Shown here: positions 1-64,000 of the stretch, piece after piece
How positions within the stretch are numbered: position 1 is the first letter of the stretch
How the letters are laid out: the number at the start of each line of letters is the position of its first letter
Source of the DNA: Haladaptatus caseinilyticus
Lineage (GTDB): Archaea; Halobacteriota; Halobacteria; Halobacteriales; Haladaptataceae
Direction: 5' to 3'
Assembly: GCF_026248685.1 (NCBI RefSeq)
Contig: NZ_CP111040.1
Span: forward strand, 310,001-374,000
DNA: 64,000 nucleotides
Notes under the pieces: model-generated
Seen by the model: the letters and a program-made list of their open reading frames with translations, nothing else
The model's database searches: none
Told to the model about the DNA's origin: nothing
Translations under genes and position numbers: made by a program

Positions 1-609
1 GGCATCAGCGACCCGGACCGGATCGTCTTCGAGGACTCCTTGTTGTGCGTCGCCAATCGCCGCGATTGCTGGTCCCGCTCCGTTTTCGATAGCGACGTGA
101 ATCGCGATGAACCAGCGCTCGTCCCCCGGCGCGAAGAAGTTCGTGATGGACCGAACGTTCTGCGGGAGCAGATCGTGTTCCGAGTCCTCACGGATCCAGT
201 TGTAGAGAACGTAGCCATCGTAGGAGAGTACTGGCGTCGCACCAAGTCGAGCAGTCGATTCGTACAGCGGAACGGCCACTCCCGCTGGAATGGTCTTGGC
301 GGTATTGGCGTCGATTTTGTGAACGTACGCGTTCGCGAGAAATCCAGTGACGGTATAAATGCGGGCGAGTTCGCGGTCAGTCAAGCCGTCGAAGAATTCG
401 CTCGATGGTGCTTCGAGACCACGAACTCGTGGTCTGAGTTGGTCAGTTTCGAGCAGCTTGGGAAGACTCGTACCCAACTCGTCGAGTTCGTTTAAAAACG
501 GCTGGGCGTCCGCCCCGAACGACGCGAGGGGTTCGGTATTTGGCAGGAACCCACGGTTCGGGTCGATGTTAAACCGCTCGTAGTCGAGCGCCGCAACGCG
601 TTCGGCCAT
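1..609 (-). CDS. Indoleamine 2,3-dioxygenase family protein (3' end missing)
   Basis: Heme dioxygenase that opens the indole ring of tryptophan to N-formylkynurenine, the first step of the kynurenine route. The first 203 codons are present and the reading frame is still open at the window edge; family members are usually near 380-400 residues, so the heme-ligand histidine lies outside. Recognition rests on the conserved middle of the family: PVLSYDGYVLYNW, followed by FFAPGDERWFIAIHVAIE and the GAGPAIAAI stretch. The ATG at 607-609 has a TATA-like cttaaa about 30 bases upstream, which suits a leaderless transcript. Kynureninase, which acts two steps later, starts 900 bp away on the other strand, which supports the assignment. 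Confidence 0.82.
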   Translation of the reverse strand, partial: MAERVAALDYERFNIDPNRGFLPNTEPLASFGADAQPFLNELDELGTSLPKLLETDQLRPRVRGLEAPSSEFFDGLTDRELARIYTVTGFLANAYVHKIDANTAKTIPAGVAVPLYESTARLGATPVLSYDGYVLYNWIREDSEHDLLPQNVRSITNFFAPGDERWFIAIHVAIENGAGPAIAAIGDAQQGVLEDDPVRVADA

Positions 610-636
610 GTCTGGTTTCGATACGATGCTCCGATC

Positions 637-643
637 CTTAAAG
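637..643 (-). promoter_or_regulatory. TATA-like box of the indoleamine dioxygenase gene
   Basis: Reading on the minus strand, GCTTTAAG lies 28-34 bases before the ATG at 609. That is the distance expected for a haloarchaeal TATA box when transcription begins at or next to the start codon. The call is from spacing and composition only. Confidence 0.4.
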
Positions 644-764
644 CATGAAGTTCTAGATCGCTGTCAACTCTGGTGGACAGGGACCGATTCAGTACACTAC
701 GACACACAACTACGCAGTACGGGTCGTAACTGGGCCCCCGAAATTACAAACGAGTACGCCCAAC

Positions 765-1382
765 TCACAACACCCGAAACACACGAACCGTATCACGATT
801 CCCAGGTTCGCACACCAACTGTGCGAGGCCGAGGTCGGTAAACACCTGCTTCCAGTTCCGGTGATAGAGCGGGAAGTCGTCGTGGACGTAACTCACTTCG
901 GCACCTGACCGACCGCGCTGGGGGCTGTTACCCTCGTTCTCGGCGGTGATGAGGATATCACTCGTAACGCGAATCAGTTCCTCGAACACCCACGTGTTTT
1001 CGGGATGAATGTGCTGGAGGGTTTCGACCGAGTAGACGACGTCGAAGGCGTCGTCGGGGAACTCTGGGAGTACGTCCTCGATTGCGCCGGTGTGGAACGT
1101 CCCCGTCGCGGCAAGGCGCGGATACTGCTCTGCCATTACGTCGAACGACTCGTCGTTGATGTCGATACCCGTGAGGTTCTCATAGCCGTCATCGAGGAGA
1201 TGGGCGAGGTGACGGCCGGAACTACAGCCAATCTCGAGGATTTCAGCGTCCTCGTCCGCGTAGTACTCGAATACGCTGGCGAGGGTGTCGCTTACCTCGT
1301 TCGACCCGATTTGGGCGTAGTACTCGGGTGAAAACTCCCCCGAGCGTTCGGCCCAACTGCGATGATTGTCCTCCGGTTCCAT
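765..1382 (-). CDS. Class I SAM-dependent methyltransferase
   Basis: A 205-residue Rossmann-fold methyltransferase. Motif I is ILEIGCSSGRHL near residues 48-59, the acidic end of strand 2 is TGIDIND, and the post-motif segment is FDVVYSVETLQHIHP. The substrate cannot be read from the sequence; the family includes small-molecule and ubiquinone-type C-methyltransferases. It lies between the indoleamine dioxygenase gene (155 bp downstream on the same strand) and the divergent kynureninase gene, so it may belong to the same regulon, but nothing shows that it acts in tryptophan breakdown. The start ATG follows a GGGTTAAG-type TATA-like sequence read on the minus strand (plus-strand positions 1404-1413). 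Confidence 0.75.
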   Translation of the reverse strand: MEPEDNHRSWAERSGEFSPEYYAQIGSNEVSDTLASVFEYYADEDAEILEIGCSSGRHLAHLLDDGYENLTGIDINDESFDVMAEQYPRLAATGTFHTGAIEDVLPEFPDDAFDVVYSVETLQHIHPENTWVFEELIRVTSDILITAENEGNSPQRGRSGAEVSYVHDDFPLYHRNWKQVFTDLGLAQLVCEPGNRDTVRVFRVL

Positions 1383-1473
1383 ACTGACCCTCTCGTAGCC
1401 AGAGGGTTAAGTGAGTCCGGAAATTTCGTCGGCGATGAAACGACGTTCTTCGCGGAGGTTTTCCACGCTCTCC

Positions 1474-1497
1474 GAAAAATACACCCCATTGGGGGTG
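1474..1497 (+). promoter_or_regulatory. kynU promoter with an inverted repeat
   Basis: An A-rich TATA-like gaaaaatac lies about 26-35 bases before the kynU ATG. Directly after it is the inverted repeat CACCCC-ATTG-GGGGTG (1482-1497), which would sit between the TATA box and the start site, a position typical of archaeal repressor operators. The function is inferred; only the symmetry and position are seen. Confidence 0.4.
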
Positions 1498-1508
1498 CCA
1501 CTCGAAGC

Positions 1509-2795
1509 ATGGACGACGAGTTCGAACTCGGGCGTGACCACGCCCAACGACGCGACGACTCGACTGACGTGATGGTTCGCGACCGGTTCTACCTCCCCGA
1601 CGACCTCTATCTTGACGGCAACTCCCTCGGGCCGCTTTCCACCGATGCCGAAGAGAGCCTCGAACACGTCCTCGACGAATGGCGCGAACTCGGTATTCGC
1701 GGGTGGACGGACGGTGACCCGTCATGGTTTCACTACGGCGAACGCCTTGGCGAGCGCCTCGCGCCGATGGTTGGAGCCCGCGAGGATGAAGTCGTGGTGG
1801 CGAACTCCACGACGATCAACATTCACACCCTCGTCGGCACGTTTCTCGACCGCTGTGCCCGCGAAGAGCGTGGACAGAAAGTCGTCGTGAACGACTTGGA
1901 CTTCCCGACCGACCATTACGCCATTCGTTCGCAGTTACAGACTCGGGGTCTCGATCCCGACGAGCACCTCATCGTCGTCGAGTCGCACGATGGACGAACC
2001 ATCGACGAGAGCAATATCGAAGCGGCGCTCGACGCACACGACGACGTGGGAATCGTCTTTATGCCGTCCGTGCTCTATCGCTCGGGCCAACTCTTCGACA
2101 TCGAATCGATCACCGACGTGGCACACGAGCACGACGCGTACGCGGGATTCGACCTCGCTCACTCTGCCGGTGTGATTCCTCACTCGCTGGCCGACGACGG
2201 CGTCGATTTCGCGGTCTGGTGTCACTACAAATATCTAAACGCGGGGCCGGGTGCCATCGCTGGACTGTACGTCCACAGCGACTATCACGGCGAAACTCCC
2301 GCACTCGCAGGCTGGTGGGGACACGATAAGGAGACGCAGTTCGAGATGCGAACGACCTATACACCCGCACAGTCCGCTGGTGCGTGGCAGACTGGAACGA
2401 TTCCGGTCCTCAGTGCCGCGCCACTTCTCGGTGTATTCGACATCGTGGACGACGTGGGAATCGAACGACTCCGCGAGCAGTCACTCGCATTAACGGACTA
2501 CTTCATGTATCTAGTGGACGAGCGCCTGCCGGAATGTTCGGTCGGAACGCCACGTGATCGATCCCGCCGTGGTGGCCACGTCGCCATCGAACACGAGGAA
2601 GCCTACCGAATCACCGAGGCGCTCAAGGAGCGGGGGGTCGTCGGTGATTTCCGCCCGCCGAATGTCGTTCGTCTGTGTCCCTCCCCGCTTTACGTTGGGT
2701 TCGAGGACGTGTGGAACGCCGTAGAGCACTTGCGGGAAATCATCGACGGCCGCGAGTACGAGCAGTTCGCCGACCGAGACGGCGGCGTGACCTAA
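1509..2795 (+). CDS. kynU: Kynureninase
   Basis: PLP enzyme that cleaves kynurenine to anthranilate and alanine. The 428-residue length is right for the family. Visible marks are the N-terminal DLYLDGNSLG (residues 32-41), the phosphate-binding VVANSTTINIH, the aspartate segment YAGFDLAHSAG, and the PLP lysine in CHYKYLNAGPG (Lys241). The ATG at 1509 is preferred over the longer open frame from 1362, because the extra 49 codons look non-coding and would cover the promoter. It is followed 77 bp later by the BtrH-like gene on the same strand, and its product anthranilate is the substrate of the CoA ligase encoded 18 kb downstream. Confidence 0.92.
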   Translation: MDDEFELGRDHAQRRDDSTDVMVRDRFYLPDDLYLDGNSLGPLSTDAEESLEHVLDEWRELGIRGWTDGDPSWFHYGERLGERLAPMVGAREDEVVVANSTTINIHTLVGTFLDRCAREERGQKVVVNDLDFPTDHYAIRSQLQTRGLDPDEHLIVVESHDGRTIDESNIEAALDAHDDVGIVFMPSVLYRSGQLFDIESITDVAHEHDAYAGFDLAHSAGVIPHSLADDGVDFAVWCHYKYLNAGPGAIAGLYVHSDYHGETPALAGWWGHDKETQFEMRTTYTPAQSAGAWQTGTIPVLSAAPLLGVFDIVDDVGIERLREQSLALTDYFMYLVDERLPECSVGTPRDRSRRGGHVAIEHEEAYRITEALKERGVVGDFRPPNVVRLCPSPLYVGFEDVWNAVEHLREIIDGREYEQFADRDGGVT

Positions 2796-2872
2796 ACACT
2801 CGATAGCCGACCATCCCCTCGGTATGTTCCGCGGTCGATATTGCTTTACCCCGCGCACTCGGTCGAACGTAT

Positions 2873-3853
2873 ATGCAACTTTCCTCGTACACACACTCGC
2901 CGGGTGCTCATTGCGGGTCGGCGTCGCTTCACAACCTCGCTACTTTCTACGATTGGGGATTTTCTGAGTCGCTCTGTTTCGGACTCGGCTCCGGCCTCGG
3001 ATTCGGCTATTACGAGCGTGGCCCCGCCAGTCGCGTTATCATGGGCCGAAACAGTGGGTTAGAAACCAACTTCTTCGAGACGCTCGGCATCGACTATCGC
3101 GAACAGAGCGGCCAACAACGGGAGTCGGCGTGGAACGACGTGCGGGAGCAGCTCGAAGACGGCGTTCCGGTAATGCTGTTCGTGGACCTTTACTATCTCG
3201 ATTACTTCAATACGGACACGCATTTCGGCCCGCACATCCTCCTCTGCGTCGGCATCGAAGGTAACGAGGTGCGTCTCTCGGACAGCGAGTTTGATTCGAT
3301 CCAGCGACTACCGATTTCGCATCTCAGGGATGCGTGGGACTCCGACTACGGGTTCGGCCCGCTCGATAATCGATGGCTCGTCGTCCAGGATCCAACAGTC
3401 GAAACGTCCCTTCCGACGGCGGCCGACACAGCTATCGAACGCACGGCGACAATGCTACTCTCATCGAATGACGGCAACTGGAAGGCGCAGGGTATCGACG
3501 CGATTCGTCGGTTCGCGAACGACCTTCCGAACTGGACCGCGCTGGAAGATACGAGCTGGTGCGCCCGCTTCGCCTATCAGAACATCGAACGACGCGGAAC
3601 CGGGGGCGGTGCGTTCCGTCGGCTGTACGCCGAGTTCCTCGATGAAGTCGCGCCGGAACTCGGACTGCGGGAGGACGTTCCGACCCGGCTCTACGACATC
3701 GCGGACGATTGGACCCACTTGAGCACGACCCTCAAAAACGCAAGCGAGGCGGAGGGTGAGGAACAGGCGCAACTTCTCGAAAACGCTAGTGACCAAGCAA
3801 ACGGGATCGCCGACCGTGAGGAGGAATTGTTCACTCGACTTCGCGAGTTGTAG
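2873..3853 (+). CDS. BtrH N-terminal / DUF4872 domain protein
   Basis: A 326-residue protein with the two-part layout of the butirosin BtrH family: a papain/C39-like N-terminal half and a helical DUF4872 C-terminal half. BtrH itself moves an acyl group from a carrier-protein thioester to an amine. The candidate catalytic residues are Cys14 in AHCGSASLHN, His121 in GPHILLCVG and Asp137 in VRLSDSEF, in the order and spacing of a Cys-His-Asp triad. The C-terminal end is rich in Glu and Ala and probably coiled coil. It follows kynU closely on the same strand and may be co-transcribed. Its substrate is unknown; amide or thioester chemistry on a kynurenine-pathway compound is possible but inferred. 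Confidence 0.72.
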   Translation: MQLSSYTHSPGAHCGSASLHNLATFYDWGFSESLCFGLGSGLGFGYYERGPASRVIMGRNSGLETNFFETLGIDYREQSGQQRESAWNDVREQLEDGVPVMLFVDLYYLDYFNTDTHFGPHILLCVGIEGNEVRLSDSEFDSIQRLPISHLRDAWDSDYGFGPLDNRWLVVQDPTVETSLPTAADTAIERTATMLLSSNDGNWKAQGIDAIRRFANDLPNWTALEDTSWCARFAYQNIERRGTGGGAFRRLYAEFLDEVAPELGLREDVPTRLYDIADDWTHLSTTLKNASEAEGEEQAQLLENASDQANGIADREEELFTRLREL

Positions 3854-4514
3854 CAGGGACTGCGTCGTGTATTCCGCCTACTGGAGAATATTATATGTGA
3901 TTATTGACTCCAATTGGGGGTTTCGTCTCGCCCGAGCCGGGAACAGCACAGTCATACTCCTGGCGCGTATCGAACCGACTTAAAACCGATCTACGTTCGC
4001 GTTTCTGCCGAACGGCACCGGGCTATCCGACACTAATACCGCACCACAATTCGATCGGTTGACAATTCTTGGTACCGAAGGCGGAATCGATTGGCAGTCA
4101 CGGAGGGACCGTCGATTTCGGGATGAATGTCGTGGCGTGACCGACCGAATCCCCACATTCACTTGCGAACGCAGGCATTTTGTTTACGCCACAGCGGTCG
4201 ATAGAATTGGTTGTCGAAGGTTGGAGACCAACCTACCATCCTTTCCTTCGACACACCTATTCCTAACCAATCACGAAACGTAGTTCTCTGGTTTCCCTTT
4301 CTCGATTCTCCGATGGAAATGTAGTCTCTCACGTCATCGAAACTTTCCCACAACATCTGACATCTGCTTACGGAACGGTTTGAGAGACGTGCTGAGTCCT
4401 CATCTCAGTGAATTCTGATAAAAGATTCGTCGAACATCCGTCCCCGAAAGTGGCTCCTTCGCGAACGCTTTCACCTTGTTCTCCCCACGTTCCGATAAAA
4501 CAGTTCGTCGCTTC
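3854..4514. other. Gene-poor stretch
   Basis: About 660 bases between the convergent ends of the BtrH-like and DUF892 genes. Short open frames occur on both strands, but none has haloarchaeal-looking composition, a start signal or a motif I recognise. I see no clear repeat or RNA gene in it. Confidence 0.4.
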
Positions 4515-5012
4515 TTACTGTTCTTGCGGGACCGACGAGACATCGTACTCTTCGGTCTGCTCTTTCAATTCGTTCAGTGCATCTTCCTCTTCTCGGAGGT
4601 TCTCCTCTAAGAGATCCGCCGACTCCTGATGACCGAGTTGGTCGGCGATGAAAGTGAGATTACCGTAAGCAGCGATTTCGAGATGCTCGCTCTTCTGCGC
4701 GGCGGCCAAATCGAACAGTTCGTGCACGTTTTGATCAGTGACACTGTTCGCGAATTCGTCATGGTCTTCGATAAGGCCGTCAACGGCGTGGCATTCTGCC
4801 TGCTCCGGAGACGTTTCGATCTGCTCGAATACTTCTTCTAGCCGTTCGATGTGAGTCTCCGTTTCGTCACGATGTTCTTCGAAGCTCGATCGTAGCTCTT
4901 CGTCTTCCACATCGTCCGCTAGTTCTTCGAGCGCATCGACGAGCTGATGTTCGACATAATAGATCTCTTTCAATCCTTCTTCGAACAAGTCGGTGAGGGA
5001 TTCGTTACTCAT
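4515..5012 (-). CDS. YciE/YciF-type ferritin-like protein (DUF892)
   Basis: A 165-residue all-helical protein of the DUF892 family (YciE/YciF), ferritin-like four-helix bundles with a di-iron centre that are linked to stress. The N-terminus SLTDLFEEGLKEIYYVEHQL is typical; further helices carry the expected acidic and histidine ligands, for example EEHRDETETHIERLEEVF and KSEHLEIAAYGNL. It is highly acidic. The frame stays open upstream to 5147, but the residues before the chosen ATG look non-coding, and the conserved domain begins at MSNESL. Manganese catalase is encoded 2.3 kb away, so an oxidative-stress role is plausible. Confidence 0.85.
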   Translation of the reverse strand: MSNESLTDLFEEGLKEIYYVEHQLVDALEELADDVEDEELRSSFEEHRDETETHIERLEEVFEQIETSPEQAECHAVDGLIEDHDEFANSVTDQNVHELFDLAAAQKSEHLEIAAYGNLTFIADQLGHQESADLLEENLREEEDALNELKEQTEEYDVSSVPQEQ

Positions 5013-5307
5013 TGTATGCTTCGGTTCAACGAAGGTCGAAGACGGTATTCGGTCTTGGTGCTGCATATGCGTGTCTTTAACTAACCCATCCGTCGACGAA
5101 CGATGTATTATGGAACGAGACTGCGTCGATCTTCGGTTTGCACTCACTGGAAGAGAGTGATGGAACCCGTTCGTATCGACTTATGAAGGCGTCCGCTCTC
5201 CACCTCCGTGTTCGCACTGTGTTCAATTTCCATTGCGTTCGGCACGATGAGGACTGTTCTCCACTTAATACCGCTGAGAATGCAATCAACTTTGAAAAGA
5301 GGAGTCC

Positions 5308-6348
5308 ATGAATACACATCTACCAATGGACAAGCCCTCCACGTATCCACCACCACTGCATCCGGGTTCGAGGGTCGCAGTGATCGCTACCTCACACGCC
5401 CCTCCTCGGGAAGCACTTTCCCGCGGAATCGACCGTCTCGAATCGTTTGGCCTCGACGTAGAACTATTCGAAACGGCGACTCGAGACACCGACTGGCTGC
5501 GTTCCCATCCGAAGGAACGCGCCAGGGACGTCAATCGAGCGTTTGCCGACGAGGCCATCGACGGGGTAGTTGCAGCGATGGGCGGCAATCGCGAGATTCA
5601 GATCGTCGATACTATCGACGAATCGATCCTGCGCGACAATCCCAAGCGGTTCTACGGGTCGAGCGATAATACGCACCTCCACCTGTTGTTGAATCGCCTC
5701 GGTTGGGTCTCGTTTTACGGGGGCCAACTCTTCCCCGATATTTCGGTGGATCCGGAAATGCACCCCTATACCCATCGGAACATCGAGCGTGCGATGACCC
5801 GAACTCCGTTCGGGGAGTGTACCGCTGCCAGTGAATGGACCGACGAGTACTACGATTTCGAAACCCAGGCGTCACGTGAATGGTTCCCTTCGAGCGGATG
5901 GTACTGGCATAATACAACCGGGAAAACGGTACATGGGACACTTCTGGGTGGTTGCTTCGAAATGCTTGAATCACAGCTCATGATGTCTGAGGATGTCTTC
6001 CCACATGTGCTCGACTCGGGGGATATACTCGCAATCGAGACATCCGGTGAAACACCAACGCATGCGGAAGTCGAACGCTTCTTTACAGTTCTCGGCGAGC
6101 GCGGCACGATTGGTGATCTCGGCGGCCTACTGGTCGGTCGTCCGGAAACGCCGAAAGGGTCCTTGACCAAACGGAATACATATCGACGGGAGCAGCGCCG
6201 ATCGATCAAGCACGTCTGTGATGAGTATGCCGAGGACCTTCCCATCGTCTTCGATCTCGATTTCGGACACACCGCACCCATCCTTCCCCTGCCGCTTGGG
6301 TCGAACGTGACGGTCGATACCGGCGAACGGACGATACTGTTCGAGTGA
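5308..6348 (+). CDS. S66 family LD-carboxypeptidase / MccF-like hydrolase
   Basis: Serine carboxypeptidase of family S66. The proposed catalytic Ser119 is in YGSSDNT, Glu244 in LAIETSGE, and His321 in DFGHTAPILPLPLG near the C-terminus; all three fall at the family's spacing in 346 residues. In bacteria the family recycles murein tetrapeptides, and MccF members inactivate microcin C-like aminoacyl nucleotides. Archaea have no murein, so a detoxifying or scavenging peptidase role is more likely here. An alternative ATG six codons in (5326) is possible. It stands alone, with the neighbouring genes on the opposite strand. Confidence 0.82.
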   Translation: MNTHLPMDKPSTYPPPLHPGSRVAVIATSHAPPREALSRGIDRLESFGLDVELFETATRDTDWLRSHPKERARDVNRAFADEAIDGVVAAMGGNREIQIVDTIDESILRDNPKRFYGSSDNTHLHLLLNRLGWVSFYGGQLFPDISVDPEMHPYTHRNIERAMTRTPFGECTAASEWTDEYYDFETQASREWFPSSGWYWHNTTGKTVHGTLLGGCFEMLESQLMMSEDVFPHVLDSGDILAIETSGETPTHAEVERFFTVLGERGTIGDLGGLLVGRPETPKGSLTKRNTYRREQRRSIKHVCDEYAEDLPIVFDLDFGHTAPILPLPLGSNVTVDTGERTILFE

Positions 6349-6478
6349 GTGCCCCCTACACGACATGGTGAATTGCACATCACGCGAACCGCTCGCGCAT
6401 CGAGTAGTCGGGATATGGATCGGTATCTCTCAACGTATCACCCAGTAGAACCCGAAAAACTACGATCTTAAGGATTAC

Positions 6479-7159
6479 TCAATAATCATCCGAATAGTTC
6501 GCCCCTTTCCCGAGGACGATGGCGTTTTCGACGAGACGCCCATGCGCACGCCGAAGCCGTTCGGACACCGCCTGATGGGAGATCCCTAACTCCTTACCGA
6601 GGTCGCCCGCGGTCGATCCGCGAGGAACCTCATAGTACCCCCGCTTGTAGGCTAACTCGAGCGTGTCTTGATGATCGTTGAGGAGTCCGAACCGTCCCTT
6701 CCGCCCTTCCTCCACCTGGTAGATGTTTGAAATTCGAAACACCAAATCGTTTTCTTCACAGTATTCATACGTTCTAGATAGGGCTTCTCGCTCGGGAAAC
6801 AGGATACGGAGATGCCACACTCGCTGATTGCCGGTCGCAGCAAGGATCGTCCCCTCCTCTTCGACGAGGATCTGAACGAGCGTCTCGATATCGTCTATCC
6901 AATCCATCTGATACAACCATTCATCGCTGAGGTTTGCCAACAGTTCGACTTGCTCGATGCTGGAATCGTCTGCCAGCGTCGTGCTAACGTCACCCTCCGT
7001 GTATCCGTCTCCACTAACCCACACATATGGCATCACCCGGTCGGATCCTGACGCAACGAACCGTTCGACTTCACAACGTAACTCCTCGAGCATAGAAAGT
7101 GATCGATACAGCGTGAACTCCTCCGCAGGAAGCTCGACCTCGGCTATTGTCGCCACCAT
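6479..7159 (-). CDS. Bacterio-opsin activator-type HTH regulator
   Basis: A 226-residue haloarchaeal transcription regulator of the Bat-like HTH-10 family. The C-terminal third contains the HTH-10 domain: DHQDTLELAYKRGYYEVPRG, then LGKELGISHQAVSERLRRAH, the recognition-helix region. The N-terminal part is the variable sensor-like region seen in these proteins, with a run of acidic strands and helices and no recognised cofactor site. Its target is unknown. It lies 130 bp downstream of the manganese catalase gene on the same strand, so control of that gene or of neighbouring stress genes is a reasonable guess. Confidence 0.83.
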   Translation of the reverse strand: MVATIAEVELPAEEFTLYRSLSMLEELRCEVERFVASGSDRVMPYVWVSGDGYTEGDVSTTLADDSSIEQVELLANLSDEWLYQMDWIDDIETLVQILVEEEGTILAATGNQRVWHLRILFPEREALSRTYEYCEENDLVFRISNIYQVEEGRKGRFGLLNDHQDTLELAYKRGYYEVPRGSTAGDLGKELGISHQAVSERLRRAHGRLVENAIVLGKGANYSDDY

Positions 7160-7289
7160 GTGTTCCGAAAAGGACGGTAGTTCAATATCTGTGTTGGCCC
7201 CTCGTCCATGGATATTATCTTTCCCTTTCGTGTCGAACGTACGGCATTCTCAGCGTGATATCGCCATGCCTGATGCAGTGTGGCGGTGG

Positions 7290-8123
7290 CTAGTTCACTT
7301 CGTTGTGCATGGCTTCAATGACTTCGTCGAGATCAGGAGTACCGCCTCCAGGCTGTCGATCGTAGGAAAATTCCCCCTTTCCATCGATTGACTCACCTTT
7401 GGTCCAGCGCCGTTCGGGATTCGGCTGTTCGTCCTTGAACGTGGACATGAACTCGTAGTTGTGATCCTGATTCTCCTCCTCCTGTGGGAAGCTGTTCGGA
7501 ACTGGAAGGTGATCTTCCATCGTCTCAAGGGCGGCGTGCCACTGATTTTGATGCATCGTATCCCGTCCGATGAGATACGAAAGCATGTCTTTCATGCCTG
7601 GATCATCGGTGAACTCCCAGAGACGTGCGGCGAGTGTACGGCCGGTCGATTCCGCCATGACGTTCGCGTACATGTCGGCTGCGAGGTTGCCACTGGCGAC
7701 GATACAGCCCCCATCGAACGGTACGCCGTTGGCATCAACGGGCATCGCGTGAAGCCCCGCTGAGAGTGCTTGGCGGGGTTGACCGCTGTCCATCATCTCG
7801 GCGATGACCGCGTCCTCGCGTGCTTGTTCGCGTTGTTCTTCGGAAGCTCCTTCGAGATTTTTCGCGACGGCGGTGGCGAGCATTTCGATGTGGCCGAGCT
7901 CTTCGGTCGCCGTCTCCATCAGTAGTCGGCGGTATTCGCTTTTCTCGGCCGGCACTGCGAACGCCTGAAACATGTACTGAAGTGCAACCCGCATCTCACC
8001 CTCTGCCCCGCCGATCGCTTGCTGGAGCATTTTCGCGAAGCGCGGGTCAGGATCGTGGACTTCCACTTCGTACTGAAGTTCGTTATCGTGGTAGAACATT
8101 GGTTTCTCCGTCGTCACCGACAT
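7290..8123 (-). CDS. Manganese catalase
   Basis: Di-manganese catalase that converts hydrogen peroxide to water and oxygen. The 277-residue length is normal. Metal ligands are visible in EGEMRVALQYMFQ (Glu43), ATEELGHIEM (Glu75 and His78), the later NVMAESTGRTLAARL (Glu) and GRDTMHQNQW (His), matching the E, E-x2-H, E, H pattern of the family. The proline- and glycine-rich C-terminal tail is typical. A peroxide-removing enzyme suits a region rich in flavin oxidases and monooxygenases, such as the sarcosine-oxidase-like and aminobenzoyl-CoA enzymes, but no operon link is seen. Confidence 0.93.
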   Translation of the reverse strand: MSVTTEKPMFYHDNELQYEVEVHDPDPRFAKMLQQAIGGAEGEMRVALQYMFQAFAVPAEKSEYRRLLMETATEELGHIEMLATAVAKNLEGASEEQREQAREDAVIAEMMDSGQPRQALSAGLHAMPVDANGVPFDGGCIVASGNLAADMYANVMAESTGRTLAARLWEFTDDPGMKDMLSYLIGRDTMHQNQWHAALETMEDHLPVPNSFPQEEENQDHNYEFMSTFKDEQPNPERRWTKGESIDGKGEFSYDRQPGGGTPDLDEVIEAMHNEVN

Positions 8124-8354
8124 TCGCTATTCGATTAGCCGTACTGCCTGCTAATGCACGGCAGTTAGGTTATCCTGCGATGGCGGTCTTGGCAATCCGG
8201 GTTTGCTGACCACTGAGGCGATAGATATCGGTACGTTCACGATTCGGTCATACTTACAAAACCCTCGGCGGTTGGAGACTCCGACCACATAGTGAAGTTC
8301 CGTGGTTTCGTCGCTATCTTCACTCCCTTCTAACCCTCAGTTTTCGTCCTGACC

Positions 8355-9527
8355 TCAGTCCTTACTGAGGTATTCGTTCGCGATTTTGTCCACGTCTTTG
8401 TCGCCTCGTCCGCTGAGATTGACAATGATAACGTCGTCCTCGTGTCGCCCGGCGGCGAGCTTCTTCGCGAGTGCAACACCGTGGCTCGACTCCAGTGCCG
8501 GAACGATGCCTTCGAGTCGGCAGAGGTCTTGGAACGCTTCGAGCGCCTCCTCATCCACGATTCCTCGATACTCACAGCGCCCGACTTCGCGGAACATCGC
8601 GTGTTCCGGGCCAACGCCGGGGTAGTCGAGACCGGCGGCGATGGAGTGAACTTCCACATCGTCGTCGATGATTCGCGTGCGCATCCCGTGGATGACGTCC
8701 TCCTTTCCGGAAGCGAGCGGAGCCGCGTGGCGTTTCGAATCCTCGCCTTCACCACCTCCTTCAGCACCGTAAAACTCGACGTCGTCGTCACGGAACGGAT
8801 GGAACAGCCCCATCGCGTTGGAACCGCCGCCGACGCACGCGACAGCGGCATCAGGCAATTTCCCTTCCTTTTCCTGGATCTGTTCCCGTGCTTCCGTCCC
8901 AATGACGGACTGGAAGTCACGAACCATCCGTGGGAACGGGTCCGGCCCGACGACCGACCCGACCAGATAGTGCGTATCGTTAATGTTCTCGATGAGATCT
9001 TCGAGTGCGGCGTCAACTGCGTCCGCGAGACCTTGCCCGCCTTGCGTCACTTCGTTCACTTTCGCGCCCATCAACTCCATGCGGAAGGCGTTCATCTCCT
9101 GTCGATCGAGATCCTTTTTTCCCTGATAGATCTCCGTCTCTAGTCCCAGCAGCGCGCCGACGATGGATGTCGCCGTTCCGTGCTGACCCGCTCCGGTTTC
9201 CGCGATGAGACGTTCTTTTCCAGCGTGTTTGGCCATGAGTCCCTGTCCGAGGCAGTTGTTGAGTTTGTGAGCACCGCCGTGGAGGAGGTCTTCACGCTTG
9301 AGATAAATTTTTGCGCCGTACGCTTCCGACAGTCGTTCGGCGTGATACAACGGCGTTGGTCGCCCGGCGAAATCTCGACGGAGACGCTCTAATTCGGCTC
9401 GAAAATCGTCATCGTCTTTCACCGTATCGTACGCATCGGCCAACTGCTGGAGTACGTCGCCTAGTTCGTCGGGTACGTATCGTCCACCGTATGATCCGAA
9501 CTCGTGTTGTTGCCCTTCGTCAGACAT
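8355..9527 (-). CDS. trpB: Tryptophan synthase beta chain (stand-alone)
   Basis: PLP enzyme joining indole and serine to form tryptophan. The 390-residue protein has the full TrpB1 pattern: EFGSYGGRYVP at the start, the PLP lysine in LLHGGAHKLNN, the catalytic glutamate in IAETGAGQHG, the phosphate loop CVGGGSNAMG and ESSHGVA near the end. The ATG at 9527 is preferred over the one at 9542, because a TATA-like box lies 26-35 bases before it. No trpA or trpC is adjacent, which is unusual since haloarchaea normally carry a trpCBA cluster. Its neighbours are catabolic genes. It may be a second copy. Confidence 0.9.
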   Translation of the reverse strand: MSDEGQQHEFGSYGGRYVPDELGDVLQQLADAYDTVKDDDDFRAELERLRRDFAGRPTPLYHAERLSEAYGAKIYLKREDLLHGGAHKLNNCLGQGLMAKHAGKERLIAETGAGQHGTATSIVGALLGLETEIYQGKKDLDRQEMNAFRMELMGAKVNEVTQGGQGLADAVDAALEDLIENINDTHYLVGSVVGPDPFPRMVRDFQSVIGTEAREQIQEKEGKLPDAAVACVGGGSNAMGLFHPFRDDDVEFYGAEGGGEGEDSKRHAAPLASGKEDVIHGMRTRIIDDDVEVHSIAAGLDYPGVGPEHAMFREVGRCEYRGIVDEEALEAFQDLCRLEGIVPALESSHGVALAKKLAAGRHEDDVIIVNLSGRGDKDVDKIANEYLSKD

Positions 9528-9552
9528 GTCCTGACATACCATAGGATGCAGT

Positions 9553-9562
9553 AAAAATATAT
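9553..9562 (-). promoter_or_regulatory. TATA-like box of trpB
   Basis: On the minus strand the sequence reads ATATATTTTT, an almost ideal haloarchaeal TATA element, 26-35 bases before the trpB ATG at 9527. It implies a leaderless transcript and separate transcription from the enoyl-CoA hydratase gene that ends 93 bp upstream. Confidence 0.55.
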
Positions 9563-9619
9563 GGTACGATTATTTGCACTGTTTTCCGATTGATCTTTCG
9601 CTTCCGATGGTGTCCCTAC

Positions 9620-10393
9620 CTATGACCAGTCCGGGTCACGCCGTTCGAGTTGCGCATCGACGCCTTCCCGGTAGTCAGGGTCGGTTCGGGCTGCCTCTAG
9701 CGAAATCGCCTCTACGTGTGATTTCGCGGCCGTTGGAGACATCTCCGCACTCGCGTAGACGCTCCGTTTTAATTTCTTGAGCACGCGTGGGCTTTTGGCC
9801 GTGAGTGCATCGAGTGCCGACTCGACCGTCGCGTCCAGCGCATCCGCCGGAACACTTCTGGCGACGAGTCCGATTTCGTCGGCGCGCTCGCCGGAGATCG
9901 CTTCCCCTGTCATGAGTAGGTCCATCGTCGTCGGCAGGCCGACTCGATGGACCAACTCCGGCGGTGAGAAATGATTGACGACGCCGAGCGTGGACTCCGG
10001 CTGCCCGATCTGGGCATCATCTGCGGCGATCGGAATGTCAGTGTGCAAGAGGAGGTCGAATCCGCCGCCGTACGTGTGGCCATCGATTTTCGCGACCGTG
10101 GGTTGGGGCATCGTCCGCATTTCGGTGAACAGGTCCTCCCACGTTTCCGTGAACGGCTCGAGCGCGTACTCGCGCTCTTTCACCTCCTGCAGGTCGCCAC
10201 CCGCACAGAAGGCGTCGTTGCCCGCGCTCTCGAAGAGTACCACCTGAACATCGTCTCGGTCCCGGTACTCACCGAGTCGATCGGTGATCGCACGCTTTGT
10301 TTCCATATCGACCGCATTCAGTTTCGCTTCCCGTCGTATCTCGATTCGAGCGACATCGTCTTCCACGCCGAATGCGGCGTTGATCTCGGTCAT
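9620..10393 (-). CDS. Enoyl-CoA hydratase/isomerase family protein
   Basis: A 257-residue crotonase-fold protein. The oxyanion-hole segments are DAFCAGGDLQEV and GHTYGGGFDLLLHTDI, and the first catalytic glutamate is in GQPESTLG. The usual GGTQRL motif that follows is replaced by NHFSPPELV, so the second half of the active site differs from ordinary enoyl-CoA hydratases. It is last in an operon with SDR, MaoC, acyl-CoA dehydrogenase and RidA-like genes. In the aminobenzoyl-CoA route proposed here it could hydrate a ring double bond or hydrolytically open a 2-oxocyclohexane-carboxyl-CoA, as BadI-type crotonases do. The exact reaction is inferred. Confidence 0.82.
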   Translation of the reverse strand: MTEINAAFGVEDDVARIEIRREAKLNAVDMETKRAITDRLGEYRDRDDVQVVLFESAGNDAFCAGGDLQEVKEREYALEPFTETWEDLFTEMRTMPQPTVAKIDGHTYGGGFDLLLHTDIPIAADDAQIGQPESTLGVVNHFSPPELVHRVGLPTTMDLLMTGEAISGERADEIGLVARSVPADALDATVESALDALTAKSPRVLKKLKRSVYASAEMSPTAAKSHVEAISLEAARTDPDYREGVDAQLERRDPDWS

Positions 10394-10467
10394 GCTCGTC
10401 CAGTTCTACTCCCACTCGAAAAAAACCATACCTCGGTTTTGACGAAATCGTGGCCCGTTTCCGACCG

Positions 10468-11235
10468 TCATTCCACGGTCCAGCCACCATCGACGACCAG
10501 ACACTCCCCGGTGACGTAGCTCGCCATCTCGCTGGCGAGGAACAATACGGGCGCGGCTACCTCGTCGGGGTCGGCGAACCGCTCTATCGGGGTTCGGTCG
10601 AGTAAGCGCCGATAGAGGTCGTCGTTCTCGCGGATTCCTTCGGTCAGATCGGTCGTCACGTAGCCGGGAGCGACGGCGTTGACGCGAACGTTCGGTGCCC
10701 AATCGAGGGCGAGACTTTTGGTCAGACCGACGAGACCGTGTTTCGATGCGACGTACGGATGCTGTCGTGGAATACCGGCGATACCACCGACGCTCGCGAC
10801 GTTGACGAGCGACCCATCGGACTCCTGGAGTAACTCACCTGCTTCCTTCGCACAGGCGAATGCGCCGCGGAGGTTCACGTCGAGTGTGCGGTCGAACTCG
10901 TCAAGTTCGACCGTCTCGGGACGACCGAGACCACCGCGAGGATTGATTCCGGCGTTGTTGACGACGACATCGATGTGACCGAACTCGTCCTCAACCTTCG
11001 AGAACAGGTCAGCAACCGCATTTCGGTCCCCCACGTCCGTCGGTACGACCATTGATTCCCCACCGTGTTTTCGGACGGTCTCCACGGCGTCGGCGACGTC
11101 TGCCTCGGTTCGGGAAGTCGGGACCACGTCGGCACCCGTCTTCGCGAACGCCTCCGTTATTGCACGCCCGATTCCGCGACTGCCGCCGGTCACCACGACC
11201 ACGTTTCCGTCGAACGCCGGTGTCAAATCGACCAT
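10468..11235 (-). CDS. SDR family oxidoreductase (FabG-like)
   Basis: Short-chain dehydrogenase of about 255 residues. It has the cofactor loop VTGGSRGIGRA, the NNAG motif, the catalytic serine in NVASVGG and the YxxxK pair in YVASKHG, with the usual C-terminal ECLVVDGG. It would oxidise a 3-hydroxyacyl-CoA or cyclic alcohol with NAD(P). The ATG at 11235 is chosen over a GTG at 11256. It lies 60 bp after the MaoC gene and 74 bp before the crotonase gene on the same strand, so it is probably the hydroxyacyl-CoA dehydrogenase of the ring-cleavage set. Confidence 0.87.
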   Translation of the reverse strand: MVDLTPAFDGNVVVVTGGSRGIGRAITEAFAKTGADVVPTSRTEADVADAVETVRKHGGESMVVPTDVGDRNAVADLFSKVEDEFGHIDVVVNNAGINPRGGLGRPETVELDEFDRTLDVNLRGAFACAKEAGELLQESDGSLVNVASVGGIAGIPRQHPYVASKHGLVGLTKSLALDWAPNVRVNAVAPGYVTTDLTEGIRENDDLYRRLLDRTPIERFADPDEVAAPVLFLASEMASYVTGECLVVDGGWTVE

Positions 11236-11316
11236 CTCCCGGAACTGTGATGGCACTGATAATCAAACTGGCGTCGATGCGAAACTGCCGTGGTTCAACT
11301 CCGTCGTTCGCCCTCG

Positions 11317-11772
11317 TTATTCGCGTTCGACCAGCACGCGTTTCGTCAACAGCAAAACGACGTCTCCTTCGTCGGTATGCATCCGAAGCTCGAACACGAC
11401 GACGCCATGGTCTTCGTCCCACTCTTCGAGGCCAACGATTTCAGCGTCGGCGGAGAGAACATCGCCCGGTCTAACTGGTCGTCGCCATTGGAGCATTTCG
11501 ACTTCGACGCCAGCGACGACGGCGAGCCCTGCTTGTTCGATGATGCCGTCCACAAACCGTCGCATGCTGATAGCGGCCGTGTGCCACCCACTGGCTACGA
11601 GTTCACCGAACATCGAATCCGCGGCCGCCGCCGAATCGGTATGAATCGGTTGAGGGTCGAATTGCTCACCGAACGAGGCGATCTCGTCCGCCGTGACCGT
11701 TTCAGCACCGAGGTCGAACGTTTCACCGACGACGAGGTCTTCGTAATACCGGGGCGTCGAATCGTCTGTCAT
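11317..11772 (-). CDS. MaoC family dehydratase
   Basis: A 151-residue hot-dog-fold enoyl-CoA hydratase of the MaoC/R-hydratase type. The hydratase motif is seen as FGEQFDPQPIHTD followed by FGELVASGWHTAA, giving the Asp and His pair of the active site. The start YYEDLVVGETFDLG is typical of the family. It sits between the acyl-CoA dehydrogenase and SDR genes in the same direction, with gaps of 56 and 60 bp. The operon therefore carries two hydratase folds, this one and the crotonase, which suggests that one of them does something other than simple hydration. Confidence 0.87.
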   Translation of the reverse strand: MTDDSTPRYYEDLVVGETFDLGAETVTADEIASFGEQFDPQPIHTDSAAAADSMFGELVASGWHTAAISMRRFVDGIIEQAGLAVVAGVEVEMLQWRRPVRPGDVLSADAEIVGLEEWDEDHGVVVFELRMHTDEGDVVLLLTKRVLVERE

Positions 11773-11828
11773 CGGGATTACAACGGAATCGCATCGGAAA
11801 TGAATTGCCCTCAGTCGGTGATGGTTCC

Positions 11829-12977
11829 TTAGTCGTACATGCGTTTGCTTACGACCAACCGATTGATCTCGTTCGTGCCGTCGTAGATCTGTGTTCCCTT
11901 TGCCTCGCGCATGTATCGCTCGACGGGATAGTCGTGCGAGTACCCTCGTGACCCGAGTACCTGAACCGCCTCTGTCGAAATATCCATCGCAGCATCCGTG
12001 GCGAAGGTTTTCGCCATTGCGGCGTCCTGCGTGACGCGTTCACCTTGGTCGCGACGAGCAGCGGCATACATCGTAAGCAGTCGCGCTGCCTGTGTTCGCG
12101 TGGCCATATCCGCGAGTTTGAAACCGATTCCCTGGAACTCGCGGATGGGTTGGCCGAACTGCTCGCGTTCGTCAGCGAACGCTTTCGCCGCGGAAAGCGA
12201 CCCCTGTGCGAGGCCGACACCCTGGGCGGCGGTTCCGATTCGTCCGATGTCGAGCCCTTCCATTACATATCGGAAGCCACGTCCCGGTTCGCCGACGACG
12301 TTCTCGGCAGGTACCCGGACGCCGTCGAATCGAATCTCGCTCTCGATGGCTGCTTCACCCTCCATACAAGGGATGTTTCGGACGAACTCGATGCCGTCCC
12401 GTTCTGCGGGGTCGGGAATACCGACGAGGCTTACTCCGTCGTGGCCCTCTCCGCCGGTTCGTGCGACGACGAGCAGAAAGTCGGCAGCCTCGCCGTTCGT
12501 CGTCCAGACCTTGTGCCCGTCGAGTATCCATTCGTCGCCCTCACGACGTGCGGTCGTCTCCATCCCGGCGGCGTCGCTTCCCGCGTCGGGTTCGGTCATC
12601 GACAGCGCGGGGATGGCTTCCCCACGACAGACGGGCGCCAACCACTCCTCGCGTTGCCAATCGTCGCCGAATTCGGCGATGGGGTAGCCCACCAGTCCGC
12701 AGGCGATGTTAACCGCTCCGGCGACGAGTTTCCACGCCCGCGAAAGCTCTTCTACCGTCACCACGAACGACCGATAGTCGAGTCCTGCGCCGTCCACCTC
12801 GGTCGAAAACGGAACGCCAGTCAGTCCGGCCTCGCCGACACGACGGACGATTTCTGCTGGGAACTCGCCGCGTGCTTCGTACTCGTCCACGGACGGGACG
12901 ATTTCCGCCTCACAGAATTCCCGAACCGTCTCGCGGTGTTTCTCGTGTGCTTCCGTCACCTCGAATTCACCGAGCAT
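11829..12977 (-). CDS. Acyl-CoA dehydrogenase
   Basis: FAD-dependent acyl-CoA dehydrogenase of 382 residues with the family order: N-terminal helices, the beta-barrel SMTEPDAGSDAAG, the TTNGEAADFLLVVART stretch and C-terminal helices. The catalytic-base motif, usually YEGT, reads IYDGTNEINR, so aspartate stands where glutamate is common. The ATG at 12977 overlaps the end of the RidA-like gene by 11 bp, which marks translational coupling; the longer open frame to 13031 lies wholly within that gene. In context it would desaturate an alicyclic or dicarboxylic acyl-CoA from the aminobenzoyl-CoA route; electrons would go to ETF. Confidence 0.88.
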   Translation of the reverse strand: MLGEFEVTEAHEKHRETVREFCEAEIVPSVDEYEARGEFPAEIVRRVGEAGLTGVPFSTEVDGAGLDYRSFVVTVEELSRAWKLVAGAVNIACGLVGYPIAEFGDDWQREEWLAPVCRGEAIPALSMTEPDAGSDAAGMETTARREGDEWILDGHKVWTTNGEAADFLLVVARTGGEGHDGVSLVGIPDPAERDGIEFVRNIPCMEGEAAIESEIRFDGVRVPAENVVGEPGRGFRYVMEGLDIGRIGTAAQGVGLAQGSLSAAKAFADEREQFGQPIREFQGIGFKLADMATRTQAARLLTMYAAARRDQGERVTQDAAMAKTFATDAAMDISTEAVQVLGSRGYSHDYPVERYMREAKGTQIYDGTNEINRLVVSKRMYD

Positions 12978-13386
12978 CGGCCGCCTCCTCGTCGATGACG
13001 GCGAATCCTTCCAACTCAACCAACGCATCATCCTTGAAGAACCCGCTCACTTCGAAGAGCGCGAGCGCGGGATACGCCTCGAAGTACCGACCGAACACCT
13101 CTCCCAGCGGTTCGAGGTTCGCTCGATACGAGTCCCGGTCGGCCACGAAAATGTTGAGCTTCACGATATCTTCGCTCACGCCACCAGCCTCTTCGACTAC
13201 CGTCGAGAGGTTTTCGAGCACCTGTTCAAACTGTCCGACGAGGTCATCGGGGGCGACGATGTCGCCGTTCGACCCGGTCGCATCCTGCCCGGCAAGATAG
13301 AGCGTTTTCCCGCCGTCTACCAGAACACCGTGGTTGAACCCGCGCGGCTCGGCCAACTCGGGTGGCGCGACGATTTCCCGTTCCAT
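12967..13386 (-). CDS. RidA/YjgF family protein lacking the RidA arginine
   Basis: A 139-residue Rid-family protein, first in the operon. The fold signature is clear: KTLYLAGQDATG, FEQVLENLSTVVEEAGG, DIVKLNIFVADRDSY and VELEGFAV, with the conserved Glu126. The arginine that defines imine-deaminating RidA (Arg105 in E. coli, in PARSCVEV) is replaced by Leu108 in PALALFEV. That arginine binds the free carboxylate of 2-aminoacrylate. The product of aminobenzoyl-CoA monooxygenase/reductase is a cyclic enamine whose carboxyl is tied up as a CoA thioester, so a Rid protein without the arginine could hydrolyse it. That role is inferred from chemistry and context. Confidence 0.85.
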   Translation of the reverse strand: MEREIVAPPELAEPRGFNHGVLVDGGKTLYLAGQDATGSNGDIVAPDDLVGQFEQVLENLSTVVEEAGGVSEDIVKLNIFVADRDSYRANLEPLGEVFGRYFEAYPALALFEVSGFFKDDALVELEGFAVIDEEAADAR

Positions 13387-13631
13387 GTGTGGAAATGACT
13401 GGCGCAGCTATCTTAATTGCTGTCCCCTATTATCCGGTTTCAGGAGGCATCGGACGACGTACCCGCTCTGGCTAATACCGTGGGTGGCTAGGTGTAAATT
13501 GAGGGAAAAGTATGCTAGAAAATGGTACTAAATACGGTCAGAAGCAGTCATCGACGCTGTATTCGGCGGTCGAACGTAGGAGTGTACCGACCGGTGTCGA
13601 AACCACTGACGAACTCGTAGTGGTGGGTTGA

Positions 13632-14069
13632 ATGACGGCAAACGTTCTCTCCCGTACGCGGCGAACCATCGGTGCATCAAAGCGGAACGGGGAGGTCCTG
13701 GGCTATACACTGTGGTTTGTACAGGGAGTGCTCGCACTCCTCTTCCTGTACACCGGTGGGACAAAGCTGATACTACCGCTTTCGTTGTTAACAGCGCAGA
13801 CACCCGTCCCACTTCCCGGTCTATTCATACGGTTCCTTGGGATTGTCGAAGTACTTGGGGCAATCGGATTGATTCTGCCCGGACTCCTCCATATCCGGGT
13901 AGGTTTGACACCGCTGGCAGCCGCTGGGTTGGTACTCATTATGGCCGGTGCGACGGTGCTCACCTTGGTCAGTGGAGGGGGCGCGATGGCGTTGTTTCCA
14001 TTTGTGGTGGGATCACTTGCGACATTCGTCGCCTACGGCCGCTGGCGGCTTCGACCGCTGAGCAACTGA
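13632..14069 (+). CDS. DoxX-like membrane protein
   Basis: A 145-residue integral membrane protein with four predicted helices. The N-terminal helix LWFVQGVLALLFLYTGGTKL and the following PGLFIRFLGIVEVLGAIGL are the pattern of the DoxX/DoxD-like family, whose members are small membrane proteins often linked to redox or thiosulfate functions. No catalytic residues can be assigned. It stands alone between the RidA operon and a convergent DUF1772 gene. Confidence 0.75.
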   Translation: MTANVLSRTRRTIGASKRNGEVLGYTLWFVQGVLALLFLYTGGTKLILPLSLLTAQTPVPLPGLFIRFLGIVEVLGAIGLILPGLLHIRVGLTPLAAAGLVLIMAGATVLTLVSGGGAMALFPFVVGSLATFVAYGRWRLRPLSN

Positions 14070-14166
14070 ATCCGGGGTGGAACCCCACACGACTCGGTAC
14101 TCTCTTTCCGATGCCGAAATTCGAATCGAAGGCTCAGAGCATTACGTTAGGCGCATCAGGAAAATA

Positions 14167-14673
14167 TTAGACGGAAAACGACACGAGCGCCGCGAGGTAT
14201 ACTACGAAGGCGACGATCGATGCCATCGTTCGGACGTGATTCCACCGCGCCCAGCGTGCTCGAACCGCCGTCCAATCGTCTGGCGGCGATGATGGTGACC
14301 AAGTTTCAATATACTCGTTCATCGGAATGTGAATCGCCATCGTCACCGCGATAGTTCCGACCAGGTAGATGACCGTCCCGACGAGGACCAATTGACCGTA
14401 CTGCGCCATCCATTCCCCTCGCAAAAGTATAGTCGCAGCGCTGACGGACGACATCACGATGGAACCGGCGAATACCACGCCAAAAGCGGCGTTGAGGATG
14501 ACCTCGTTGATCGTTTGTATCGCCGTCGTGTACTCCGATGCAGAGAGATACTCAAACGCCAACACAACGCTCACCGAGTAGGAAAAGAAGAGTCCGGCGA
14601 TAATACCAACGAAGAACGTCGATGCGGTAAGGACGAACACGACGAGTTCCTCGGAAATGATATTTTGTGACAT
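14167..14673 (-). CDS. DUF1772-like membrane protein
   Basis: A 168-residue protein with four membrane helices. The N-terminus FFVGIIAGLFFSYSVSVVLA, the central NEVILNAAFGVVFAGSI and the motif IHIPMNEYIETW followed by RARWARWNHVRTMAS are characteristic of DUF1772, a family sometimes called anthrone-oxygenase-like. The polar loop with two Arg-Trp pairs before the last helix is the conserved signature. The function is unknown; an oxygenase role would be speculation. It converges with the DoxX gene. Confidence 0.75.
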   Translation of the reverse strand: MSQNIISEELVVFVLTASTFFVGIIAGLFFSYSVSVVLAFEYLSASEYTTAIQTINEVILNAAFGVVFAGSIVMSSVSAATILLRGEWMAQYGQLVLVGTVIYLVGTIAVTMAIHIPMNEYIETWSPSSPPDDWTAVRARWARWNHVRTMASIVAFVVYLAALVSFSV

Positions 14674-15119
14674 GGCGTGGAAATCGATTCGTTACGGGGC
14701 TGACTCTTCTGTTTCCACCTTCACCGGAGGTGTTTAATACGGTTCTCCAAACGGTACGGCTCGGTACTCCAGTATTGACCGAACGTTCGCCAGCCATCGT
14801 CTTAACCAGAACGGTCCGATCAACACTATTACGCAGCGCCTTTGAGCCATCAACCCCCTCCAAATCCATCTCAAAACGATTTTTTTTAGAAAGTAATCGA
14901 TTTGTATTGGTATGCTGGCATTACGGACAATATCCTCCACGAGACACCGATTTCTCACCGGTACCATTACTGGTTTCATCGCCGTGTCAGCACTCTCTAT
15001 CACCGATACAAAATCATTCTATGCACAGAGAACGGGCACGGAGACAAAGTGGGGATCCTTTGGTATCCTTTTCCTATCGCGTTCGCTGTCCTACACAGAT
15101 TACCACCTACCGGAGGTTT
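14674..15119. other. Intergenic stretch before the 2-hydroxyacid oxidase gene
   Basis: About 450 bases between the starts of two divergent genes. It holds a run of eight T (14880-14887) and a GGAGG Shine-Dalgarno-like sequence at 15112-15116, three bases before the chosen ATG of the next gene. The open frame of the following gene runs back through this stretch, but its composition there is not coding-like. I see no other gene. Confidence 0.4.
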
Positions 15120-16535
15120 ATGTCGAAACATTCGTTGATATCCGCTATGCAATACGACTGTTCGTTTCTCGAAAATCTGGAGTTGGACGGGACGGTCTCG
15201 TACGGCCAATCCGACCGCGGAAACCACGCCGGTGACTTCGGAACCCGCGACGAGGACAAATCCGACCCCGATGTCGTCGTTTTCGCCGAGTCAACCGCGG
15301 ATGTCGCCACGACCGTGGGTGCGGCAAACGACCACGGTGTCCCGGTTACTCCCTATGCTGCGGGGACGGGTTTGGAAGGAAATGCCACGCCGGTTGCGGG
15401 GGGTATTAGCCTCGATACGACGCGGATGGACGCCGTCCGTGAAATCCGACCCGACGACCTCCAAATCGACGTGGAGGCGGGTATCATCGGTGACGAGGTG
15501 AACGAGGCGCTTGAACGGTACGGGCTGTTTTTCCCGCCGTTGCCCTCCTCCGGAGCGATTTCCACTATCGGAGGCATGATCGCCACCGACGCGTCCGGCC
15601 AGCGTACCGTCAAGTACGGCGAGGTCGCCGATTGGGTGCTCGAACTGGAAGTGGTGTTGCCGGACGGGTCGGTCATCGAGGCCGGGAGTAAAGCGGCGAA
15701 GACGTCGAGCGGCTACAATTTGAAGGAACTCCTTATCGGTAGCGAGGGGACGCTTGGCATCATCACGCGGGCGACCCTCGAACTCGCCGGTCGTCCCGAA
15801 CAAGTCAAAGGCGGCCGTGCCGTCTTCCCGACGTTGAACAACGCCACCGAGGCGATTTCTGATGCAGTCACGTCGGGGGTGGACGTGGCAAAAATCGAAC
15901 TCATCGACGATCAGACCGCCATGCTGGCAAACGACTACTCCGATACCGACCTGCCGGAACGACCGATGGTGTTCGTGGAGTTCCACGCCAACCACGGTAT
16001 CGAAGAGGAGATCGACTTTTGCCGAAGCATCTTCGAAGCGCACGACCTCGAACGGATGGAAATCGCGAGCGGCAAAGAGATGGAGCGACTCTGGCAGGCC
16101 CGGAAGGATATCACGTATGCCGCCGAGGAGTACGATCCGGATCTCGATATCGGGCCGCCCGGCGACGTGACCGTTCCGATCAGCCGCTACCCCGAGATGA
16201 TCGCCGAGGTCGTTGCGACCGCAGAAGCGTACGATTTGTTCATTCCCTGCTTCGGGCACGCCGGGGATGGCAACCTCCATTATTTTGCGCTAGCCGACTA
16301 CGATGACCCCGAGGAGGTCGCTCGCGCTCACGAGGCATACGCAAAACTCGTCGAACGTGCTATCGAACTCAACGGCACGGCAACGGGTGAACATGGGGTT
16401 GGTATTGGCAAGCGCAAGTTCATGGAGTTAGAGCACGGCACGGCCGCTGTGAATGCAATGCGGGCCATCAAGCAAGCGCTCGACCCAAAGGGGACGCTGA
16501 ATCCCGGAAAAATCGTTCCGTCCGAACACGACTGA
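15120..16535 (+). CDS. FAD-linked oxidase (GlcD/D-lactate dehydrogenase type)
   Basis: A 471-residue flavoprotein of the VAO/GlcD family that oxidises a 2-hydroxyacid such as glycolate, D-lactate or D-2-hydroxyglutarate. The FAD-binding part is seen in PVTPYAAGTGLEGNATPVAG, GMIATDASGQRTVKYGEV and LIGSEGTLGIIT. The C-terminal substrate and metal site is in CFGHAGDGNLHY and GEHGVGIGK. The start ATG at 15120 follows GGAGG closely; an ATG nine codons later (15147) is an alternative. The specificity cannot be told. It lies beside the bile-acid-type symporter gene, which runs convergently, so it may act on an imported or ring-cleavage acid. Confidence 0.87.
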   Translation: MSKHSLISAMQYDCSFLENLELDGTVSYGQSDRGNHAGDFGTRDEDKSDPDVVVFAESTADVATTVGAANDHGVPVTPYAAGTGLEGNATPVAGGISLDTTRMDAVREIRPDDLQIDVEAGIIGDEVNEALERYGLFFPPLPSSGAISTIGGMIATDASGQRTVKYGEVADWVLELEVVLPDGSVIEAGSKAAKTSSGYNLKELLIGSEGTLGIITRATLELAGRPEQVKGGRAVFPTLNNATEAISDAVTSGVDVAKIELIDDQTAMLANDYSDTDLPERPMVFVEFHANHGIEEEIDFCRSIFEAHDLERMEIASGKEMERLWQARKDITYAAEEYDPDLDIGPPGDVTVPISRYPEMIAEVVATAEAYDLFIPCFGHAGDGNLHYFALADYDDPEEVARAHEAYAKLVERAIELNGTATGEHGVGIGKRKFMELEHGTAAVNAMRAIKQALDPKGTLNPGKIVPSEHD

Positions 16536-16571
16536 GGACGATCTGCAGTCGAATCGAAATCGTCGAACCAG

Positions 16572-17564
16572 CTATTCGACCGCTGCCGAATCGCTGCTCG
16601 GACGTGCTTCGTGAGCCTCGTCGGTCTTTCGAGCGAAGTATGTCGCCAGGGTGGGTCCGACGATGAGCATCCAGACGCTAAACAATGCGGGGAGAAGTGC
16701 CGTCAATGGAGTAAAGAACGTGACCGCGAGCGCGGCTGCCAGCCCGGAATTCTGCAGACCCACCTCGAACGTACAGGCGCGAATACGGTCTTCCGGCATG
16801 TTTGCCGCGTGCCCGATCGCGTACCCAGAGCCAAACCCAACCGTGTTGTGGATGATCATTGCGGCGACTGCAACGGCACTCACGGTGAGGATGTTCTCGG
16901 CATTGAGACCGACCACGGCCGAGACGATAACGACGATCGCAATCACGCTGATCGACGGGAAAACGACCAGACTCGTTTCCGCGGCGGTCGGTGCCTTTCG
17001 TTCCATCAGCTGACGAATGACGAGGCCAGCGACGACGGGGATGAACACGACGAACATGATCTCGCGAAACATCTCAACGAACGTGACCTGAACCTCGGCA
17101 CCAGCGAGGAAGAGGACCCACGCTGGCATCACGATCGGAGCGACGATGGTGGTCAACGACGTGATCGCGATCGACAGTGCGACGTCCCCTTTTCCGAGAT
17201 AGGTCATGACGTTCGAGGACGTTCCCCCAGGGGCGGCACCGAGCAGGATGATACCAATCCCGAGTTCGGTGGGAAGGTTGAACACCTGCACCAAGAGGTA
17301 TGCCGTCACCGGCATGATCGTCCACTGTGCGAGGGAACCGATGACGACGTCCCTGGGTCGTTCGACGATTCGTTTGAGATCGACCGGCGTCAGCGTCAGC
17401 CCCATTCCGAGCATGACCACCCCCAACAGGGGGGAAATATACTCGCCGATCCACGTGAACGCGGATGGTTGGATGAGTGCCAATACCGATGCAGCGATCA
17501 CCCAAACGACGAAGTAGTTATTGATGAATTCCGATACTCGTTCGATTTTCGATAAGTATGTCAT
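16572..17564 (-). CDS. Bile acid:sodium symporter family transporter
   Basis: A 330-residue membrane protein with about ten helices of the BASS family. Conserved marks are SPLLGVVMLGMGLTL near the N-terminus, LGAAPGGTSSNVMTYLGKGD with the sodium-site residues, and the C-terminal FEVGLQNSGLAAAL. Family members import organic acids with sodium, including bile acids, pantoate, pyruvate and aromatic compounds. It lies 254 bp downstream of the aminobenzoyl-CoA monooxygenase/reductase gene on the same strand, so uptake of anthranilate or another organic acid is possible, but this is inferred from position only. Confidence 0.87.
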   Translation of the reverse strand: MTYLSKIERVSEFINNYFVVWVIAASVLALIQPSAFTWIGEYISPLLGVVMLGMGLTLTPVDLKRIVERPRDVVIGSLAQWTIMPVTAYLLVQVFNLPTELGIGIILLGAAPGGTSSNVMTYLGKGDVALSIAITSLTTIVAPIVMPAWVLFLAGAEVQVTFVEMFREIMFVVFIPVVAGLVIRQLMERKAPTAAETSLVVFPSISVIAIVVIVSAVVGLNAENILTVSAVAVAAMIIHNTVGFGSGYAIGHAANMPEDRIRACTFEVGLQNSGLAAALAVTFFTPLTALLPALFSVWMLIVGPTLATYFARKTDEAHEARPSSDSAAVE

Positions 17565-17818
17565 GATGTTCTACTTTGGTCTCTCGACCGACTCAAACGA
17601 CTACAGTTGCCACCAGTTCTCGACCGTCAGCACCTCATCGACTACTTGTTTCTCGAGAATCCTTGTCGAGTTTCGGTATCGGTGCGATTCCAACTGTATA
17701 TCCACTGGTAACGAACCTGTACAGGTGATTCGCCGGTTTGTTTTTATAATTAACTACTTAGGCAGTTTGTTCGATAGAATTTTTCCGAAATTTGAATTTG
17801 TGATCGATAGTCACTCAG

Positions 17819-19975
17819 CTACCGACCGGGTGCGGGATTCTCGGGCGTGAACAATACCAAATCTGCGCGGCCGCTCCCGACCATCGTGTTCACCTCGTCG
17901 TATGTCGTCCGGTAGTTCGTCGACAGCGTCGGTATTTCCACCTCGTTTCGGAACCGTTCGCTGAACCGGCCCAGCGTTTCGGTGTCGAACGCCGGTCGTT
18001 CACGGACGGACGCCTGCCCCGCAACAATCGCGAGAAGGTCGCACCCACGTTCCTTGAGCACTCGTGCGACTTCGTACGACTCTCGTGTTTTGAACCCGTT
18101 GAGGTTCCAGTCGGTCGCCTGGAGTGTCACACCGATGGGCTTCTTATCGGGCCAAACGTCCCGAATCGCATCGAACACTTCGAGGGGATAGCGCATCCGG
18201 TTTTCGAGCGATCCGCCGTACTCGTCGTCGCGATCGTTCGCGAGCGGTGAGAGGAAACTCGACAGCAGATACCCGTGTCCGGCGTTCAGTTGGACGTGGT
18301 CGAATCCGGCCGCGTCCGCCCGCTCCGCCGCGCCGACGAACGCTGTCCGAACTCGGTCCAAATCGTCGGCATCCATGGCGGTTGGCGTAGGACTCGCTGG
18401 GCCGAACGGTTTCGCCGACGGCGCGAACAAGTCCCACCGTTCGTCCTCCGGAAGGGGACGGTCGAGGCCGTGTTCTCTTGACTTCGTCGCACCACGCCGA
18501 CCGGCGTGGAACAGGGACGCACCGACGACGGTTTCGGTCGGTGACGATTCGCGGATGCGACCGATCGCACTATTGAATGCGTCATTGTGTTCGTCGGCAT
18601 ACAGTCCCGGCGTCCCGGCCGTTATTCGCCCGTCAGGAGTGACAGCCAGCGGGTCAGTGAGGAGTAGTCCCGGTCCACGTTCACCCTGCCCAACTAGTCG
18701 GTCGAGATACGAATCGGCCGGGCGGCCGTCGGTCGCCACCTCGGTTGGCGGAAGCGTCATTACAGTCCGGTTCGGCACCGTTACCTCCCGTAGCGGGAAA
18801 CGTTTGAACAGCGGTGGCGTCGCCACTGCGGTCGAACAATTGCCTTCGGCCGCTGCGAACCATTGGTCGAACTGATCGACGAACGACGGGTCGCGGACCC
18901 GGAGATTGTCGTATGTGATCCGTCCGCTCCGGGTGAGCAAATTGAACGCGAACCGCCGTGGCTCGAGATTTTGGTAGCGTTCGACGTTTTCGAAGTAGTT
19001 CTCGCTTCGTTCCGCCGCTTCCTGCAGTCCCGTGACGCGTGGTCGTCGTTCTTTTTCGTACCAGTTGAACGCCGCTCGGGTGTCACTGCCGTGCTCCTCG
19101 AACGCCTCTTGAAGGGCGACTGCGTCTTCCATCGCCATCTTCGTCCCCGACCCGATGGAGAAATGTGCGGTATGGGCGGCGTCGCCGATGAGGACCACGT
19201 TTTCGTGCGACCAAGTGGCATTTTTCACGGTCGGGAAGTTTCGCCACGCGTACAGCTTCGACTGGAGTTCGTACCCGTCGAGATGGTCCGAAAACAGATC
19301 CTCAAAGTACTCGAGCGCTTCGCCCTCGCTTACCTCGTCCATCCCCGCAGCCCGCCACGTGTCCTCCGTGCATTCGACGATGAACGTACTCTTGCGCCCC
19401 GGATAGGCGTGAATACGCCAGAGACCGTGTTCGTTTTCCCTGAAGACGAACGTGAACACGTCGAAGGGCTTGTCCGTTCCGAACCACGCGAATTTCGCGT
19501 TTCCGGCGCTTTCGTTCGGACGGAACGCCTCCTCGTAGCGTTCCCGAACGGTGCTGTTCAGTCCGTCGGCGCCGATGAGAACGTCCGTGTCTTCTCGGAG
19601 TCGTTCCGGATCGTCGATGGCGTCACCGTGGCGGAGTTCGACACCGAGTTCCGCCGCTCGCTCCTGCAGAATCGACAAAAGGTCGGCGCGCATGATTCCC
19701 GCGAAGGAGTGGCCACCGCATCGGAAATACTCCCCATCGTAGTGGATGTCGATGGGGTCCCAGCGGACGAATGCATCCGTGATTCGTTCGTGGCTTAGCC
19801 GGTCCGCCTCACGGAGCGAGGAAAGGGTAGCGTCGGAGAAAACGACACCCCAGCCGTAGGTGTTGTCAGCGGGGTCACGCTCGTGGACGACGACCTCCCA
19901 CTCCGGAAAGGACTTCTTCAGGAGGAGGGATGCGTAAAGGCCGCCCGGCCCACCTCCGAGTACGTCCACCCTCAC
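17819..19975 (-). CDS. 2-aminobenzoyl-CoA monooxygenase/reductase-like fusion flavoprotein
   Basis: A 718-residue two-domain flavoprotein. Residues 1 to about 390 form a salicylate-hydroxylase-type FAD monooxygenase: VLGGGPGGLYASLLL, a central DVLIGADGLNSTVRERY and VVLIGDAAHTAHFSIGSG. Residues from about 400 form an Old Yellow Enzyme domain: LFKRFPLREVTVPNRTVM, VQLNAGHGYLLSSFLSP and DEYGGSLENRMRYPLEV. This exact fusion is the layout of Azoarcus evansii 2-aminobenzoyl-CoA monooxygenase/reductase, which hydroxylates and reduces anthraniloyl-CoA to a non-aromatic enamine-ketone. The salicylyl-CoA 5-hydroxylase type is a close alternative. It overlaps the LLM oxidoreductase gene by 4 bp, and a 2-aminobenzoate-CoA ligase gene lies upstream on the same strand. 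Confidence 0.85.
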   Translation of the reverse strand: MRVDVLGGGPGGLYASLLLKKSFPEWEVVVHERDPADNTYGWGVVFSDATLSSLREADRLSHERITDAFVRWDPIDIHYDGEYFRCGGHSFAGIMRADLLSILQERAAELGVELRHGDAIDDPERLREDTDVLIGADGLNSTVRERYEEAFRPNESAGNAKFAWFGTDKPFDVFTFVFRENEHGLWRIHAYPGRKSTFIVECTEDTWRAAGMDEVSEGEALEYFEDLFSDHLDGYELQSKLYAWRNFPTVKNATWSHENVVLIGDAAHTAHFSIGSGTKMAMEDAVALQEAFEEHGSDTRAAFNWYEKERRPRVTGLQEAAERSENYFENVERYQNLEPRRFAFNLLTRSGRITYDNLRVRDPSFVDQFDQWFAAAEGNCSTAVATPPLFKRFPLREVTVPNRTVMTLPPTEVATDGRPADSYLDRLVGQGERGPGLLLTDPLAVTPDGRITAGTPGLYADEHNDAFNSAIGRIRESSPTETVVGASLFHAGRRGATKSREHGLDRPLPEDERWDLFAPSAKPFGPASPTPTAMDADDLDRVRTAFVGAAERADAAGFDHVQLNAGHGYLLSSFLSPLANDRDDEYGGSLENRMRYPLEVFDAIRDVWPDKKPIGVTLQATDWNLNGFKTRESYEVARVLKERGCDLLAIVAGQASVRERPAFDTETLGRFSERFRNEVEIPTLSTNYRTTYDEVNTMVGSGRADLVLFTPENPAPGR

Positions 19976-20844
19976 GCCCGGTCACTCCCGTCCCACTTGT
20001 CACCGAGGGTGTCGGCCAGCAAGTCGAACTGTTCGGAGTCGGCGACGGTCGGAAACAGGACCAGTTCGTCACACCCCTCGTCCTCGTATCCTCGGACGAA
20101 CTGCGTGACCTCCTGCGGAGTCGTGAGCAGTCCGTCCGCGATTCGCTCGGCGAACGGCCCGGTGAACTCGTAGTAGTCGAGGAGATACTCCCGTCCTTTT
20201 TCGGCGACGTCCTCGTCGCCGAGTGCGTAGTAACCGTGACCCCAGACGGCCGGAGTTTCTGGCCTCTCGCATTCGGTCCACGCCGCGTTCGCGCGCTCGG
20301 CTTGTCGAGCGAACGCTCGTGGCGGCCCGCCCCCGTGGATGTAGCCGTCGGCGAACCGCCCGACTCGGCGATAGGTGTTGTCGCTATCCCCGCCGACAAG
20401 AATCGTCGGACCGCCTTCCTGAACCGGGTCGGGTCCAACGTCGTCGCCCTCCCAGTAGTCCCGCAGTTCGGCCAACTGCTGGTCGAACAGTCGACCTCGT
20501 TTCCCGAACTCGACACCGGCCGCGTCGTAGTCGTCCTTTCGAGCACCGAGTGCCATTCCGAGCGTGAGACGACCGTTCGAGAGAACGTCGAGCGTCGCCG
20601 CCTTCTTCGCCAGCGCGGCATTGTTCCGGAGCGGGCCCGCGATAATCGTCGTCGCCAATTCGATTTCCTCGGTGACCGACGCACAGGCCGCGAGGGTGGC
20701 TACCGGGTCGAGTCCGTGGTAGCATAATCGGTCGAACACGCCGAGGCTGGTAAAGGGTCCCTCATCCGCCCACCTTGCCCACGAAAGTATCAGTTCCCGG
20801 TCGGCTCCATCCAACGTATTCGGCAGTCCAATCCCGACTTGCAT
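19972..20844 (-). CDS. LLM class flavin-dependent oxidoreductase
   Basis: A 290-residue luciferase-like TIM-barrel protein using FMN or coenzyme F420. It shows VGIGLPNTLDG at strand 1, the SLGVFDRLCYHGLDPVATLA segment, ELATTIIAGPLRNNAALAKK and GRLTLGMALGARKDDYDAAG, all typical of the family. Its stop overlaps the start of the aminobenzoyl-CoA monooxygenase/reductase gene by 4 bp, so the two are translated together. Possible jobs are an F420-dependent reduction of a ring intermediate or the supply of reduced flavin; neither can be decided from the sequence. Confidence 0.85.
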   Translation of the reverse strand: MQVGIGLPNTLDGADRELILSWARWADEGPFTSLGVFDRLCYHGLDPVATLAACASVTEEIELATTIIAGPLRNNAALAKKAATLDVLSNGRLTLGMALGARKDDYDAAGVEFGKRGRLFDQQLAELRDYWEGDDVGPDPVQEGGPTILVGGDSDNTYRRVGRFADGYIHGGGPPRAFARQAERANAAWTECERPETPAVWGHGYYALGDEDVAEKGREYLLDYYEFTGPFAERIADGLLTTPQEVTQFVRGYEDEGCDELVLFPTVADSEQFDLLADTLGDKWDGSDRA

Positions 20845-21017
20845 GATTATTTGTACTCCGATTGCAACCTACATCATCCTATATCTACCGATGGGTGTTA
20901 TCAATTACCAAATACCGTTTTCTACACTACGACACGGGAAAGATTCACTTTTCGCGAGTATCGTCGTTGGAAACCAACCCGAGACAGAACGCCAAAACGG
21001 AATCCTCGCGCTTTCGA

Positions 21018-22673
21018 TCACCCTTGTTCGCGTTTTCTAAGTTCGTTTCTTCGAATCTTCCCCGTCTCCGTTTTCGGGAGTTCGGCGACGTATTCGATGC
21101 GACGGGGGTATTTGTACGGTGCAATTCGACTTTTCACGTGTTCCTGGAGCCTTGTCGTGAGTCCGCTGCTCGGCTCGTACCCGTCAGTGAGGACGATGAA
21201 TGCTTTGACAACCTTGCCACGTTCCTCGTCGGAACTGCCAACGACCGCCGTTTCGTATATTTCCTCGCGCTCTTGAAGAGTCGCTTCGACTTCCGGGCCA
21301 GGGACGTTGTACCCGCTTGAGATGATGAGATCGTCGCGCCGGGATTTGTACTCGAATCGGTTGTCTTCCGTCCGGACGAACACGTCGCCGGGGAGGCTCC
21401 AGCCGTCTCGAACCGCCAGCTCCTGCTTTTCGGGGCGACCCCAGTACGTAACGCCTGTCGGTCCTCGCACGGCGAGCAATCCGGCTTCGCCGTGGTCGAG
21501 ATCTTCGCCGGTGTCTGGGTCGATGACCTTACATTCGTAGCCGGGAACGGGGAGCCCCGTAACGGACGGGTCGATGTCGTCTCCCAATCGGTGACTGACG
21601 AAAATGTGTAGCATTTCGGTCGAGCCGAGTCCGTCCAGCAGTTCGATACCGAGCGATGATTTCACGCGCTCGAACGTCGATGGCGAGAGTGGTTCGCCCG
21701 CGCTGATGCCGACGCGAAGCGACGAAAGGTCGGCAGCCGCAATGCGGTCGGAGTGTTCGTTGAGTAGTTGATTGTAGGCGGTTGGAATCGACCCGAGGAT
21801 CGTTACGCCGTACGTATCCACAGCATCCACGAGGTCTATCGGTTCTGCGTTTTCGATGATAACGGTGCTCGCGCCGAATCGGAGCGGAAACGCGACGAGC
21901 ACGCCATAGCCGAACGTAAACGCGATGGGTGGATTACCGGAGAACACGTCGTCTTCCGTCGGAGCAAGACAGTATCGTGCGTAGCCATCCACGATAGCGA
22001 GCATCTGTCGATGCGTGTGTACCGTCCCTTTCGGTCGCCCCGTCGTCCCGCTCGTGTACGCGATCATGGAGAGGTCGTCCCGGTGTGTCGCCGCGGCATC
22101 GAGTTCCGACGACGCCGACGCCAGGAGTTCGTCGTAATCGAGGAAGTCGTGCGCGACACCCTCGCGCGACGCGACGACGATCGTCTGAAGCGAATCACAC
22201 GTCTCCATCGCGGCCTCGACCGGTTCCAGCAGTCCGTCGTGGACGAGAGCGGTCGTCGCGCCCGAGTCTTCCACGACATAGGTGCACTCTTTCGCCTGCA
22301 GGAGTTTCATCGACGGCACCGGAATGGCTCCGATCTTCTGAAGTGCGAGACAAGAGATGGCATACTCCGGCCGGTTCGGGAATCGAACGAAGACGCGGTC
22401 GCCGGGTTCGACCCCGAGATCTAAGAGTGCGTTTCCGAGACTGTTGACCCGCTCCAAGAGCTCATCGTAGGTGATTTTTTTGTCTTCGAAGTAGATGGCA
22501 ACCTCGTCGCCTCGCCCCGCTTCGACGTTTTTATCGACGAGTTCGACGGCCGCATTGAGTGATTTCGGATAATGAAGTTCGGGAAGCGCGTGAACGATGT
22601 CTGCCCGCATGTCCACGGGTGGGAATTTTTCTACAGGGACGTTCCCTGATTGGATGCTGCTATCACGAAGCAT
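21018..22673 (-). CDS. 2-aminobenzoate-CoA ligase-like acyl-CoA synthetase
   Basis: A 551-residue adenylate-forming enzyme of the benzoate-CoA ligase branch. The P-loop YTSGTTGRPKGTVHTH is at residues 206-221, followed by the A4/A5 region PPIAFTFGYG and GLGSTEMLHIFVSH, which marks benzoate and 2-aminobenzoate ligases. The hinge is YKSRRDDLI and the catalytic lysine is in LPKTETGKIRR. The N-terminal ALPELHYPKSLNAA segment also fits aromatic acid ligases. It would activate anthranilate to anthraniloyl-CoA for the downstream monooxygenase/reductase gene. The ATG at 22673 is supported by a TATA-like box 24-32 bases upstream. Benzoate or another aromatic acid remains an alternative substrate. Confidence 0.82.
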   Translation of the reverse strand: MLRDSSIQSGNVPVEKFPPVDMRADIVHALPELHYPKSLNAAVELVDKNVEAGRGDEVAIYFEDKKITYDELLERVNSLGNALLDLGVEPGDRVFVRFPNRPEYAISCLALQKIGAIPVPSMKLLQAKECTYVVEDSGATTALVHDGLLEPVEAAMETCDSLQTIVVASREGVAHDFLDYDELLASASSELDAAATHRDDLSMIAYTSGTTGRPKGTVHTHRQMLAIVDGYARYCLAPTEDDVFSGNPPIAFTFGYGVLVAFPLRFGASTVIIENAEPIDLVDAVDTYGVTILGSIPTAYNQLLNEHSDRIAAADLSSLRVGISAGEPLSPSTFERVKSSLGIELLDGLGSTEMLHIFVSHRLGDDIDPSVTGLPVPGYECKVIDPDTGEDLDHGEAGLLAVRGPTGVTYWGRPEKQELAVRDGWSLPGDVFVRTEDNRFEYKSRRDDLIISSGYNVPGPEVEATLQEREEIYETAVVGSSDEERGKVVKAFIVLTDGYEPSSGLTTRLQEHVKSRIAPYKYPRRIEYVAELPKTETGKIRRNELRKREQG

Positions 22674-22696
22674 ACGATACCTTCAGTGTCATTCGT

Positions 22697-22705
22697 GATA
22701 TAACC
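22697..22705 (-). promoter_or_regulatory. TATA-like box of the aminobenzoate-CoA ligase gene
   Basis: The minus strand reads GGTTATATC 24-32 bases before the ATG at 22673. This suits a leaderless haloarchaeal transcript and would drive the ligase gene and perhaps the LLM and monooxygenase/reductase genes beyond it, which follow after a 173-base gap. Confidence 0.45.
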
Positions 22706-22839
22706 TGAGATGGATCTCGAACTGAAATGGTTCCCGTATATCGCTGCCGTCGATAGTGTGATTTTGGACGGCGAAAACAAAGCGTCGTTCTCTCCTTGGG
22801 GGAGTAGCTTTATGCAGAACCTGGTCGTCAAGTGATACT

Positions 22840-23397
22840 ATGACAGACGTTGCTGTCGTCGGTGGGGGTCCCGCTGGGCTGAGTGCCGCACTGTTCGCTG
22901 CAAAGAACGGACTCGATACCATGGTGTTCGATACGGACAACACATGGATGCACAAAGCACACCTGTTCAACTACCTCGGTTTCGAGAGCATCGATGGAAG
23001 CGAATTCATGGAAAAAGCCCGTGAACAAGCGGACGATTACGGTGTGGACCGACACATGGGGACGTCGGTCACCGATATCGAACGGGATAAAGATCAGTTC
23101 CGGATTTCGACCGACGACGGCGACCACGAAGCAACCTATCTGGTTTTGGCGACCGGCGCGGACCGTGACCTCGCGGAGCATCTGGGCTGTGATTTCGACG
23201 ACAACGACACCGTCTCGGTCGATTTGAGCATGGAAACCAGTATCGAGAACGCCTACGCGACAGGTGCGATGGTCCGCGACCAGGAGTGGCAGGCGGTCAT
23301 CTCCGCCGGCGATGGCGGGGCAGCAGCGCTCGATATTCTGAGCAAGGAGAAGGGCGAACACTTCCACGATTTCAACACCCCCGAAGATGCGGACTGA
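22840..23397 (+). CDS. Short thioredoxin-reductase-like FAD protein
   Basis: A 185-residue protein containing only the FAD-binding half of a thioredoxin-reductase-like enzyme. The dinucleotide motif VVGGGPAGLSAALFAAKNG is at the N-terminus and ATGADRDLAEHLG in the middle, with the FAD-closing segment ENAYATGAMV near the end. The NADPH domain and the CxxC redox motif of true thioredoxin reductases are absent. The continuous frame and normal start and end suggest an intact short protein rather than a broken gene. It diverges from the aminobenzoate-CoA ligase gene. The function is unknown. Confidence 0.78.
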   Translation: MTDVAVVGGGPAGLSAALFAAKNGLDTMVFDTDNTWMHKAHLFNYLGFESIDGSEFMEKAREQADDYGVDRHMGTSVTDIERDKDQFRISTDDGDHEATYLVLATGADRDLAEHLGCDFDDNDTVSVDLSMETSIENAYATGAMVRDQEWQAVISAGDGGAAALDILSKEKGEHFHDFNTPEDAD

Positions 23398-23413
23398 CAC
23401 CACCGAGTAACAA

Positions 23414-24067
23414 TCACTCGTCCGAAACGAGTGTCGTCTCGATGAGTCGCGCCGTTCCGCGTCTGATTCGCCCGCCGACCGCGGTCGCAGAGATATCCAA
23501 CTGTTCGGCGAGTAGTTTGTGTGATGTCTGCCTCGGCTCCTCGAAATACCCCGCTTCGAATGCTCGAAGCAGGGTCCGTCGCTGTGCATCCGTTAGCGCT
23601 TTTCCATCGGCCGTGAGGCTCTCCTGTTGATACAGTCTGTCCAGCTCGAAAGAAATGTCTTCCTCACGGCAGTAATCCCACAGCCGTGAGAGGGACTCCC
23701 GGTCGGGAAGTTGGAGACGAAGGAGCCACCCCTGTCTCACGGTTTCCGCTTCGAGCATTAGCCCACCGACTTCGGTCGTTTTCGGGGTGAGAAGTTTCGT
23801 CTCCGGCGTATAACAGATTCGGTAAATGCGAGTGTCACCGTGGTCGGCCACCTTCTCCGACTCCTCGACCGTCCCGTCCTCATCGAGCGCGTCCTCAAAC
23901 GATTCGAACTCCCCGGTTTCGCTCTCGACGAGGAAGAAAAACATGCCTGTTTCGGGGTCCGTCCCCGACGTCGGTACGACCTTGATGGTAACAGTAGGTA
24001 CTGCCTCTATCGTCGGTGTGAGCGCAAGTTTCGGATGGTGAACTGTAACGTGCGAGATGAACGTCAT
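23414..24067 (-). CDS. Bacterio-opsin activator-type HTH regulator
   Basis: A 217-residue haloarchaeal HTH-10 regulator. The DNA-binding domain is at the C-terminus: LTDAQRRTLLRAFEAGYFEE, then LLAEQLDISATAVGGRIRRG. The N-terminal 150 residues form the family's sensor-like region, with the recurring LQLPDRESLSRLWDYCREED also seen in similar form in the regulator at 6479-7159. It ends 17 bp after the end of the convergent FAD protein gene. It is the regulator nearest to the aminobenzoate genes and a candidate for their control, but no target site can be shown. Confidence 0.83.
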   Translation of the reverse strand: MTFISHVTVHHPKLALTPTIEAVPTVTIKVVPTSGTDPETGMFFFLVESETGEFESFEDALDEDGTVEESEKVADHGDTRIYRICYTPETKLLTPKTTEVGGLMLEAETVRQGWLLRLQLPDRESLSRLWDYCREEDISFELDRLYQQESLTADGKALTDAQRRTLLRAFEAGYFEEPRQTSHKLLAEQLDISATAVGGRIRRGTARLIETTLVSDE

Positions 24068-24281
24068 GGTGAGCGTCGTTCGGCCTATCCCTGTCCGTCG
24101 AGAACGGACATGGGAGTGATTTCAATCCGGTATCCGAACACCCAACGGCAACCGTGTTAAATATTCTGTACCAAACCGTTCGTATTCAGGTCGAGACCGT
24201 ACGAGGAAAGAACACACCCGAAGACGAATCACATCGTCGTTTTTTTTCAGTCGTGCGACGACCGGTATCCCACTTTCTCGA

Positions 24282-24644
24282 TCAGAACGCACTGACGTGG
24301 TCGTCTTTCGGTTCCCAGACGTGCCCCGTCATCCGTAGTTCGCGGAGTTCGGCCATAGTCTCGCCAATTGAGTATCCTTGTTCCCCCATCGCTGCGGTGA
24401 CGAGTGCGAGCGGAACGCCGTTATCGAACGTTTCATCCAGCTCGAGAACGATGGCTTTGAGCCCCTCGTTTGCGGCACTCGTCGGGATCGACTCGTGATC
24501 GACGAACTCCCACTCGATATCGTGCCCCGTGAGGTTTCGATGCCGTCTGTAGAAGCCAAGTATTTCGTTGGGGGTCTCCGTTCCCTTTCGTTCGTTACAG
24601 TCCGGACAGATGGCGGTGAATGATGCTCGCTCTCGGTCGGTCAT
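24282..24644 (-). CDS. Small zinc-ribbon / winged-helix-like protein
   Basis: A 120-residue acidic protein of unknown function. The N-terminus has a single CPDC knuckle (ICPDCNERKG), followed by a short region with several His and Trp residues, then a C-terminal part resembling a small winged helix: GYSIGETMAELRELRMTGHVWEP. The frame is continuous and the composition haloarchaeal, so it is probably a real gene. It is preceded by the end of the Rieske gene on the same strand, 84 bp away, and may be co-transcribed. Confidence 0.6.
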   Translation of the reverse strand: MTDRERASFTAICPDCNERKGTETPNEILGFYRRHRNLTGHDIEWEFVDHESIPTSAANEGLKAIVLELDETFDNGVPLALVTAAMGEQGYSIGETMAELRELRMTGHVWEPKDDHVSAF

Positions 24645-24728
24645 ACGTATTGGTCGTTCTCCGATGGTCGTACTCTCCCGTCCGACATACGGACGCGACG
24701 TTTCGGCGTGACTGATTCGTGTTCGTCC

Positions 24729-25868
24729 TTATGCGTTGTAGGCCTCTTGGGCCAACCGATGGAACTTGTGAAGTGTGTGTTCGTTCGGTCCGAGTTGTGC
24801 CTGTGCGAGTGCCCCCGATTTTAGCCCTTCGTACTGGCGCTCGACCAGTTCGAAATCCTCTTCCTGCAGTTGGCGACTCGTGCGCACGAACTCCAACTCC
24901 TCGCGAGTCATCTCCGACGTTTCGAAGAAGTAGTCGGCGATGAGCTGGAAGCGACTCTCGTCGATAGGGTCGATGATGTACGTGCCGTACCCGTCGGCGG
25001 TGCCGTACATGTTGACCGTGAAGTTCGGCCACAGATAGTAGAACTTCGCCTCGTGTTCGTCGTGGATTCGAAGTTCGTCATCGACATCCTCCTCGTGCGT
25101 GTAGTGGAGCACCCAGTGATAGTCGTTGACCTCCAACTCAGACTCATCGAGTTGAATCCCTTCGATCCAATCCTGATGGTTTGCCTGACAGTGGTCACAC
25201 TCGGAGTAGTTCCCGCCGAACGTCTTCCAGTTGCACTCGACCTCCGAGACGAATCGTGCCGCGTGTTGGTAGTCGCCGAGCGGGAGAGATTCGAGCTCCG
25301 TGGCCATCTTCCCGGCCTGTTCCTCGAACGGCATCGGGTCGGTGTCGAAGTTGACGAACACCAGCGGGCCGATTCGGTCCGTCGAAACTTCTAGGAGGCT
25401 GTTCCCATCGTCATCGAGTTTCGCCACCTCCTCGTCAGCCAAGTCGGGATTGAGGCTTGCCTCTTCGAAACTCTTCGGAGTGGTCGAGAGGTCGCCGTCG
25501 AGGTCGTATGTCCAGAGATGATACGGGCACTGAATTCGACTCATCGACCCCGGTTCGGTCATCGGCGTGTCTTCAACTATCTTCGACCCGCGGTGTGCAC
25601 AGACGTTGTAAAACGCTCGAACGTCGTTCTCGTTGTCTCGAAGCACGATGATCTGTTTGTCACCGACCGTTCGTGTAAAGAAGTCTCCGGTCTCCGGAAT
25701 ACAGTTGGCGTGACCTGCATACACCCAATATCGGGAAAATATCTTCTCCTTCTCCATCTCGTACGCGTTCGGATCGGTGAAATACTCCGCCGGAAGGGCG
25801 TTCGTTTCGTCGGTGATGTCCGGGCTGACTGCCTCGACCCGGTCGGTGCCGTCGTTCCACCGTGTCAT
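24729..25868 (-). CDS. Rieske non-heme iron oxygenase, alpha subunit
   Basis: A 379-residue ring-hydroxylating-type oxygenase. The Rieske cluster ligands are C90-x-H92 in NVCAHRG and C114-x2-H117 in CPYHLWTYD. The mononuclear iron site is in NWKTFGGNYSECDHCQANH, with His226 and His231 and the bridging Glu223. Members of this type demethylate quaternary amines such as glycine betaine, carnitine or stachydrine rather than hydroxylate rings. Divergent sarcosine-oxidase-like and dimethylglycine-dehydrogenase-like genes favour glycine betaine monooxygenase. The reductase partner is not adjacent. The ATG at 25868 is chosen because a TATA box lies 26-31 bases before it. Confidence 0.87.
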   Translation of the reverse strand: MTRWNDGTDRVEAVSPDITDETNALPAEYFTDPNAYEMEKEKIFSRYWVYAGHANCIPETGDFFTRTVGDKQIIVLRDNENDVRAFYNVCAHRGSKIVEDTPMTEPGSMSRIQCPYHLWTYDLDGDLSTTPKSFEEASLNPDLADEEVAKLDDDGNSLLEVSTDRIGPLVFVNFDTDPMPFEEQAGKMATELESLPLGDYQHAARFVSEVECNWKTFGGNYSECDHCQANHQDWIEGIQLDESELEVNDYHWVLHYTHEEDVDDELRIHDEHEAKFYYLWPNFTVNMYGTADGYGTYIIDPIDESRFQLIADYFFETSEMTREELEFVRTSRQLQEEDFELVERQYEGLKSGALAQAQLGPNEHTLHKFHRLAQEAYNA

Positions 25869-25893
25869 ATGACAACTTATCACGTCTATCGAG

Positions 25894-25899
25894 TATAAA
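25894..25899 (-). promoter_or_regulatory. TATA box of the Rieske oxygenase gene
   Basis: The minus strand reads TTTATA, 26-31 bases before the ATG at 25868, an ideal haloarchaeal TATA box for a leaderless mRNA. It decides the start against the longer frame that opens at 25928, whose first 20 codons would span the promoter. Confidence 0.6.
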
Positions 25900-26035
25900 T
25901 ATGGACCACAGATAACACTCCCATTCAAGTCAATGGTGTCTACGGAGTTTGAATCACCGCGGTAACAGTTTCGCTTCCGTCGCTTTCACACGGGGAAAAA
26001 CGTGATGATGATCTATTTCATACAGGAATACGTGC

Positions 26036-27178
26036 ATGACTGTGAATGACAATCGAAGGGATGTTATCGTCATCGGTGTCGGAGGGATGGGGAGTGCGGC
26101 AACCTATCATCTCGCGCGACGTGGATTCGACGTTCTCGGACTGGAACGGTTCGACGTTCCACACACACGGGGTTCCTCGCACGGCATCACGCGAATCATC
26201 CGACGAGCATACTACGAACACCCGTCGTACATCCCGCTCATCGAACGTGCGTACGAATTGTGGGACGAGATAGCCGACCGGACGGGGAGGCCCATCATCC
26301 ACCGAACTGGGTCGGTAGATGCCGCTCCTGCGGGGAACGTCGTCTTCGAGGGGTCGCTGCGCTCCTGTGAGGAACACGACATTCCACACGAAGTTCTCAC
26401 CGGAGCCGAGTTGACGGACCGCTTTCCCGGCTACCGACTACCTGACGATTACAAGGCACTATATCAACCGGATGGCGGTTTCGTCGTTCCCGAGGAAGCT
26501 ATTATCGGCCACGTCGAAGCTGCACTGGCGGCTGGTGCGGACATTCGTGCCCGCGAGCGCGTTCTCGACTGGGAAGAGACTCCGGACGGCGGTGTAAGGG
26601 TCAAAACGTCGTCTACAACCTACGAAGCGGACAGCCTCGTCCTTGCCGCCGGTGCGTGGAATTCCAAACTCTCGGATGCGTTGGAGGGACTTGCCGTGCC
26701 GGAACGACAGGTTCTCGCGTGGTTTCAACCGGAGACGCCATCGTTGTTTGAACCGGACTCGCTTCCAGTGTGGAACATCAGCGTTCCGGAGGGTCGGTTC
26801 TACGGACTCCCGATTTACGGCGTCCCGGGGTTCAAACTCGGCAAATACCACCATCTCGACGAACAGGTAGACCCCGACGAATGGAAGACGGAGCCGGGAC
26901 CTGCGGACGAACGCCTCCTGCGTGATTTCACGGAGAAGTACTTCCCGAACGCGGCGGGCCCAACGATGCGGCTGGCGACCTGTCTGTTTACCAACTCGCC
27001 GGACGAACATTTCATCCTCGATACCCTCCCGGACCATCCGCAAGTGGCCGTCGCTGCGGGGTTTTCCGGTCATGGATTCAAGTTCGCGAGCGTCATCGGC
27101 GAAATCCTCGCCGACCTCGCCGTCGATGGAAAAACCAACCATCCGATAGAAATGTTCGGAATCGGCCGATTCGATTGA
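26036..27178 (+). CDS. Monomeric sarcosine oxidase / N-methyltryptophan oxidase-like protein
   Basis: A 380-residue FAD amine oxidase of the MSOX/SolA family. The FAD motif is VIGVGGMGSAATYHLA at residues 12-27. The GSSHGITRIIRRAYYEHPSY segment is diagnostic, and Cys316 in ATCLFTNSPDEHF is the family's covalent-flavin cysteine. The likely reaction is oxidative demethylation of sarcosine to glycine, formaldehyde and hydrogen peroxide. N-methyltryptophan or N-methylproline are alternatives. It diverges from the Rieske oxygenase gene and is followed by the dimethylglycine-dehydrogenase-like gene. Confidence 0.86.
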   Translation: MTVNDNRRDVIVIGVGGMGSAATYHLARRGFDVLGLERFDVPHTRGSSHGITRIIRRAYYEHPSYIPLIERAYELWDEIADRTGRPIIHRTGSVDAAPAGNVVFEGSLRSCEEHDIPHEVLTGAELTDRFPGYRLPDDYKALYQPDGGFVVPEEAIIGHVEAALAAGADIRARERVLDWEETPDGGVRVKTSSTTYEADSLVLAAGAWNSKLSDALEGLAVPERQVLAWFQPETPSLFEPDSLPVWNISVPEGRFYGLPIYGVPGFKLGKYHHLDEQVDPDEWKTEPGPADERLLRDFTEKYFPNAAGPTMRLATCLFTNSPDEHFILDTLPDHPQVAVAAGFSGHGFKFASVIGEILADLAVDGKTNHPIEMFGIGRFD

Positions 27179-27282
27179 CGTAACGGTGCTCGTCGCGTGA
27201 CGAGTGTGGCCGTCCATTTTGAATACCTGTCTTATCTCACAGTGACTCTTTTCACCCGCTCCCTTCGATGTATGCATGTTCA

Positions 27283-29793
27283 ATGAGTGCAAGTGACATA
27301 CCTCCCGACGAAGCCGGGACTGTCGTCGTGGGTGCCGGATGTGTCGGCTGTAGTGCAGCATATCACTTGAGCGAACTCGGCCGGGAGGACATCGTCGTCG
27401 TCGATCGAGGCCCGCTGTTCGAAACCGGAGGCTCCACGTCACACGCACCGGGATTGGTGTTTCAGACAGCCGGAAACAAGCTGATGTGTGAAATGGCCCA
27501 GTATACCCGTCACCTGTACGATGACCTCGATAGCTTCCGAACGTGTGGGGGTATCGAAGTCGCCTACACGGACCAACGATGGGAGTATCTGAAACGTAAA
27601 CGTGAGTGGGGCCGTTCGTACGGCATCGAGGACGGGAAACTGCTTTCGCCGGAGGCGGTCGAAGAACACGTTCCCCAGATAGATCCTGATAGTATCCACG
27701 GCGGGTTGTACGTCCCCTCGGACGGCAAGGCTCACGCCGTCGATGCCTCGGAGACGATGGCCGATCTGGCTCGCGAATATGGAGCCGAATTCTACGGCAA
27801 TACAGAGGTGACGGACCTCGAAGTCGAAGACGGGAAAATCATCGGGGTGGTCACCGAACACGGGCGCATCGAAGCCGATGAAGTGCTCCTCGCAACGAAC
27901 ATTTGGGGGCCGCTTTTCGGCGAAATGGTCGGGGTCGATATCCCCCTCAAGCCGTGCGCACACCAGTACCTCGTCTCGGAACCGATAGCCGAACTGGCCG
28001 AGGCCGACCGGGAAATCGAACAGCCGATACTCCGACATCAAGACCGGTCGCTGTACTTCAGACAGCACGGCGACTCCTACGGCGTCGGGTCGTACAATCA
28101 CGAACCACTGCTCGTCGAACCGGAGGACATCCACGGGCCGGACCGACTGGACGACCTCGGGTTAGAATATCCGTCGCTTCGAGAGTTCACGGCCCACCAT
28201 TACGTCGAGAATACGCATCCGGACCACGAGCAATCGGCGGCCGACGCGGCGGGCGAACTGATCCCAGCGTTCGAGGACTGTAACTGGCAAAGTCGGATGA
28301 ACGGAATGTTCTGTTTCACTCCCGACGGGATGCCCATTTTAGGAGAAACGGCGGATATCGATGGACTCTGGTGGGCGCTCGCCGTCTGGGTAACGCAGTC
28401 GGGTGGCGTCGGGAACGTTATCGCCGAGTGGATGGAGAACGGAACGCCACGGTTGGACGGCGACCGAATCGACGTGACCGGTGCGTCCATCGATCGCTTC
28501 CAGCACCACCACGGTGCCGACCGATTCGTTCACGACCGGTCGGCACAGCAGTACCGCGAAGTCTACCAACTCACGCATCCCCGCGACCAACCGACGAAGG
28601 AACGCGGACTGCGCCGAAGTCCGTACTATCCGCGCCAGCGGAAACTCGACGCGGAGTTTTACGCCAACGATGGATGGGAATCGCCGCAGTGGTATGGAAC
28701 GAACGAGTCGCTTCTCGATGAGTACGACGTCCCAGACCGTTCCGAGTGGTTGGGACGAAATTGGTCGAAGGCGCAGGGGGCAGAACACCAAGCAGTTCGT
28801 GACCGCGTCGGCATGTACGACCTCACCTCGTTCACCGCCATCGAGGTTCGGGGCGTCGGTGCTGAGCAATTCCTCCAGGGGTTGCTGTCGAACGATATCG
28901 CGGTCTCACCCGGACGCGTCCGCTACACCACGATGCTCAACGAGGACGGTGGTATTCTCGCCGACCTCACTGTCTCCCGTCTCGATGGGAATCGGTTCCT
29001 GATCCTGACAGGCGGAGGTAGTTCGGGGACGACGCAGGGTCGCTGGATACGTGACCATGCGCCGGACGACGGTTCCGTCAAGGTGGTCGACCGAACGTCC
29101 GCACGGTGTGGCCTCGGCGTCTGGGGTCCCGCGGCGCGCAAGACCTTAGAAGGGGTGGTCGAAACGGACATTTCACACGATGCATTTCCCTTCTTCTCCT
29201 GTCAGGAAACGCACGTCGGAAGCGTCCCGGTAACGATGCTTCGCGTCTCGTTCGTCGGCGAACTCGGATGGGAACTGTACGCGCCGTCCGAGTACGGTGC
29301 CCAACTATGGGAAATCGTCTGGAACGCTGGGGAGGAACACGGTATCCTCCCGATGGGCGATGCGACCCTTAACTCGATGAGTATGGAAAAGGGCTTCCGA
29401 TTGTGGGGGACTGACATTTCCCCGGAATACAATCCTTACGAAGCGAACCTTTCGTTTGCCGTCGATATGGGGACCGATTTCGTCGGAAAGGACGCACTGG
29501 TCGAGGCGAAAGAATCCGGAGTCGACCGGCGACTCGTCCCCCTCACCCTCGATGAACCGAACGCCGTTGTCTGCACGGGGCATCCCATCGTCGATGGCGA
29601 TGCGGTCCTCGGATACACCACTCGCGCGGACTACGGATACACTATCGACGCCGGTATCGCGTACGCCTATCTGCCGACGGAATACACGGAGTCCGGCCAG
29701 TCGGTCGAAGTGGAGTACCAGGGGCAGCGATTCGACGCGACGGTGCGTGACGAACCGCTGTTCGACCCGGAGCGAACGAAAATCCTCCGTTGA
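27283..29793 (+). CDS. Dimethylglycine dehydrogenase-like FAD/GcvT protein
   Basis: An 836-residue two-part enzyme. The N-terminal DAO-type FAD domain has VVGAGCVGCSAAYHL and the covalent-flavin histidine His54 in GGSTSHAPGL. The C-terminal half is a folate-binding GcvT domain, with RVGMYDLTSFTAIEVRG, RCGLGVWGPAARKTL and SFVGELGWELYAP. This layout is that of dimethylglycine and sarcosine dehydrogenases, which pass the removed methyl group to tetrahydrofolate. An ATG at 27268 is an alternative start. It lies 104 bp after the sarcosine-oxidase-like gene in the same direction. Together with the Rieske enzyme the set would convert betaine stepwise to glycine. Confidence 0.88.
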   Translation: MSASDIPPDEAGTVVVGAGCVGCSAAYHLSELGREDIVVVDRGPLFETGGSTSHAPGLVFQTAGNKLMCEMAQYTRHLYDDLDSFRTCGGIEVAYTDQRWEYLKRKREWGRSYGIEDGKLLSPEAVEEHVPQIDPDSIHGGLYVPSDGKAHAVDASETMADLAREYGAEFYGNTEVTDLEVEDGKIIGVVTEHGRIEADEVLLATNIWGPLFGEMVGVDIPLKPCAHQYLVSEPIAELAEADREIEQPILRHQDRSLYFRQHGDSYGVGSYNHEPLLVEPEDIHGPDRLDDLGLEYPSLREFTAHHYVENTHPDHEQSAADAAGELIPAFEDCNWQSRMNGMFCFTPDGMPILGETADIDGLWWALAVWVTQSGGVGNVIAEWMENGTPRLDGDRIDVTGASIDRFQHHHGADRFVHDRSAQQYREVYQLTHPRDQPTKERGLRRSPYYPRQRKLDAEFYANDGWESPQWYGTNESLLDEYDVPDRSEWLGRNWSKAQGAEHQAVRDRVGMYDLTSFTAIEVRGVGAEQFLQGLLSNDIAVSPGRVRYTTMLNEDGGILADLTVSRLDGNRFLILTGGGSSGTTQGRWIRDHAPDDGSVKVVDRTSARCGLGVWGPAARKTLEGVVETDISHDAFPFFSCQETHVGSVPVTMLRVSFVGELGWELYAPSEYGAQLWEIVWNAGEEHGILPMGDATLNSMSMEKGFRLWGTDISPEYNPYEANLSFAVDMGTDFVGKDALVEAKESGVDRRLVPLTLDEPNAVVCTGHPIVDGDAVLGYTTRADYGYTIDAGIAYAYLPTEYTESGQSVEVEYQGQRFDATVRDEPLFDPERTKILR

Positions 29794-29885
29794 GGTGGAG
29801 CGCCGATGATGGAACTGAATCGGTCGGTACACACGGATATCGAACCATATTCGTCATTGCTTCTCGAAGTACTCCGTATACACGG

Positions 29886-31124
29886 ATGACTAACGATACG
29901 TCGAACCGAGTCTCCTTTTCCGATATCGAAGCGGCTATCGACCGATTGGACGACCCGACGGTAGTGAAGCAAACGCCTATTGAACGAAGCACCTCCCTCG
30001 ACGAACGAACCGGCGGTGAGGTTCACCTGAAGATGGAGCATCTCCAATGGACGGGGTCGTTCAAGACACGTGGTGCGTACAACAAAATCAAACAGGACGT
30101 AGTAGGGACGGACACCGACCGTGTCGTAGCGGCGAGCGCAGGTAACCACGCACAGGGAGTAGCACTGGCGGCCACTAAACTCGGAATCGATTCGACTATC
30201 GTGATGCCGAAAACCGCACCACAGACGAAAATCGATGCGACAAGGGGGTACGGGAGTGAGGTCGAACTCGTCGGGCAGGATTTCCGCGAGGCGATGACCC
30301 ACGCGGAAGGTCTCGTCGCGGACGCTTCCGCGGAACTCATCCACGCATACGACGATCCTGCCATTATCGCCGGACAGGGGACGCTCGGCGTCGAAATGTA
30401 CGAGGACCTTCCGGAAGTGGACACCGTCGTCGTCCCCATCGGCGGTGGCGGTCTCATCTCCGGTATCGCGACCGCCTTCGCGGAACTGTCCCCAGAAACC
30501 CGCATCGTGGGCGTTCAGGCCACCGGTGCCGCGACCGTTACCGACAGTCTGGACAAGGGAATCCCACAGACGCTCGATTCCGTCGATACTATCGCTGACG
30601 GGATTGCAACCGGAGGTATTTCCGAGTTGACGCTCTCACTCATCGACAGCTACGTGGACGAAATCGTCACGGTGACCGACAGCGAAATCGCCCGTGCAGT
30701 CCTCTTCCTCCTCGAACGGGCGAAACAGGTGGTCGAGGGGGCGGGTGCGGCCTCAGTCGCTGCCGTCATGGGTGAATCCCTCGACGTCGAAGGCGAGACG
30801 GTGATGCCGCTGCTCTGTGGTGGAAATCTCGATATGACGATGCTCCAGACGGTGCTGGTGCATGCGCTGACGAACCGTGAGCAGCTCCTCCGCCTTCGGG
30901 TTCGAATCCACGACCAACCCGGAAAGATGCAGGAGGTTTCCGGCCTCATCGCGAGTCACGGCGCCAACATCCGGAACGTCCGGCACGACCGATCGGCCCC
31001 CGAACTGGACGTCGGTGAGGCCTATCTCGTCTTCCAAGTGGAGACCAGTGGTGCCAGCCAAGCACGAAACATCATTCGGTCGATACGCAGCCACTCCTAC
31101 GAAGTGATTCACGTCAACGCGTGA
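29886..31124 (+). CDS. ilvA: Threonine/serine ammonia-lyase with ACT domain
   Basis: A PLP-dependent threonine dehydratase of 412 residues. The PLP lysine is Lys60 in QWTGSFKTRGAYN, the substrate loop is AASAGNHAQGVA and the phosphate loop VVPIGGGGLISG. A C-terminal ACT-like domain begins near residue 335 with RLRVRIHDQPGKMQEVSGL. The isoleucine biosynthetic role (2-oxobutyrate) is one option. Its place right after the dimethylglycine-dehydrogenase gene suggests instead a degradative role, turning serine made from glycine into pyruvate. The ATG at 29886 begins the conserved N-terminus; upstream codons in the open frame look non-coding. Confidence 0.88.
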   Translation: MTNDTSNRVSFSDIEAAIDRLDDPTVVKQTPIERSTSLDERTGGEVHLKMEHLQWTGSFKTRGAYNKIKQDVVGTDTDRVVAASAGNHAQGVALAATKLGIDSTIVMPKTAPQTKIDATRGYGSEVELVGQDFREAMTHAEGLVADASAELIHAYDDPAIIAGQGTLGVEMYEDLPEVDTVVVPIGGGGLISGIATAFAELSPETRIVGVQATGAATVTDSLDKGIPQTLDSVDTIADGIATGGISELTLSLIDSYVDEIVTVTDSEIARAVLFLLERAKQVVEGAGAASVAAVMGESLDVEGETVMPLLCGGNLDMTMLQTVLVHALTNREQLLRLRVRIHDQPGKMQEVSGLIASHGANIRNVRHDRSAPELDVGEAYLVFQVETSGASQARNIIRSIRSHSYEVIHVNA

Positions 31125-31550
31125 TGGCATCTAGCGGCGACCATCGTCTATTTCCGTCCAGCAGGTTTCGATTTAAATGATTGTTTGGTTGTCACCATCT
31201 CCGATTCTTCTCGTTTAGTGCATTCACAATTCGGGATACACGTCGCGGTGACGACCGTTCTATTAAAAACATCACAGTATAGAAACACGAGAAATTATAC
31301 TTGAATCTCGTGAGACGTTCTTGTGGTATTGTGACATGGTATCTCGGTGCACCCCTTCGGAAACGGATTCGTCTATCCGCCGTCTGACCAGTGTATCGCG
31401 AAACCGATCTCCAACGAAGCGAGAACGTACACCGGCGCGCATTTCAAACGGAATCTCGAAGATCGCGTTTTCAGTTGCTCGAAACCACGAAGCGACACCG
31501 TTCGCAGTGTCGCTTCGTGGGCAGTTACGAAACAATCACGTGAGCGAAAC
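31125..31550 (+). other. Long leader or regulatory gap before the BCCT gene
   Basis: About 425 bases without a gene. The frame of the transporter is open back to 31347, but those residues are unlike any BCCT N-terminus. The only clear structure is a perfect inverted repeat near its end, listed separately. Confidence 0.4.
31485..31520 (+). promoter_or_regulatory. Perfect 14-bp inverted repeat upstream of the BCCT gene
   Basis: The arms ccacgaagcgacac (31485-31498) and gtgtcgcttcgtgg (31507-31520) are perfect reverse complements separated by 8 bases, and the right arm ends 30 bases before the transporter ATG. It could be an operator over the core promoter or an RNA hairpin in the leader. The symmetry is seen; the role is inferred. 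Confidence 0.6.
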
Positions 31551-33269
31551 ATGAGCCAAGAACAAGGGGCAGTCAACGAGTTTTTAGAGGAAATCGATCC
31601 ACTAGTGTTCGGATTCGGAATCCTGACAGCGGTCGTATTCTTGCTGTACGTCGTCCTCGTTGGGCCAGACCAGGCTGGAAAGACCATGGGTGGAGTGAAT
31701 ACGTGGTTGTGGACGAACCTCTCGTGGTTTTACCTCTGGGCGATGTTGGTGTTCGTCGGGTTTACCACGTTTCTCATCGTCGGCCCGTGGGGGAAGATCA
31801 AACTCGGTCCGCAAGATGCAGACCCGAAACACAGCTTCGTCTCCTACTTCGCGATGTTCTTCTCGGCGGGGATCGCCGCTGGAATCGTGTTTTGGGGTCC
31901 GGCAGAGGCCATCTTCCACTACGGTAGCGGAACGCCGTTGGCGGGAACCGACGCCGCCGCGAAGGAACGCATGTTGGGTTCGCTCCAGTACACGTTCTTC
32001 CACTGGGGCATCTCGGCGTGGGCGGCCTATCTCATTGTCGGGGTACCGATCGGCTACTTCGCGCACAAGAAAGGTGCGCCGTTTAAGTTTTCCACGATAA
32101 TCGCGCCGCTCGTCGGCGTAGAGAACATCGGCGACAGCTACTTCGCCCGGATCGTGGATCTCGTCGCGGTATTCGGAACGATGGGCGGAATCGCGACATC
32201 GCTCGGATTCATCGGTCAACAGTTGCTGATGGGAATGGATTATCAGTTCGGCTCGGTTCGCTCACCGTCGGCAGAGGCGTCCGCGCTCCCCCTCGACGTT
32301 TTCGGCTTTCAACTCGGTGATATCGGCGTCATCCTCGTCATCCTCGGTGTGACCACCGTTTTCACGCTTTCCGTGGTAAGCGGCGTCGAGAAGGGTATCA
32401 AACGGCTGTCTCAGCTGAACGTCGTTGTTTTCGTCCTGTTGGGCGTGCTGGTCTTTTTGATCAGCGTTTACAACGGGATGGCCCCGTTCGTGCTCAATCT
32501 AGGCACACAAGCGATCGGCGAATATTTCGGGGAGTTCATCCAGATGAGCCTGTTTACCGGTGCGACGAGCGATACGTCGTTCATCGGAAGTTGGACCGTT
32601 TTCTACTGGGCGTGGTGGTTCTCGTGGGCACCCTTCTCCGGAATCTTCCTCGCAAAGATATCGTACGGACGAACGATCCGCGAGGTGACGTTCGTCGGGG
32701 TAATCGCGACGACGCTCGCGACCGTGCCGTGGTTCCTCATCATCGGCGGAACGTCGATGCGGATGCAACAACTCGGCCAAGCGGACATCCTCGGTGTCCT
32801 CGCAAACTACGGCGGGAACGAAGCTGTGTCCGGCTATCCGCTGTTCGGCGCGCTGCCAGCCGGTGCCCTCCTGTCGGGCCTGTTTTTCCTTCTGGTCATC
32901 ACGTTCTTCGTGACCTCGGCCGATTCCTCGACGCTCGGTATCGCGATGCTCACCACCGGTGGAAAGGAAAATCCCTCGGAACTCAACCGCCTCATCTGGG
33001 GCGTCATTCAGGGACTCGTCGCCGCCGTTCTCATCGTCATCGGTGGAACGAACGCCCTTCAGCAGGCGGCCATTATCACCGGCGGACCGGTCGCAGTTAT
33101 CGGCCTCGTCGGCGTGTACGGCATGATTAAGGAGTTCAGTCGCTTCGAGGGACGCGTTCTCGTACAGGAGGGTGCGTCAATCCGCGACGACACCTCGATA
33201 CTCGAACGAAGTGGTAATCCTGGTGGAAGTCGTTCCGCACGCCCCGCGGACGGTGACGAGGACGACTGA
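31551..33269 (+). CDS. BCCT family betaine/choline transporter
   Basis: A 572-residue sodium-coupled transporter of the betaine-carnitine-choline family, with about 12 membrane helices and a short acidic C-terminal tail. The family motif around helix 8 is intact: WTVFYWAWWFSWAPFSGIF, followed by ISYGRTIREV; the tryptophans of this segment line the trimethylammonium-binding box. The glycine-rich helix 3 stretch FGTMGGIATSLGFIGQQ is also present. It follows the betaine demethylation genes in the same direction, so it probably imports their substrate. The ATG at 31551 matches the usual short N-terminus before the first helix. Confidence 0.93.
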   Translation: MSQEQGAVNEFLEEIDPLVFGFGILTAVVFLLYVVLVGPDQAGKTMGGVNTWLWTNLSWFYLWAMLVFVGFTTFLIVGPWGKIKLGPQDADPKHSFVSYFAMFFSAGIAAGIVFWGPAEAIFHYGSGTPLAGTDAAAKERMLGSLQYTFFHWGISAWAAYLIVGVPIGYFAHKKGAPFKFSTIIAPLVGVENIGDSYFARIVDLVAVFGTMGGIATSLGFIGQQLLMGMDYQFGSVRSPSAEASALPLDVFGFQLGDIGVILVILGVTTVFTLSVVSGVEKGIKRLSQLNVVVFVLLGVLVFLISVYNGMAPFVLNLGTQAIGEYFGEFIQMSLFTGATSDTSFIGSWTVFYWAWWFSWAPFSGIFLAKISYGRTIREVTFVGVIATTLATVPWFLIIGGTSMRMQQLGQADILGVLANYGGNEAVSGYPLFGALPAGALLSGLFFLLVITFFVTSADSSTLGIAMLTTGGKENPSELNRLIWGVIQGLVAAVLIVIGGTNALQQAAIITGGPVAVIGLVGVYGMIKEFSRFEGRVLVQEGASIRDDTSILERSGNPGGSRSARPADGDEDD

Positions 33270-33405
33270 TAGCGAGTATCCGGGCGACGGTGCCGAGTAA
33301 AACCGGGAGCGATCGACGACATAGTGGACGAGAACGGCGTGTCTGGAACGACCCACCCTCTCGACTCGTGCCAAACGATATCACGACGCAAGTCGATTGC
33401 GAACT

Positions 33406-34536
33406 ATGGGGGATGAGCGAATACCGATTACGGTGGTGACGGGATGCTTGGGTGCGGGAAAAACGACGCTGGTCAACCACGTCCTCGAGGACCCCGGTGA
33501 CCGAAGCGTCGCGGTCGTCGTCAACGATGTCGGCGAGGTGAACGTCGATACCGAACTGATTCGCGGTGCGGACGACGACATTGTGGATCTCTCGAACGGT
33601 TGTCTCTGCTGTCAGCTGCAGGACGACCTCCGTTCGACGCTGGTCCAACTGAACGACAGTCGTGAGTTCGACTGCCTCCTTATCGAAGCATCGGGCGTGA
33701 GCGAACCGATCCCGCTTGCTCGAACGCTCCTCGGCATGGACGAGGGAAGTCCCGACCCGACTGACGACTATCGATTGGATACGGTCGTCTCGGTAGTTGA
33801 TAGCGTCGGCTTTGCGAACGCGTTCGACACAGAAACCGGGCAACTGCGCCGAAATCAAGCCGACGGACAGCGGCCACTAACGGATGTCCTGGTCGAAACC
33901 GTCGAATTTTGCGATCTCCTTTTGCTGAACAAATGCGACGCCATTCCGGCCGACTCGTTGGAATCAGTCGAGGCCCTCGTGCGGGAACTACAGCCGAATG
34001 CCGAACTGATTCGAACGGAATATGCGGCCGTCGATTCGGACACGATCCTCGAAACCGGTCGGTTCGATTTCGAGGACGCACGGCGTTCTTCCGGTTGGAA
34101 ACGGGCCCTGGCTCGCGAAGAAAAGGACAGTGACGGGCATGGCCATCACGTTCACGATGGACATGACCACGACTCGGAAACGGCATCGGTTGCCGATCAG
34201 ATCGAAACAGTCGTCTACGACCGCGAGCGGCCGTTCCATCCGGATCGATTGAACGAGTGGTTAAACGACTGGGATGGGAGCATCGCCCGAACCAAAGGCG
34301 TCTGCTGGATCGCCGGATGGGACGACGATGCGATGGGAGTGAATCAGGCTGGACCGTCCGTTCGGTGCGGACCGCTCGGCGAGTGGAATCCGGACGAGCG
34401 ACGGACGCGACTCGTCCTTATCGGTACCGAAATTGACAAGGAACGCGTGTCGGCTTCTCTCGACCGATGTCTCGTCGAGGCGAACGAGGAAGAACTCTCG
34501 TGGGATCGGGAGCGTGGCCCGTTCCCGCGACGCTGA
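33406..34536 (+). CDS. CobW/COG0523-type G3E GTPase (metal-related)
   Basis: A 376-residue G3E GTPase. It has the P-loop GCLGAGKTTLVN, the metal-binding motif NGCLCC, a GTPase base motif LLLNKCDA and the COG0523 C-terminal domain. A histidine-rich linker near residues 245-256 (HGHHVHDGHDHD) can bind zinc or cobalt. Such proteins act as metal chaperones or insertases for zinc, cobalt or iron enzymes. The start ATG at 33406 is preferred over a TTG at 33397. It follows the BCCT gene after 136 bp on the same strand, but a link to betaine use is not shown. Confidence 0.85.
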   Translation: MGDERIPITVVTGCLGAGKTTLVNHVLEDPGDRSVAVVVNDVGEVNVDTELIRGADDDIVDLSNGCLCCQLQDDLRSTLVQLNDSREFDCLLIEASGVSEPIPLARTLLGMDEGSPDPTDDYRLDTVVSVVDSVGFANAFDTETGQLRRNQADGQRPLTDVLVETVEFCDLLLLNKCDAIPADSLESVEALVRELQPNAELIRTEYAAVDSDTILETGRFDFEDARRSSGWKRALAREEKDSDGHGHHVHDGHDHDSETASVADQIETVVYDRERPFHPDRLNEWLNDWDGSIARTKGVCWIAGWDDDAMGVNQAGPSVRCGPLGEWNPDERRTRLVLIGTEIDKERVSASLDRCLVEANEEELSWDRERGPFPRR

Positions 34537-34683
34537 CTACGCGAGTTGGTCGCGCAAGTCGTCCCACGATTCGTGAAACCCGTACTCATCGTCACCCTGA
34601 GACCCGACGGCACGTTGGTACACGTCGTCGTACACGAGGAGCTGTGTCCAGCCTTCTTCCCGAGCAGTACAGTATTGACACAC
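34537..34683 (-). CDS. Small CxxC protein, 48 residues
   Basis: A short frame starting with GTG and reading MCQYCTAREEGWTQL at the N-terminus, then an acidic segment ending in HESWDDLRDQLA. Its stop codon abuts the stop codon of the GTPase gene on the other strand. The acidic composition, the CxxC pair at residues 2 and 5 and the neat position in the gap suggest a real haloarchaeal micro-protein, perhaps zinc-binding as a dimer. No family is recognised with certainty. Confidence 0.5.
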   Translation of the reverse strand: MCQYCTAREEGWTQLLVYDDVYQRAVGSQGDDEYGFHESWDDLRDQLA

Positions 34684-34899
34684 GATACTACGAGACGGGC
34701 TACGAGAAAATAATCTTTTGCGGGAGTAGCAGCCGTGTGTCGAGATTTGGTTTGTGTTCCGGACTGTCGATGGACGCCGTAGCTACCGTCACGTATCCGA
34801 ATTCGGGAGATTTCGCAGGTCCTACGCACCCGTTGGATTCCAACCGGATCCGATACGAAACCGGTCTGATGGTTCCGGTGATATGACCACGAGTAATCG

Positions 34900-35241
34900 A
34901 TGTACAACTGTATCGACACCATGTTCAATAACTTCGCGAAACGAATATTATACATGGTTGAAAAGTACCGATTCGACCTGTTGCCGAACACCAAAACCTG
35001 TTATCGATATCTGCAAGTTGGGCTTGGCATCATCCTCTTTACGTTCGTCGTTCTCCTCGGGACGGTGTTGATTCCCTCCATCGACGAGACCGCATCCGCC
35101 GTCGGTGTGCTCACGATGCCGTCCTTGTTCGTTGGACTCGGTTTGATACTCTTTGGGATCGGAACCCACCTTCACATCATGCATCTCAACATTCTGCGAC
35201 AGATGAGCGATGATGAGATTCGCGAGGGGAAAGAAGACTGA
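34900..35241 (+). CDS. Small membrane protein with two helices
   Basis: A 113-residue protein with two hydrophobic segments, LGIILFTFVVLLGTVLI and PSLFVGLGLILFGIG, and an acidic C-terminal tail MSDDEIREGKED. The topology suggests a helical hairpin in the cytoplasmic membrane. I do not recognise the family. An internal ATG seven codons in is an alternative start. It stands alone between genes on the opposite strand. Confidence 0.6.
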   Translation: MYNCIDTMFNNFAKRILYMVEKYRFDLLPNTKTCYRYLQVGLGIILFTFVVLLGTVLIPSIDETASAVGVLTMPSLFVGLGLILFGIGTHLHIMHLNILRQMSDDEIREGKED

Positions 35242-35310
35242 CGTCGATCCTTGCACGTGGTTCGAGGTACTAACACCGCTTCCAACGATGTTTTCGTCCG
35301 TTACGCGTCG

Positions 35311-35433
35311 TTACGCGTGAAGCCAAGCCTTCGGATGGTTTTTACGCAGATGGTCGTGATACCATTTTATCGCTTTTGGATACGTCGAACTGATCATTTT
35401 CGAGTCACAATGTCGGCAATGGGCCGCAGGCAT
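35311..35433 (-). CDS. Small C2H2-type zinc-finger protein
   Basis: A 40-residue protein with a compact zinc-finger pattern: C6-x2-C9 in HCRHCDSK, then His26, His28 and His33 in YHDHLRKNHP. The chosen ATG lies about 25 bases after a TATA-like sequence on the minus strand (plus-strand 35456-35465); the frame remains open to 35496, but those residues are not conserved-looking. Small zinc-finger proteins of this size are abundant in haloarchaea, some acting in biofilm and swarming control, but no specific role can be given. Confidence 0.6.
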   Translation of the reverse strand: MPAAHCRHCDSKMISSTYPKAIKWYHDHLRKNHPKAWLHA

Positions 35434-35660
35434 GCGATAGCCTGGAAGGGGGGTGTAATAGTTGTTTCTATCTTGATGGAGCGTATCAGACAGCACGAAC
35501 GACGCGGAACGATGTCGTTTGTCGAGCTTTTCGGCCGATAAAAATCCACATCACATACGCCCGTTCGATCCGTGCCCCCGGTGGTCAAGTGCTTTTTCAA
35601 CCGTCTGCCGAACCGCCCGCTCATCGACCGAGGTAGTTCTGACAAACGACCGATCTGTGG

Positions 35661-36113
35661 CTACTCGTAATACGGTTTTCGCTCGACTACCTCCGCAAAG
35701 GCTACGGTTTCAGTAACGTCGGTGATTTCGATGGTGACGCGGTCACGTTTCTCCGTATCGGGGACGATAATTACGTAGCCTTGGTCCACTCGAGCGATCC
35801 CATCGCCTTGGTCACCGATCCCTTCTATTTCGACCGTTCGACGGTCTCCCTCTTCGACTGGCGCTTTGGAACTCGTCTCCGATCGAGTAGTAACCGACTT
35901 CCTTTTCTTTGGGGTTGAATCCTGCCGAGTGGTGGCCGATTTACCGTTTTTTGGAGTTCCCGGATTCGAATCGAGTATGGCGACGCGATACGTTTCTCCG
36001 CGTTCGGCGTCACCTTTTGTGATTTCGCATTTCGGAATGGTGATGGTGTATGATTCGTTGTCCTCGTCAACCTCCGTCGTGAATACGCTGAGTAACTCGT
36101 CTGGAATATGCAT
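35661..36113 (-). CDS. TRAM domain protein with N-terminal extension
   Basis: A 150-residue protein with an N-terminal strand-rich part (residues 1-50), a basic Ser/Thr/Lys-rich linker (about 51-85), and a C-terminal TRAM RNA-binding domain: GDRRTVEIEGIGDQGDGIARV, then GYVIIVPDTEKRDRVTIEI and AFAEVVER. In archaea small TRAM proteins act as RNA chaperones. The long basic linker in an otherwise acidic proteome suggests RNA contact. The ATG at 36113 begins MHIPDELLSVF, a common start of this haloarchaeal subgroup. Confidence 0.85.
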   Translation of the reverse strand: MHIPDELLSVFTTEVDEDNESYTITIPKCEITKGDAERGETYRVAILDSNPGTPKNGKSATTRQDSTPKKRKSVTTRSETSSKAPVEEGDRRTVEIEGIGDQGDGIARVDQGYVIIVPDTEKRDRVTIEITDVTETVAFAEVVERKPYYE

Positions 36114-36205
36114 AGAATTACTTCTCTGTTCACACTCACACGAACAGAATATTGAGTCCACCGATACTGGCGTCACTTGTTCCCACTACTTTCACGCTCG
36201 TCGAG

Positions 36206-36586
36206 TTATTCCGTACCCGCATCCATTATCTCCGGTATCGGTTCGACACGGAATACGTAGTCTGCATAGACGCCATCGAGATTTGCTGGGCTCTCCTCGC
36301 GCGTGTGTTCTCGGCAAAGAAACACCTCTGCCTCCACGGCACCGTGACCTGTTTCCTCTTGATATCGTTCGAGAACGACGAATGATGCTGTTTCGTTGCA
36401 ACCGCGACGATGACACTCACGAGTTGGGTTCGGATATCGGTCTCCTTCGGCAGGGGTTTCGTCCCGGTCGTCACGTCGTGGCTCGGATTCCTCGCTTCGC
36501 TCACGCGCCTGTTGCATTTCCCACTCCCGTTGGCGATTGTCGGCGTTTCGCGCTTGCTTGTTTCGCCCCTTTTTCGTGTCTGCCAT
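36206..36586 (-). CDS. Conserved haloarchaeal zinc-finger-like protein
   Basis: A 126-residue hydrophilic protein. The first half is very charged and probably disordered, with the sequence RQREWEMQQARERSEE followed by a proline-containing acidic stretch. The second half has a treble-clef-like set of ligands, CHRRGCNETASF and then VFLCREHTREE, that is C-x4-C and C-x2-H. The protein is probably real and binds one zinc. It lies 92 bp upstream of the TRAM gene on the same strand and may be expressed with it. The function is unknown. Confidence 0.68.
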   Translation of the reverse strand: MADTKKGRNKQARNADNRQREWEMQQARERSEESEPRRDDRDETPAEGDRYPNPTRECHRRGCNETASFVVLERYQEETGHGAVEAEVFLCREHTREESPANLDGVYADYVFRVEPIPEIMDAGTE

Positions 36587-37029
36587 ACTGGACTAGAGGG
36601 GACAGATAGGCATATCGCTGTGGTTGTTATTTACTAACATTTCACGACAGATATAGCTCAGATAAACAGCGGATGTTATCCAGTTGCTGCGTCGGAACGC
36701 ACGGGTCACTGGTGGTGGAAATCGATACCGTCGTATATGCCTTCTACCGGTGCCAAAAGCGTGATTAATTGCACCTTCGAGAAAATCATTCAGGTCTATC
36801 CGCGTAGTAATACAGTTTTACTATTATCACGGGTGGCGTACCAGTGTTCGGTGATTCTCCGTTCAACTCCTTAACTTCGGATTAGCATTCGGGTTAGCGC
36901 TCACCGTTCTCGCATGGGTTGGCCTCCTCCTCGTTGTCCTCCACGGACGATATGTTGTCGGACGAATCGCCGCGGGAACGTATCGGAACGATCCTCGCTC
37001 CAATTCCGAAACGACGGAGGAGGCTCCTC
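36587..37029. other. Intergenic stretch with the APC gene ribosome site
   Basis: About 440 bases. The left part is AT-rich and holds no recognised gene. The right part contains the remnant-like membrane frame described separately and ends with the ribosome binding site of the permease gene. Confidence 0.4.
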
Positions 37030-37040
37030 GTGAGCGATAG
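36855..37040 (+). pseudogene. Possible remnant of a membrane-protein C-terminus
   Basis: An open stretch of 61 codons with no ATG, GTG or TTG reads like a real membrane helix plus charged tail: FGLALTVLAWVGLLLVVLHG, then RYVVGRIAAGTYRNDP and a Glu-rich end. It stops 11 bases inside the start of the APC gene. It could be the tail of a lost upstream gene. The alternative is chance reading-frame content. Confidence 0.3.
37016..37023 (+). promoter_or_regulatory. Strong Shine-Dalgarno deciding the APC gene start
   Basis: GGAGGAGG lies six bases before a GTG at 37030. It is the best ribosome binding site near the gene and supports this GTG over an ATG at 36952 and a TTG at 36919 in the same frame, neither of which has one. 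Confidence 0.55.
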
Positions 37041-39417
37041 CGATCCTCCATTCGGCGAAGTAGATATCTCGTCGGAGGGCGCTGATTTCGCTCGAGAACT
37101 ATCGCTCTTCGATATCATGGTCATCGGCATCGGTGCGATGATTGGAGGGAGCATCTTCGTTCTCACGGGGCTAGCGGCGGGCGAATCCGGCCCTGCACTG
37201 GTTTTGGCGTTCGCCCTCAACGGATTCATAACCATCTTTACCGGGATGGTGTACGCCGAGCTCGGGAGTGCGTTTCCGGAACCTGGTGGTGGCTATCTCT
37301 GGGTCAGAGAAGCGCTCGGTCGTTCGCAGGCGTTTATTTCCGGGTGGATGAGTTGGTTTGCCCATGCCGTGGCCGGGTCGCTATACATCCTTAGCTTCGG
37401 GTCGTTCGTCACACTGATTCTCACGGAGTACTTCGCTGTCCCAACCTTCGGTCTCTCGCCAGTGGATTTACAAAAACTGTTCGCCGTCGTTGCCGCCGCC
37501 GTCTTCACATACGTCAACTATCGTGGTGCGAAGGAGACGAGTCGAGCCGAGAACGTCGTCACGATACTTCAGTTGTTCATCCTCGCAGTGCTCATCGTTA
37601 CGGGGCTCTGGACGATAGCTGGACAATCGAATACGGCCGTTCGGTTCGAACCGTTCTTCCCCAACGGATTCGGCGGCGTGTTTCTCGCGATGGGTTTGAC
37701 GTTCATCGCGTTCGAAGGATACGAAATCATCGTCCAGTCCGGGCGTGAAGTCGTCAACCCTCGCGAAAATATCCCGAAGGCGGTTTTTTATTCGATGTTC
37801 GTCGTCGTCACGATTTACATTCTCGTCGGCGTCGTGCTCCTCGGTGCCGTCAATCTAAGTCCAGCACTGCTCGAAACAGCCCGGCAGACGGACAGTATCG
37901 GCGGGAGTACGGTGACAGACCTCCCCGCGAATCCGGCACTGTGGCAGGTGTTGGGCCATCTCGGCGAGTTTGGACTCGCACAAGCCGCGGGACAGCTCCT
38001 TCCGTACGGAACCCTCGTCGTCCTATTGACCGGAATTCTCTCGGCGTTGGCCGCGCTCAACGCAACCACGTTTTCGAGTTCGCGGGTCGGCTATGCGCTC
38101 GGCAACGACCGCGTCTTTCCGGACCCATTCAGTCGCATCCATCCGGATCACCAGACGCCCCATATTTCGGTTCTCCTCAGTGGAACCCTCATCGCCGTAA
38201 TGGCCGTTTCGTTGCCCCTTTCACAGGTCGCCGCAGCGACCGATCTCATGTTCCTCCTTTTATTTCTGCAGGTGAACTATTCGATGATTCGCCTCAGGCG
38301 AGAACACGGCGATAGCCTCGAATATGGGTATATCTCGCCGTTTTTCCCGTACGTTCCTATCGTTGGCATCCTGACGAAACTGTTTCTCGCGGTTTACTTT
38401 TTCAACTATAGCCCGCTCGCATGGTACATCGCATTGGGCTGGATTTTCACCGGGTTCGGTGTATTCTTCGTTTACTCTCGGGGGCGCATTCGTCGGACCG
38501 AAATTCGCCGTGAAACGAGAATCGTTTCCGAAGAACGTCGTCCGACTGAGCGGCCATACCAAATCCTCGTGCCGATCGCGAACCCCTCGAGTGCAAAACC
38601 GTTGATCGAACTCGCGAGTGCTATCGCTCGCCGAAATGACGGAGAGGTTCTCCTGACGAACATCGTAACGATTCCCGTCCAGACGCCGTTGGAGGATGGT
38701 CTCCGATTCGTCGAAAACGAGCCACAGATGCTTGAGGACGCGATGCAGTACGCGCCGGAGGATGTACCGATACATCGAACAGTGACTCTCGGGCGTGGAG
38801 TGGGCCGAAGTATTACGAACATCGCCTACCAGCGCGACAGCGACCTCGTTCTCCTCGGTTGGCGTGGTCGTCGAAGACGGTCGTCGGAGTTCGTTCTCGG
38901 TTCGACGATAGACTCCGTGGTAGAGAACCCACCATGCGACATCGCGGTTGCAAAACTTGCACCCACGACGAAACCACGGCGAATCCTCGTCCCGGTCACA
39001 CGAAGTACGCATGCACAGTTTGCTATCGACACTGCTCTTTCACTCGCTCAATTTTGGGATGCGAGTATACGGCTCATCCACGTTTCAGAGCCGAATGGGA
39101 ACGATTTCGAGGAAGAACTGGCGAATCGACAGGAGGCGGTAACGGCCGAGGGAGTCACTGTTTCCACGGTTTCTGTCTCTGGGACTGACGTCGCTGCATC
39201 GATTCTGGCCGACGCTGCCGAAACGGACGTGGATACGGTCGTTATGGGGGCCGCGAGGGAGGGGATACTGAGACGGGTTCTCTTCGGCGACATCCCGGAG
39301 CGAGTCGGTGAGACGTTCGGCGGTCGTGTCGTGATGGTAAAAAAGCATTCGCCGGTTCGATCGCTTTTTCGCGGATGGATACAGAAATGGCTAGGCAGGC
39401 GGTATCCTGACGAGTAA
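37030..39417 (+). CDS. APC amino acid permease fused to two universal stress domains
   Basis: A roughly 795-residue protein. The N-terminal part (to about residue 475) is an APC-superfamily permease with about 12 helices; helix 1 is in MVIGIGAMIGGSIFVLTG, and AFPEPGGGYLWVREALG is the family signature. The C-terminal part has two UspA-type domains, the first starting near YQILVPIANPSSAK and the second near RRILVPVTRSTHAQ. The first has the nucleotide-site-like segment LGWRGRRRRSSEFVLGSTID. This permease-Usp fusion recurs in haloarchaea and may link transport to nucleotide state. Substrates are probably amino acids or amines. Confidence 0.88.
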   Translation: MSDSDPPFGEVDISSEGADFARELSLFDIMVIGIGAMIGGSIFVLTGLAAGESGPALVLAFALNGFITIFTGMVYAELGSAFPEPGGGYLWVREALGRSQAFISGWMSWFAHAVAGSLYILSFGSFVTLILTEYFAVPTFGLSPVDLQKLFAVVAAAVFTYVNYRGAKETSRAENVVTILQLFILAVLIVTGLWTIAGQSNTAVRFEPFFPNGFGGVFLAMGLTFIAFEGYEIIVQSGREVVNPRENIPKAVFYSMFVVVTIYILVGVVLLGAVNLSPALLETARQTDSIGGSTVTDLPANPALWQVLGHLGEFGLAQAAGQLLPYGTLVVLLTGILSALAALNATTFSSSRVGYALGNDRVFPDPFSRIHPDHQTPHISVLLSGTLIAVMAVSLPLSQVAAATDLMFLLLFLQVNYSMIRLRREHGDSLEYGYISPFFPYVPIVGILTKLFLAVYFFNYSPLAWYIALGWIFTGFGVFFVYSRGRIRRTEIRRETRIVSEERRPTERPYQILVPIANPSSAKPLIELASAIARRNDGEVLLTNIVTIPVQTPLEDGLRFVENEPQMLEDAMQYAPEDVPIHRTVTLGRGVGRSITNIAYQRDSDLVLLGWRGRRRRSSEFVLGSTIDSVVENPPCDIAVAKLAPTTKPRRILVPVTRSTHAQFAIDTALSLAQFWDASIRLIHVSEPNGNDFEEELANRQEAVTAEGVTVSTVSVSGTDVAASILADAAETDVDTVVMGAAREGILRRVLFGDIPERVGETFGGRVVMVKKHSPVRSLFRGWIQKWLGRRYPDE

Positions 39418-39691
39418 CACGTCATAGATTCCATACACCTGTCCCTCCGTTCGAAAGTCCGCCAGTCAGGTCGACAGTAAACACCGACCGAACCGAGCGG
39501 AACGGATCGCTGTTCGTAACCGGAAAACGTGTAAACAGAGTAATGCGAACGCACGTCCTACATTCATATGGGATGGCCTTCGAGCATTGAAGGTACGCCA
39601 CAGAAACCGGCGAACGACAATATTTCATTTTCTCCCGGTTCATGCTTGTTGACAGACGCGTACCGACTGCAGAGGGTATCCCGGGGGAACA

Positions 39692-40294
39692 ATGACCGAA
39701 TCAAACACCAACAGGAAAACAGTCACTCGAACGATCGGTGGGATAGAGGCGTTAGTCAACACGGAAGTCGGTGAGATATTCCTTGATATGCCTGCGACGA
39801 GTCCGCGCTACATCCGCGTACGAGAGGGAGAACACATCCAAGAAGGGGATGTTCGAACGAAATCGGACCGGGAAATGGCGTCAGCGGGACTTTCGAGGTG
39901 GCGTGTCGATTCGATCTTACCGAGGAAAGTGATCGGTACCGCGCTGAAAACCGACGAAACGGAAGAGTGGGACAGAGAATGGATCGAACAGCGTCTCGGA
40001 ACCGGCGAATTTAGCGTCGATCTAACGGGCTTCGAGCGAGTAAACGTAAGCGTGATGGACAAGTTGGACCAGTTTGTCGACCGGGATGAATCCATATCAC
40101 GCGTTGTCGTAACGGCCTACGGAAACAACGGTGAGAGGTTTACACAGGTCTACCGGGGAAATATCTCCGACGACTGGAGTTCACTCATGCTCGTTCGAGA
40201 GGACAAAGCAATCGATCGGTTCGACGATCGATTGCGTGCGGAGTTCGACACCGCTATTCAGAAGGCATTCGAAGTAGAATCCCAATATCGTTAG
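39692..40294 (+). CDS. Hypothetical protein, 200 residues
   Basis: I do not recognise this protein. It is hydrophilic, mildly acidic and without membrane segments, signal peptide or cysteine motifs. The N-terminus MTESNTNRKTVTRTIGGIEA is followed by a strand-rich part and then alternating charged helices such as SLMLVREDKAIDRFDDRLRAEF. The frame is clean and of haloarchaeal composition, so it is likely expressed. It stands alone between the permease gene and a small membrane protein gene on the other strand. Confidence 0.6.
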   Translation: MTESNTNRKTVTRTIGGIEALVNTEVGEIFLDMPATSPRYIRVREGEHIQEGDVRTKSDREMASAGLSRWRVDSILPRKVIGTALKTDETEEWDREWIEQRLGTGEFSVDLTGFERVNVSVMDKLDQFVDRDESISRVVVTAYGNNGERFTQVYRGNISDDWSSLMLVREDKAIDRFDDRLRAEFDTAIQKAFEVESQYR

Positions 40295-40338
40295 CGATAG
40301 AGGCAGTACGAGCGACGACTACTCAAGCGGTGTTCGCC

Positions 40339-40515
40339 TTACTGGTACCGTTCGAGCGTCTCCAACGCGTGTTCTATCGAAACTCGTCTCCCGAGTTCGT
40401 AAACGACCAGTGAGGCGGTGGCGATAGCGATTCCGGTGAATACCAACGCGAATCGACGAGTTCGTGGTGGGACATGTGGGGCTGGATTGGCATCATTATT
40501 TGTCTCTACGGGCAT
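40339..40515 (-). CDS. Small single-helix membrane protein, 58 residues
   Basis: The ATG at 40515 opens a 58-residue frame. A proline-rich polar start (NPAPHVPPRTRR) precedes one hydrophobic helix, FALVFTGIAIATASLVVYEL, and an amphipathic tail ending in EHALETLERYQ. The Arg pair before the helix predicts an N-in orientation. Such one-helix proteins are common in haloarchaea; I cannot name the family. Confidence 0.55.
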   Translation of the reverse strand: MPVETNNDANPAPHVPPRTRRFALVFTGIAIATASLVVYELGRRVSIEHALETLERYQ

Positions 40516-40664
40516 CTGATTAGGAATACCGGCAGAAAGGTTCGTTCCGAATGTGATCGACTGGAGTGATTGATCGAGTCGGGATGAAGACTCAATGATA
40601 GCCGTAGTGCTCTCAGTGAAGAACTGATCGGGTCAATTTCGAAACCGTACTCGTCAGCTGGGGA

Positions 40665-41135
40665 TTAGCTCTGCTGTTCGATGTCCCCCCGCATCGACTC
40701 CGGGTGGAAGCGACATCGGTATTGGCTCATCTCCCGTGTGGCAGTGAACGTGACTGAGAGATTCACACCCCGTTCGCTGGCACTCTCGGTTTGTTCGAGA
40801 ACGTTCTCGTCGTTATCGAGAATTTCTAGCTGATGTTGTGCCCCATCACGGTTGATCCACGCTACTTTGTATCTCGTACCGGGTTGTAGCTCTAACGTTG
40901 GGTTTTGTTCGTTCTCGATCGAACTGGGAAGACGGCCTTCCCACCCGGGCACCTCTGCCCCGAGAAGTATCGTCCGTTGATTTGTTTGTGCTCCTGTCCG
41001 CCCATTTCCGTTTCCATCTTGCCCGGCCACGAGACCGCACATCCCAAGCGCGACGCTTGCACCTCCAAGCTTACCTAAGAACGTGCGTCGTCCGCTTCGT
41101 TCGTACTGCCGACCGTTCGAGTCGTAGTCATTCAT
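40665..41135 (-). CDS. Tat-exported cupredoxin-like protein
   Basis: A 156-residue secreted protein. A twin-arginine signal (RRTFLGKLG at residues 16-24) is followed by a hydrophobic stretch ending near the alanine-glycine site VAGQ. The mature part has the ligands of a type 1 copper site: His101 in GAQHQLEIL, then Cys141, His144 and Met148 in YRCRFHPESM. This matches the plastocyanin/halocyanin-like pattern, so it probably carries electrons or stores copper outside the cell. Copper enzymes are not seen nearby. Confidence 0.78.
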   Translation of the reverse strand: MNDYDSNGRQYERSGRRTFLGKLGGASVALGMCGLVAGQDGNGNGRTGAQTNQRTILLGAEVPGWEGRLPSSIENEQNPTLELQPGTRYKVAWINRDGAQHQLEILDNDENVLEQTESASERGVNLSVTFTATREMSQYRCRFHPESMRGDIEQQS

Positions 41136-41357
41136 GGTTTTCCCAAAACAAAGTCACCGGTCCATCGATTAACACACGACGATCGTTCAGCATCATTTCG
41201 CTATGAAACGCTGAGTTCGATGACCATAATCGATCGTAATCACAGGGGATACAGGGATCGAATACAAGCGATAGGTAGTTTCATCGCTCGTGACAGGTGA
41301 CAACGGATGCGAGAATGAGACTTGGAACGGAGGCACTGATGAACGTGCCTCCGTAAA

Positions 41358-41698
41358 CTATTGAAATTGTAGCAGTATCGGAGGATACTGCAGTGTACCC
41401 ATCAAAACCATCATACGAAGTGGGCTAACGTACCATTTAGTCAGGTTGTGGAAGTCAGTCGTCGGATGAACGGTGAGCACAGGACCGGCAGCGAACAGTC
41501 TCACGCGGCTTGTACTGCTTCCGAGAAGATATCGCTCGACACCACGCCGACCGCGGGTTCCCATCACGAGTTCGTCGATACGATCGTCTGTAGAGTACTT
41601 GAAGATTCCCTGTGATGGGTGTCCATCCGTGATCGTTACGTCCATTGTTGCTTTCGATTCCGCACCCTTCAGCGGCAGCGATCACCGCCCACTCATTT
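41358..41698 (-). pseudogene. Broken universal stress protein gene (UspA)
   Basis: The C-terminal half of a UspA domain is clear: the nucleotide-loop segment DELVMGTRGRRGVERYLLGS and then FAAGPVLTVHP. Upstream the matching frame changes: NEWAVIAAAEGCGIES is read in one frame and KATMDVTITDGHPSQGIF in another, so one base has been lost or gained. The first half of the domain (the ATP-binding strand 1) is missing, and the frame runs about 35 codons past the normal end. It is a decayed gene. Confidence 0.65.
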
Positions 41699-41770
41699 AT
41701 ACACACAATCTGTTTGCATTGTACACAAAAACTTAAACGATATCGGATCGTCAATCCGTCTATCGTTATC

Positions 41771-42949
41771 ATGCCACAATCGGTCTTCGATCAAAACGAA
41801 TACGAACGGCGGATAGAACGGACGAAAGAACGGATGCGTGATGCGGAACTGGATGCACTCATCGTCTCCGACCCGGCAAACATGAACTATCTCACCGGCT
41901 ACGATGGGTGGTCGTTCTATGTGCATCAAGCCGTCATCGTCACCCTGGAGCGCGACGAACCGGTCTGGGTCGGGCGGGAGATGGATGCGAACGGCGCACG
42001 GGCAACGACAACGCTCTCCGAGGAAAACATCCGCTCGTACAGCGACGACCACGTCCATTCGCCGTACGACCTCCATCCGATGGACTTCGTCGCCGAAGTA
42101 GTGGGGGAAATCGGCGCTGAGGACGCTCGAATCGGCGTGGAGATGGACGCATACTATTTCACCGCGAAGTCGTTTCTGCGACTCCAGAAAAACCTCCCCG
42201 ACGCGGAGTTGGACGACGCAACGCTCCTCGTCAACTGGGTTCGCATTATCAAATCCGATCAGGAGCTAACGTATATGCGACAGGCAGCACGCGTCTCGGA
42301 GAACGCGATGCAGGCTGGACTCGATGCTGTCGGAGCAGGCGTCCCCGAATACGAAGTGGCGGCGGAGATATACGATTGCCTCACAAGGGGAACTGACGAG
42401 TTCGGGGGCGATTATCCTTCCATCGTTCCGTTGATGCCCTCCGGCGACCACACCGGAACGCCACACCTCACGTGGACCGACCGCCCCTTCGAGCGTGGTG
42501 ATCCCGTCATCATCGAACTCTCCGGTTGTCGGAATCGATATCACTCACCACTGGCGCGAACGACTTTCGTGGGTGACCCACCTGAGGAGGTAATACACAC
42601 TGCGGAGGTGGTCGTCGAAGGATTGGAAGCGGCGCTCGACCACGTCGAACCCGGCGTTACTGCCGAGTCGGTCGAACGAGCGTGGCGTGACGTTATCGAA
42701 AAATACGACATCGAGAAAAAAGATCGGATCGGCTACTCCATGGGTCTCGGTTATCCACCGGACTGGGGCGAGCATACCGCCAGTCTTCGCCCCGGTGACG
42801 AAACGGTGCTCGAAGAGAACATGACGTTCCACATGATTCCGGGCCTCTGGTTCGACGACTTTGGCGTCGAACTCAGCGAGACGTTCCACGTCACCTCGAA
42901 CGGTGCCGAAGTATTGGCTGAGTTCCCCCGAGAACTTTTCACCACCTGA
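41771..42949 (+). CDS. doeA: Ectoine hydrolase-like M24 family protein
   Basis: A 392-residue pita-bread-fold protein that resembles ectoine hydrolase DoeA throughout: SDPANMNYLTGYDGWSFYVH, MDANGARATTTLSEENIR, LVNWVRIIKSDQELTYMRQA, GGDYPSIVPLMPSG and YSMGLGYPPDWGE. DoeA opens the ectoine ring to N-acetyl-diaminobutyrate. The metal-ligand Asp pair of Xaa-Pro dipeptidases is absent: the segments read IELSGCRNRYHSPLART, as in creatinase-like members. The deacetylase and aminotransferase of the pathway are not in the window. A BCCT transporter lies convergently downstream. A creatinase or Xaa-Pro peptidase activity is the alternative. Confidence 0.72.
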   Translation: MPQSVFDQNEYERRIERTKERMRDAELDALIVSDPANMNYLTGYDGWSFYVHQAVIVTLERDEPVWVGREMDANGARATTTLSEENIRSYSDDHVHSPYDLHPMDFVAEVVGEIGAEDARIGVEMDAYYFTAKSFLRLQKNLPDAELDDATLLVNWVRIIKSDQELTYMRQAARVSENAMQAGLDAVGAGVPEYEVAAEIYDCLTRGTDEFGGDYPSIVPLMPSGDHTGTPHLTWTDRPFERGDPVIIELSGCRNRYHSPLARTTFVGDPPEEVIHTAEVVVEGLEAALDHVEPGVTAESVERAWRDVIEKYDIEKKDRIGYSMGLGYPPDWGEHTASLRPGDETVLEENMTFHMIPGLWFDDFGVELSETFHVTSNGAEVLAEFPRELFTT

Positions 42950-43204
42950 GTCGTCGAAATCAGCATCGACTTTCTCTGTGTCATTCCGGTGTGAGTACCT
43001 GATTTTCCAGCGGGCATGATCCGCGGGACGAGGTTCGCGGTCGGGTACATCCAGCGCTGCCCCTCGAACCGAATTCGACCGCAGTGCGGAGACAAGGGCG
43101 CGATATCTGCGGATCCCGACCTCCTCGTCGAAATAGCGGAGAATACACGGGTGTCGTGGCTGTGTATCGTGGTAGTAATAAAGTTGATGTCGTTTCCGTG
43201 ACGG

Positions 43205-44839
43205 TCAGTCGTCGTCCTGACCGGTTATCTTCGAACGCCCCGTGGGTTCCTCGTTTTTCTTGGGAGACCCGAACAGTTGCGTGCGATCCTGCAGGAGGAC
43301 GCTTCCGTATTCGTCCTGGAACGTCCTGATGAGGCCGATAACCGCCACTGAACAGACGATAAGGAACGGACCCCCCGTCGTAATCGCGGCGGCCTGGAGC
43401 GCGTCGGCACCGCCGATAACCATCAGGATGGACGCAACCGCACCCTGCAGTACTGCCCAGAAGATGCGGTTAATGGACGAAGGGTGTTCTTCGCCGCCAG
43501 TCGTCATCATCGATACCGCGAGGGTCGAAGAATCAGCCGAAGTCACAAAAAACGTTGTGACGAGGATGAGGAATCCCAAGAGGAACAACTGTCCGAACGG
43601 GAGTGCACCGTAAAGGATGTACCCAGAGACGGCAGATCCGAGGTCTGGATTGCTGATCGGGCCGAGAGCGTTCACGACACCGGTGTGTTGCATCCAGACG
43701 CCGGTACCGCCGAGAATGACGAACCATGGGATGGTCGCTATCGCGGTCGCACCGATGCCGGTGAAGGCGACCTCTCGAACCGAGCGACCTCGGGAGATTC
43801 GGGCGATGAACAGGCCTGCGAACGGCGACCACGCCAGCGGCCACGCCCAATAGAACACTGTCCAATTGTTCGTCCATTTATCCGCGTTTCGTTGGACCAC
43901 CTGGGTAAACAGGCTCATCTCGAAGAAATCGCCGATGAAACCGCCGATGGCCTGCGTTCCCATTTCAAGAATAAAGAACGTTGGGCCGATGATGAGCGTG
44001 CCGACCATCAACACGAAAAAGAGTACCATATTGAAATTCGACAACCGTCGGATTCCCCGGTCTACGCCGAACAGCAGTGACGTGGTGAAAATGACAGTCA
44101 TCCCGGTGATAATGGCGATAGTACCGGCATCACCCAGTTGGATGCCCCATTTGTACTGGAGTCCCGTGAGGAACTGGGTCCCGATGAATCCCAGCGAGGT
44201 TGCGACGCCACCGAGCGTGGCGAACACGGCAAGGATATCGATGAGAGTACCCCAAAACCCATCCACGTTGTCAGCACCGAGGAACGGAGTCAGTACGGCA
44301 GACACTCGAAGCGGTGCGTCGTAGTTGTAAACGAAGTACCCGATTCCCAGCCCCATCACGGTGAAACACGACCACTGGGTGAGACTCCAGTGGAACAACG
44401 AGTACTGCACTGCGACGGGCATTGCCGCTGCGGACTGGTCAGGAACGTTGTACAGGGGCGGCACGCTCGCATAGTGTGTGAGTGCCTCGGCAGGCCCCCA
44501 GAAGACGATCCCTGCTGCGAGTCCGGCGGAGTACATCATCGCGAAGTAGGCGAAGTAACTGTACTCGGGCTGTTCATCGCCCAGTTTGAGCTTTCCCCAC
44601 GGTCCGAAGATGAGGTATCCAAGAAAGAGAACGAAGCCGAGCATGCCGATGAGGAACGCCCAACTGAAATGAGCGAGCATGAAGTCCTGTATCGAGTAGA
44701 CGATATTCGCTGCTGTATTAGGATCGTACGCGAAAATCGCTACGAACAGGAGTGTAATTCCTGCACCGAACCCGAAAATCGTCGGTTCGATTTCGTCGAA
44801 AAATTTCGTGAATGCATCCGTTTCGTCGGATTGACTCAT
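43205..44839 (-). CDS. BCCT family transporter with altered binding motif
   Basis: A 544-residue BCCT transporter with about 12 membrane helices. The overall pattern is intact (FATLGGVATSLGFIGTQ in helix 3, ISRGRSVREV after helix 8), but the aromatic-box segment reads WTVFYWAWPLAWSPFAG, so the usual WAWW has become WAWP. The other BCCT protein in this window keeps WAWW. The changed tryptophan suggests a substrate other than a simple trimethylammonium betaine; ectoine would fit the neighbouring ectoine-hydrolase-like gene. The ATG at 44839 is preferred to a GTG three codons earlier. Confidence 0.9.
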   Translation of the reverse strand: MSQSDETDAFTKFFDEIEPTIFGFGAGITLLFVAIFAYDPNTAANIVYSIQDFMLAHFSWAFLIGMLGFVLFLGYLIFGPWGKLKLGDEQPEYSYFAYFAMMYSAGLAAGIVFWGPAEALTHYASVPPLYNVPDQSAAAMPVAVQYSLFHWSLTQWSCFTVMGLGIGYFVYNYDAPLRVSAVLTPFLGADNVDGFWGTLIDILAVFATLGGVATSLGFIGTQFLTGLQYKWGIQLGDAGTIAIITGMTVIFTTSLLFGVDRGIRRLSNFNMVLFFVLMVGTLIIGPTFFILEMGTQAIGGFIGDFFEMSLFTQVVQRNADKWTNNWTVFYWAWPLAWSPFAGLFIARISRGRSVREVAFTGIGATAIATIPWFVILGGTGVWMQHTGVVNALGPISNPDLGSAVSGYILYGALPFGQLFLLGFLILVTTFFVTSADSSTLAVSMMTTGGEEHPSSINRIFWAVLQGAVASILMVIGGADALQAAAITTGGPFLIVCSVAVIGLIRTFQDEYGSVLLQDRTQLFGSPKKNEEPTGRSKITGQDDD

Positions 44840-45362
44840 CGACTCCACCCCCCCTTACAAGAGTTCGACAACGGATCGTCAGTCGGTGCGACAGTCAAAT
44901 ACCGACCCTCCCACGATCGAAATACAGTTCGCTTGGAGTGTATGCTTGGAAGACGGTTCACTAGCCCATACTGGCCGTGCGGTTCGTAGTTCATGGGTAA
45001 TCCGTGTCTTTAATTACCGTGTTTTACGCTGACACACGACATATATCGTGAATGACTTTGATAAGTATTACGGGTATTGTTGCCACTGGTTACAGTATGT
45101 GTTTACAATTTATTACGGGAACGTTATTCGTGTACGGCTGCAGTAGAGGCTTTTTCTGTTACTTCATCTAGTTGTATTAGATAAATAATAAATTAGTCAA
45201 AAATCCCCACTCTCAGCACAGATCACCTTCCGAGTTCGCCGCAGTCATGACCGTTCTTCAATCTCTCCTCGTCATATCCGCCTCGTCTTGCGATATGTTT
45301 TGAACGAGGTAAGGACGGCTCGCTCCGCAACGCTTAATTCCACTCTTACACAAAATCTGTGT
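44840..45362. other. AT-rich divergent intergenic region
   Basis: About 520 bases between two divergently transcribed genes. The part from 45010 to 45220 is clearly richer in A and T than its surroundings and has a short hairpin-like atcta...tagat near 45168-45184. It must hold the promoter of the BCCT gene and that of the hypothetical gene. No coding frame is convincing. Confidence 0.4.
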
Positions 45363-46016
45363 ATGACTGACGGTTCTGACGAACCCGAGTCTCTCGACAG
45401 CCTCGCCTACTCGGCAGAGCGGGACCGAGGTATCCTCACACCGAGCGACAGGGAGTTCCTGATCGGGCGGAAATCCGACTACACGGATCATTCGAAAAAA
45501 CAGAAACGAAATCGGATTCGTCGTCGGCTCCGCAACGCATTGCTCGATTTTACGCTTCTGTTCGAACATCTGGAAGACCGGGACCGAGAAACGGTCTTCA
45601 ACCCCGACGATGACGCAAGAGACGACTACACGCGGGGGATCACCGATATGCTCGCGTTCCTCCATCTCGGAACGATGGGGTATTACACGCCATTCAAGGA
45701 TATGCTTGCCCAAGGGGTCAACAAAGCCGAACAAGAGCTAGCGGGGTCCGACTATCGGATGGTGACCGTCGATTTTAACGTTGATCCAGTCGGGCAAATC
45801 GATGTAGACGAGGTCATCGACAAACTCGAAGTCGGTGATTTCGAAGAGATCACCGACGAGGAACTCCGCGCGTTCGTCCGTCTTCTCGCCGAATCCGAAG
45901 ACTTCACCGCGACATCCATGCGTTCTGGGATGAAAGAACAAATGAGCGAATTTATGGCGAAAGTCAACGCCGCGACAAAGCAGCGAAATCACCGTGTCGA
46001 GGAACTGAACGACTGA
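45363..46016 (+). CDS. Conserved hypothetical haloarchaeal protein
   Basis: A 217-residue acidic, mostly helical, soluble protein. The N-terminal part has the characteristic ILTPSDREFLIGRKSDYTDH followed by the basic helix KKQKRNRIRRRLRNALLDF, a combination I associate with a haloarchaeal family of unknown function. The C-terminal half contains the acidic segment DFNVDPVGQIDVDEVIDKLE. The ATG at 45363 is chosen because the conserved-looking part begins just after it. No partner gene is obvious; a basic helix in an acidic protein could mean nucleic-acid contact. Confidence 0.7.
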   Translation: MTDGSDEPESLDSLAYSAERDRGILTPSDREFLIGRKSDYTDHSKKQKRNRIRRRLRNALLDFTLLFEHLEDRDRETVFNPDDDARDDYTRGITDMLAFLHLGTMGYYTPFKDMLAQGVNKAEQELAGSDYRMVTVDFNVDPVGQIDVDEVIDKLEVGDFEEITDEELRAFVRLLAESEDFTATSMRSGMKEQMSEFMAKVNAATKQRNHRVEELND

Positions 46017-46096
46017 TTTTGTTGTCATATGACTTCATATCAATTACCCCCAATACATCGAATATTTATTTGATGGGTGTATAATAACAAAAACAG

Positions 46097-47236
46097 ATGA
46101 TTGGGAATCGGCGGGCATTCCTCTCTACTATGGGGATTATAGGAATTGGAGGGTGCGTCGGAAGTTTGAGCGGTTCCATCCCATCTGATGAAACTGATTC
46201 GGCCGACACTCGAACCACGTCCGATGGTGACGACCCTAGCAATCGTAAGCACCACAAGACGACGATTGGGTTCGCCGGAGACGCGATGGTCGGACGGGGA
46301 CTCAACCATATTTACGGCGAGAAGGATGTCGAGCCAGCAACCATCTGGGGCGACTTCCAGCCCCGTCTTCAGTCCCTCGACGGCGTCTTTTGCAACCTCG
46401 AGTGTAGCTTGTCAAACCGTGGCGATCGGTTCCCCGACCGAGTGTACTACTTCCAGGGCGACCCCGAGTGGGCAGTCCCCGCACTTACCGCTGGGAATGT
46501 TCAATTCACAGCGCTGTCGAACAACCACTCGATGGATTTCGGAGCGGTAGCCCTTACTGATACGATAGACGTGCTCAGCGAGGCCGGTATCGAAAACGCA
46601 GGGACTGGTAAGACTCCGGCGGCAGCATGGGAACCAGCCACGTTTTCTGTTGGTGGTCTTGATGTCGCCGTTGTTTCGTTCTCAGATGAGTACGAATTCT
46701 ACGCTGCGACCGACGACCGGCCTGGAATCGCCTGGGCTGAGACCGACCCAGAAAATCCAGAAACCCAACGCTTGGTCGGGAACGCAATCGAGCGCGCTCA
46801 ATCAGGAAACCCGGATTTGCTCATTGTATCGGTCCATTGGGGGAAAAATTGGATCGAACGCCCCAGCGACCAACTTGTTTCGTTTGGCCACTGGCTCGTC
46901 GATCAGGGTGTAGACCTCGTTCACGGCCACAGCGCACATGTTGTCCAGGCGGTCGAACAGTATAGTGACGGCGTTATCCTCCACGACACTGGCAACCTCG
47001 TCGACGATTTCGGAATCAAAGACGACCTGGGCAACGACAAGAGCTATCTCTTCGAAGTTACGCTCACAGACGGTGAGTTCGACAAGATACGGCTTGTTCC
47101 GTTCCACATCGATGACGGTGTCCGTCCCGCCAACAAGAGCGAGGCAGCTTGGCTCCGGAAGACGATGCGGGATCGCTCCGAACCGTTCGAGACGACGTAC
47201 GAACGGGATGGAGACGGACTCGTGGTTCGGCTATGA
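46097..47236 (+). CDS. CapA-like metallophosphatase-fold lipoprotein
   Basis: A 379-residue exported protein of the CapA / poly-gamma-glutamate synthesis family. The N-terminus has a twin arginine (RRAF) and the lipobox GIGGC with Cys20 as lipidation site. The fold marks are IGFAGDAMVGRGLNH, FCNLECSLSNRG, FTALSNNHSMDFG, VVSVHWGKNW and VHGHSAHVVQ, giving the Asp, Asn and His residues of the calcineurin-like fold. CapA proteins act in capsule polymer transport or retention; in archaea the role is not settled. A TATA-like aatatttatt lies about 30 bases before the ATG, consistent with a leaderless mRNA. Confidence 0.86.
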   Translation: MIGNRRAFLSTMGIIGIGGCVGSLSGSIPSDETDSADTRTTSDGDDPSNRKHHKTTIGFAGDAMVGRGLNHIYGEKDVEPATIWGDFQPRLQSLDGVFCNLECSLSNRGDRFPDRVYYFQGDPEWAVPALTAGNVQFTALSNNHSMDFGAVALTDTIDVLSEAGIENAGTGKTPAAAWEPATFSVGGLDVAVVSFSDEYEFYAATDDRPGIAWAETDPENPETQRLVGNAIERAQSGNPDLLIVSVHWGKNWIERPSDQLVSFGHWLVDQGVDLVHGHSAHVVQAVEQYSDGVILHDTGNLVDDFGIKDDLGNDKSYLFEVTLTDGEFDKIRLVPFHIDDGVRPANKSEAAWLRKTMRDRSEPFETTYERDGDGLVVRL

Positions 47237-47315
47237 GGTGAGTACACCGCTGCAGGAGTCTTTTCTACTGCCGCTTCCAGAACGGTTGAGTCGCCTGACT
47301 TAGTACGGGGATGTA

Positions 47316-48479
47316 GTGAGGAAACGCCTGTTCGGAACACTTTGTGGATTGGTCTTCCTGATGAATTTTGGACGGACCATCTTTGCACCCCTATTCGAAC
47401 CATTAATGGTTGCCTTCGGGACCGACCGCGCGACTATCGGCGTGTTGATCTCGCTGGTGTGGCTCGGAACAGCGATTCCACGTATTCCGATGGGATACGT
47501 TCTCACCCGAATCCCTCGACACCAAGCCGTGTTGGCGACGGGCGTCGTACTTGCCGGTGCATCGGGACTCATCGCGCTCGCGAATTCGTTTCCAACGCTC
47601 CAAATCGGAACGTTTCTGCTCGGTATCGCTAGCGGCGCCTATTTCGTTGCTGCTGTTCCGCTGATTGCGGAGTTGTACCCCGATTCGGTCGGACGTACCG
47701 TCGGCATTCACGGTGCGGCCGCGCAACTCGCCGCGGTTCTCGCGCCGACCATCGTAGTCGGCATTCTACTGGTCGCCTCGTGGCGTACCGTCTTCCTCGT
47801 TCTTGGGGTGTCTGCCATCATGTTCAGCATCGTGATGGCAAGAGTCGTTCGAGGATCTCGTATCGCGGACGAGGCCGTCCCCGACCGCGCGTTTCTCCCT
47901 GCCGTCCGTTCACACTGGCGAATCATCGCGACCGGACTGCTGATGGTCGGCGTTGCCGGATTCATGTGGCAAGGGCTGTTCAATTTCTATGTGGTCTATC
48001 TACAATCGTCGAAGGGGCTATCGACGACGACGGCAAACCTGCTTCTTACAGTCGTGTTCGCGGCCGGATTACCTGCATTTTGGTACGGCGGACGCCTTGC
48101 CGATCGTCTGCCAGTTGTCCCGTATATCTTGGCGATACTGACGGGGTTCGTCGGGTCGGTCGTTGCGCTTACCTATGCAGGCAATCTGGCTACGGTCTTT
48201 CTTCTCTCCATCTCCATCGGATACTTCATTCATAGCCTCTTCCCTGCACTGGATACCTACTTCCTCAATTCGCTCCCCGACGAGAACCGCGGCGTCGTTT
48301 ATGCGGCGTTCACCGGTCTTTCACTGCTTGTCGAAGCAAACGGCACCGCCGCCGTCGGGCTACTCACCGATGCCGGATATGCATTCAACGCCGTCTTTCT
48401 CGCACTCGCATCGCTCGTCGGCTGTGTTATTCTCGTCCTCGCAGGACTCTATGTGACGGATCGACTTCCTGGTAACTAA
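47316..48479 (+). CDS. MFS transporter
   Basis: A 387-residue major facilitator protein with 12 predicted helices. The loop 2-3 motif is RIPMGYVLTRIPRHQAVLAT, and the second half has the corresponding YGGRLADRLPVVPYIL. The helix 1 segment LCGLVFLMNFGRTIFAPLFE is typical of drug/sugar-type MFS proteins. The substrate is unknown. A GTG start is used because no ATG precedes the first helix in frame. It follows the CapA gene by 80 bp on the same strand. Confidence 0.85.
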   Translation: MRKRLFGTLCGLVFLMNFGRTIFAPLFEPLMVAFGTDRATIGVLISLVWLGTAIPRIPMGYVLTRIPRHQAVLATGVVLAGASGLIALANSFPTLQIGTFLLGIASGAYFVAAVPLIAELYPDSVGRTVGIHGAAAQLAAVLAPTIVVGILLVASWRTVFLVLGVSAIMFSIVMARVVRGSRIADEAVPDRAFLPAVRSHWRIIATGLLMVGVAGFMWQGLFNFYVVYLQSSKGLSTTTANLLLTVVFAAGLPAFWYGGRLADRLPVVPYILAILTGFVGSVVALTYAGNLATVFLLSISIGYFIHSLFPALDTYFLNSLPDENRGVVYAAFTGLSLLVEANGTAAVGLLTDAGYAFNAVFLALASLVGCVILVLAGLYVTDRLPGN

Positions 48480-48513
48480 AGCGGAACGGTAGACACTCGA
48501 TTCACACTGTAAT

Positions 48514-50595
48514 CTATAGCTCTCTAGCAACACGCTCGCCTTCGTGGATCGCTTCTTTGATCGTTCGTGCGGCGACCGCATCGCCGACGACGTGAACCTC
48601 CGGGACGACTCCAGAGAGTTCGTTCTCAAGTACGTCTTCAGATCGATGGAATCCAGCAAGAACGATACTCTCGAGATCCGGGATTTCAGCTGGCTTCCCG
48701 CGTTTCTTTAGCATCACGGTTGGCCAGTTAACACGGTCAACAGTCGTAAACGTATGTATCTCGACCGGAGTATCCATACTGAAAAGGTCGCGATGCAGCT
48801 TTGCCTTCGTCGGGCCAGTCAGGTCACCACCTGGGTCTCCACCGGGCTGTGCAAAGTGTACCGTCCGCCCTTCTTCAGCGAGGAATTTCGCAGTCCCGAT
48901 ACCTTTCCAGTGGTGTTCGCCATCGTCGATGACCAGCACGTGGTTGCCGGGGTCTACATACGAAGGCCCGTTCTCGGACCGAAGTGCTTCGGAAAGCACC
49001 TGCGTGCTCGTCAGCACCCGTGCATCCTCCCAGCCGGGGATGTCTTCCTCACGAATTCCGATCCCATGATACCCTCGTGGAAACGTCGGCTGCGAGGACC
49101 CAGTCGCAACTATCACCGCGTCCGGCGATTCACGTTCGACGTACTCCGCCGTTACCTCGACACCCGTTCGGACGGTCACATCCTCTCGGTCGAGTGCTTC
49201 GCGAAGCCAAAGCACGGGTTTCTCGAACTCTGCCTTGTTCGGAATTTCCTTGGCGAATCGCACTTGTCCACCGAGCGTCCCGTCCCGTTCACAGAGAGTA
49301 ACTCGGTGTCCGATACGAGCCGCTACTTCGGCGGCCTTCATTCCAGCCGGGCCGCCACCAACAACGAGTACGTCCTTCGATTCGGTAGTTTTCGTGAGGC
49401 TTCCGACGCCGAGGTCGGCTTCGAATCCGGTCGCCGGGTTCAGCACACATCGGCAGGACGCACCCTCGTAGATGCGCTGAATACAGCCTTGGTTGCATCC
49501 CATGCACTCGATAAGTTCGTCGAGTCTCCCCTCCTGAGCTTTTCGAGCGACGTATGGGTCAGCGATGTGCCCCCGCGTCATAGAAACGATATCTGCAGCA
49601 CCTTCCTGGAGGATCCGATCCGCGTGACGTGGGTCGGTGATCCGTCCCGTCGTGGCAACGGTCATCGTCGGGTTTTCCTCGTGAACGACAGTCCGGATGC
49701 GCTTGGCGAGTGGTGCAAGCAGGGCATGATCGCGCTGCATGTCGGGAACGATGTAATCCTGTTTCTGGTACGTTCCTGCCTTTACGACGAGATAATCGAC
49801 TTGTTCCGTCGCTGCGAGCCGACGTGCCACCTCTTCGTAGCCCTCGATACCCATACCGTGTGGCGCGTCGTCGGTCGCGTTTACCTGAAGACCGACGACG
49901 AAGTCCTCACCGACCTCGTCGCGTACTGCATCGAGCGTCTCGTAGACAATACGCAGTCGATTTTCCACGGAACCACCGTACTCGTCCGTTCGTTCGTTCG
50001 AGTACGGAGAGAGGAATTGTGAGAGCAGGTATCCCCCATACCCCGAGTGAATCTCGACACCGTCGAATCCCCCTCGTTGGATTACGTTAGCGGTCGTCGC
50101 GTAGCTTTCGACCAGTTCACCGATTTCCGCCTGGTCCATTTGACGTGGCATCTCGCGGTTCACCGGGCCAGGAATATCCGAGGATGATAACACGGGCTGC
50201 TCGCTGAGGAGGCTCGTCATCTGCCGGCCATAGTGGAGGTTCTGGCAGATTATCCGTGCACCAGTTTCGTGGACGGCATCAGTTAGGCGCCGGAGTTGGG
50301 GAACGATGTCATCGTCCCAGCCACGAATCGCACTGCTGGACATCGAACTCGGATGATTCGCGAGATACGCCATGACGATGAGTCCGATACCGCCCTCACC
50401 GCGTTCGACGTAGTAATCGATGAGGGAGTCCGTGATTTCGGATCCTCGGGCATAGTTCGTCGTGTGCCCGGTCATCATCAGGCGATTGCGTAGCTCTACG
50501 GTGCCGATGCTCGTCGGTTCGAACAACCGTTCGTACCGGTAGTTGTTCGGGTCGTCGTCACGGAGTATTGCGGCGTCTGTTGGGTCGTTTGTCAT
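48514..50595 (-). CDS. Trimethylamine dehydrogenase / dienoyl-CoA reductase-type flavoprotein
   Basis: A 693-residue enzyme with an N-terminal Old Yellow Enzyme barrel (LFEPTSIGTVELRNRLMMTG; VEIHSGYGGYLLSQFLSP), a [4Fe-4S] site with Cys364, Cys367, Cys371 and Cys383 in ECMGCNQGCIQRIYEG and SCRCVLNP, and C-terminal FAD and NAD(P) domains (VLVVGGGPAGMKAAEVAARI). Family members include trimethylamine dehydrogenase, 2,4-dienoyl-CoA reductase and N-methylproline demethylase. It lies 21 bp after a sodium:solute symporter gene. With a Rieske demethylase elsewhere in the window, demethylation of an imported N-methyl compound such as N-methylproline is a good guess but unproven. Confidence 0.85.
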   Translation of the reverse strand: MTNDPTDAAILRDDDPNNYRYERLFEPTSIGTVELRNRLMMTGHTTNYARGSEITDSLIDYYVERGEGGIGLIVMAYLANHPSSMSSSAIRGWDDDIVPQLRRLTDAVHETGARIICQNLHYGRQMTSLLSEQPVLSSSDIPGPVNREMPRQMDQAEIGELVESYATTANVIQRGGFDGVEIHSGYGGYLLSQFLSPYSNERTDEYGGSVENRLRIVYETLDAVRDEVGEDFVVGLQVNATDDAPHGMGIEGYEEVARRLAATEQVDYLVVKAGTYQKQDYIVPDMQRDHALLAPLAKRIRTVVHEENPTMTVATTGRITDPRHADRILQEGAADIVSMTRGHIADPYVARKAQEGRLDELIECMGCNQGCIQRIYEGASCRCVLNPATGFEADLGVGSLTKTTESKDVLVVGGGPAGMKAAEVAARIGHRVTLCERDGTLGGQVRFAKEIPNKAEFEKPVLWLREALDREDVTVRTGVEVTAEYVERESPDAVIVATGSSQPTFPRGYHGIGIREEDIPGWEDARVLTSTQVLSEALRSENGPSYVDPGNHVLVIDDGEHHWKGIGTAKFLAEEGRTVHFAQPGGDPGGDLTGPTKAKLHRDLFSMDTPVEIHTFTTVDRVNWPTVMLKKRGKPAEIPDLESIVLAGFHRSEDVLENELSGVVPEVHVVGDAVAARTIKEAIHEGERVAREL

Positions 50596-50616
50596 TGAAA
50601 TCGTCTGTTTGATTGA

Positions 50617-52227
50617 TCACTGGTCTATCCGTTCTTCTCCACCATCCGCGGCAACGCTCGATGGGAGGCTGCCACCTTTGAGCCGTCCAGTATCGAGGAC
50701 GGCCTTCACCTCGGGCTTCAGCTGCTCGTACGTGGCTGTCGATGTGACCAACGAGACGAGGATGAACACCGCGATACCGGCGAGTTGGGCGACTTGACCG
50801 CCGAGAAATCCCAACGGGATGGCCCAACCGAAGTACTGACCTCCATAGGCGAGTACCAACGTCAGAAAGAGACCAACGCAGCCTCCCCAAAGGATTCCCT
50901 CGGTGGTCGCTCCCTTCCAGTTGTATGCGAGGGCGACACCGGGAAAGATGACTGTCGCGAAGATGGCCCATCCAGCAGCACCGAGAACGAAGATGAGGCC
51001 GGGGAATGTTGCAGCGATTACACCGGCGATGACGAGAATCGCTGCAGTTGCGATCCGCCCATAGAGCACCTCTTGACCGTCGGTCATCCGGGTATTTCTG
51101 TACTCTTTCATGAAATCGTGTGTGACGGACGACGCTCCGACGTTGAGAAACGCGTTGCTCGTCGACATGATCGCCGCAACGATGGCCGTGAGCACGAATG
51201 CCGTCACGACATTCGGGGCGAAGTTGATCAGTGCGAGTGGAAGCACCAGATCCGGATTGTCGAAGTTCTGGATATCACCACGTGCGACGGCAGCACGGAC
51301 ATACGGACCGGCCCACCAGAACAGCGTCGTCATGAGGTACGCTGCGCCCGAAATGAGTGCGCCCCACTTCAATAGCGAAACGCGGCGAATCATGTAGAAC
51401 TTCGTGATCGCTTGGGGCTGGCCAGCATGGGTGAGGTTGATGATGAGAATGGAGAGCAAAAGACCGATCGGAGCCAGGCCGTTCCCACCGAGGGTCGTGA
51501 ACTCGAAGTATTGGGGGAAATCACCCTGAACAGTGCTAATCATCGCTCCGATACCACCGGGGTTGGAAGTGACGATGAAAAAGAACGTCAACACTCCGGA
51601 TAGCGCCATGATCACTCCCTGAATTGCGTCGGACCAGATTGCTGCCAAGACACCGCCGATGACCGTGTAAATGCCAACGACAAGGAGGCCGATGATGAGA
51701 CCTGTTATGAAATCGACGGGGAAGATGATGGACATGATAATTCCCAGCGCAGCGTACTGTGCCGCGAGATATCCCATCGACCCGAGGAAGACGGCAGCGA
51801 TCCCGAGTAATCGAACGCGTTCGTCCTCAAACCGGTGATACATCGCATCGGGGACGGTGATAGCATCGACCGTCGTTCCGAGCACGCGCATTTTCCGCCC
51901 CACGAGCCAGTACGAGAGGACGAACGAGAAAATGATGACTGTCGTCGCCCACATCATAAACTCGGTGCCGAGAGCATACACTGTACCGGAAAGCCCGACG
52001 ATTCCCCAACCACTCTGAGTCGATGCAAAGATGGAAAGGGCAATGACGAAGATGCCAGCACTGCGTCCTGCGACGTAGTAATCCTCTTCGTTGTTCATGT
52101 GCTTACTCGCTACAAAGCCAATACCGAGCATGAGAAGAGAAAAGAGGACGAAAAAGACCATTGCAGTGGATGATTGGTACTCGACACCAAGGCTTTCACC
52201 CCACGACTGAAGCACGATCCATCTCAT
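50617..52227 (-). CDS. Sodium:solute symporter (SSS family)
   Basis: A 536-residue membrane protein with about 13 helices of the solute:sodium symporter family. The helix 1-2 region VASKHMNNEEDYYVAGRSAG and GLSGTVYALGTEFMMW is typical, as is the later VLTAIVAAIMSTSNAFLNVG with the sodium-site serine and threonine residues. Related members carry proline, pantothenate or other organic cations. It lies 3 bp after a small membrane protein gene and 21 bp before the flavoprotein gene, so all three form one operon; the substrate is probably that of the flavoprotein. Confidence 0.9.
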   Translation of the reverse strand: MRWIVLQSWGESLGVEYQSSTAMVFFVLFSLLMLGIGFVASKHMNNEEDYYVAGRSAGIFVIALSIFASTQSGWGIVGLSGTVYALGTEFMMWATTVIIFSFVLSYWLVGRKMRVLGTTVDAITVPDAMYHRFEDERVRLLGIAAVFLGSMGYLAAQYAALGIIMSIIFPVDFITGLIIGLLVVGIYTVIGGVLAAIWSDAIQGVIMALSGVLTFFFIVTSNPGGIGAMISTVQGDFPQYFEFTTLGGNGLAPIGLLLSILIINLTHAGQPQAITKFYMIRRVSLLKWGALISGAAYLMTTLFWWAGPYVRAAVARGDIQNFDNPDLVLPLALINFAPNVVTAFVLTAIVAAIMSTSNAFLNVGASSVTHDFMKEYRNTRMTDGQEVLYGRIATAAILVIAGVIAATFPGLIFVLGAAGWAIFATVIFPGVALAYNWKGATTEGILWGGCVGLFLTLVLAYGGQYFGWAIPLGFLGGQVAQLAGIAVFILVSLVTSTATYEQLKPEVKAVLDTGRLKGGSLPSSVAADGGEERIDQ

Positions 52228-52230
52228 ATG

Positions 52231-52416
52231 TTAGTCCTCCGAGGGAGTAGTGTCGCGTTCGCGCTGGCGTTGCTGCAGGCTTTTTGCTTCGATACCAGTC
52301 ACGTCTTCGATGTTCCTTCCGAGCGTTACTGCACCGACTAAAAAGAGACAGACTCCGAGAACGAAAAATTCGAGAACGGGTGACGGGAATCCCATGAGCC
52401 AAAGTGTCGGTATCAC
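52231..52416 (-). CDS. Small symporter accessory membrane protein
   Basis: A 61-residue protein with one strong helix, PVLEFFVLGVCLFLVGAVTL, and a charged C-terminal tail ending in RDTTPSED. It starts with GTG; AAGGAGG lies eight bases upstream, which decides the start. Small one-helix partners are known for several sodium:solute symporters, and here the stop codon is 3 bp from the symporter start, so a subunit or assembly role is likely. Confidence 0.72.
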   Translation of the reverse strand: MIPTLWLMGFPSPVLEFFVLGVCLFLVGAVTLGRNIEDVTGIEAKSLQQRQRERDTTPSED

Positions 52417-52424
52417 GGTATCGT

Positions 52425-52431
52425 CCTCCTT
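52425..52431 (-). promoter_or_regulatory. Shine-Dalgarno of the symporter operon
   Basis: The minus strand reads AAGGAGG eight bases before the GTG at 52416. A leadered mRNA with a strong ribosome site contrasts with the leaderless genes elsewhere in the window. Confidence 0.6.
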
Positions 52432-52641
52432 CCATTCATCAGTCGGTCACTCCCGACTTGCCATCGTAGTGATTTGGTATGTGGTCCCATATCACTACAA
52501 TGATCATCATGGTTTGTCTTAAAGTTTAGTTGCACCTCAACAGATCCCAGTAGTATACGCGTGAAACCGGGTTTGTCAGCATATGATGTCGTACTATCGA
52601 AGACTGCGGCGTGCTGAGCCTTTCACCTCCGTCCGAGCTAC

Positions 52642-53418
52642 TCACTCCTTTCGCTTCAACCACGACGAGTTAAACCGTGATACCGCACCCATGACCCTTG
52701 TTCGGAGTGAATCCTCGTCTTCGTCGGAGGGTCGCACCACTGATTCGTGGCGCGTCGAGTTCACGGACTTCTCACCGAAATTAGGTCGGAGGAACGATAT
52801 CACGGACGCCACGCCGAACGTGAACCCTAACATCGCCGCGATAAACGCTGACACCAGCAGGGACTCACTAGTTTGCCATATGTCGAGTTGGATGAATGTT
52901 ACGAATGCCCCCGAAATCAACAGAACAACTCCGACGCCCTTCAACATAAAATCAAGGTTCGAATTATAGGAAGAGACGTAGAGTGCATAGATCAGGCCTG
53001 CACCTGCAACGAATTCGATGGCGAACATCATAAGAAGGAGTATGACGGGTTCAAGCATCGGTATTACCGACGTGACTGACCCCTGCAGCATATTCCAGGT
53101 GCCATCCACGATCAGTACCACGACCCGTAGTTCCGTAGCGATCGCCACATCGAGAAACCGGAACAGAGCATCGATGATCGCCGATTCGATGTCGAGAACG
53201 TGATTGGATAACGCCCGAAAGAGTTGGTTTTCGGTGAACTCCGCGAGAAACGTGAACAGGAGAACAGGGGCGAGCATGATGGTCGTGGCGGCGGCGAAAC
53301 CGGTGAGCACTTTCGTCCGATATCGTTGTACCAGCTTGTAGACGATCCAAGCCGTAAACAACAACGGCAGGAGCGTTACTGGATGATCGACGACGATTTG
53401 GAGGGTTGCATTCGACAT
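52642..53418 (-). CDS. Hypothetical polytopic membrane protein
   Basis: A 258-residue protein with about six hydrophobic segments, among them VTLLPLLFTAWIVYKLVQRY, TTIMLAPVLLFTFLAEF and LEPVILLLMMFAIEFVAGAG, and a charged C-terminal tail. I do not recognise the family. The ATG at 53418 starts just before the first helix; the 19 codons upstream in the same frame look non-coding. It stands between the symporter operon and the filament-protein region and has no clear partner. Confidence 0.62.
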   Translation of the reverse strand: MSNATLQIVVDHPVTLLPLLFTAWIVYKLVQRYRTKVLTGFAAATTIMLAPVLLFTFLAEFTENQLFRALSNHVLDIESAIIDALFRFLDVAIATELRVVVLIVDGTWNMLQGSVTSVIPMLEPVILLLMMFAIEFVAGAGLIYALYVSSYNSNLDFMLKGVGVVLLISGAFVTFIQLDIWQTSESLLVSAFIAAMLGFTFGVASVISFLRPNFGEKSVNSTRHESVVRPSDEDEDSLRTRVMGAVSRFNSSWLKRKE

Positions 53419-53505
53419 ATCTCTCGGACGGTTCGTATCGGTGGTTGCAATCGAAGAGGGATAGTGTTTTTTCACGATTCGGGTACGATTCTACATCGAG
53501 ATTAG

Positions 53506-53754
53506 CCGTTTGGAGCCGCACCAGTGACCTCGTACAGGGCCTCGGCTGAGCATCCTTGTCCATATGGGTGGGTACTCGGAACGAGCATGGTGGCACCACA
53601 GGTGACGGCCGCCGCCGCGCTCGTCAAGAGCGCGAACCCGGCTGCTGGCCCAAATGGGATTCGTACGATACTCGAACGGACCGCTCGCGACGTCGGGGAC
53701 AAAGCGTACTACGGCTCCGGCTATTTGGACACGAACAACGCTGTCAGATACTGA
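53506..53754 (+). pseudogene. C-terminal remnant of a subtilisin-like protease
   Basis: About 80 codons read the end of an S8 peptidase domain: YGWVLGTSMVAPQVTAAAAL, with the catalytic-serine motif GTSM, then ALVKSANPAAGPNGIRTILE and a C-terminal GSGYLDTNNAV. The frame begins after a stop codon and lacks the catalytic Asp and His regions, the propeptide and the signal. It is a gene fragment, close in style to halolysins. Confidence 0.7.
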
Positions 53755-53773
53755 ACAGGGGCAGTATTCTACC

Positions 53774-55060
53774 TCACTGGACGAGATACGGGCTATCGAG
53801 TGGCGGTCCAGTCAGCTCTTCTAGGGTTATTGGTCCGCTTAGGACGCGTCCAACGCGCAGTAGATAGTACTGCGAATCGAAGGCGGGTCGTTGGTTTCCG
53901 GTCCACGACATGACCACCCGGCCGGTGAGCGTGAACCCCTGTTGTAGTTGGACGTTCGATATTCGTAACGCCCGACGTGCGTTCGAGACGGACAGGCTCT
54001 GCGTGATGGATTGTCCGTTGAGCGTCAACTGGTCGATCGTCAGGGTTCCATTCTGTGCACCGACCGCGTAGATAAGGAGGTCGGTAAGGGAGATGGACAC
54101 GGTCGGCGAGTGAGTGAGATTGACGTTCCCCGGCTCGACGGTGTAATTGGTTCGATTCGGACCGGGGTCATACGAGAACGTGAACGAATAGGCCTGCCCG
54201 TTCACCCAATCACTGTTCGAACGGGAGGCTGGTATCGTCGCGGTATCACCAATCCAGTGTTCCCTCGTTCCGGAACCGATTGGTCCACCGGCCCCTTGTC
54301 TTCCAATCCGTCCTTGTGCCCCGAACTGCTCGTTCATCACGATCGTCAAATATTGCGTGTCGGACAGCGATGTGACTTCGAACTCGGTAGCTTGCCCGAC
54401 ACCTGCCTGCAGCGCCACCGTTGTCGGATCGACATCCCGCCAACCCCTCGCACCCGTCTCAGAACCGAGTGCAAGGTTCATCGTAAATACCAAGCGGTCA
54501 CCCAGCGCGGCCGAAGAACCGCTTGGATAGCGATATTGAACGACGAGATCGAGGGAATCGCTTCCACCGATCGACGACGGAAGCGATATTGTCTTCGTTC
54601 CCTGACCGACGGCGGTGAGATACGGTGTATACGCGGTCGTGCTTCCATAAAAATAGCCAATGACGGTGCCGTTGTTCTCGAGGAAGACGCGTATTTGGAG
54701 TTCGTCGTCTAGTTCGCCCCCATCCGCGGTACTCGTGTTCGTTTCCCCGGTCCCGGTTTGTCCCTCCTCGCTCGTTTGTGTAGCGAGTGAGAGGCTCAAC
54801 GAGCGCCCCTCCGTGCTTCCGGCGTTCGTCAGCGTGATCCGCCGTTCGTCAGCACCGCCGGGGGCGAGAACGAAATCGCCCGTCGTAGGGATGCGATACT
54901 GGTCCGTATTGAGAAGCTTCATGTCCAACGACCCGGCTTCGACCACTCCCTGTTCGGGCTCGGAATCACGAAACGCGGCCCACGAACCGATGGACCATTG
55001 GCTGCTAACGCCGACCGTCGAGAGTGCAGCTAACATATGGCGTCGTGAAACGTCCCTCAT
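53774..55060 (-). CDS. Exported protein with SipW-type signal
   Basis: A 428-residue secreted protein. The signal has a twin arginine (SRRHMLAALST) and ends in GSWAAFRDSE, close to the GTWAxFxDTE motif of SipW-dependent substrates, followed by VVEAGSLDMKL, the first strand of TasA/CalY-type domains. The mature part is Ser/Thr/Gly-rich, beta-rich and contains several Asn-x-Ser/Thr sites. The ATG at 55060 is preferred over one at 55078 because the TATA-like tttatac (55092-55098) is then correctly spaced. It faces the TasA-like gene and its signal peptidase gene. A role as minor filament or matrix protein is inferred. Confidence 0.68.
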   Translation of the reverse strand: MRDVSRRHMLAALSTVGVSSQWSIGSWAAFRDSEPEQGVVEAGSLDMKLLNTDQYRIPTTGDFVLAPGGADERRITLTNAGSTEGRSLSLSLATQTSEEGQTGTGETNTSTADGGELDDELQIRVFLENNGTVIGYFYGSTTAYTPYLTAVGQGTKTISLPSSIGGSDSLDLVVQYRYPSGSSAALGDRLVFTMNLALGSETGARGWRDVDPTTVALQAGVGQATEFEVTSLSDTQYLTIVMNEQFGAQGRIGRQGAGGPIGSGTREHWIGDTATIPASRSNSDWVNGQAYSFTFSYDPGPNRTNYTVEPGNVNLTHSPTVSISLTDLLIYAVGAQNGTLTIDQLTLNGQSITQSLSVSNARRALRISNVQLQQGFTLTGRVVMSWTGNQRPAFDSQYYLLRVGRVLSGPITLEELTGPPLDSPYLVQ

Positions 55061-55500
55061 CTCTTCGCTTCTTTGCATCTATTTTGACCCTTTATACATA
55101 TACTTAGTTTATAATCAGTGAAATTATATTGAATATTGGAAGAACGTCGATGAACGGGGAGAAATCACGGTCATGGCGGCTATTCATGAGGCTGACCGGA
55201 AAGAAAGCAACGAAACGGGGATAGGCACCGAGATACTGCAGAAAGGGGCCATTACTAATGAGCTGTCCGAATAAATTAACTGACCAAGTCGGTTTGGTGA
55301 TCCGTTCCGAAAACCGATGGACCGGTTCTTGACCAAAGTGAAGGAGGGACCATCCGCCGAGGAGGCGGTCTTCATCTCGCTAATGTGTTCATCGGGGGCG
55401 ATTTTGACCGATCCGATAGCAGTTTATTATTTCATGATATAAATATATAATATTATTCAGAGTAAGTTTTAATAACATAGTGGTGGAAATGTATATTGGA

Positions 55501-56202
55501 ATGAATTTGAATCTGAGTGGCCGACAAATGAAGGTGATACTCGCTGCGACGATCGTCGTCGGAGGTGTCATCGCGGGAATCGGAACATGGGCATTCTGGC
55601 AGGACACGGATACAAGCACGGACAACACCGTCGAAGCAGGGACGATGGATCTCGCGATAAACGGTAGCGCGAACGGAACGACGGACGATTTCAACCTCGT
55701 CAATGCACAACCGAGCGACACGGTTGCACAGAGCTACAGCCTTCAAAATATTGGAACGACCGAAGCCGAGGAGCTAACGGTTTCGTTCGCGGTCGCCGAG
55801 AACGACCTTCGCTCCGAACCGGCCGACTCGGGACTTGCCAACGAGCTGAATGCAAACGAAACGGCGAGTCTGATTCGCGTCCAATCACTCACCTACACGA
55901 ACCCTGACGGAACGTCGGTCGATCTGGTCGCCGCTGCGTCGGACACAAACGGAAACGGCTACGTGGACCTCGAGGACATCCAGGCCGGTTCGAACCCGAT
56001 CGAAGGATTACAACCACCTGCCGCAAATGCGAGCGACACTGCGACCCTCTCGATGACCCTAGAGGTCGCAAACGATGACGCTGCGTACTTTACCCGGAAC
56101 GGAAACACGGCGGGGAACCTCACCGGCCTCGATGAGGACATCATGGCCGACGGCGTCGATATCGCCGTCACGTTCACCCTCAACCAAGACGCCAGCCAGT
56201 AA
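55501..56202 (+). CDS. TasA/CalY-like SipW-dependent filament protein
   Basis: A 233-residue exported protein. After a helix (ILAATIVVGGVIAGIGTWAF) comes the processing motif GTWAFWQDTDTS and the TasA hallmark NTVEAGTMDLAI. Mid-protein strands follow, and residues 148-159 (DTNGNGYVDLED) form a dockerin/EF-hand-like calcium loop. In Bacillus, TasA makes biofilm fibres; related donor-strand pili exist in archaea (AbpA of Pyrobaculum). The signal peptidase gene follows 54 bp later on the same strand. The ATG at 55501 is preferred to a GTG at 55480. Several TATA-like runs precede it. Confidence 0.78.
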   Translation: MNLNLSGRQMKVILAATIVVGGVIAGIGTWAFWQDTDTSTDNTVEAGTMDLAINGSANGTTDDFNLVNAQPSDTVAQSYSLQNIGTTEAEELTVSFAVAENDLRSEPADSGLANELNANETASLIRVQSLTYTNPDGTSVDLVAAASDTNGNGYVDLEDIQAGSNPIEGLQPPAANASDTATLSMTLEVANDDAAYFTRNGNTAGNLTGLDEDIMADGVDIAVTFTLNQDASQ

Positions 56203-56256
56203 TCCCGCTTCGACCTCCCAAATTTTTATTTTACTAGTTCAACAATAGAAATATAT

Positions 56257-56721
56257 ATGACAGCCCACGTTCGTCACCGTTTGCCCTGGCTACTGTTCGG
56301 ACTACTCCTGCTGCCGATAGTCGTTCAGATCGTCTTCGTTGTCCTCCCCGGTATGGGGAGCTTCGCCATTCTGAGCGGCAGTATGCAACCTACCATCCAA
56401 CAGGGAGACATCGTGTATACGTACGACAGCGGTCGGTACACGGAAGGGGACATCGTTACGTTTGCGCAGGGCAACGAGTTGATAACCCACCGAATCGTCG
56501 AGAAAACGCCTACGGGGTATCGAACGAAGGGTGACGCACGGATGAATCGAGATTCGTTCGTTGTCGAACGGCATCAGATCCGTGGTGAACTACTGGTGTC
56601 GGTTCCCCTCTATGGATATCTCATTCACCCTTCATTCGAACGAAGTTGGGCGCTCTATTCGATTTTCGTCGGCGTCCTCATCGTCGGAATCGCCGGGCAA
56701 CGACTACTCGCCATCGACTGA
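56257..56721 (+). CDS. Signal peptidase I, archaeal SipW type
   Basis: A 154-residue membrane peptidase. The catalytic Ser42 is in LSGSMQPTI, His78 in LITHRIVEK (the archaeal/ER-type Ser-His pair instead of Ser-Lys), and Asp93 in RTKGDARMN. There is one helix at each end (LLFGLLLLPIVVQIVFVVL; LYSIFVGVLIVGIAGQ). It follows the TasA-like gene and is most likely its dedicated processing enzyme, in addition to the housekeeping peptidase expected elsewhere. A TATA-like tttttatttt lies 25-34 bases before the ATG. Confidence 0.9.
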   Translation: MTAHVRHRLPWLLFGLLLLPIVVQIVFVVLPGMGSFAILSGSMQPTIQQGDIVYTYDSGRYTEGDIVTFAQGNELITHRIVEKTPTGYRTKGDARMNRDSFVVERHQIRGELLVSVPLYGYLIHPSFERSWALYSIFVGVLIVGIAGQRLLAID

Positions 56722-56897
56722 TTCGCCGCTCGCCCGAAACATCTCCTGTGATAGTGCTATGCGGTCGAACGGTCCCCAAATCGGTGCAATCTATACCTCC
56801 AGATGACGTGGGGAGTTACCCACGGACCGTGCACACTACCGATGGTCCGGATGAATGAGTCGTCGTATCGAACCACGTGACCGCGGCGAGGAGGTGA

Positions 56898-57152
56898 TTC
56901 ACGTGGGAGGTATTAATAAGTCGATATGGGGAGAGCGACTACTCAACACATGACCTTCACGCCCATTCGAACTACTCGGATGGGAAGTTCCTTTCTCCGA
57001 TGGTTCGGGCGGCCGAACGAACCGGGTTGGACGGTATCGGTTTCACCGACCACTGTAACGTATCGTCGCGTGCTCATGCGAAGGACACACGTGCTATCCT
57101 CGGATTCAATCTCGACCGGCCGTACGAGCGGCAGCGACGTGCTAACCGGTAG
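56898..57152 (+). pseudogene. Truncated PHP-domain phosphoesterase
   Basis: An 84-codon stretch reads the N-terminal part of a PHP phosphoesterase: DLHAHSNYSDGKFLSPMVRA, with the metal-binding His pair, and AERTGLDGIGFTDHCNV, with the next ligand. It ends at a stop codon after NLDRPYERQRRAN. No ATG, GTG or TTG starts the frame, and the rest of the domain (about 180 residues) is gone. It is a gene fragment. Confidence 0.68.
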
Positions 57153-57392
57153 CCGACGACAACGGTTCATTTTCGCGATTCCGACCCACGACGGACCATC
57201 AGTATGGCGCTGTCCGAATACACCCAAAAACCGTCCACAATGACGCTCACAAGGGGTGTATACCGCGCGAACCCCTCATCCTACGGAGCGAAGACTCGAG
57301 GACGGCCACGTGTCTGAGTCGTCAGCTACCGAGCGGTCAAACCAGCGTTTCGGTCCCGCTTATTGGCCGTGATTTCCGTCTTCTTCACCGGT

Positions 57393-58199
57393 CTATGCGG
57401 TAACTTGGTCGGCGAGACTGTCGATATCCTCCAGATCGTCCGGTACCAAGACCAACCGAAGTCGAGGACGACCAACATCGATCGGTACCTTCTCGGTCTC
57501 AATCAAACCACGATCCTCGAGCCGCGTCTTCGTTCGAGAGAACGTGGCTTTGCTCGCGACACCGGTATCCTCACCCCATTTGCTGATATCATAGAGGAGC
57601 ACTTCGTTGTTCGCCCCAACCAATAAGGAGATCGCGACCTCGTCGAGTTCGTCGTCCTCTCCCGGAATCCTGTCGACCGATTCGAAAACCATCATGAAGT
57701 CCTCCTCGACCTCGTTCCCGAGTTCCTCGCGGAGCGTCTCCTGTACCCGTGTGAGTGGTGGCGTTCGCAAGTTGAACTCCTCACCGCTCTCCCAGTCGTC
57801 GTCGAACGTCGATCGAACGTTTTCGACCAAGTCGTCGTCTGTCGAGCGAAGGCCCGTCAGTTTGTCGTCCAGTGTTATGACCGAGATGATCTGATCGTCA
57901 CTGATGAGGAGGGAGCTTCGTGCGATATCGGTAGTCGTCCGAAGTTCCAGTCGCCCCCGGTCTACCAGATCCGAAATCCGACTTGCGAGGATGAAATCAT
58001 CGACGGACGATTTTAGCACATCGGGGGTCGCGAGTACGCGAAGGGTGGGTAGTTCGTTATCGAACGCCGCCGCGGACGTCATTACCGTCCGAAAGACGTC
58101 CGGTGCTGGATTCACGAAGAGCACCGAGTCCGCGTCTTCGAAAAGTGAATTGATCGTATCGCCGAATTCTTCGTCGAGAGCATTCGTTTCTGCCGACAT
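57393..58199 (-). CDS. DUF5821/TbsP-like winged-helix regulator
   Basis: A 268-residue haloarchaeal regulator. The N-terminal half is an alpha/beta domain (SVLFVNPAPDVFRTVMTSAA; LRVLATPDVLKSSVDDFI). The C-terminal part is a winged helix: LYDISKWGEDTGVASKATFS, then RTKTRLEDRGLIETEKVP and the wing PRLRLVLVPDDL. I take it for the DUF5821 family that includes TbsP, a partner of the TrmB sugar regulator in Haloferax; that family name is from memory and needs checking. Its targets are unknown. Confidence 0.75.
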   Translation of the reverse strand: MSAETNALDEEFGDTINSLFEDADSVLFVNPAPDVFRTVMTSAAAFDNELPTLRVLATPDVLKSSVDDFILASRISDLVDRGRLELRTTTDIARSSLLISDDQIISVITLDDKLTGLRSTDDDLVENVRSTFDDDWESGEEFNLRTPPLTRVQETLREELGNEVEEDFMMVFESVDRIPGEDDELDEVAISLLVGANNEVLLYDISKWGEDTGVASKATFSRTKTRLEDRGLIETEKVPIDVGRPRLRLVLVPDDLEDIDSLADQVTA

Positions 58200-58747
58200 A
58201 CAATCGTAGACGGGAAACCATTTCTTTGTTCTACTTGCATTACTAATCGGTGTGTGGGCCCGAAAATAACGGATTGAACCCCTTAACTTGGAACTCGTCT
58301 ACTGAGAAGGTAACTGTATTGATGCCTTTCGGTATTGAATTTGTGCGGTTATTTCTACGACCAGAATTGAGTGGTTACCGGGCCGATCGTGCCAATACCA
58401 TCCTTCCCTTTGGTGATGGACGAAACGTATCCCGACCCAAATGTGGAATTCAGGACGGACATAACGGTAGTCGGAGAAGGAGTAGCAGTCGCATACCGCT
58501 ATAATGCCGGACGTACGTGTCGAATATACACCGGATAGGGCGGATGAGTACGCAACCGGGATGACGTGGGTGTCGTCTGCTGGAATTTCCCTTTTTCCTC
58601 CGGAAATTCCACGGTAGAATAGGAATTCTTGTTTCTCTCCGTCTGCGAAATTCTGTCAAATTGTTGTATTCTTACTGCCACTTTAAATGAATCACTTGCA
58701 TCTGAAACCAACGTCCGTAACTCGGTACCGACTGAGATTTCAATCAG
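58200..58747. other. Intergenic region with an inverted repeat
   Basis: About 550 bases without a convincing gene. It contains a perfect 10-bp inverted repeat (tggaatttcc ... ggaaattcca, 58581-58611, 11-base loop) about 140 bases before the small zinc-ribbon gene. Confidence 0.4.
58581..58611. repeat. Perfect 10-bp inverted repeat
   Basis: The arms TGGAATTTCC and GGAAATTCCA flank a pyrimidine-rich 11-base loop (ctttttcctcc). It may form a hairpin or serve as a dimeric regulator site. No role is shown. Confidence 0.5.
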
Positions 58748-58864
58748 ATGTCCGACGATACTGCTTCACTCGAAAATGAATACGAGACGAAGTGCCCGAT
58801 GTGTAAGCAACCGGTCCATGCCCGACACAACATCTGTCCACACTGTGAGCATCTCCTCGAATAG
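58748..58864 (+). CDS. Micro zinc-ribbon protein, 38 residues
   Basis: A tiny frame from ATG to TAG with an acidic start (MSDDTASLENEYE) and a complete zinc ribbon: KCPMCKQPVH, then ICPHCEHLLE, that is two CPxC knuckles 14 residues apart. Size and pattern match the many small zinc-finger proteins of haloarchaea. The function is unknown; such proteins often mediate protein contact or regulation. Confidence 0.65.
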   Translation: MSDDTASLENEYETKCPMCKQPVHARHNICPHCEHLLE

Positions 58865-59023
58865 CGGGGTGAAACGAATCAGAGCCGACCGATATGAGTC
58901 ACTTCACGCCACAAGCCGAAAAATCACACAGTAGGGCTCTCCGCCCGAATCGTAGACACCGCATTCTCCTTCCTCGCTCGTTTCGCTCAGTGTTTGTCGA
59001 GAGAGTTCAACGTTCATATGAAT

Positions 59024-59460
59024 TCAGGTCCTCGACGACTGCTGATTAGAAGATATTTGCTGGTTGCAACTCGCCATTATACATCTCCACAAGGAGCGTA
59101 GAGGTACCGTTCCACACTTGTGGTCGTATCCAGTTGACAATGGTAACCTTTCCTCGAAGATTGGTTCTCCATCACGATCCACGACTGTGATACTATCAGC
59201 GCAAAATCGAATGACGGGCACCTGCTGATCGTACGCTCGAAGAAGTTGACTGTGATACCGTCGTAGAGCTGGTTTTTCACTTCGATAGTTCGCCTTCGAG
59301 CTCCTCGTCGGATTTTTTCGTCATTGCTTCGACCTGCCGGAGTAATTCATCGTTCGTCATCGTGGATCACACTTGCCTGTTCGTCATGAGATTCCAGCAA
59401 CCCCATTAGACAGTCGTATCGTCGAATGGATGAGCAAGAGTCTACTCCGTCGGATAGAAG
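59024..59460 (-). pseudogene. Decayed DUF7344-like winged-helix gene
   Basis: Three pieces in different frames on the minus strand resemble one short haloarchaeal DUF7344-type protein: SSIRRYDCLMGLLESHDEQA (the usual ERRRYVLxxL-like first helix), a middle ELLRQVEAMTKKSDEELEGE, and a C-terminal RRYHSQLLRAYDQ followed by VIRFCADSITVVDRDGEPIF. Stops and frame changes separate them, so the gene is broken. Around it (58865-59795) I see no intact gene. The family match is from pattern memory only. Confidence 0.35.
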
Positions 59461-59795
59461 GTGGTTTAAACTAGTCCGGATGTTTTCCCCGTTTCCTCTG
59501 AGGGGAGTCATCGGTCGCAGACGCAGGTGAGCGAAGAACGCCACGACGTACATCGATGGCTATACTTTTCGGTGTCTCCGGCCGACCGTGATTGTGAATG
59601 ACAATCACTTATACACCTTAATCGATGTCAACTCGTAATAGCGCATTAATGAATATTATCATTATAAATCATAACATTTATTTATCCATCTCCGGTTGTC
59701 TCGGATGCAATGACCCGAAAACTCGTACATGCAGCACGCGGACCGCAGCGCTATCGAACTACCAACCGACCATCACCGCCCCGGATACGACTCAT

Positions 59796-59984
59796 ATGAC
59801 AAACCGACGCCGATACGACCCGATCGAAGAGGAAGCGCCCATCGTTCCGATAGTCACCCACCCATCCGACCGTCGGCCGAACGAACAGGACTCACGCGAC
59901 AGTAGCCGCGAAGCCGTTTCGCTTCGGACGCGACTCGGCCGTATCGAAATCACACTCTTCACCCGCCGAAGTACTCAACAATGA
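59796..59984 (+). CDS. Small protein coupled to isocitrate lyase
   Basis: A 62-residue hydrophilic frame, starting [20 protein letters not shown] and ending [17 protein letters not shown], whose TGA overlaps the isocitrate lyase ATG by 4 bases (ATGA). Such an overlap strongly suggests a translated upstream gene. I do not recognise a family. The frame is open to 59625, but those codons are AT-rich and look non-coding. Confidence 0.55.
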
Positions 59985-61012
59985 TTCCGAACCAGGACGT
60001 CACGACGACAGACATCGAGAACCGCGCCGCGAAAGAGTTTCGGGATAAGCTCGAAACGCAGGATTACGTGTTCGCACCCGGCCTGTACCATGCACTGGAC
60101 GCCCGTCTCGCCGAGATGGCTGGCCTCGATGCCGCCTACATGAGTGGTTACTCGACGGTGCTCGGCCAGTTCGGGTTCCCTGATCTCGAGATGGTGACGA
60201 TGACCGAAATGGTCGAAAACGCGAAACGTATCGTCGAAGCCACCAACCTACCAGTCGTCGCGGACTGTGATACAGGATACGGCGGAATCCACAACGTGCG
60301 GCGTGCCGTTCGTGAATACGAGAAGAGCGGCGTCGCCGCCATTCACATCGAGGATCAGACGACGCCGAAGCGTTGTGGCCATATAGCCGGTAAACAGATC
60401 GTGTCGCGCGAGAAGGCTCGCGCGCGATTCGAAGCTGCGGTCGATGCCAAACAGTCCGAGGACACCGTCATTATCGCCCGTACCGACGCGTACGGGTCGT
60501 CCAATGGGGACTGGGAGGAGCACTTAGAACGGGGGCGTATCTACGCTGATGCGGGTGTCGATATCGTCTGGCCTGAGATGCCCGACCCGAGTCGGGAGGA
60601 CGCTATCGAGTACGCAGAGACGATCCATGAGACGCATCCCGACCTGAAACTCGCGTTCAACTACTCCTCGTCGTTCGCCTGGTCCGAGGAGGAAGACCCG
60701 CTCACGTTCCAGGAACTGGGCGACCTCGGTTACAAGTACATATTCATCACGCTGTTCGCCCTGCACTCCGGCGCTCACAGCGTCTACGAGGACTTCGAGA
60801 AATTGGCTCAGAGCGACGAAGAAGGGCAGTTCGACCTTGAGGAGCGGTACCTCGAGCACCCGACCGAGTCACACCACGAACTCTCCTTCGTGAGCCGATA
60901 TCAGGACATCGAGACGCAGTTCGACCCGGAAGCCCGAGAACGCATCGCCGAGTCCGAGGGCTACTCGGAAGACGAGGCCAACCCCATCACGTCCGAACAG
61001 GGGGACGATTGA
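59981..61012 (+). CDS. aceA: Isocitrate lyase
   Basis: Glyoxylate-bypass enzyme splitting isocitrate to succinate and glyoxylate. The 343-residue protein belongs to the isocitrate lyase/PEP mutase superfamily; the catalytic-cysteine motif is [12 protein letters not shown] (Cys132), with the metal site in [11 protein letters not shown] and IHIEDQ and IIARTDAYG further on. KRCGH separates it from methylisocitrate lyases, whose motif is KKCGH or similar. It is followed one base later by the malate synthase gene, forming a glyoxylate-bypass operon. Confidence 0.93.
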
Positions 61013-61013
61013 G

Positions 61014-62318
61014 ATGAGCACGCAGCGGGAGCACGACCGTTCATTCGTGCGAACGTTTTTCACATCACCGACGGCAGTGAAAGGGGAAAACGATTCCGCC
61101 AAAATGATCCGGAGTGCAGCCCAGTTACGCGGAATGCGAGCTCCGGACGTTTGGGTACCGGACAACGAGGATGCGACGGCCCCGTCGATGCGCGACGAAG
61201 GAGCGGAGAACATCGTCGAAGTGGTCGCCGAACACGGAGCGGCATTCCCCGGTGAGATTCATCCTCGAATCGTCTGGCACCGGGACTCCCCTGGCACTCG
61301 ATATCGTGGATTCCAACACATCCTGGAAATCTCGGACCCCGAGAAGGGGGCCATCGAGCACATCGACGGATTCGTCGTTCCGGAAGTCGGCGGCATCGAC
61401 GATTGGAAGAAGGCCGACGAGTTCATCACCATCGTCGAAAACGAGCATGGTCTCGAGGAAGGAAGTATCGCCATGTCGGTGATCATCGAGAGTGCGGCCG
61501 CGGAGCTGGCGATGGGTGACCTCCGTGAGGAGATGGGGAAACCCGACAACAACCTCGAACGCCTGTTCCTGCTTGTCGATGGTGAGGTCGATTACACCAA
61601 GGATATGCGCGCGATCACACCTACGGGCGGGTTGCCGCCGTGGGAGGAACTACGTCACAACACCTCTCGCGGTGCGAGCGCCGCTGGCCTCATCGCAATC
61701 GATGGCCCGTACGACGATATTCGGGATACGGAGGGATACAACGAACGCATGACTGACAACCGAGCCAAAGGAATGATTGGCATTTGGTCGTTGACCCCGG
61801 GTCAGGTCGTCGAGGCGAACACTGCACCGCTCCCACCAGTGACCGGTAGTTGGCTCATCAATGCTGCCGGGGAAGACGTCGAACTCGACTCGGAGGGCAG
61901 CACCCAGTTCTACGAGGGCGACCGAATCGAACTGGAATCGACCGACAATGGATACGTCCTCCATATCGGTAGCGACAAGCGCGAACTCGACGAAGACGAA
62001 CTTCGCGAGGAACTGCTGAACATGACGGAGTACGTCCCGAGCATGGACGACATCGTCGATTCGATGGAGGAGTTCGAAGCGGCCAAGGAGTCGGGCAAAG
62101 GCGCAATCTCGATGACGCAGACGGCGACTATCGTTATCGACAGTCTCGAGATCGAAATCGAGAAGGATAGGATGTGGGACGAAGCCACCTACCAAGCGGC
62201 GATGACGCCGATCAGCCTGTTCCAGGACGTGTACGAGAATCGTCCGGACCAGCACGACGATTTGGCCGAGCTGTACGGCGAGGAAGTCGTCGAACGTGCG
62301 ATGAAGGTCGGAGAATGA
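61014..62318 (+). CDS. aceB: Malate synthase, haloarchaeal type
   Basis: A 434-residue enzyme joining glyoxylate and acetyl-CoA to form malate. It is the short haloarchaeal form, unlike bacterial isoforms A and G, with a CitE-like barrel: FFTSPTAVKGENDSAKMIRS at the start, VPDNEDATAPSMRDEGAENI, and the metal and catalytic acid region MSVIIESAAAEL. The acidic C-terminal helical domain is typical of the halophile enzyme. It begins one base after the isocitrate lyase stop codon. The operon allows growth on C2 units, such as acetyl-CoA from aromatic or fatty-acid catabolism. Confidence 0.93.
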   Translation: MSTQREHDRSFVRTFFTSPTAVKGENDSAKMIRSAAQLRGMRAPDVWVPDNEDATAPSMRDEGAENIVEVVAEHGAAFPGEIHPRIVWHRDSPGTRYRGFQHILEISDPEKGAIEHIDGFVVPEVGGIDDWKKADEFITIVENEHGLEEGSIAMSVIIESAAAELAMGDLREEMGKPDNNLERLFLLVDGEVDYTKDMRAITPTGGLPPWEELRHNTSRGASAAGLIAIDGPYDDIRDTEGYNERMTDNRAKGMIGIWSLTPGQVVEANTAPLPPVTGSWLINAAGEDVELDSEGSTQFYEGDRIELESTDNGYVLHIGSDKRELDEDELREELLNMTEYVPSMDDIVDSMEEFEAAKESGKGAISMTQTATIVIDSLEIEIEKDRMWDEATYQAAMTPISLFQDVYENRPDQHDDLAELYGEEVVERAMKVGE

Positions 62319-62613
62319 CGTAGGGACGCATCGGCGACTGAGTGCGTCGCCAAGCCGCGATGTCCACTCGACCGAATCGTCACCGTATGGCTCGACCACT
62401 GCTCATGAACGGACGTCCTCGACGATATCATATTAACGCATGAGGGGGCGTCGGTCGAGCCCTTCTCGTCGGCGTGACGGCTGTCTTTCTTTCGCACATG
62501 GGGGCTAACCATGAGAGTACTTTGAGAGATATTTCTACGGAGGGATCGAAGCGCAGATGATGCCGTGATGGAAATGATTAATAGTGATAGTAACGTTGCT
62601 GAGATCGAACTCC

Positions 62614-62739
62614 ATGTACAAGATCGAGTGCGATAATTGCGGGCGAATCGGTTTCCATCCGTCACGAGTCGGTGCTGAATCACGTGCGGAATCGCACATC
62701 AACGAAACGAGGCACGCGTGTACGGTCGAAGCGATGTAG
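62614..62739 (+). CDS. Small zinc-finger-like protein, 41 residues
   Basis: ATG to TAG frame reading MYKIECDNCGRIGFHPSRVG, then ESHINETRHACTVEAM. The C-x2-C pair (Cys6 and Cys9) and the later His29, His35 and Cys37 can hold one zinc ion. It resembles the short one-finger proteins of haloarchaea. The surrounding 62319-62866 holds nothing else that I can support. Confidence 0.6.
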   Translation: MYKIECDNCGRIGFHPSRVGAESRAESHINETRHACTVEAM

Positions 62740-62866
62740 CGTACAGAGGACAGTTCGTTACGTTTCCGTGGTAATCCGACACGCCGCTTATTTCGACGGT
62801 GTTGACGTTTCCTGGCTTGTACCCCGTACAAGCGTCGCCTCAGTCCATGATCGGTATCGCTCCGCT

Positions 62867-63868
62867 TCAGAAGTCGCCAAGCGACGTTTGATTACGTTTG
62901 AGTGATCGGGCGTCGTACCCGAGTTCAGCTGTGAGATACGATGCGAACTCGTCCGTCGATCCATGCGTGGTATAAACCTTCCCCGGATCGACCGCGGTAA
63001 CGAGGTCAACGAGTTCGGTGAAGTCACAGTGATCGGACAGAACGAATGTCTCGTCGTACTCTCCTCGGTATTTGAAGCCCGAATCGGTCGCCCATCCCGA
63101 AAACCCCGCTTTGACAGCGTTCCGGTTCTCGACGAGATGGTCTACGAACGAGAGCTTCGTGGTTTGTGTCGGTAGCACAAGGGTGTCGTCCGCTCCGAGT
63201 TCGACATCGTTCCCGTAGAGTCGTGCCCCAAAACTCGTTCCAAGCGAATCCTCGATGGGTGCGTTTATCCTTTCGATCGCCTCGGTGACGAACAATCGGT
63301 CTCGATTTGATTTCCCAACGAGATGCTGGAGCTCCTGTGCACGCCCGAGCGTGTATCCGAACAACAGAGCGGGACGAGTCGTGTCGTTCAGCCAGTCGAT
63401 TATCGACCGTTCGAGAACATCCTGGGGTGGGAACCTGTATTCGGGTTCTCCGTACGTCGTTTCGACGATGAGCACGTCGATATCGGCGTCGAGACTCGAT
63501 GGATCGAACCCGGAGAGATAGAACCGGCTACGCGTCGAAATATCGCCGGTATAGAGGTATGTCACATCGTTCCCATAAACAAGCGTCGCCCGAGAACCCG
63601 GGATATGTCCGGCGGGAACTTGTGTGATTCGAGGGGATGACGTACGCGGGACCGTTCCTTTGTCGGGGCGACGGAGTTCGGCTAACTGTGCCGTGAGTTC
63701 CGAGCATATCACCTCGTCCGGAAGCGACTGATAGAGGTGGTCTCCGTGGGCGTGGCTGAGAACGTTGATATCGCCGTCGGGGGATCGAGCGTCAGCGACG
63801 ACAGTTTCGCCGCTTGATAGTTCTATTTCGATCCCGTCTCGAAGTCGAACCGACCCAGGAAGCTTCAC
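62867..63868 (-). CDS. MBL-fold mRNA-processing-type exonuclease
   Basis: A metallo-beta-lactamase-fold protein of about 333 residues from the RNA/DNA-processing branch. The metal motif is SHAHGDH near residues 38-44; others are PAGHIPGSRATLVYG, LYTGDIS, IVETTYGEP (with the typical downstream aspartate/glutamate) and YTTHGSTDEF. It resembles the exonucleases of the YSH1/CPSF-like and DNA-ligase-associated type. A GTG at 63868 is taken as start; a TTG at 63898, overlapping the upstream stop codon, is an alternative. It follows a membrane-protein gene on the same strand. Confidence 0.83.
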   Translation of the reverse strand: MKLPGSVRLRDGIEIELSSGETVVADARSPDGDINVLSHAHGDHLYQSLPDEVICSELTAQLAELRRPDKGTVPRTSSPRITQVPAGHIPGSRATLVYGNDVTYLYTGDISTRSRFYLSGFDPSSLDADIDVLIVETTYGEPEYRFPPQDVLERSIIDWLNDTTRPALLFGYTLGRAQELQHLVGKSNRDRLFVTEAIERINAPIEDSLGTSFGARLYGNDVELGADDTLVLPTQTTKLSFVDHLVENRNAVKAGFSGWATDSGFKYRGEYDETFVLSDHCDFTELVDLVTAVDPGKVYTTHGSTDEFASYLTAELGYDARSLKRNQTSLGDF

Positions 63869-63894
63869 GGTACTGCAGTGGTGCCGATAGCAGG

Positions 63895-64000
63895 TCAACC
63901 CTCCGGCACGATTTCGTTCCGTGTCTCAGATACCCTCCCGATATCGTCAATATGGAGGTTTCTGTCCATCACCGTGAAAATCACGACGGCGAGGAGTGTC
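63895..64000 (-). CDS. C-terminal end of a membrane protein (5' part outside)
   Basis: Only the last 34 codons are present: TLLAVVIFTVMDRNLHIDD, which looks like the end of a membrane helix, followed by a polar tail ending in IVPEG and TGA. It overlaps or abuts the start of the nuclease gene. Too little remains to identify it. Confidence 0.45.
   Translation of the reverse strand, partial: TLLAVVIFTVMDRNLHIDDIGRVSETRNEIVPEG

Follow-up and report, generated by a model that had tools for sequence, protein, structure and literature searches.

The region of Haladaptatus caseinilyticus analysed here very probably encodes a link from tryptophan to anthraniloyl-CoA, and as a whole it is probably a haloarchaeal catabolic cluster for tryptophan, possibly also for indole, that would work by the steps proposed below. 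The most far-reaching reading, to which we give a probability of roughly 0.5, is a split F420-dependent ring reductase within a complete indole/tryptophan mineralisation route in haloarchaea. In it, the OYE half of a fusion enzyme, having lost FMN, would be a scaffold for docking or for binding substrate, and dearomatisation of the CoA-bound hydroxylated ring would fall to an LLM-class protein encoded next to it, often with translational coupling.

Gene content of the window

The window is the whole 64,000-nucleotide stretch that was analysed (positions 310,001 to 374,000 of NZ_CP111040.1, a secondary replicon). Profile searches recovered all enzyme families named in the first-pass annotation: an indoleamine dioxygenase, a kynureninase, a CoA ligase, a monooxygenase-OYE fusion and an acyl-CoA operon. 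The cluster genes lie in blocks separated by unrelated genes:

1..609, minus strand: indoleamine 2,3-dioxygenase (IDO), N-terminal part (PF01231, 6e-32); proposed tryptophan to N-formylkynurenine
1509..2795, plus strand: kynureninase, KynU (TIGR01814, 380 bits, cut-off 246); proposed kynurenine to anthranilate and alanine
2873..3853, plus strand: BtrH_N/DUF4872 acyltransferase-like protein (PF14399, PF16169)
8355..9542, minus strand: second paralogue of the tryptophan synthase beta chain, TrpB (TIGR00263, 542 bits, cut-off 392)
9620..10393, minus strand: enoyl-CoA hydratase/isomerase family, ECH (PF00378, 2e-45); putative ring-opening hydrolase or hydratase
10468..11256, minus strand: SDR oxidoreductase (PF13561, 2e-72)
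11317..11772, minus strand: MaoC-like hotdog dehydratase (PF01575, 2e-19)
11829..~12977, minus strand: acyl-CoA dehydrogenase, ACAD (PF00441/02770/02771)
12967..13386, minus strand: RidA-family protein (TIGR00004, 2e-14, under cut-off); proposed enamine/imine hydrolysis with ammonia release
17819..19975, minus strand: FAD monooxygenase/OYE-like fusion, 718 aa (FAD_binding_3 and Oxidored_FMN); proposed 5-hydroxylation of anthraniloyl-CoA
19972..20844, minus strand: LLM-class (luciferase-like hydride transferase-like) protein (PF00296); proposed F420H2-dependent ring reductase
21018..22673, minus strand: benzoate/anthranilate-CoA ligase family (TIGR02262, 386.6 bits, cut-off 375); proposed anthranilate-CoA ligase

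The IDO gene is cut by the window edge, and the whole gene spans G000:C5:309545-310579. The kynU reading frame opens at 1362, and homology suggests a real start nearer ~1509; the ACAD frame opens at 13031 and its start at ~12977 was set against locus L035. KynU matched its H. salinisoli counterpart at 79%, and RidA matched the cluster RidA proteins of other haloarchaea at 66-84%. The BtrH_N/DUF4872 gene adjoins kynU or trpB in Haladaptataceae (loci L035, L036 and L045). The LLM gene, which had gone unmentioned in the annotation, overlaps the start of the fusion gene by 4 bp.

The acyl-CoA operon had been described with five genes; the operon was recovered, but it comprises six co-directional genes (RidA-ACAD-MaoC-SDR-ECH-TrpB). 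The gene formerly called a "PLP enzyme" is a second TrpB, apparently intact and of its own lineage, in which the catalytic motifs LHGGAHK, ETGAGQHG and GGGSN are present. An altered enzyme was considered and rejected, as ETGAGQHG and the other motifs are intact. A single clade of cluster TrpBs was also rejected, as these proteins fall at three places inside the second-paralogue lineage and require three label changes there. In 15 haloarchaeal regions checked, second TrpBs elsewhere were unlinked to cluster genes, save for one weak SDR match. Tentatively, TrpB might provide the entry of indole into the pathway.

The altered OYE domain and its LLM partner

The fusion had been likened exactly to the Azoarcus enzyme. 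This did not hold, since the segment that binds FMN is missing from its OYE domain and the fusion is accompanied by an LLM partner. The domain stops ahead of the FMN-phosphate segment and further FMN ligands are missing, with Thr at the equivalent of Arg215 and Ser at that of Gln102. In YqjM, Arg215 and Arg308 bind FMN (PMC4002455). Fusions were compared across 67 sampled homologues, with the haloarchaeal salicylate-type branch set aside. The OYE C-terminus was missing in 49 of 49 fusions with an upstream LLM gene and the domain was full in 18 of 18 fusions without one, counts that are uncorrected for phylogeny and do not represent independent events, because the truncation could stem from few origins. 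The Arg215 equivalent was present in all 18 LLM-free fusions versus 4 of the 49 others, in which the Gln102 equivalent was mostly lost and the Arg308 segment absent. It is fairly likely, judging from these losses, that ring reduction has shifted from the FMN/NADH OYE domain to the LLM partner.

The equivalents of His167 (44/49) and Tyr169 (46/49) are mostly retained in the LLM-associated fusions, so the OYE domain may have kept the ability to bind substrate or a cofactor of some kind. The AF2 model of the window fusion (mean pLDDT 87.5) keeps the OYE barrel, with a TM score of 0.87 to solved OYEs; no solved structure spanning the entire fusion was found among the best 60 sequence matches. The barrel and the two conserved residues would also suit a truncated domain that still reduces the ring, with weaker FMN binding or with F420 in place of FMN, leaving the LLM protein another job such as a later 5-oxo reduction. 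We consider this unlikely, as the FMN contacts are mostly gone and truncation follows the presence of the LLM gene throughout the sample.

The AF2 model of the LLM protein (pLDDT 94) showed the LLM TIM-barrel fold, which it has in common with the F420-dependent LLM hydride transferases Mer, Fgd and the picrate reductase Fht. Its Foldseek matches cover both FMN- and F420-dependent enzymes, and reading the cofactor off the fold was therefore dropped; against TIGR03619 the protein scored under the cut-off. Among the genomes tested, CofD, a protein of F420 synthesis, was present in 27 of 29 with the LLM gene versus 2 of 7 without it, so that hosts of the protein usually carry an F420 biosynthesis gene. 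The Natronosalvus cluster itself includes cofH and npdG. A precedent is Fht, an F420H2-dependent enzyme of the LLM family that delivers hydride to the ring of picrate (PMC8498797). The window protein differs from these enzymes in its coupling to an FAD monooxygenase fusion, and its cofactor and substrate are predicted; F420 is the somewhat favoured cofactor. The proposed range of the split reductase takes in haloarchaea, Chloroflexota, Acidobacteriota, Armatimonadota and some Actinomycetota.

In domain architecture the window fusion fits NF006101 over nearly its full length. The name of this NCBIfam family, salicylyl-CoA 5-hydroxylase/oxidoreductase, points to a different route, in which the fusion would make an aromatic 5-hydroxy product from salicylyl-CoA or anthraniloyl-CoA, followed by hydrolysis and cleavage by a gentisate dioxygenase, with the degenerate OYE domain unused. 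A haloarchaeal sister branch does have a truncated OYE domain and no LLM gene, and Natrinema of that branch has a gentisate/5-aminosalicylate dioxygenase-like gene together with an FAH gene. However, the window fusion missed the curated threshold of NF006101 (814.7 bits, cut-off 1078). The window cluster has no gentisate dioxygenase, and no ring dioxygenase was detected in the LLM-type haloarchaeal clusters, which carry ACAD, MaoC, SDR, ECH and RidA instead. Retention of the LLM gene with the window's fusion branch would also be left unexplained, and we regard the gentisate route as improbable to the same degree as reduction by the truncated domain. The earlier claim of a route without gentisate stands for the cluster itself but is unproven beyond it, because the same replicon has a gentisate dioxygenase-like gene and an FAH-family gene ~228 kb away, a point in favour of the gentisate route.

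Conservation of the cluster and the kynurenine branch

In H. salinisoli the same genes form a single block of ~17 kb, and they are contiguous in H. halobius as well; in both, a hormone-sensitive-lipase-family alpha/beta hydrolase lies between kynU and the IDO gene. In Natronococcus, Natronosalvus, Halomicrococcus and others the genes are reordered yet clustered. Given this contiguity in two species and the persistence of clustering through rearrangement in other genera, the clustering is not due to chance. In three Natrialbaceae-like genomes the distance between the IDO and fusion genes was ~1.1 kb. Among 214 Halobacteria genomes, IDO was found in 8, kynureninase in 104 and tryptophan 2,3-dioxygenase (TDO) in none; the fusion clade of the window occurred in 4, all with IDO. 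This co-occurrence and the physical linkage in several genera back the annotated joining of the kynurenine and anthraniloyl-CoA pathways, with the activities predicted.

As in the known kynurenine pathway to anthranilate (IDO or TDO, formamidase, KynU), IDO and KynU are in the window, and the cluster uses IDO, not TDO. A kynurenine formamidase is absent from the window, whereas in relatives a candidate adjoins these genes. The candidate here is a hydrolase on contig C1, 66% identical to the cluster gene of the relatives. A PF04199 cyclase was rejected as a local formamidase, its single copy in the genome being on contig C2.

The ligase was 41% identical to the biochemically verified anthranilate-CoA ligase of pAL1 (394 bits, blastp) and scored 268-281 bits by phmmer against solved benzoate-CoA ligases, values that are only roughly comparable between the two programs. 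The motif PP[IL]xFTFG is common to the window and pAL1 ligases. By these measures the ligase is nearer to the pAL1 anthranilate-CoA ligase than to the benzoate-CoA ligases, with anthranilate as the predicted substrate. That the neighbours are unrelated, with IDO/KynU anthranilate serving another purpose and the acyl-CoA operon degrading a different aromatic acid, would suit the commonness of kynureninase and the stretches read of the Halomicrococcus and Natronosalvus clusters, in which IDO and KynU were not seen, but it is very unlikely given the rarity of IDO, its presence in all 4 fusion-bearing genomes, its physical linkage in several genera and a ligase motif that agrees with degradative anthranilate-CoA ligases.

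Proposed route and known systems

In the proposed route, tryptophan would become anthranilate through the action of IDO, KynU and a formamidase whose gene lies outside the window, and TrpB could feed in tryptophan made from indole and serine. The ligase would form anthraniloyl-CoA and the FAD domain of the fusion would hydroxylate it at C5. The LLM protein, not the lost FMN/NADH site of the OYE domain, would donate a hydride, probably from F420H2, ending aromaticity and giving 2-amino-5-oxocyclohex-1-ene-carboxyl-CoA. RidA would release ammonia, and ECH, SDR, ACAD and MaoC would carry out ring opening and beta-oxidation in a presumed order. Arthrobacter grown on anthranilate yielded anthraniloyl-CoA as well as a C7H8O4 CoA ester, read as possible cyclohexanedione-carboxyl-CoA (PMC3534580). 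This is the product expected after deamination, and these esters count for the proposed route. Points against it are the unrelated genes that break up the window cluster, the non-local formamidase and the gentisate dioxygenase homologue in the same genome.

The window shares a putative AMP-forming anthranilate-CoA ligase and an FAD-monooxygenase/OYE fusion with the pathways of Azoarcus evansii and Arthrobacter sp. Rue61a pAL1; the sequence comparison rests on pAL1, and the Azoarcus enzymes are likened by description. The aerobic 2-aminobenzoyl-CoA pathway of A. evansii employs a ligase and a 2-aminobenzoyl-CoA monooxygenase/reductase, and its linked beta-oxidation-type genes are matched in the window by RidA, ACAD, MaoC, SDR and ECH. 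The pAL1 neighbourhood also has RidA, and related operons of proteobacteria have SDR, ECH and ACAD. In LLM-free bacterial operons, SDR, ECH, ACAD and ligase genes adjoin the fusion, and Paracoccus (L190) adds RidA. In contrast, the haloarchaeal fusion is ~43% identical to that of pAL1 and is without the FMN-binding C-terminus, so that the intact FMN/NADH OYE site of the Azoarcus type is missing. Further differences are the added LLM gene and the linked IDO, KynU and TrpB genes, and the archaeal cluster would couple kynurenine steps to a breakdown of the ring by way of CoA thioesters.

The annotation knew of no archaeal description of the combined route, and searches of the open literature likewise showed no haloarchaeal kynurenine/anthraniloyl-CoA route or F420 link. 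If true, this would be the first tryptophan ring degradation via CoA thioesters described in archaea, as judged from that literature. The findings suggest that a known flavoenzyme has a widespread second form, in which the reductive half-reaction is passed to another protein and probably to another cofactor; a second form would fit the score of the window fusion below the NF006101 cut-off. If the proposal is true, F420 would be expected to have a new function in the aerobic breakdown of aromatic compounds.

Gene content and conservation of the cluster

The enzyme families named in the first-pass annotation were all present, each confirmed by Pfam and NCBIfam. The window belongs to contig C5 (607 kb) of a haloarchaeal genome of 4.8 Mb, and the nearest named relatives of its fusion protein were from Haladaptatus. 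The indoleamine 2,3-dioxygenase (IDO) gene is truncated by the window edge and is whole in the genome. The middle operon reads RidA-ACAD (acyl-CoA dehydrogenase)-MaoC-SDR-ECH (enoyl-CoA hydratase family)-TrpB, the terminal gene being a true TrpB, and unrelated genes (Mn catalase, GlcD, transporter) split the cluster blocks.

2873-3853, BtrH/DUF4872 acyltransferase-like gene; four Haladaptataceae clusters conserve it as a neighbour of kynU or trpB
17819..19975 (-), FAD monooxygenase/old-yellow-enzyme (OYE)-like fusion
19972..20844 (-), luciferase-like-class (LLM) gene, overlapping the fusion start by 4 bp
21018..22673 (-), benzoate/anthranilate-CoA ligase family
24729-29793, beside the cluster, a Rieske oxygenase resembling glycine betaine monooxygenase with sarcosine-oxidase-like and GcvT-fusion genes; the set looks like betaine/sarcosine catabolism

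When plasmids were searched at the protein level, the fusion turned up on those of Haladaptatus, Halomicrococcus, Natronococcus and Natronosalvus (61-85% identity). The order in H. salinisoli was ligase-LLM-fusion-RidA-ACAD-MaoC-SDR-ECH-TrpB-MFS-BtrH-kynU-hydrolase-IDO, and Natronococcus CG52 combined the same core with an ABC transporter of the branched-chain amino acid type. In genomes G047, G102 and G043 a gap of ∼1.1 kb, occupied by LLM, separated IDO from the fusion, and kynureninase (KynU), hydrolase, TrpB and ligase were close by. The genome search showed one in-frame TGA in the fusion-match frame of G043 (L004, G043:C1:122580-124727), possibly the end of the gene or a disruption. In G071, whose genus also includes two genomes with the cluster, IDO, KynU, hydrolase and ACAD were kept together without LLM or fusion (L181, G071:C17:306000-325000); the ring-degrading part was possibly lost.

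Among 214 Halobacteria, the full-length fusion occurred in 8, four in the window's clade and four in a second clade at 45-47% identity. All four window-clade genomes encoded IDO (hypergeometric 8e-7, ignoring relatedness). KynU was found in 104 genomes, whereas IDO was found in only 8 and tryptophan 2,3-dioxygenase in none of the 214. The second clade looks to be of the salicylyl-CoA type, since its Natrinema fusion adjoins a gentisate/5-aminosalicylate dioxygenase-like gene and an FAH-family gene.

The CoA ligase and the proposed route

The window ligase was 66-81% identical to those of two other haloarchaeal clusters and 41% identical to the anthranilate-CoA ligase of the Arthrobacter sp. 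Rue61a plasmid pAL1, whose activity has been demonstrated (PMC3534580). It shares PP[IL]xFTFG with the pAL1 enzyme and with ligases adjoining proteobacterial fusions. The motif differs in ligases of solved structure: it is AKLFFAYG in those for benzoate and AKLFFTFG in AuaEII, a biosynthetic anthranilate-CoA ligase. The sequence favours anthranilate as substrate.

In the proposed route, tryptophan would be converted via N-formylkynurenine, kynurenine and anthranilate to anthraniloyl-CoA, which would yield a 5-hydroxylated intermediate. The LLM step would give 2-amino-5-oxocyclohex-1-ene-carboxyl-CoA, from which RidA may form 2,5-dioxocyclohexane-carboxyl-CoA; ring hydrolysis by ECH would then lead to 4-oxopimeloyl-CoA and beta-oxidation. 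The RidA step would fit a C7H8O4 CoA ester, perhaps cyclohexanedione-carboxyl-CoA, that was detected in Arthrobacter grown on anthranilate (PMC3534580). The cluster TrpB is a second copy in its genome and falls in a second haloarchaeal TrpB lineage, in which cluster TrpBs occupy three places with catalytic motifs intact. Its recurrence among the cluster genes suggests that it takes part in the tryptophan route; the simplest idea is that it may convert indole and serine to tryptophan.

The linkage of the kynurenine and anthraniloyl-CoA pathways was well supported genomically, with corrections concerning the fusion variant, formamidase and gentisate. The formamidase does not lie in the window. 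The proposed avoidance of gentisate holds for the cluster, and gentisate cleavage is possible elsewhere in the genome: L180 (G000:C5:72000-91000), on the same replicon, encodes a cupin resembling gentisate dioxygenase (82% to Natrinema) together with an FAH-family protein (74%), and no fusion gene is near them.

The OYE domain and the LLM gene

In an alignment with bacterial homologues, haloarchaeal fusions end soon after GRADL, at a point where the others go on into a [GA]RxHLxDP segment. The window fusion, taken earlier for exactly the Azoarcus evansii enzyme, is a variant. In YqjM, FMN contacts include Gln102, Arg215, Gly284, Gly307 and Arg308 (PMC4002455). Equivalents of Gln102, Arg215, Gly284 and Arg308 were each present in 18/18 LLM-free bacterial fusions, as against 13/49, 4/49, 34/49 and 1/49 LLM-positive ones. 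The latter mostly keep His167 (44/49) and Tyr169 (46/49), and the AF2 model of the fusion retains the OYE barrel (TM 0.87 to solved OYEs).

LLM lies directly upstream of the fusion in Haloarchaea, Chloroflexota, Acidobacteriota, Armatimonadota, Actinomycetota and deltaproteobacterial MAGs, with a 4 bp overlap in 17 of 43 measured cases. Fusions were truncated in 49/49 cases with upstream LLM and complete in 18/18 LLM-free bacterial cases, including Rhodococcus and Tsukamurella plasmids, LLM-positive types being over-represented because the genomes were sampled by haloarchaeal motifs. Five haloarchaeal fusions without nearby LLM (the salicylyl-type branch and one MAG) were likewise truncated. 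In the monooxygenase-half tree the LLM-positive sequences mostly formed one group; since a few actinobacterial ones fell close to fusions of the complete type and support for the deep branches was weak, the number of events is uncertain.

CofD was found in 27/29 LLM-positive versus 2/7 complete-type genomes, and cofH and npdG lie inside the Natronosalvus cluster. The LLM-family enzyme Fht transfers hydride from F420H2 to the picrate ring (PMC8498797). The LLM model matches FMN as well as F420 enzymes, so F420 is the probable cofactor rather than an established one. The probable LLM/OYE exchange, absent from the first-pass annotation, is the more surprising finding.
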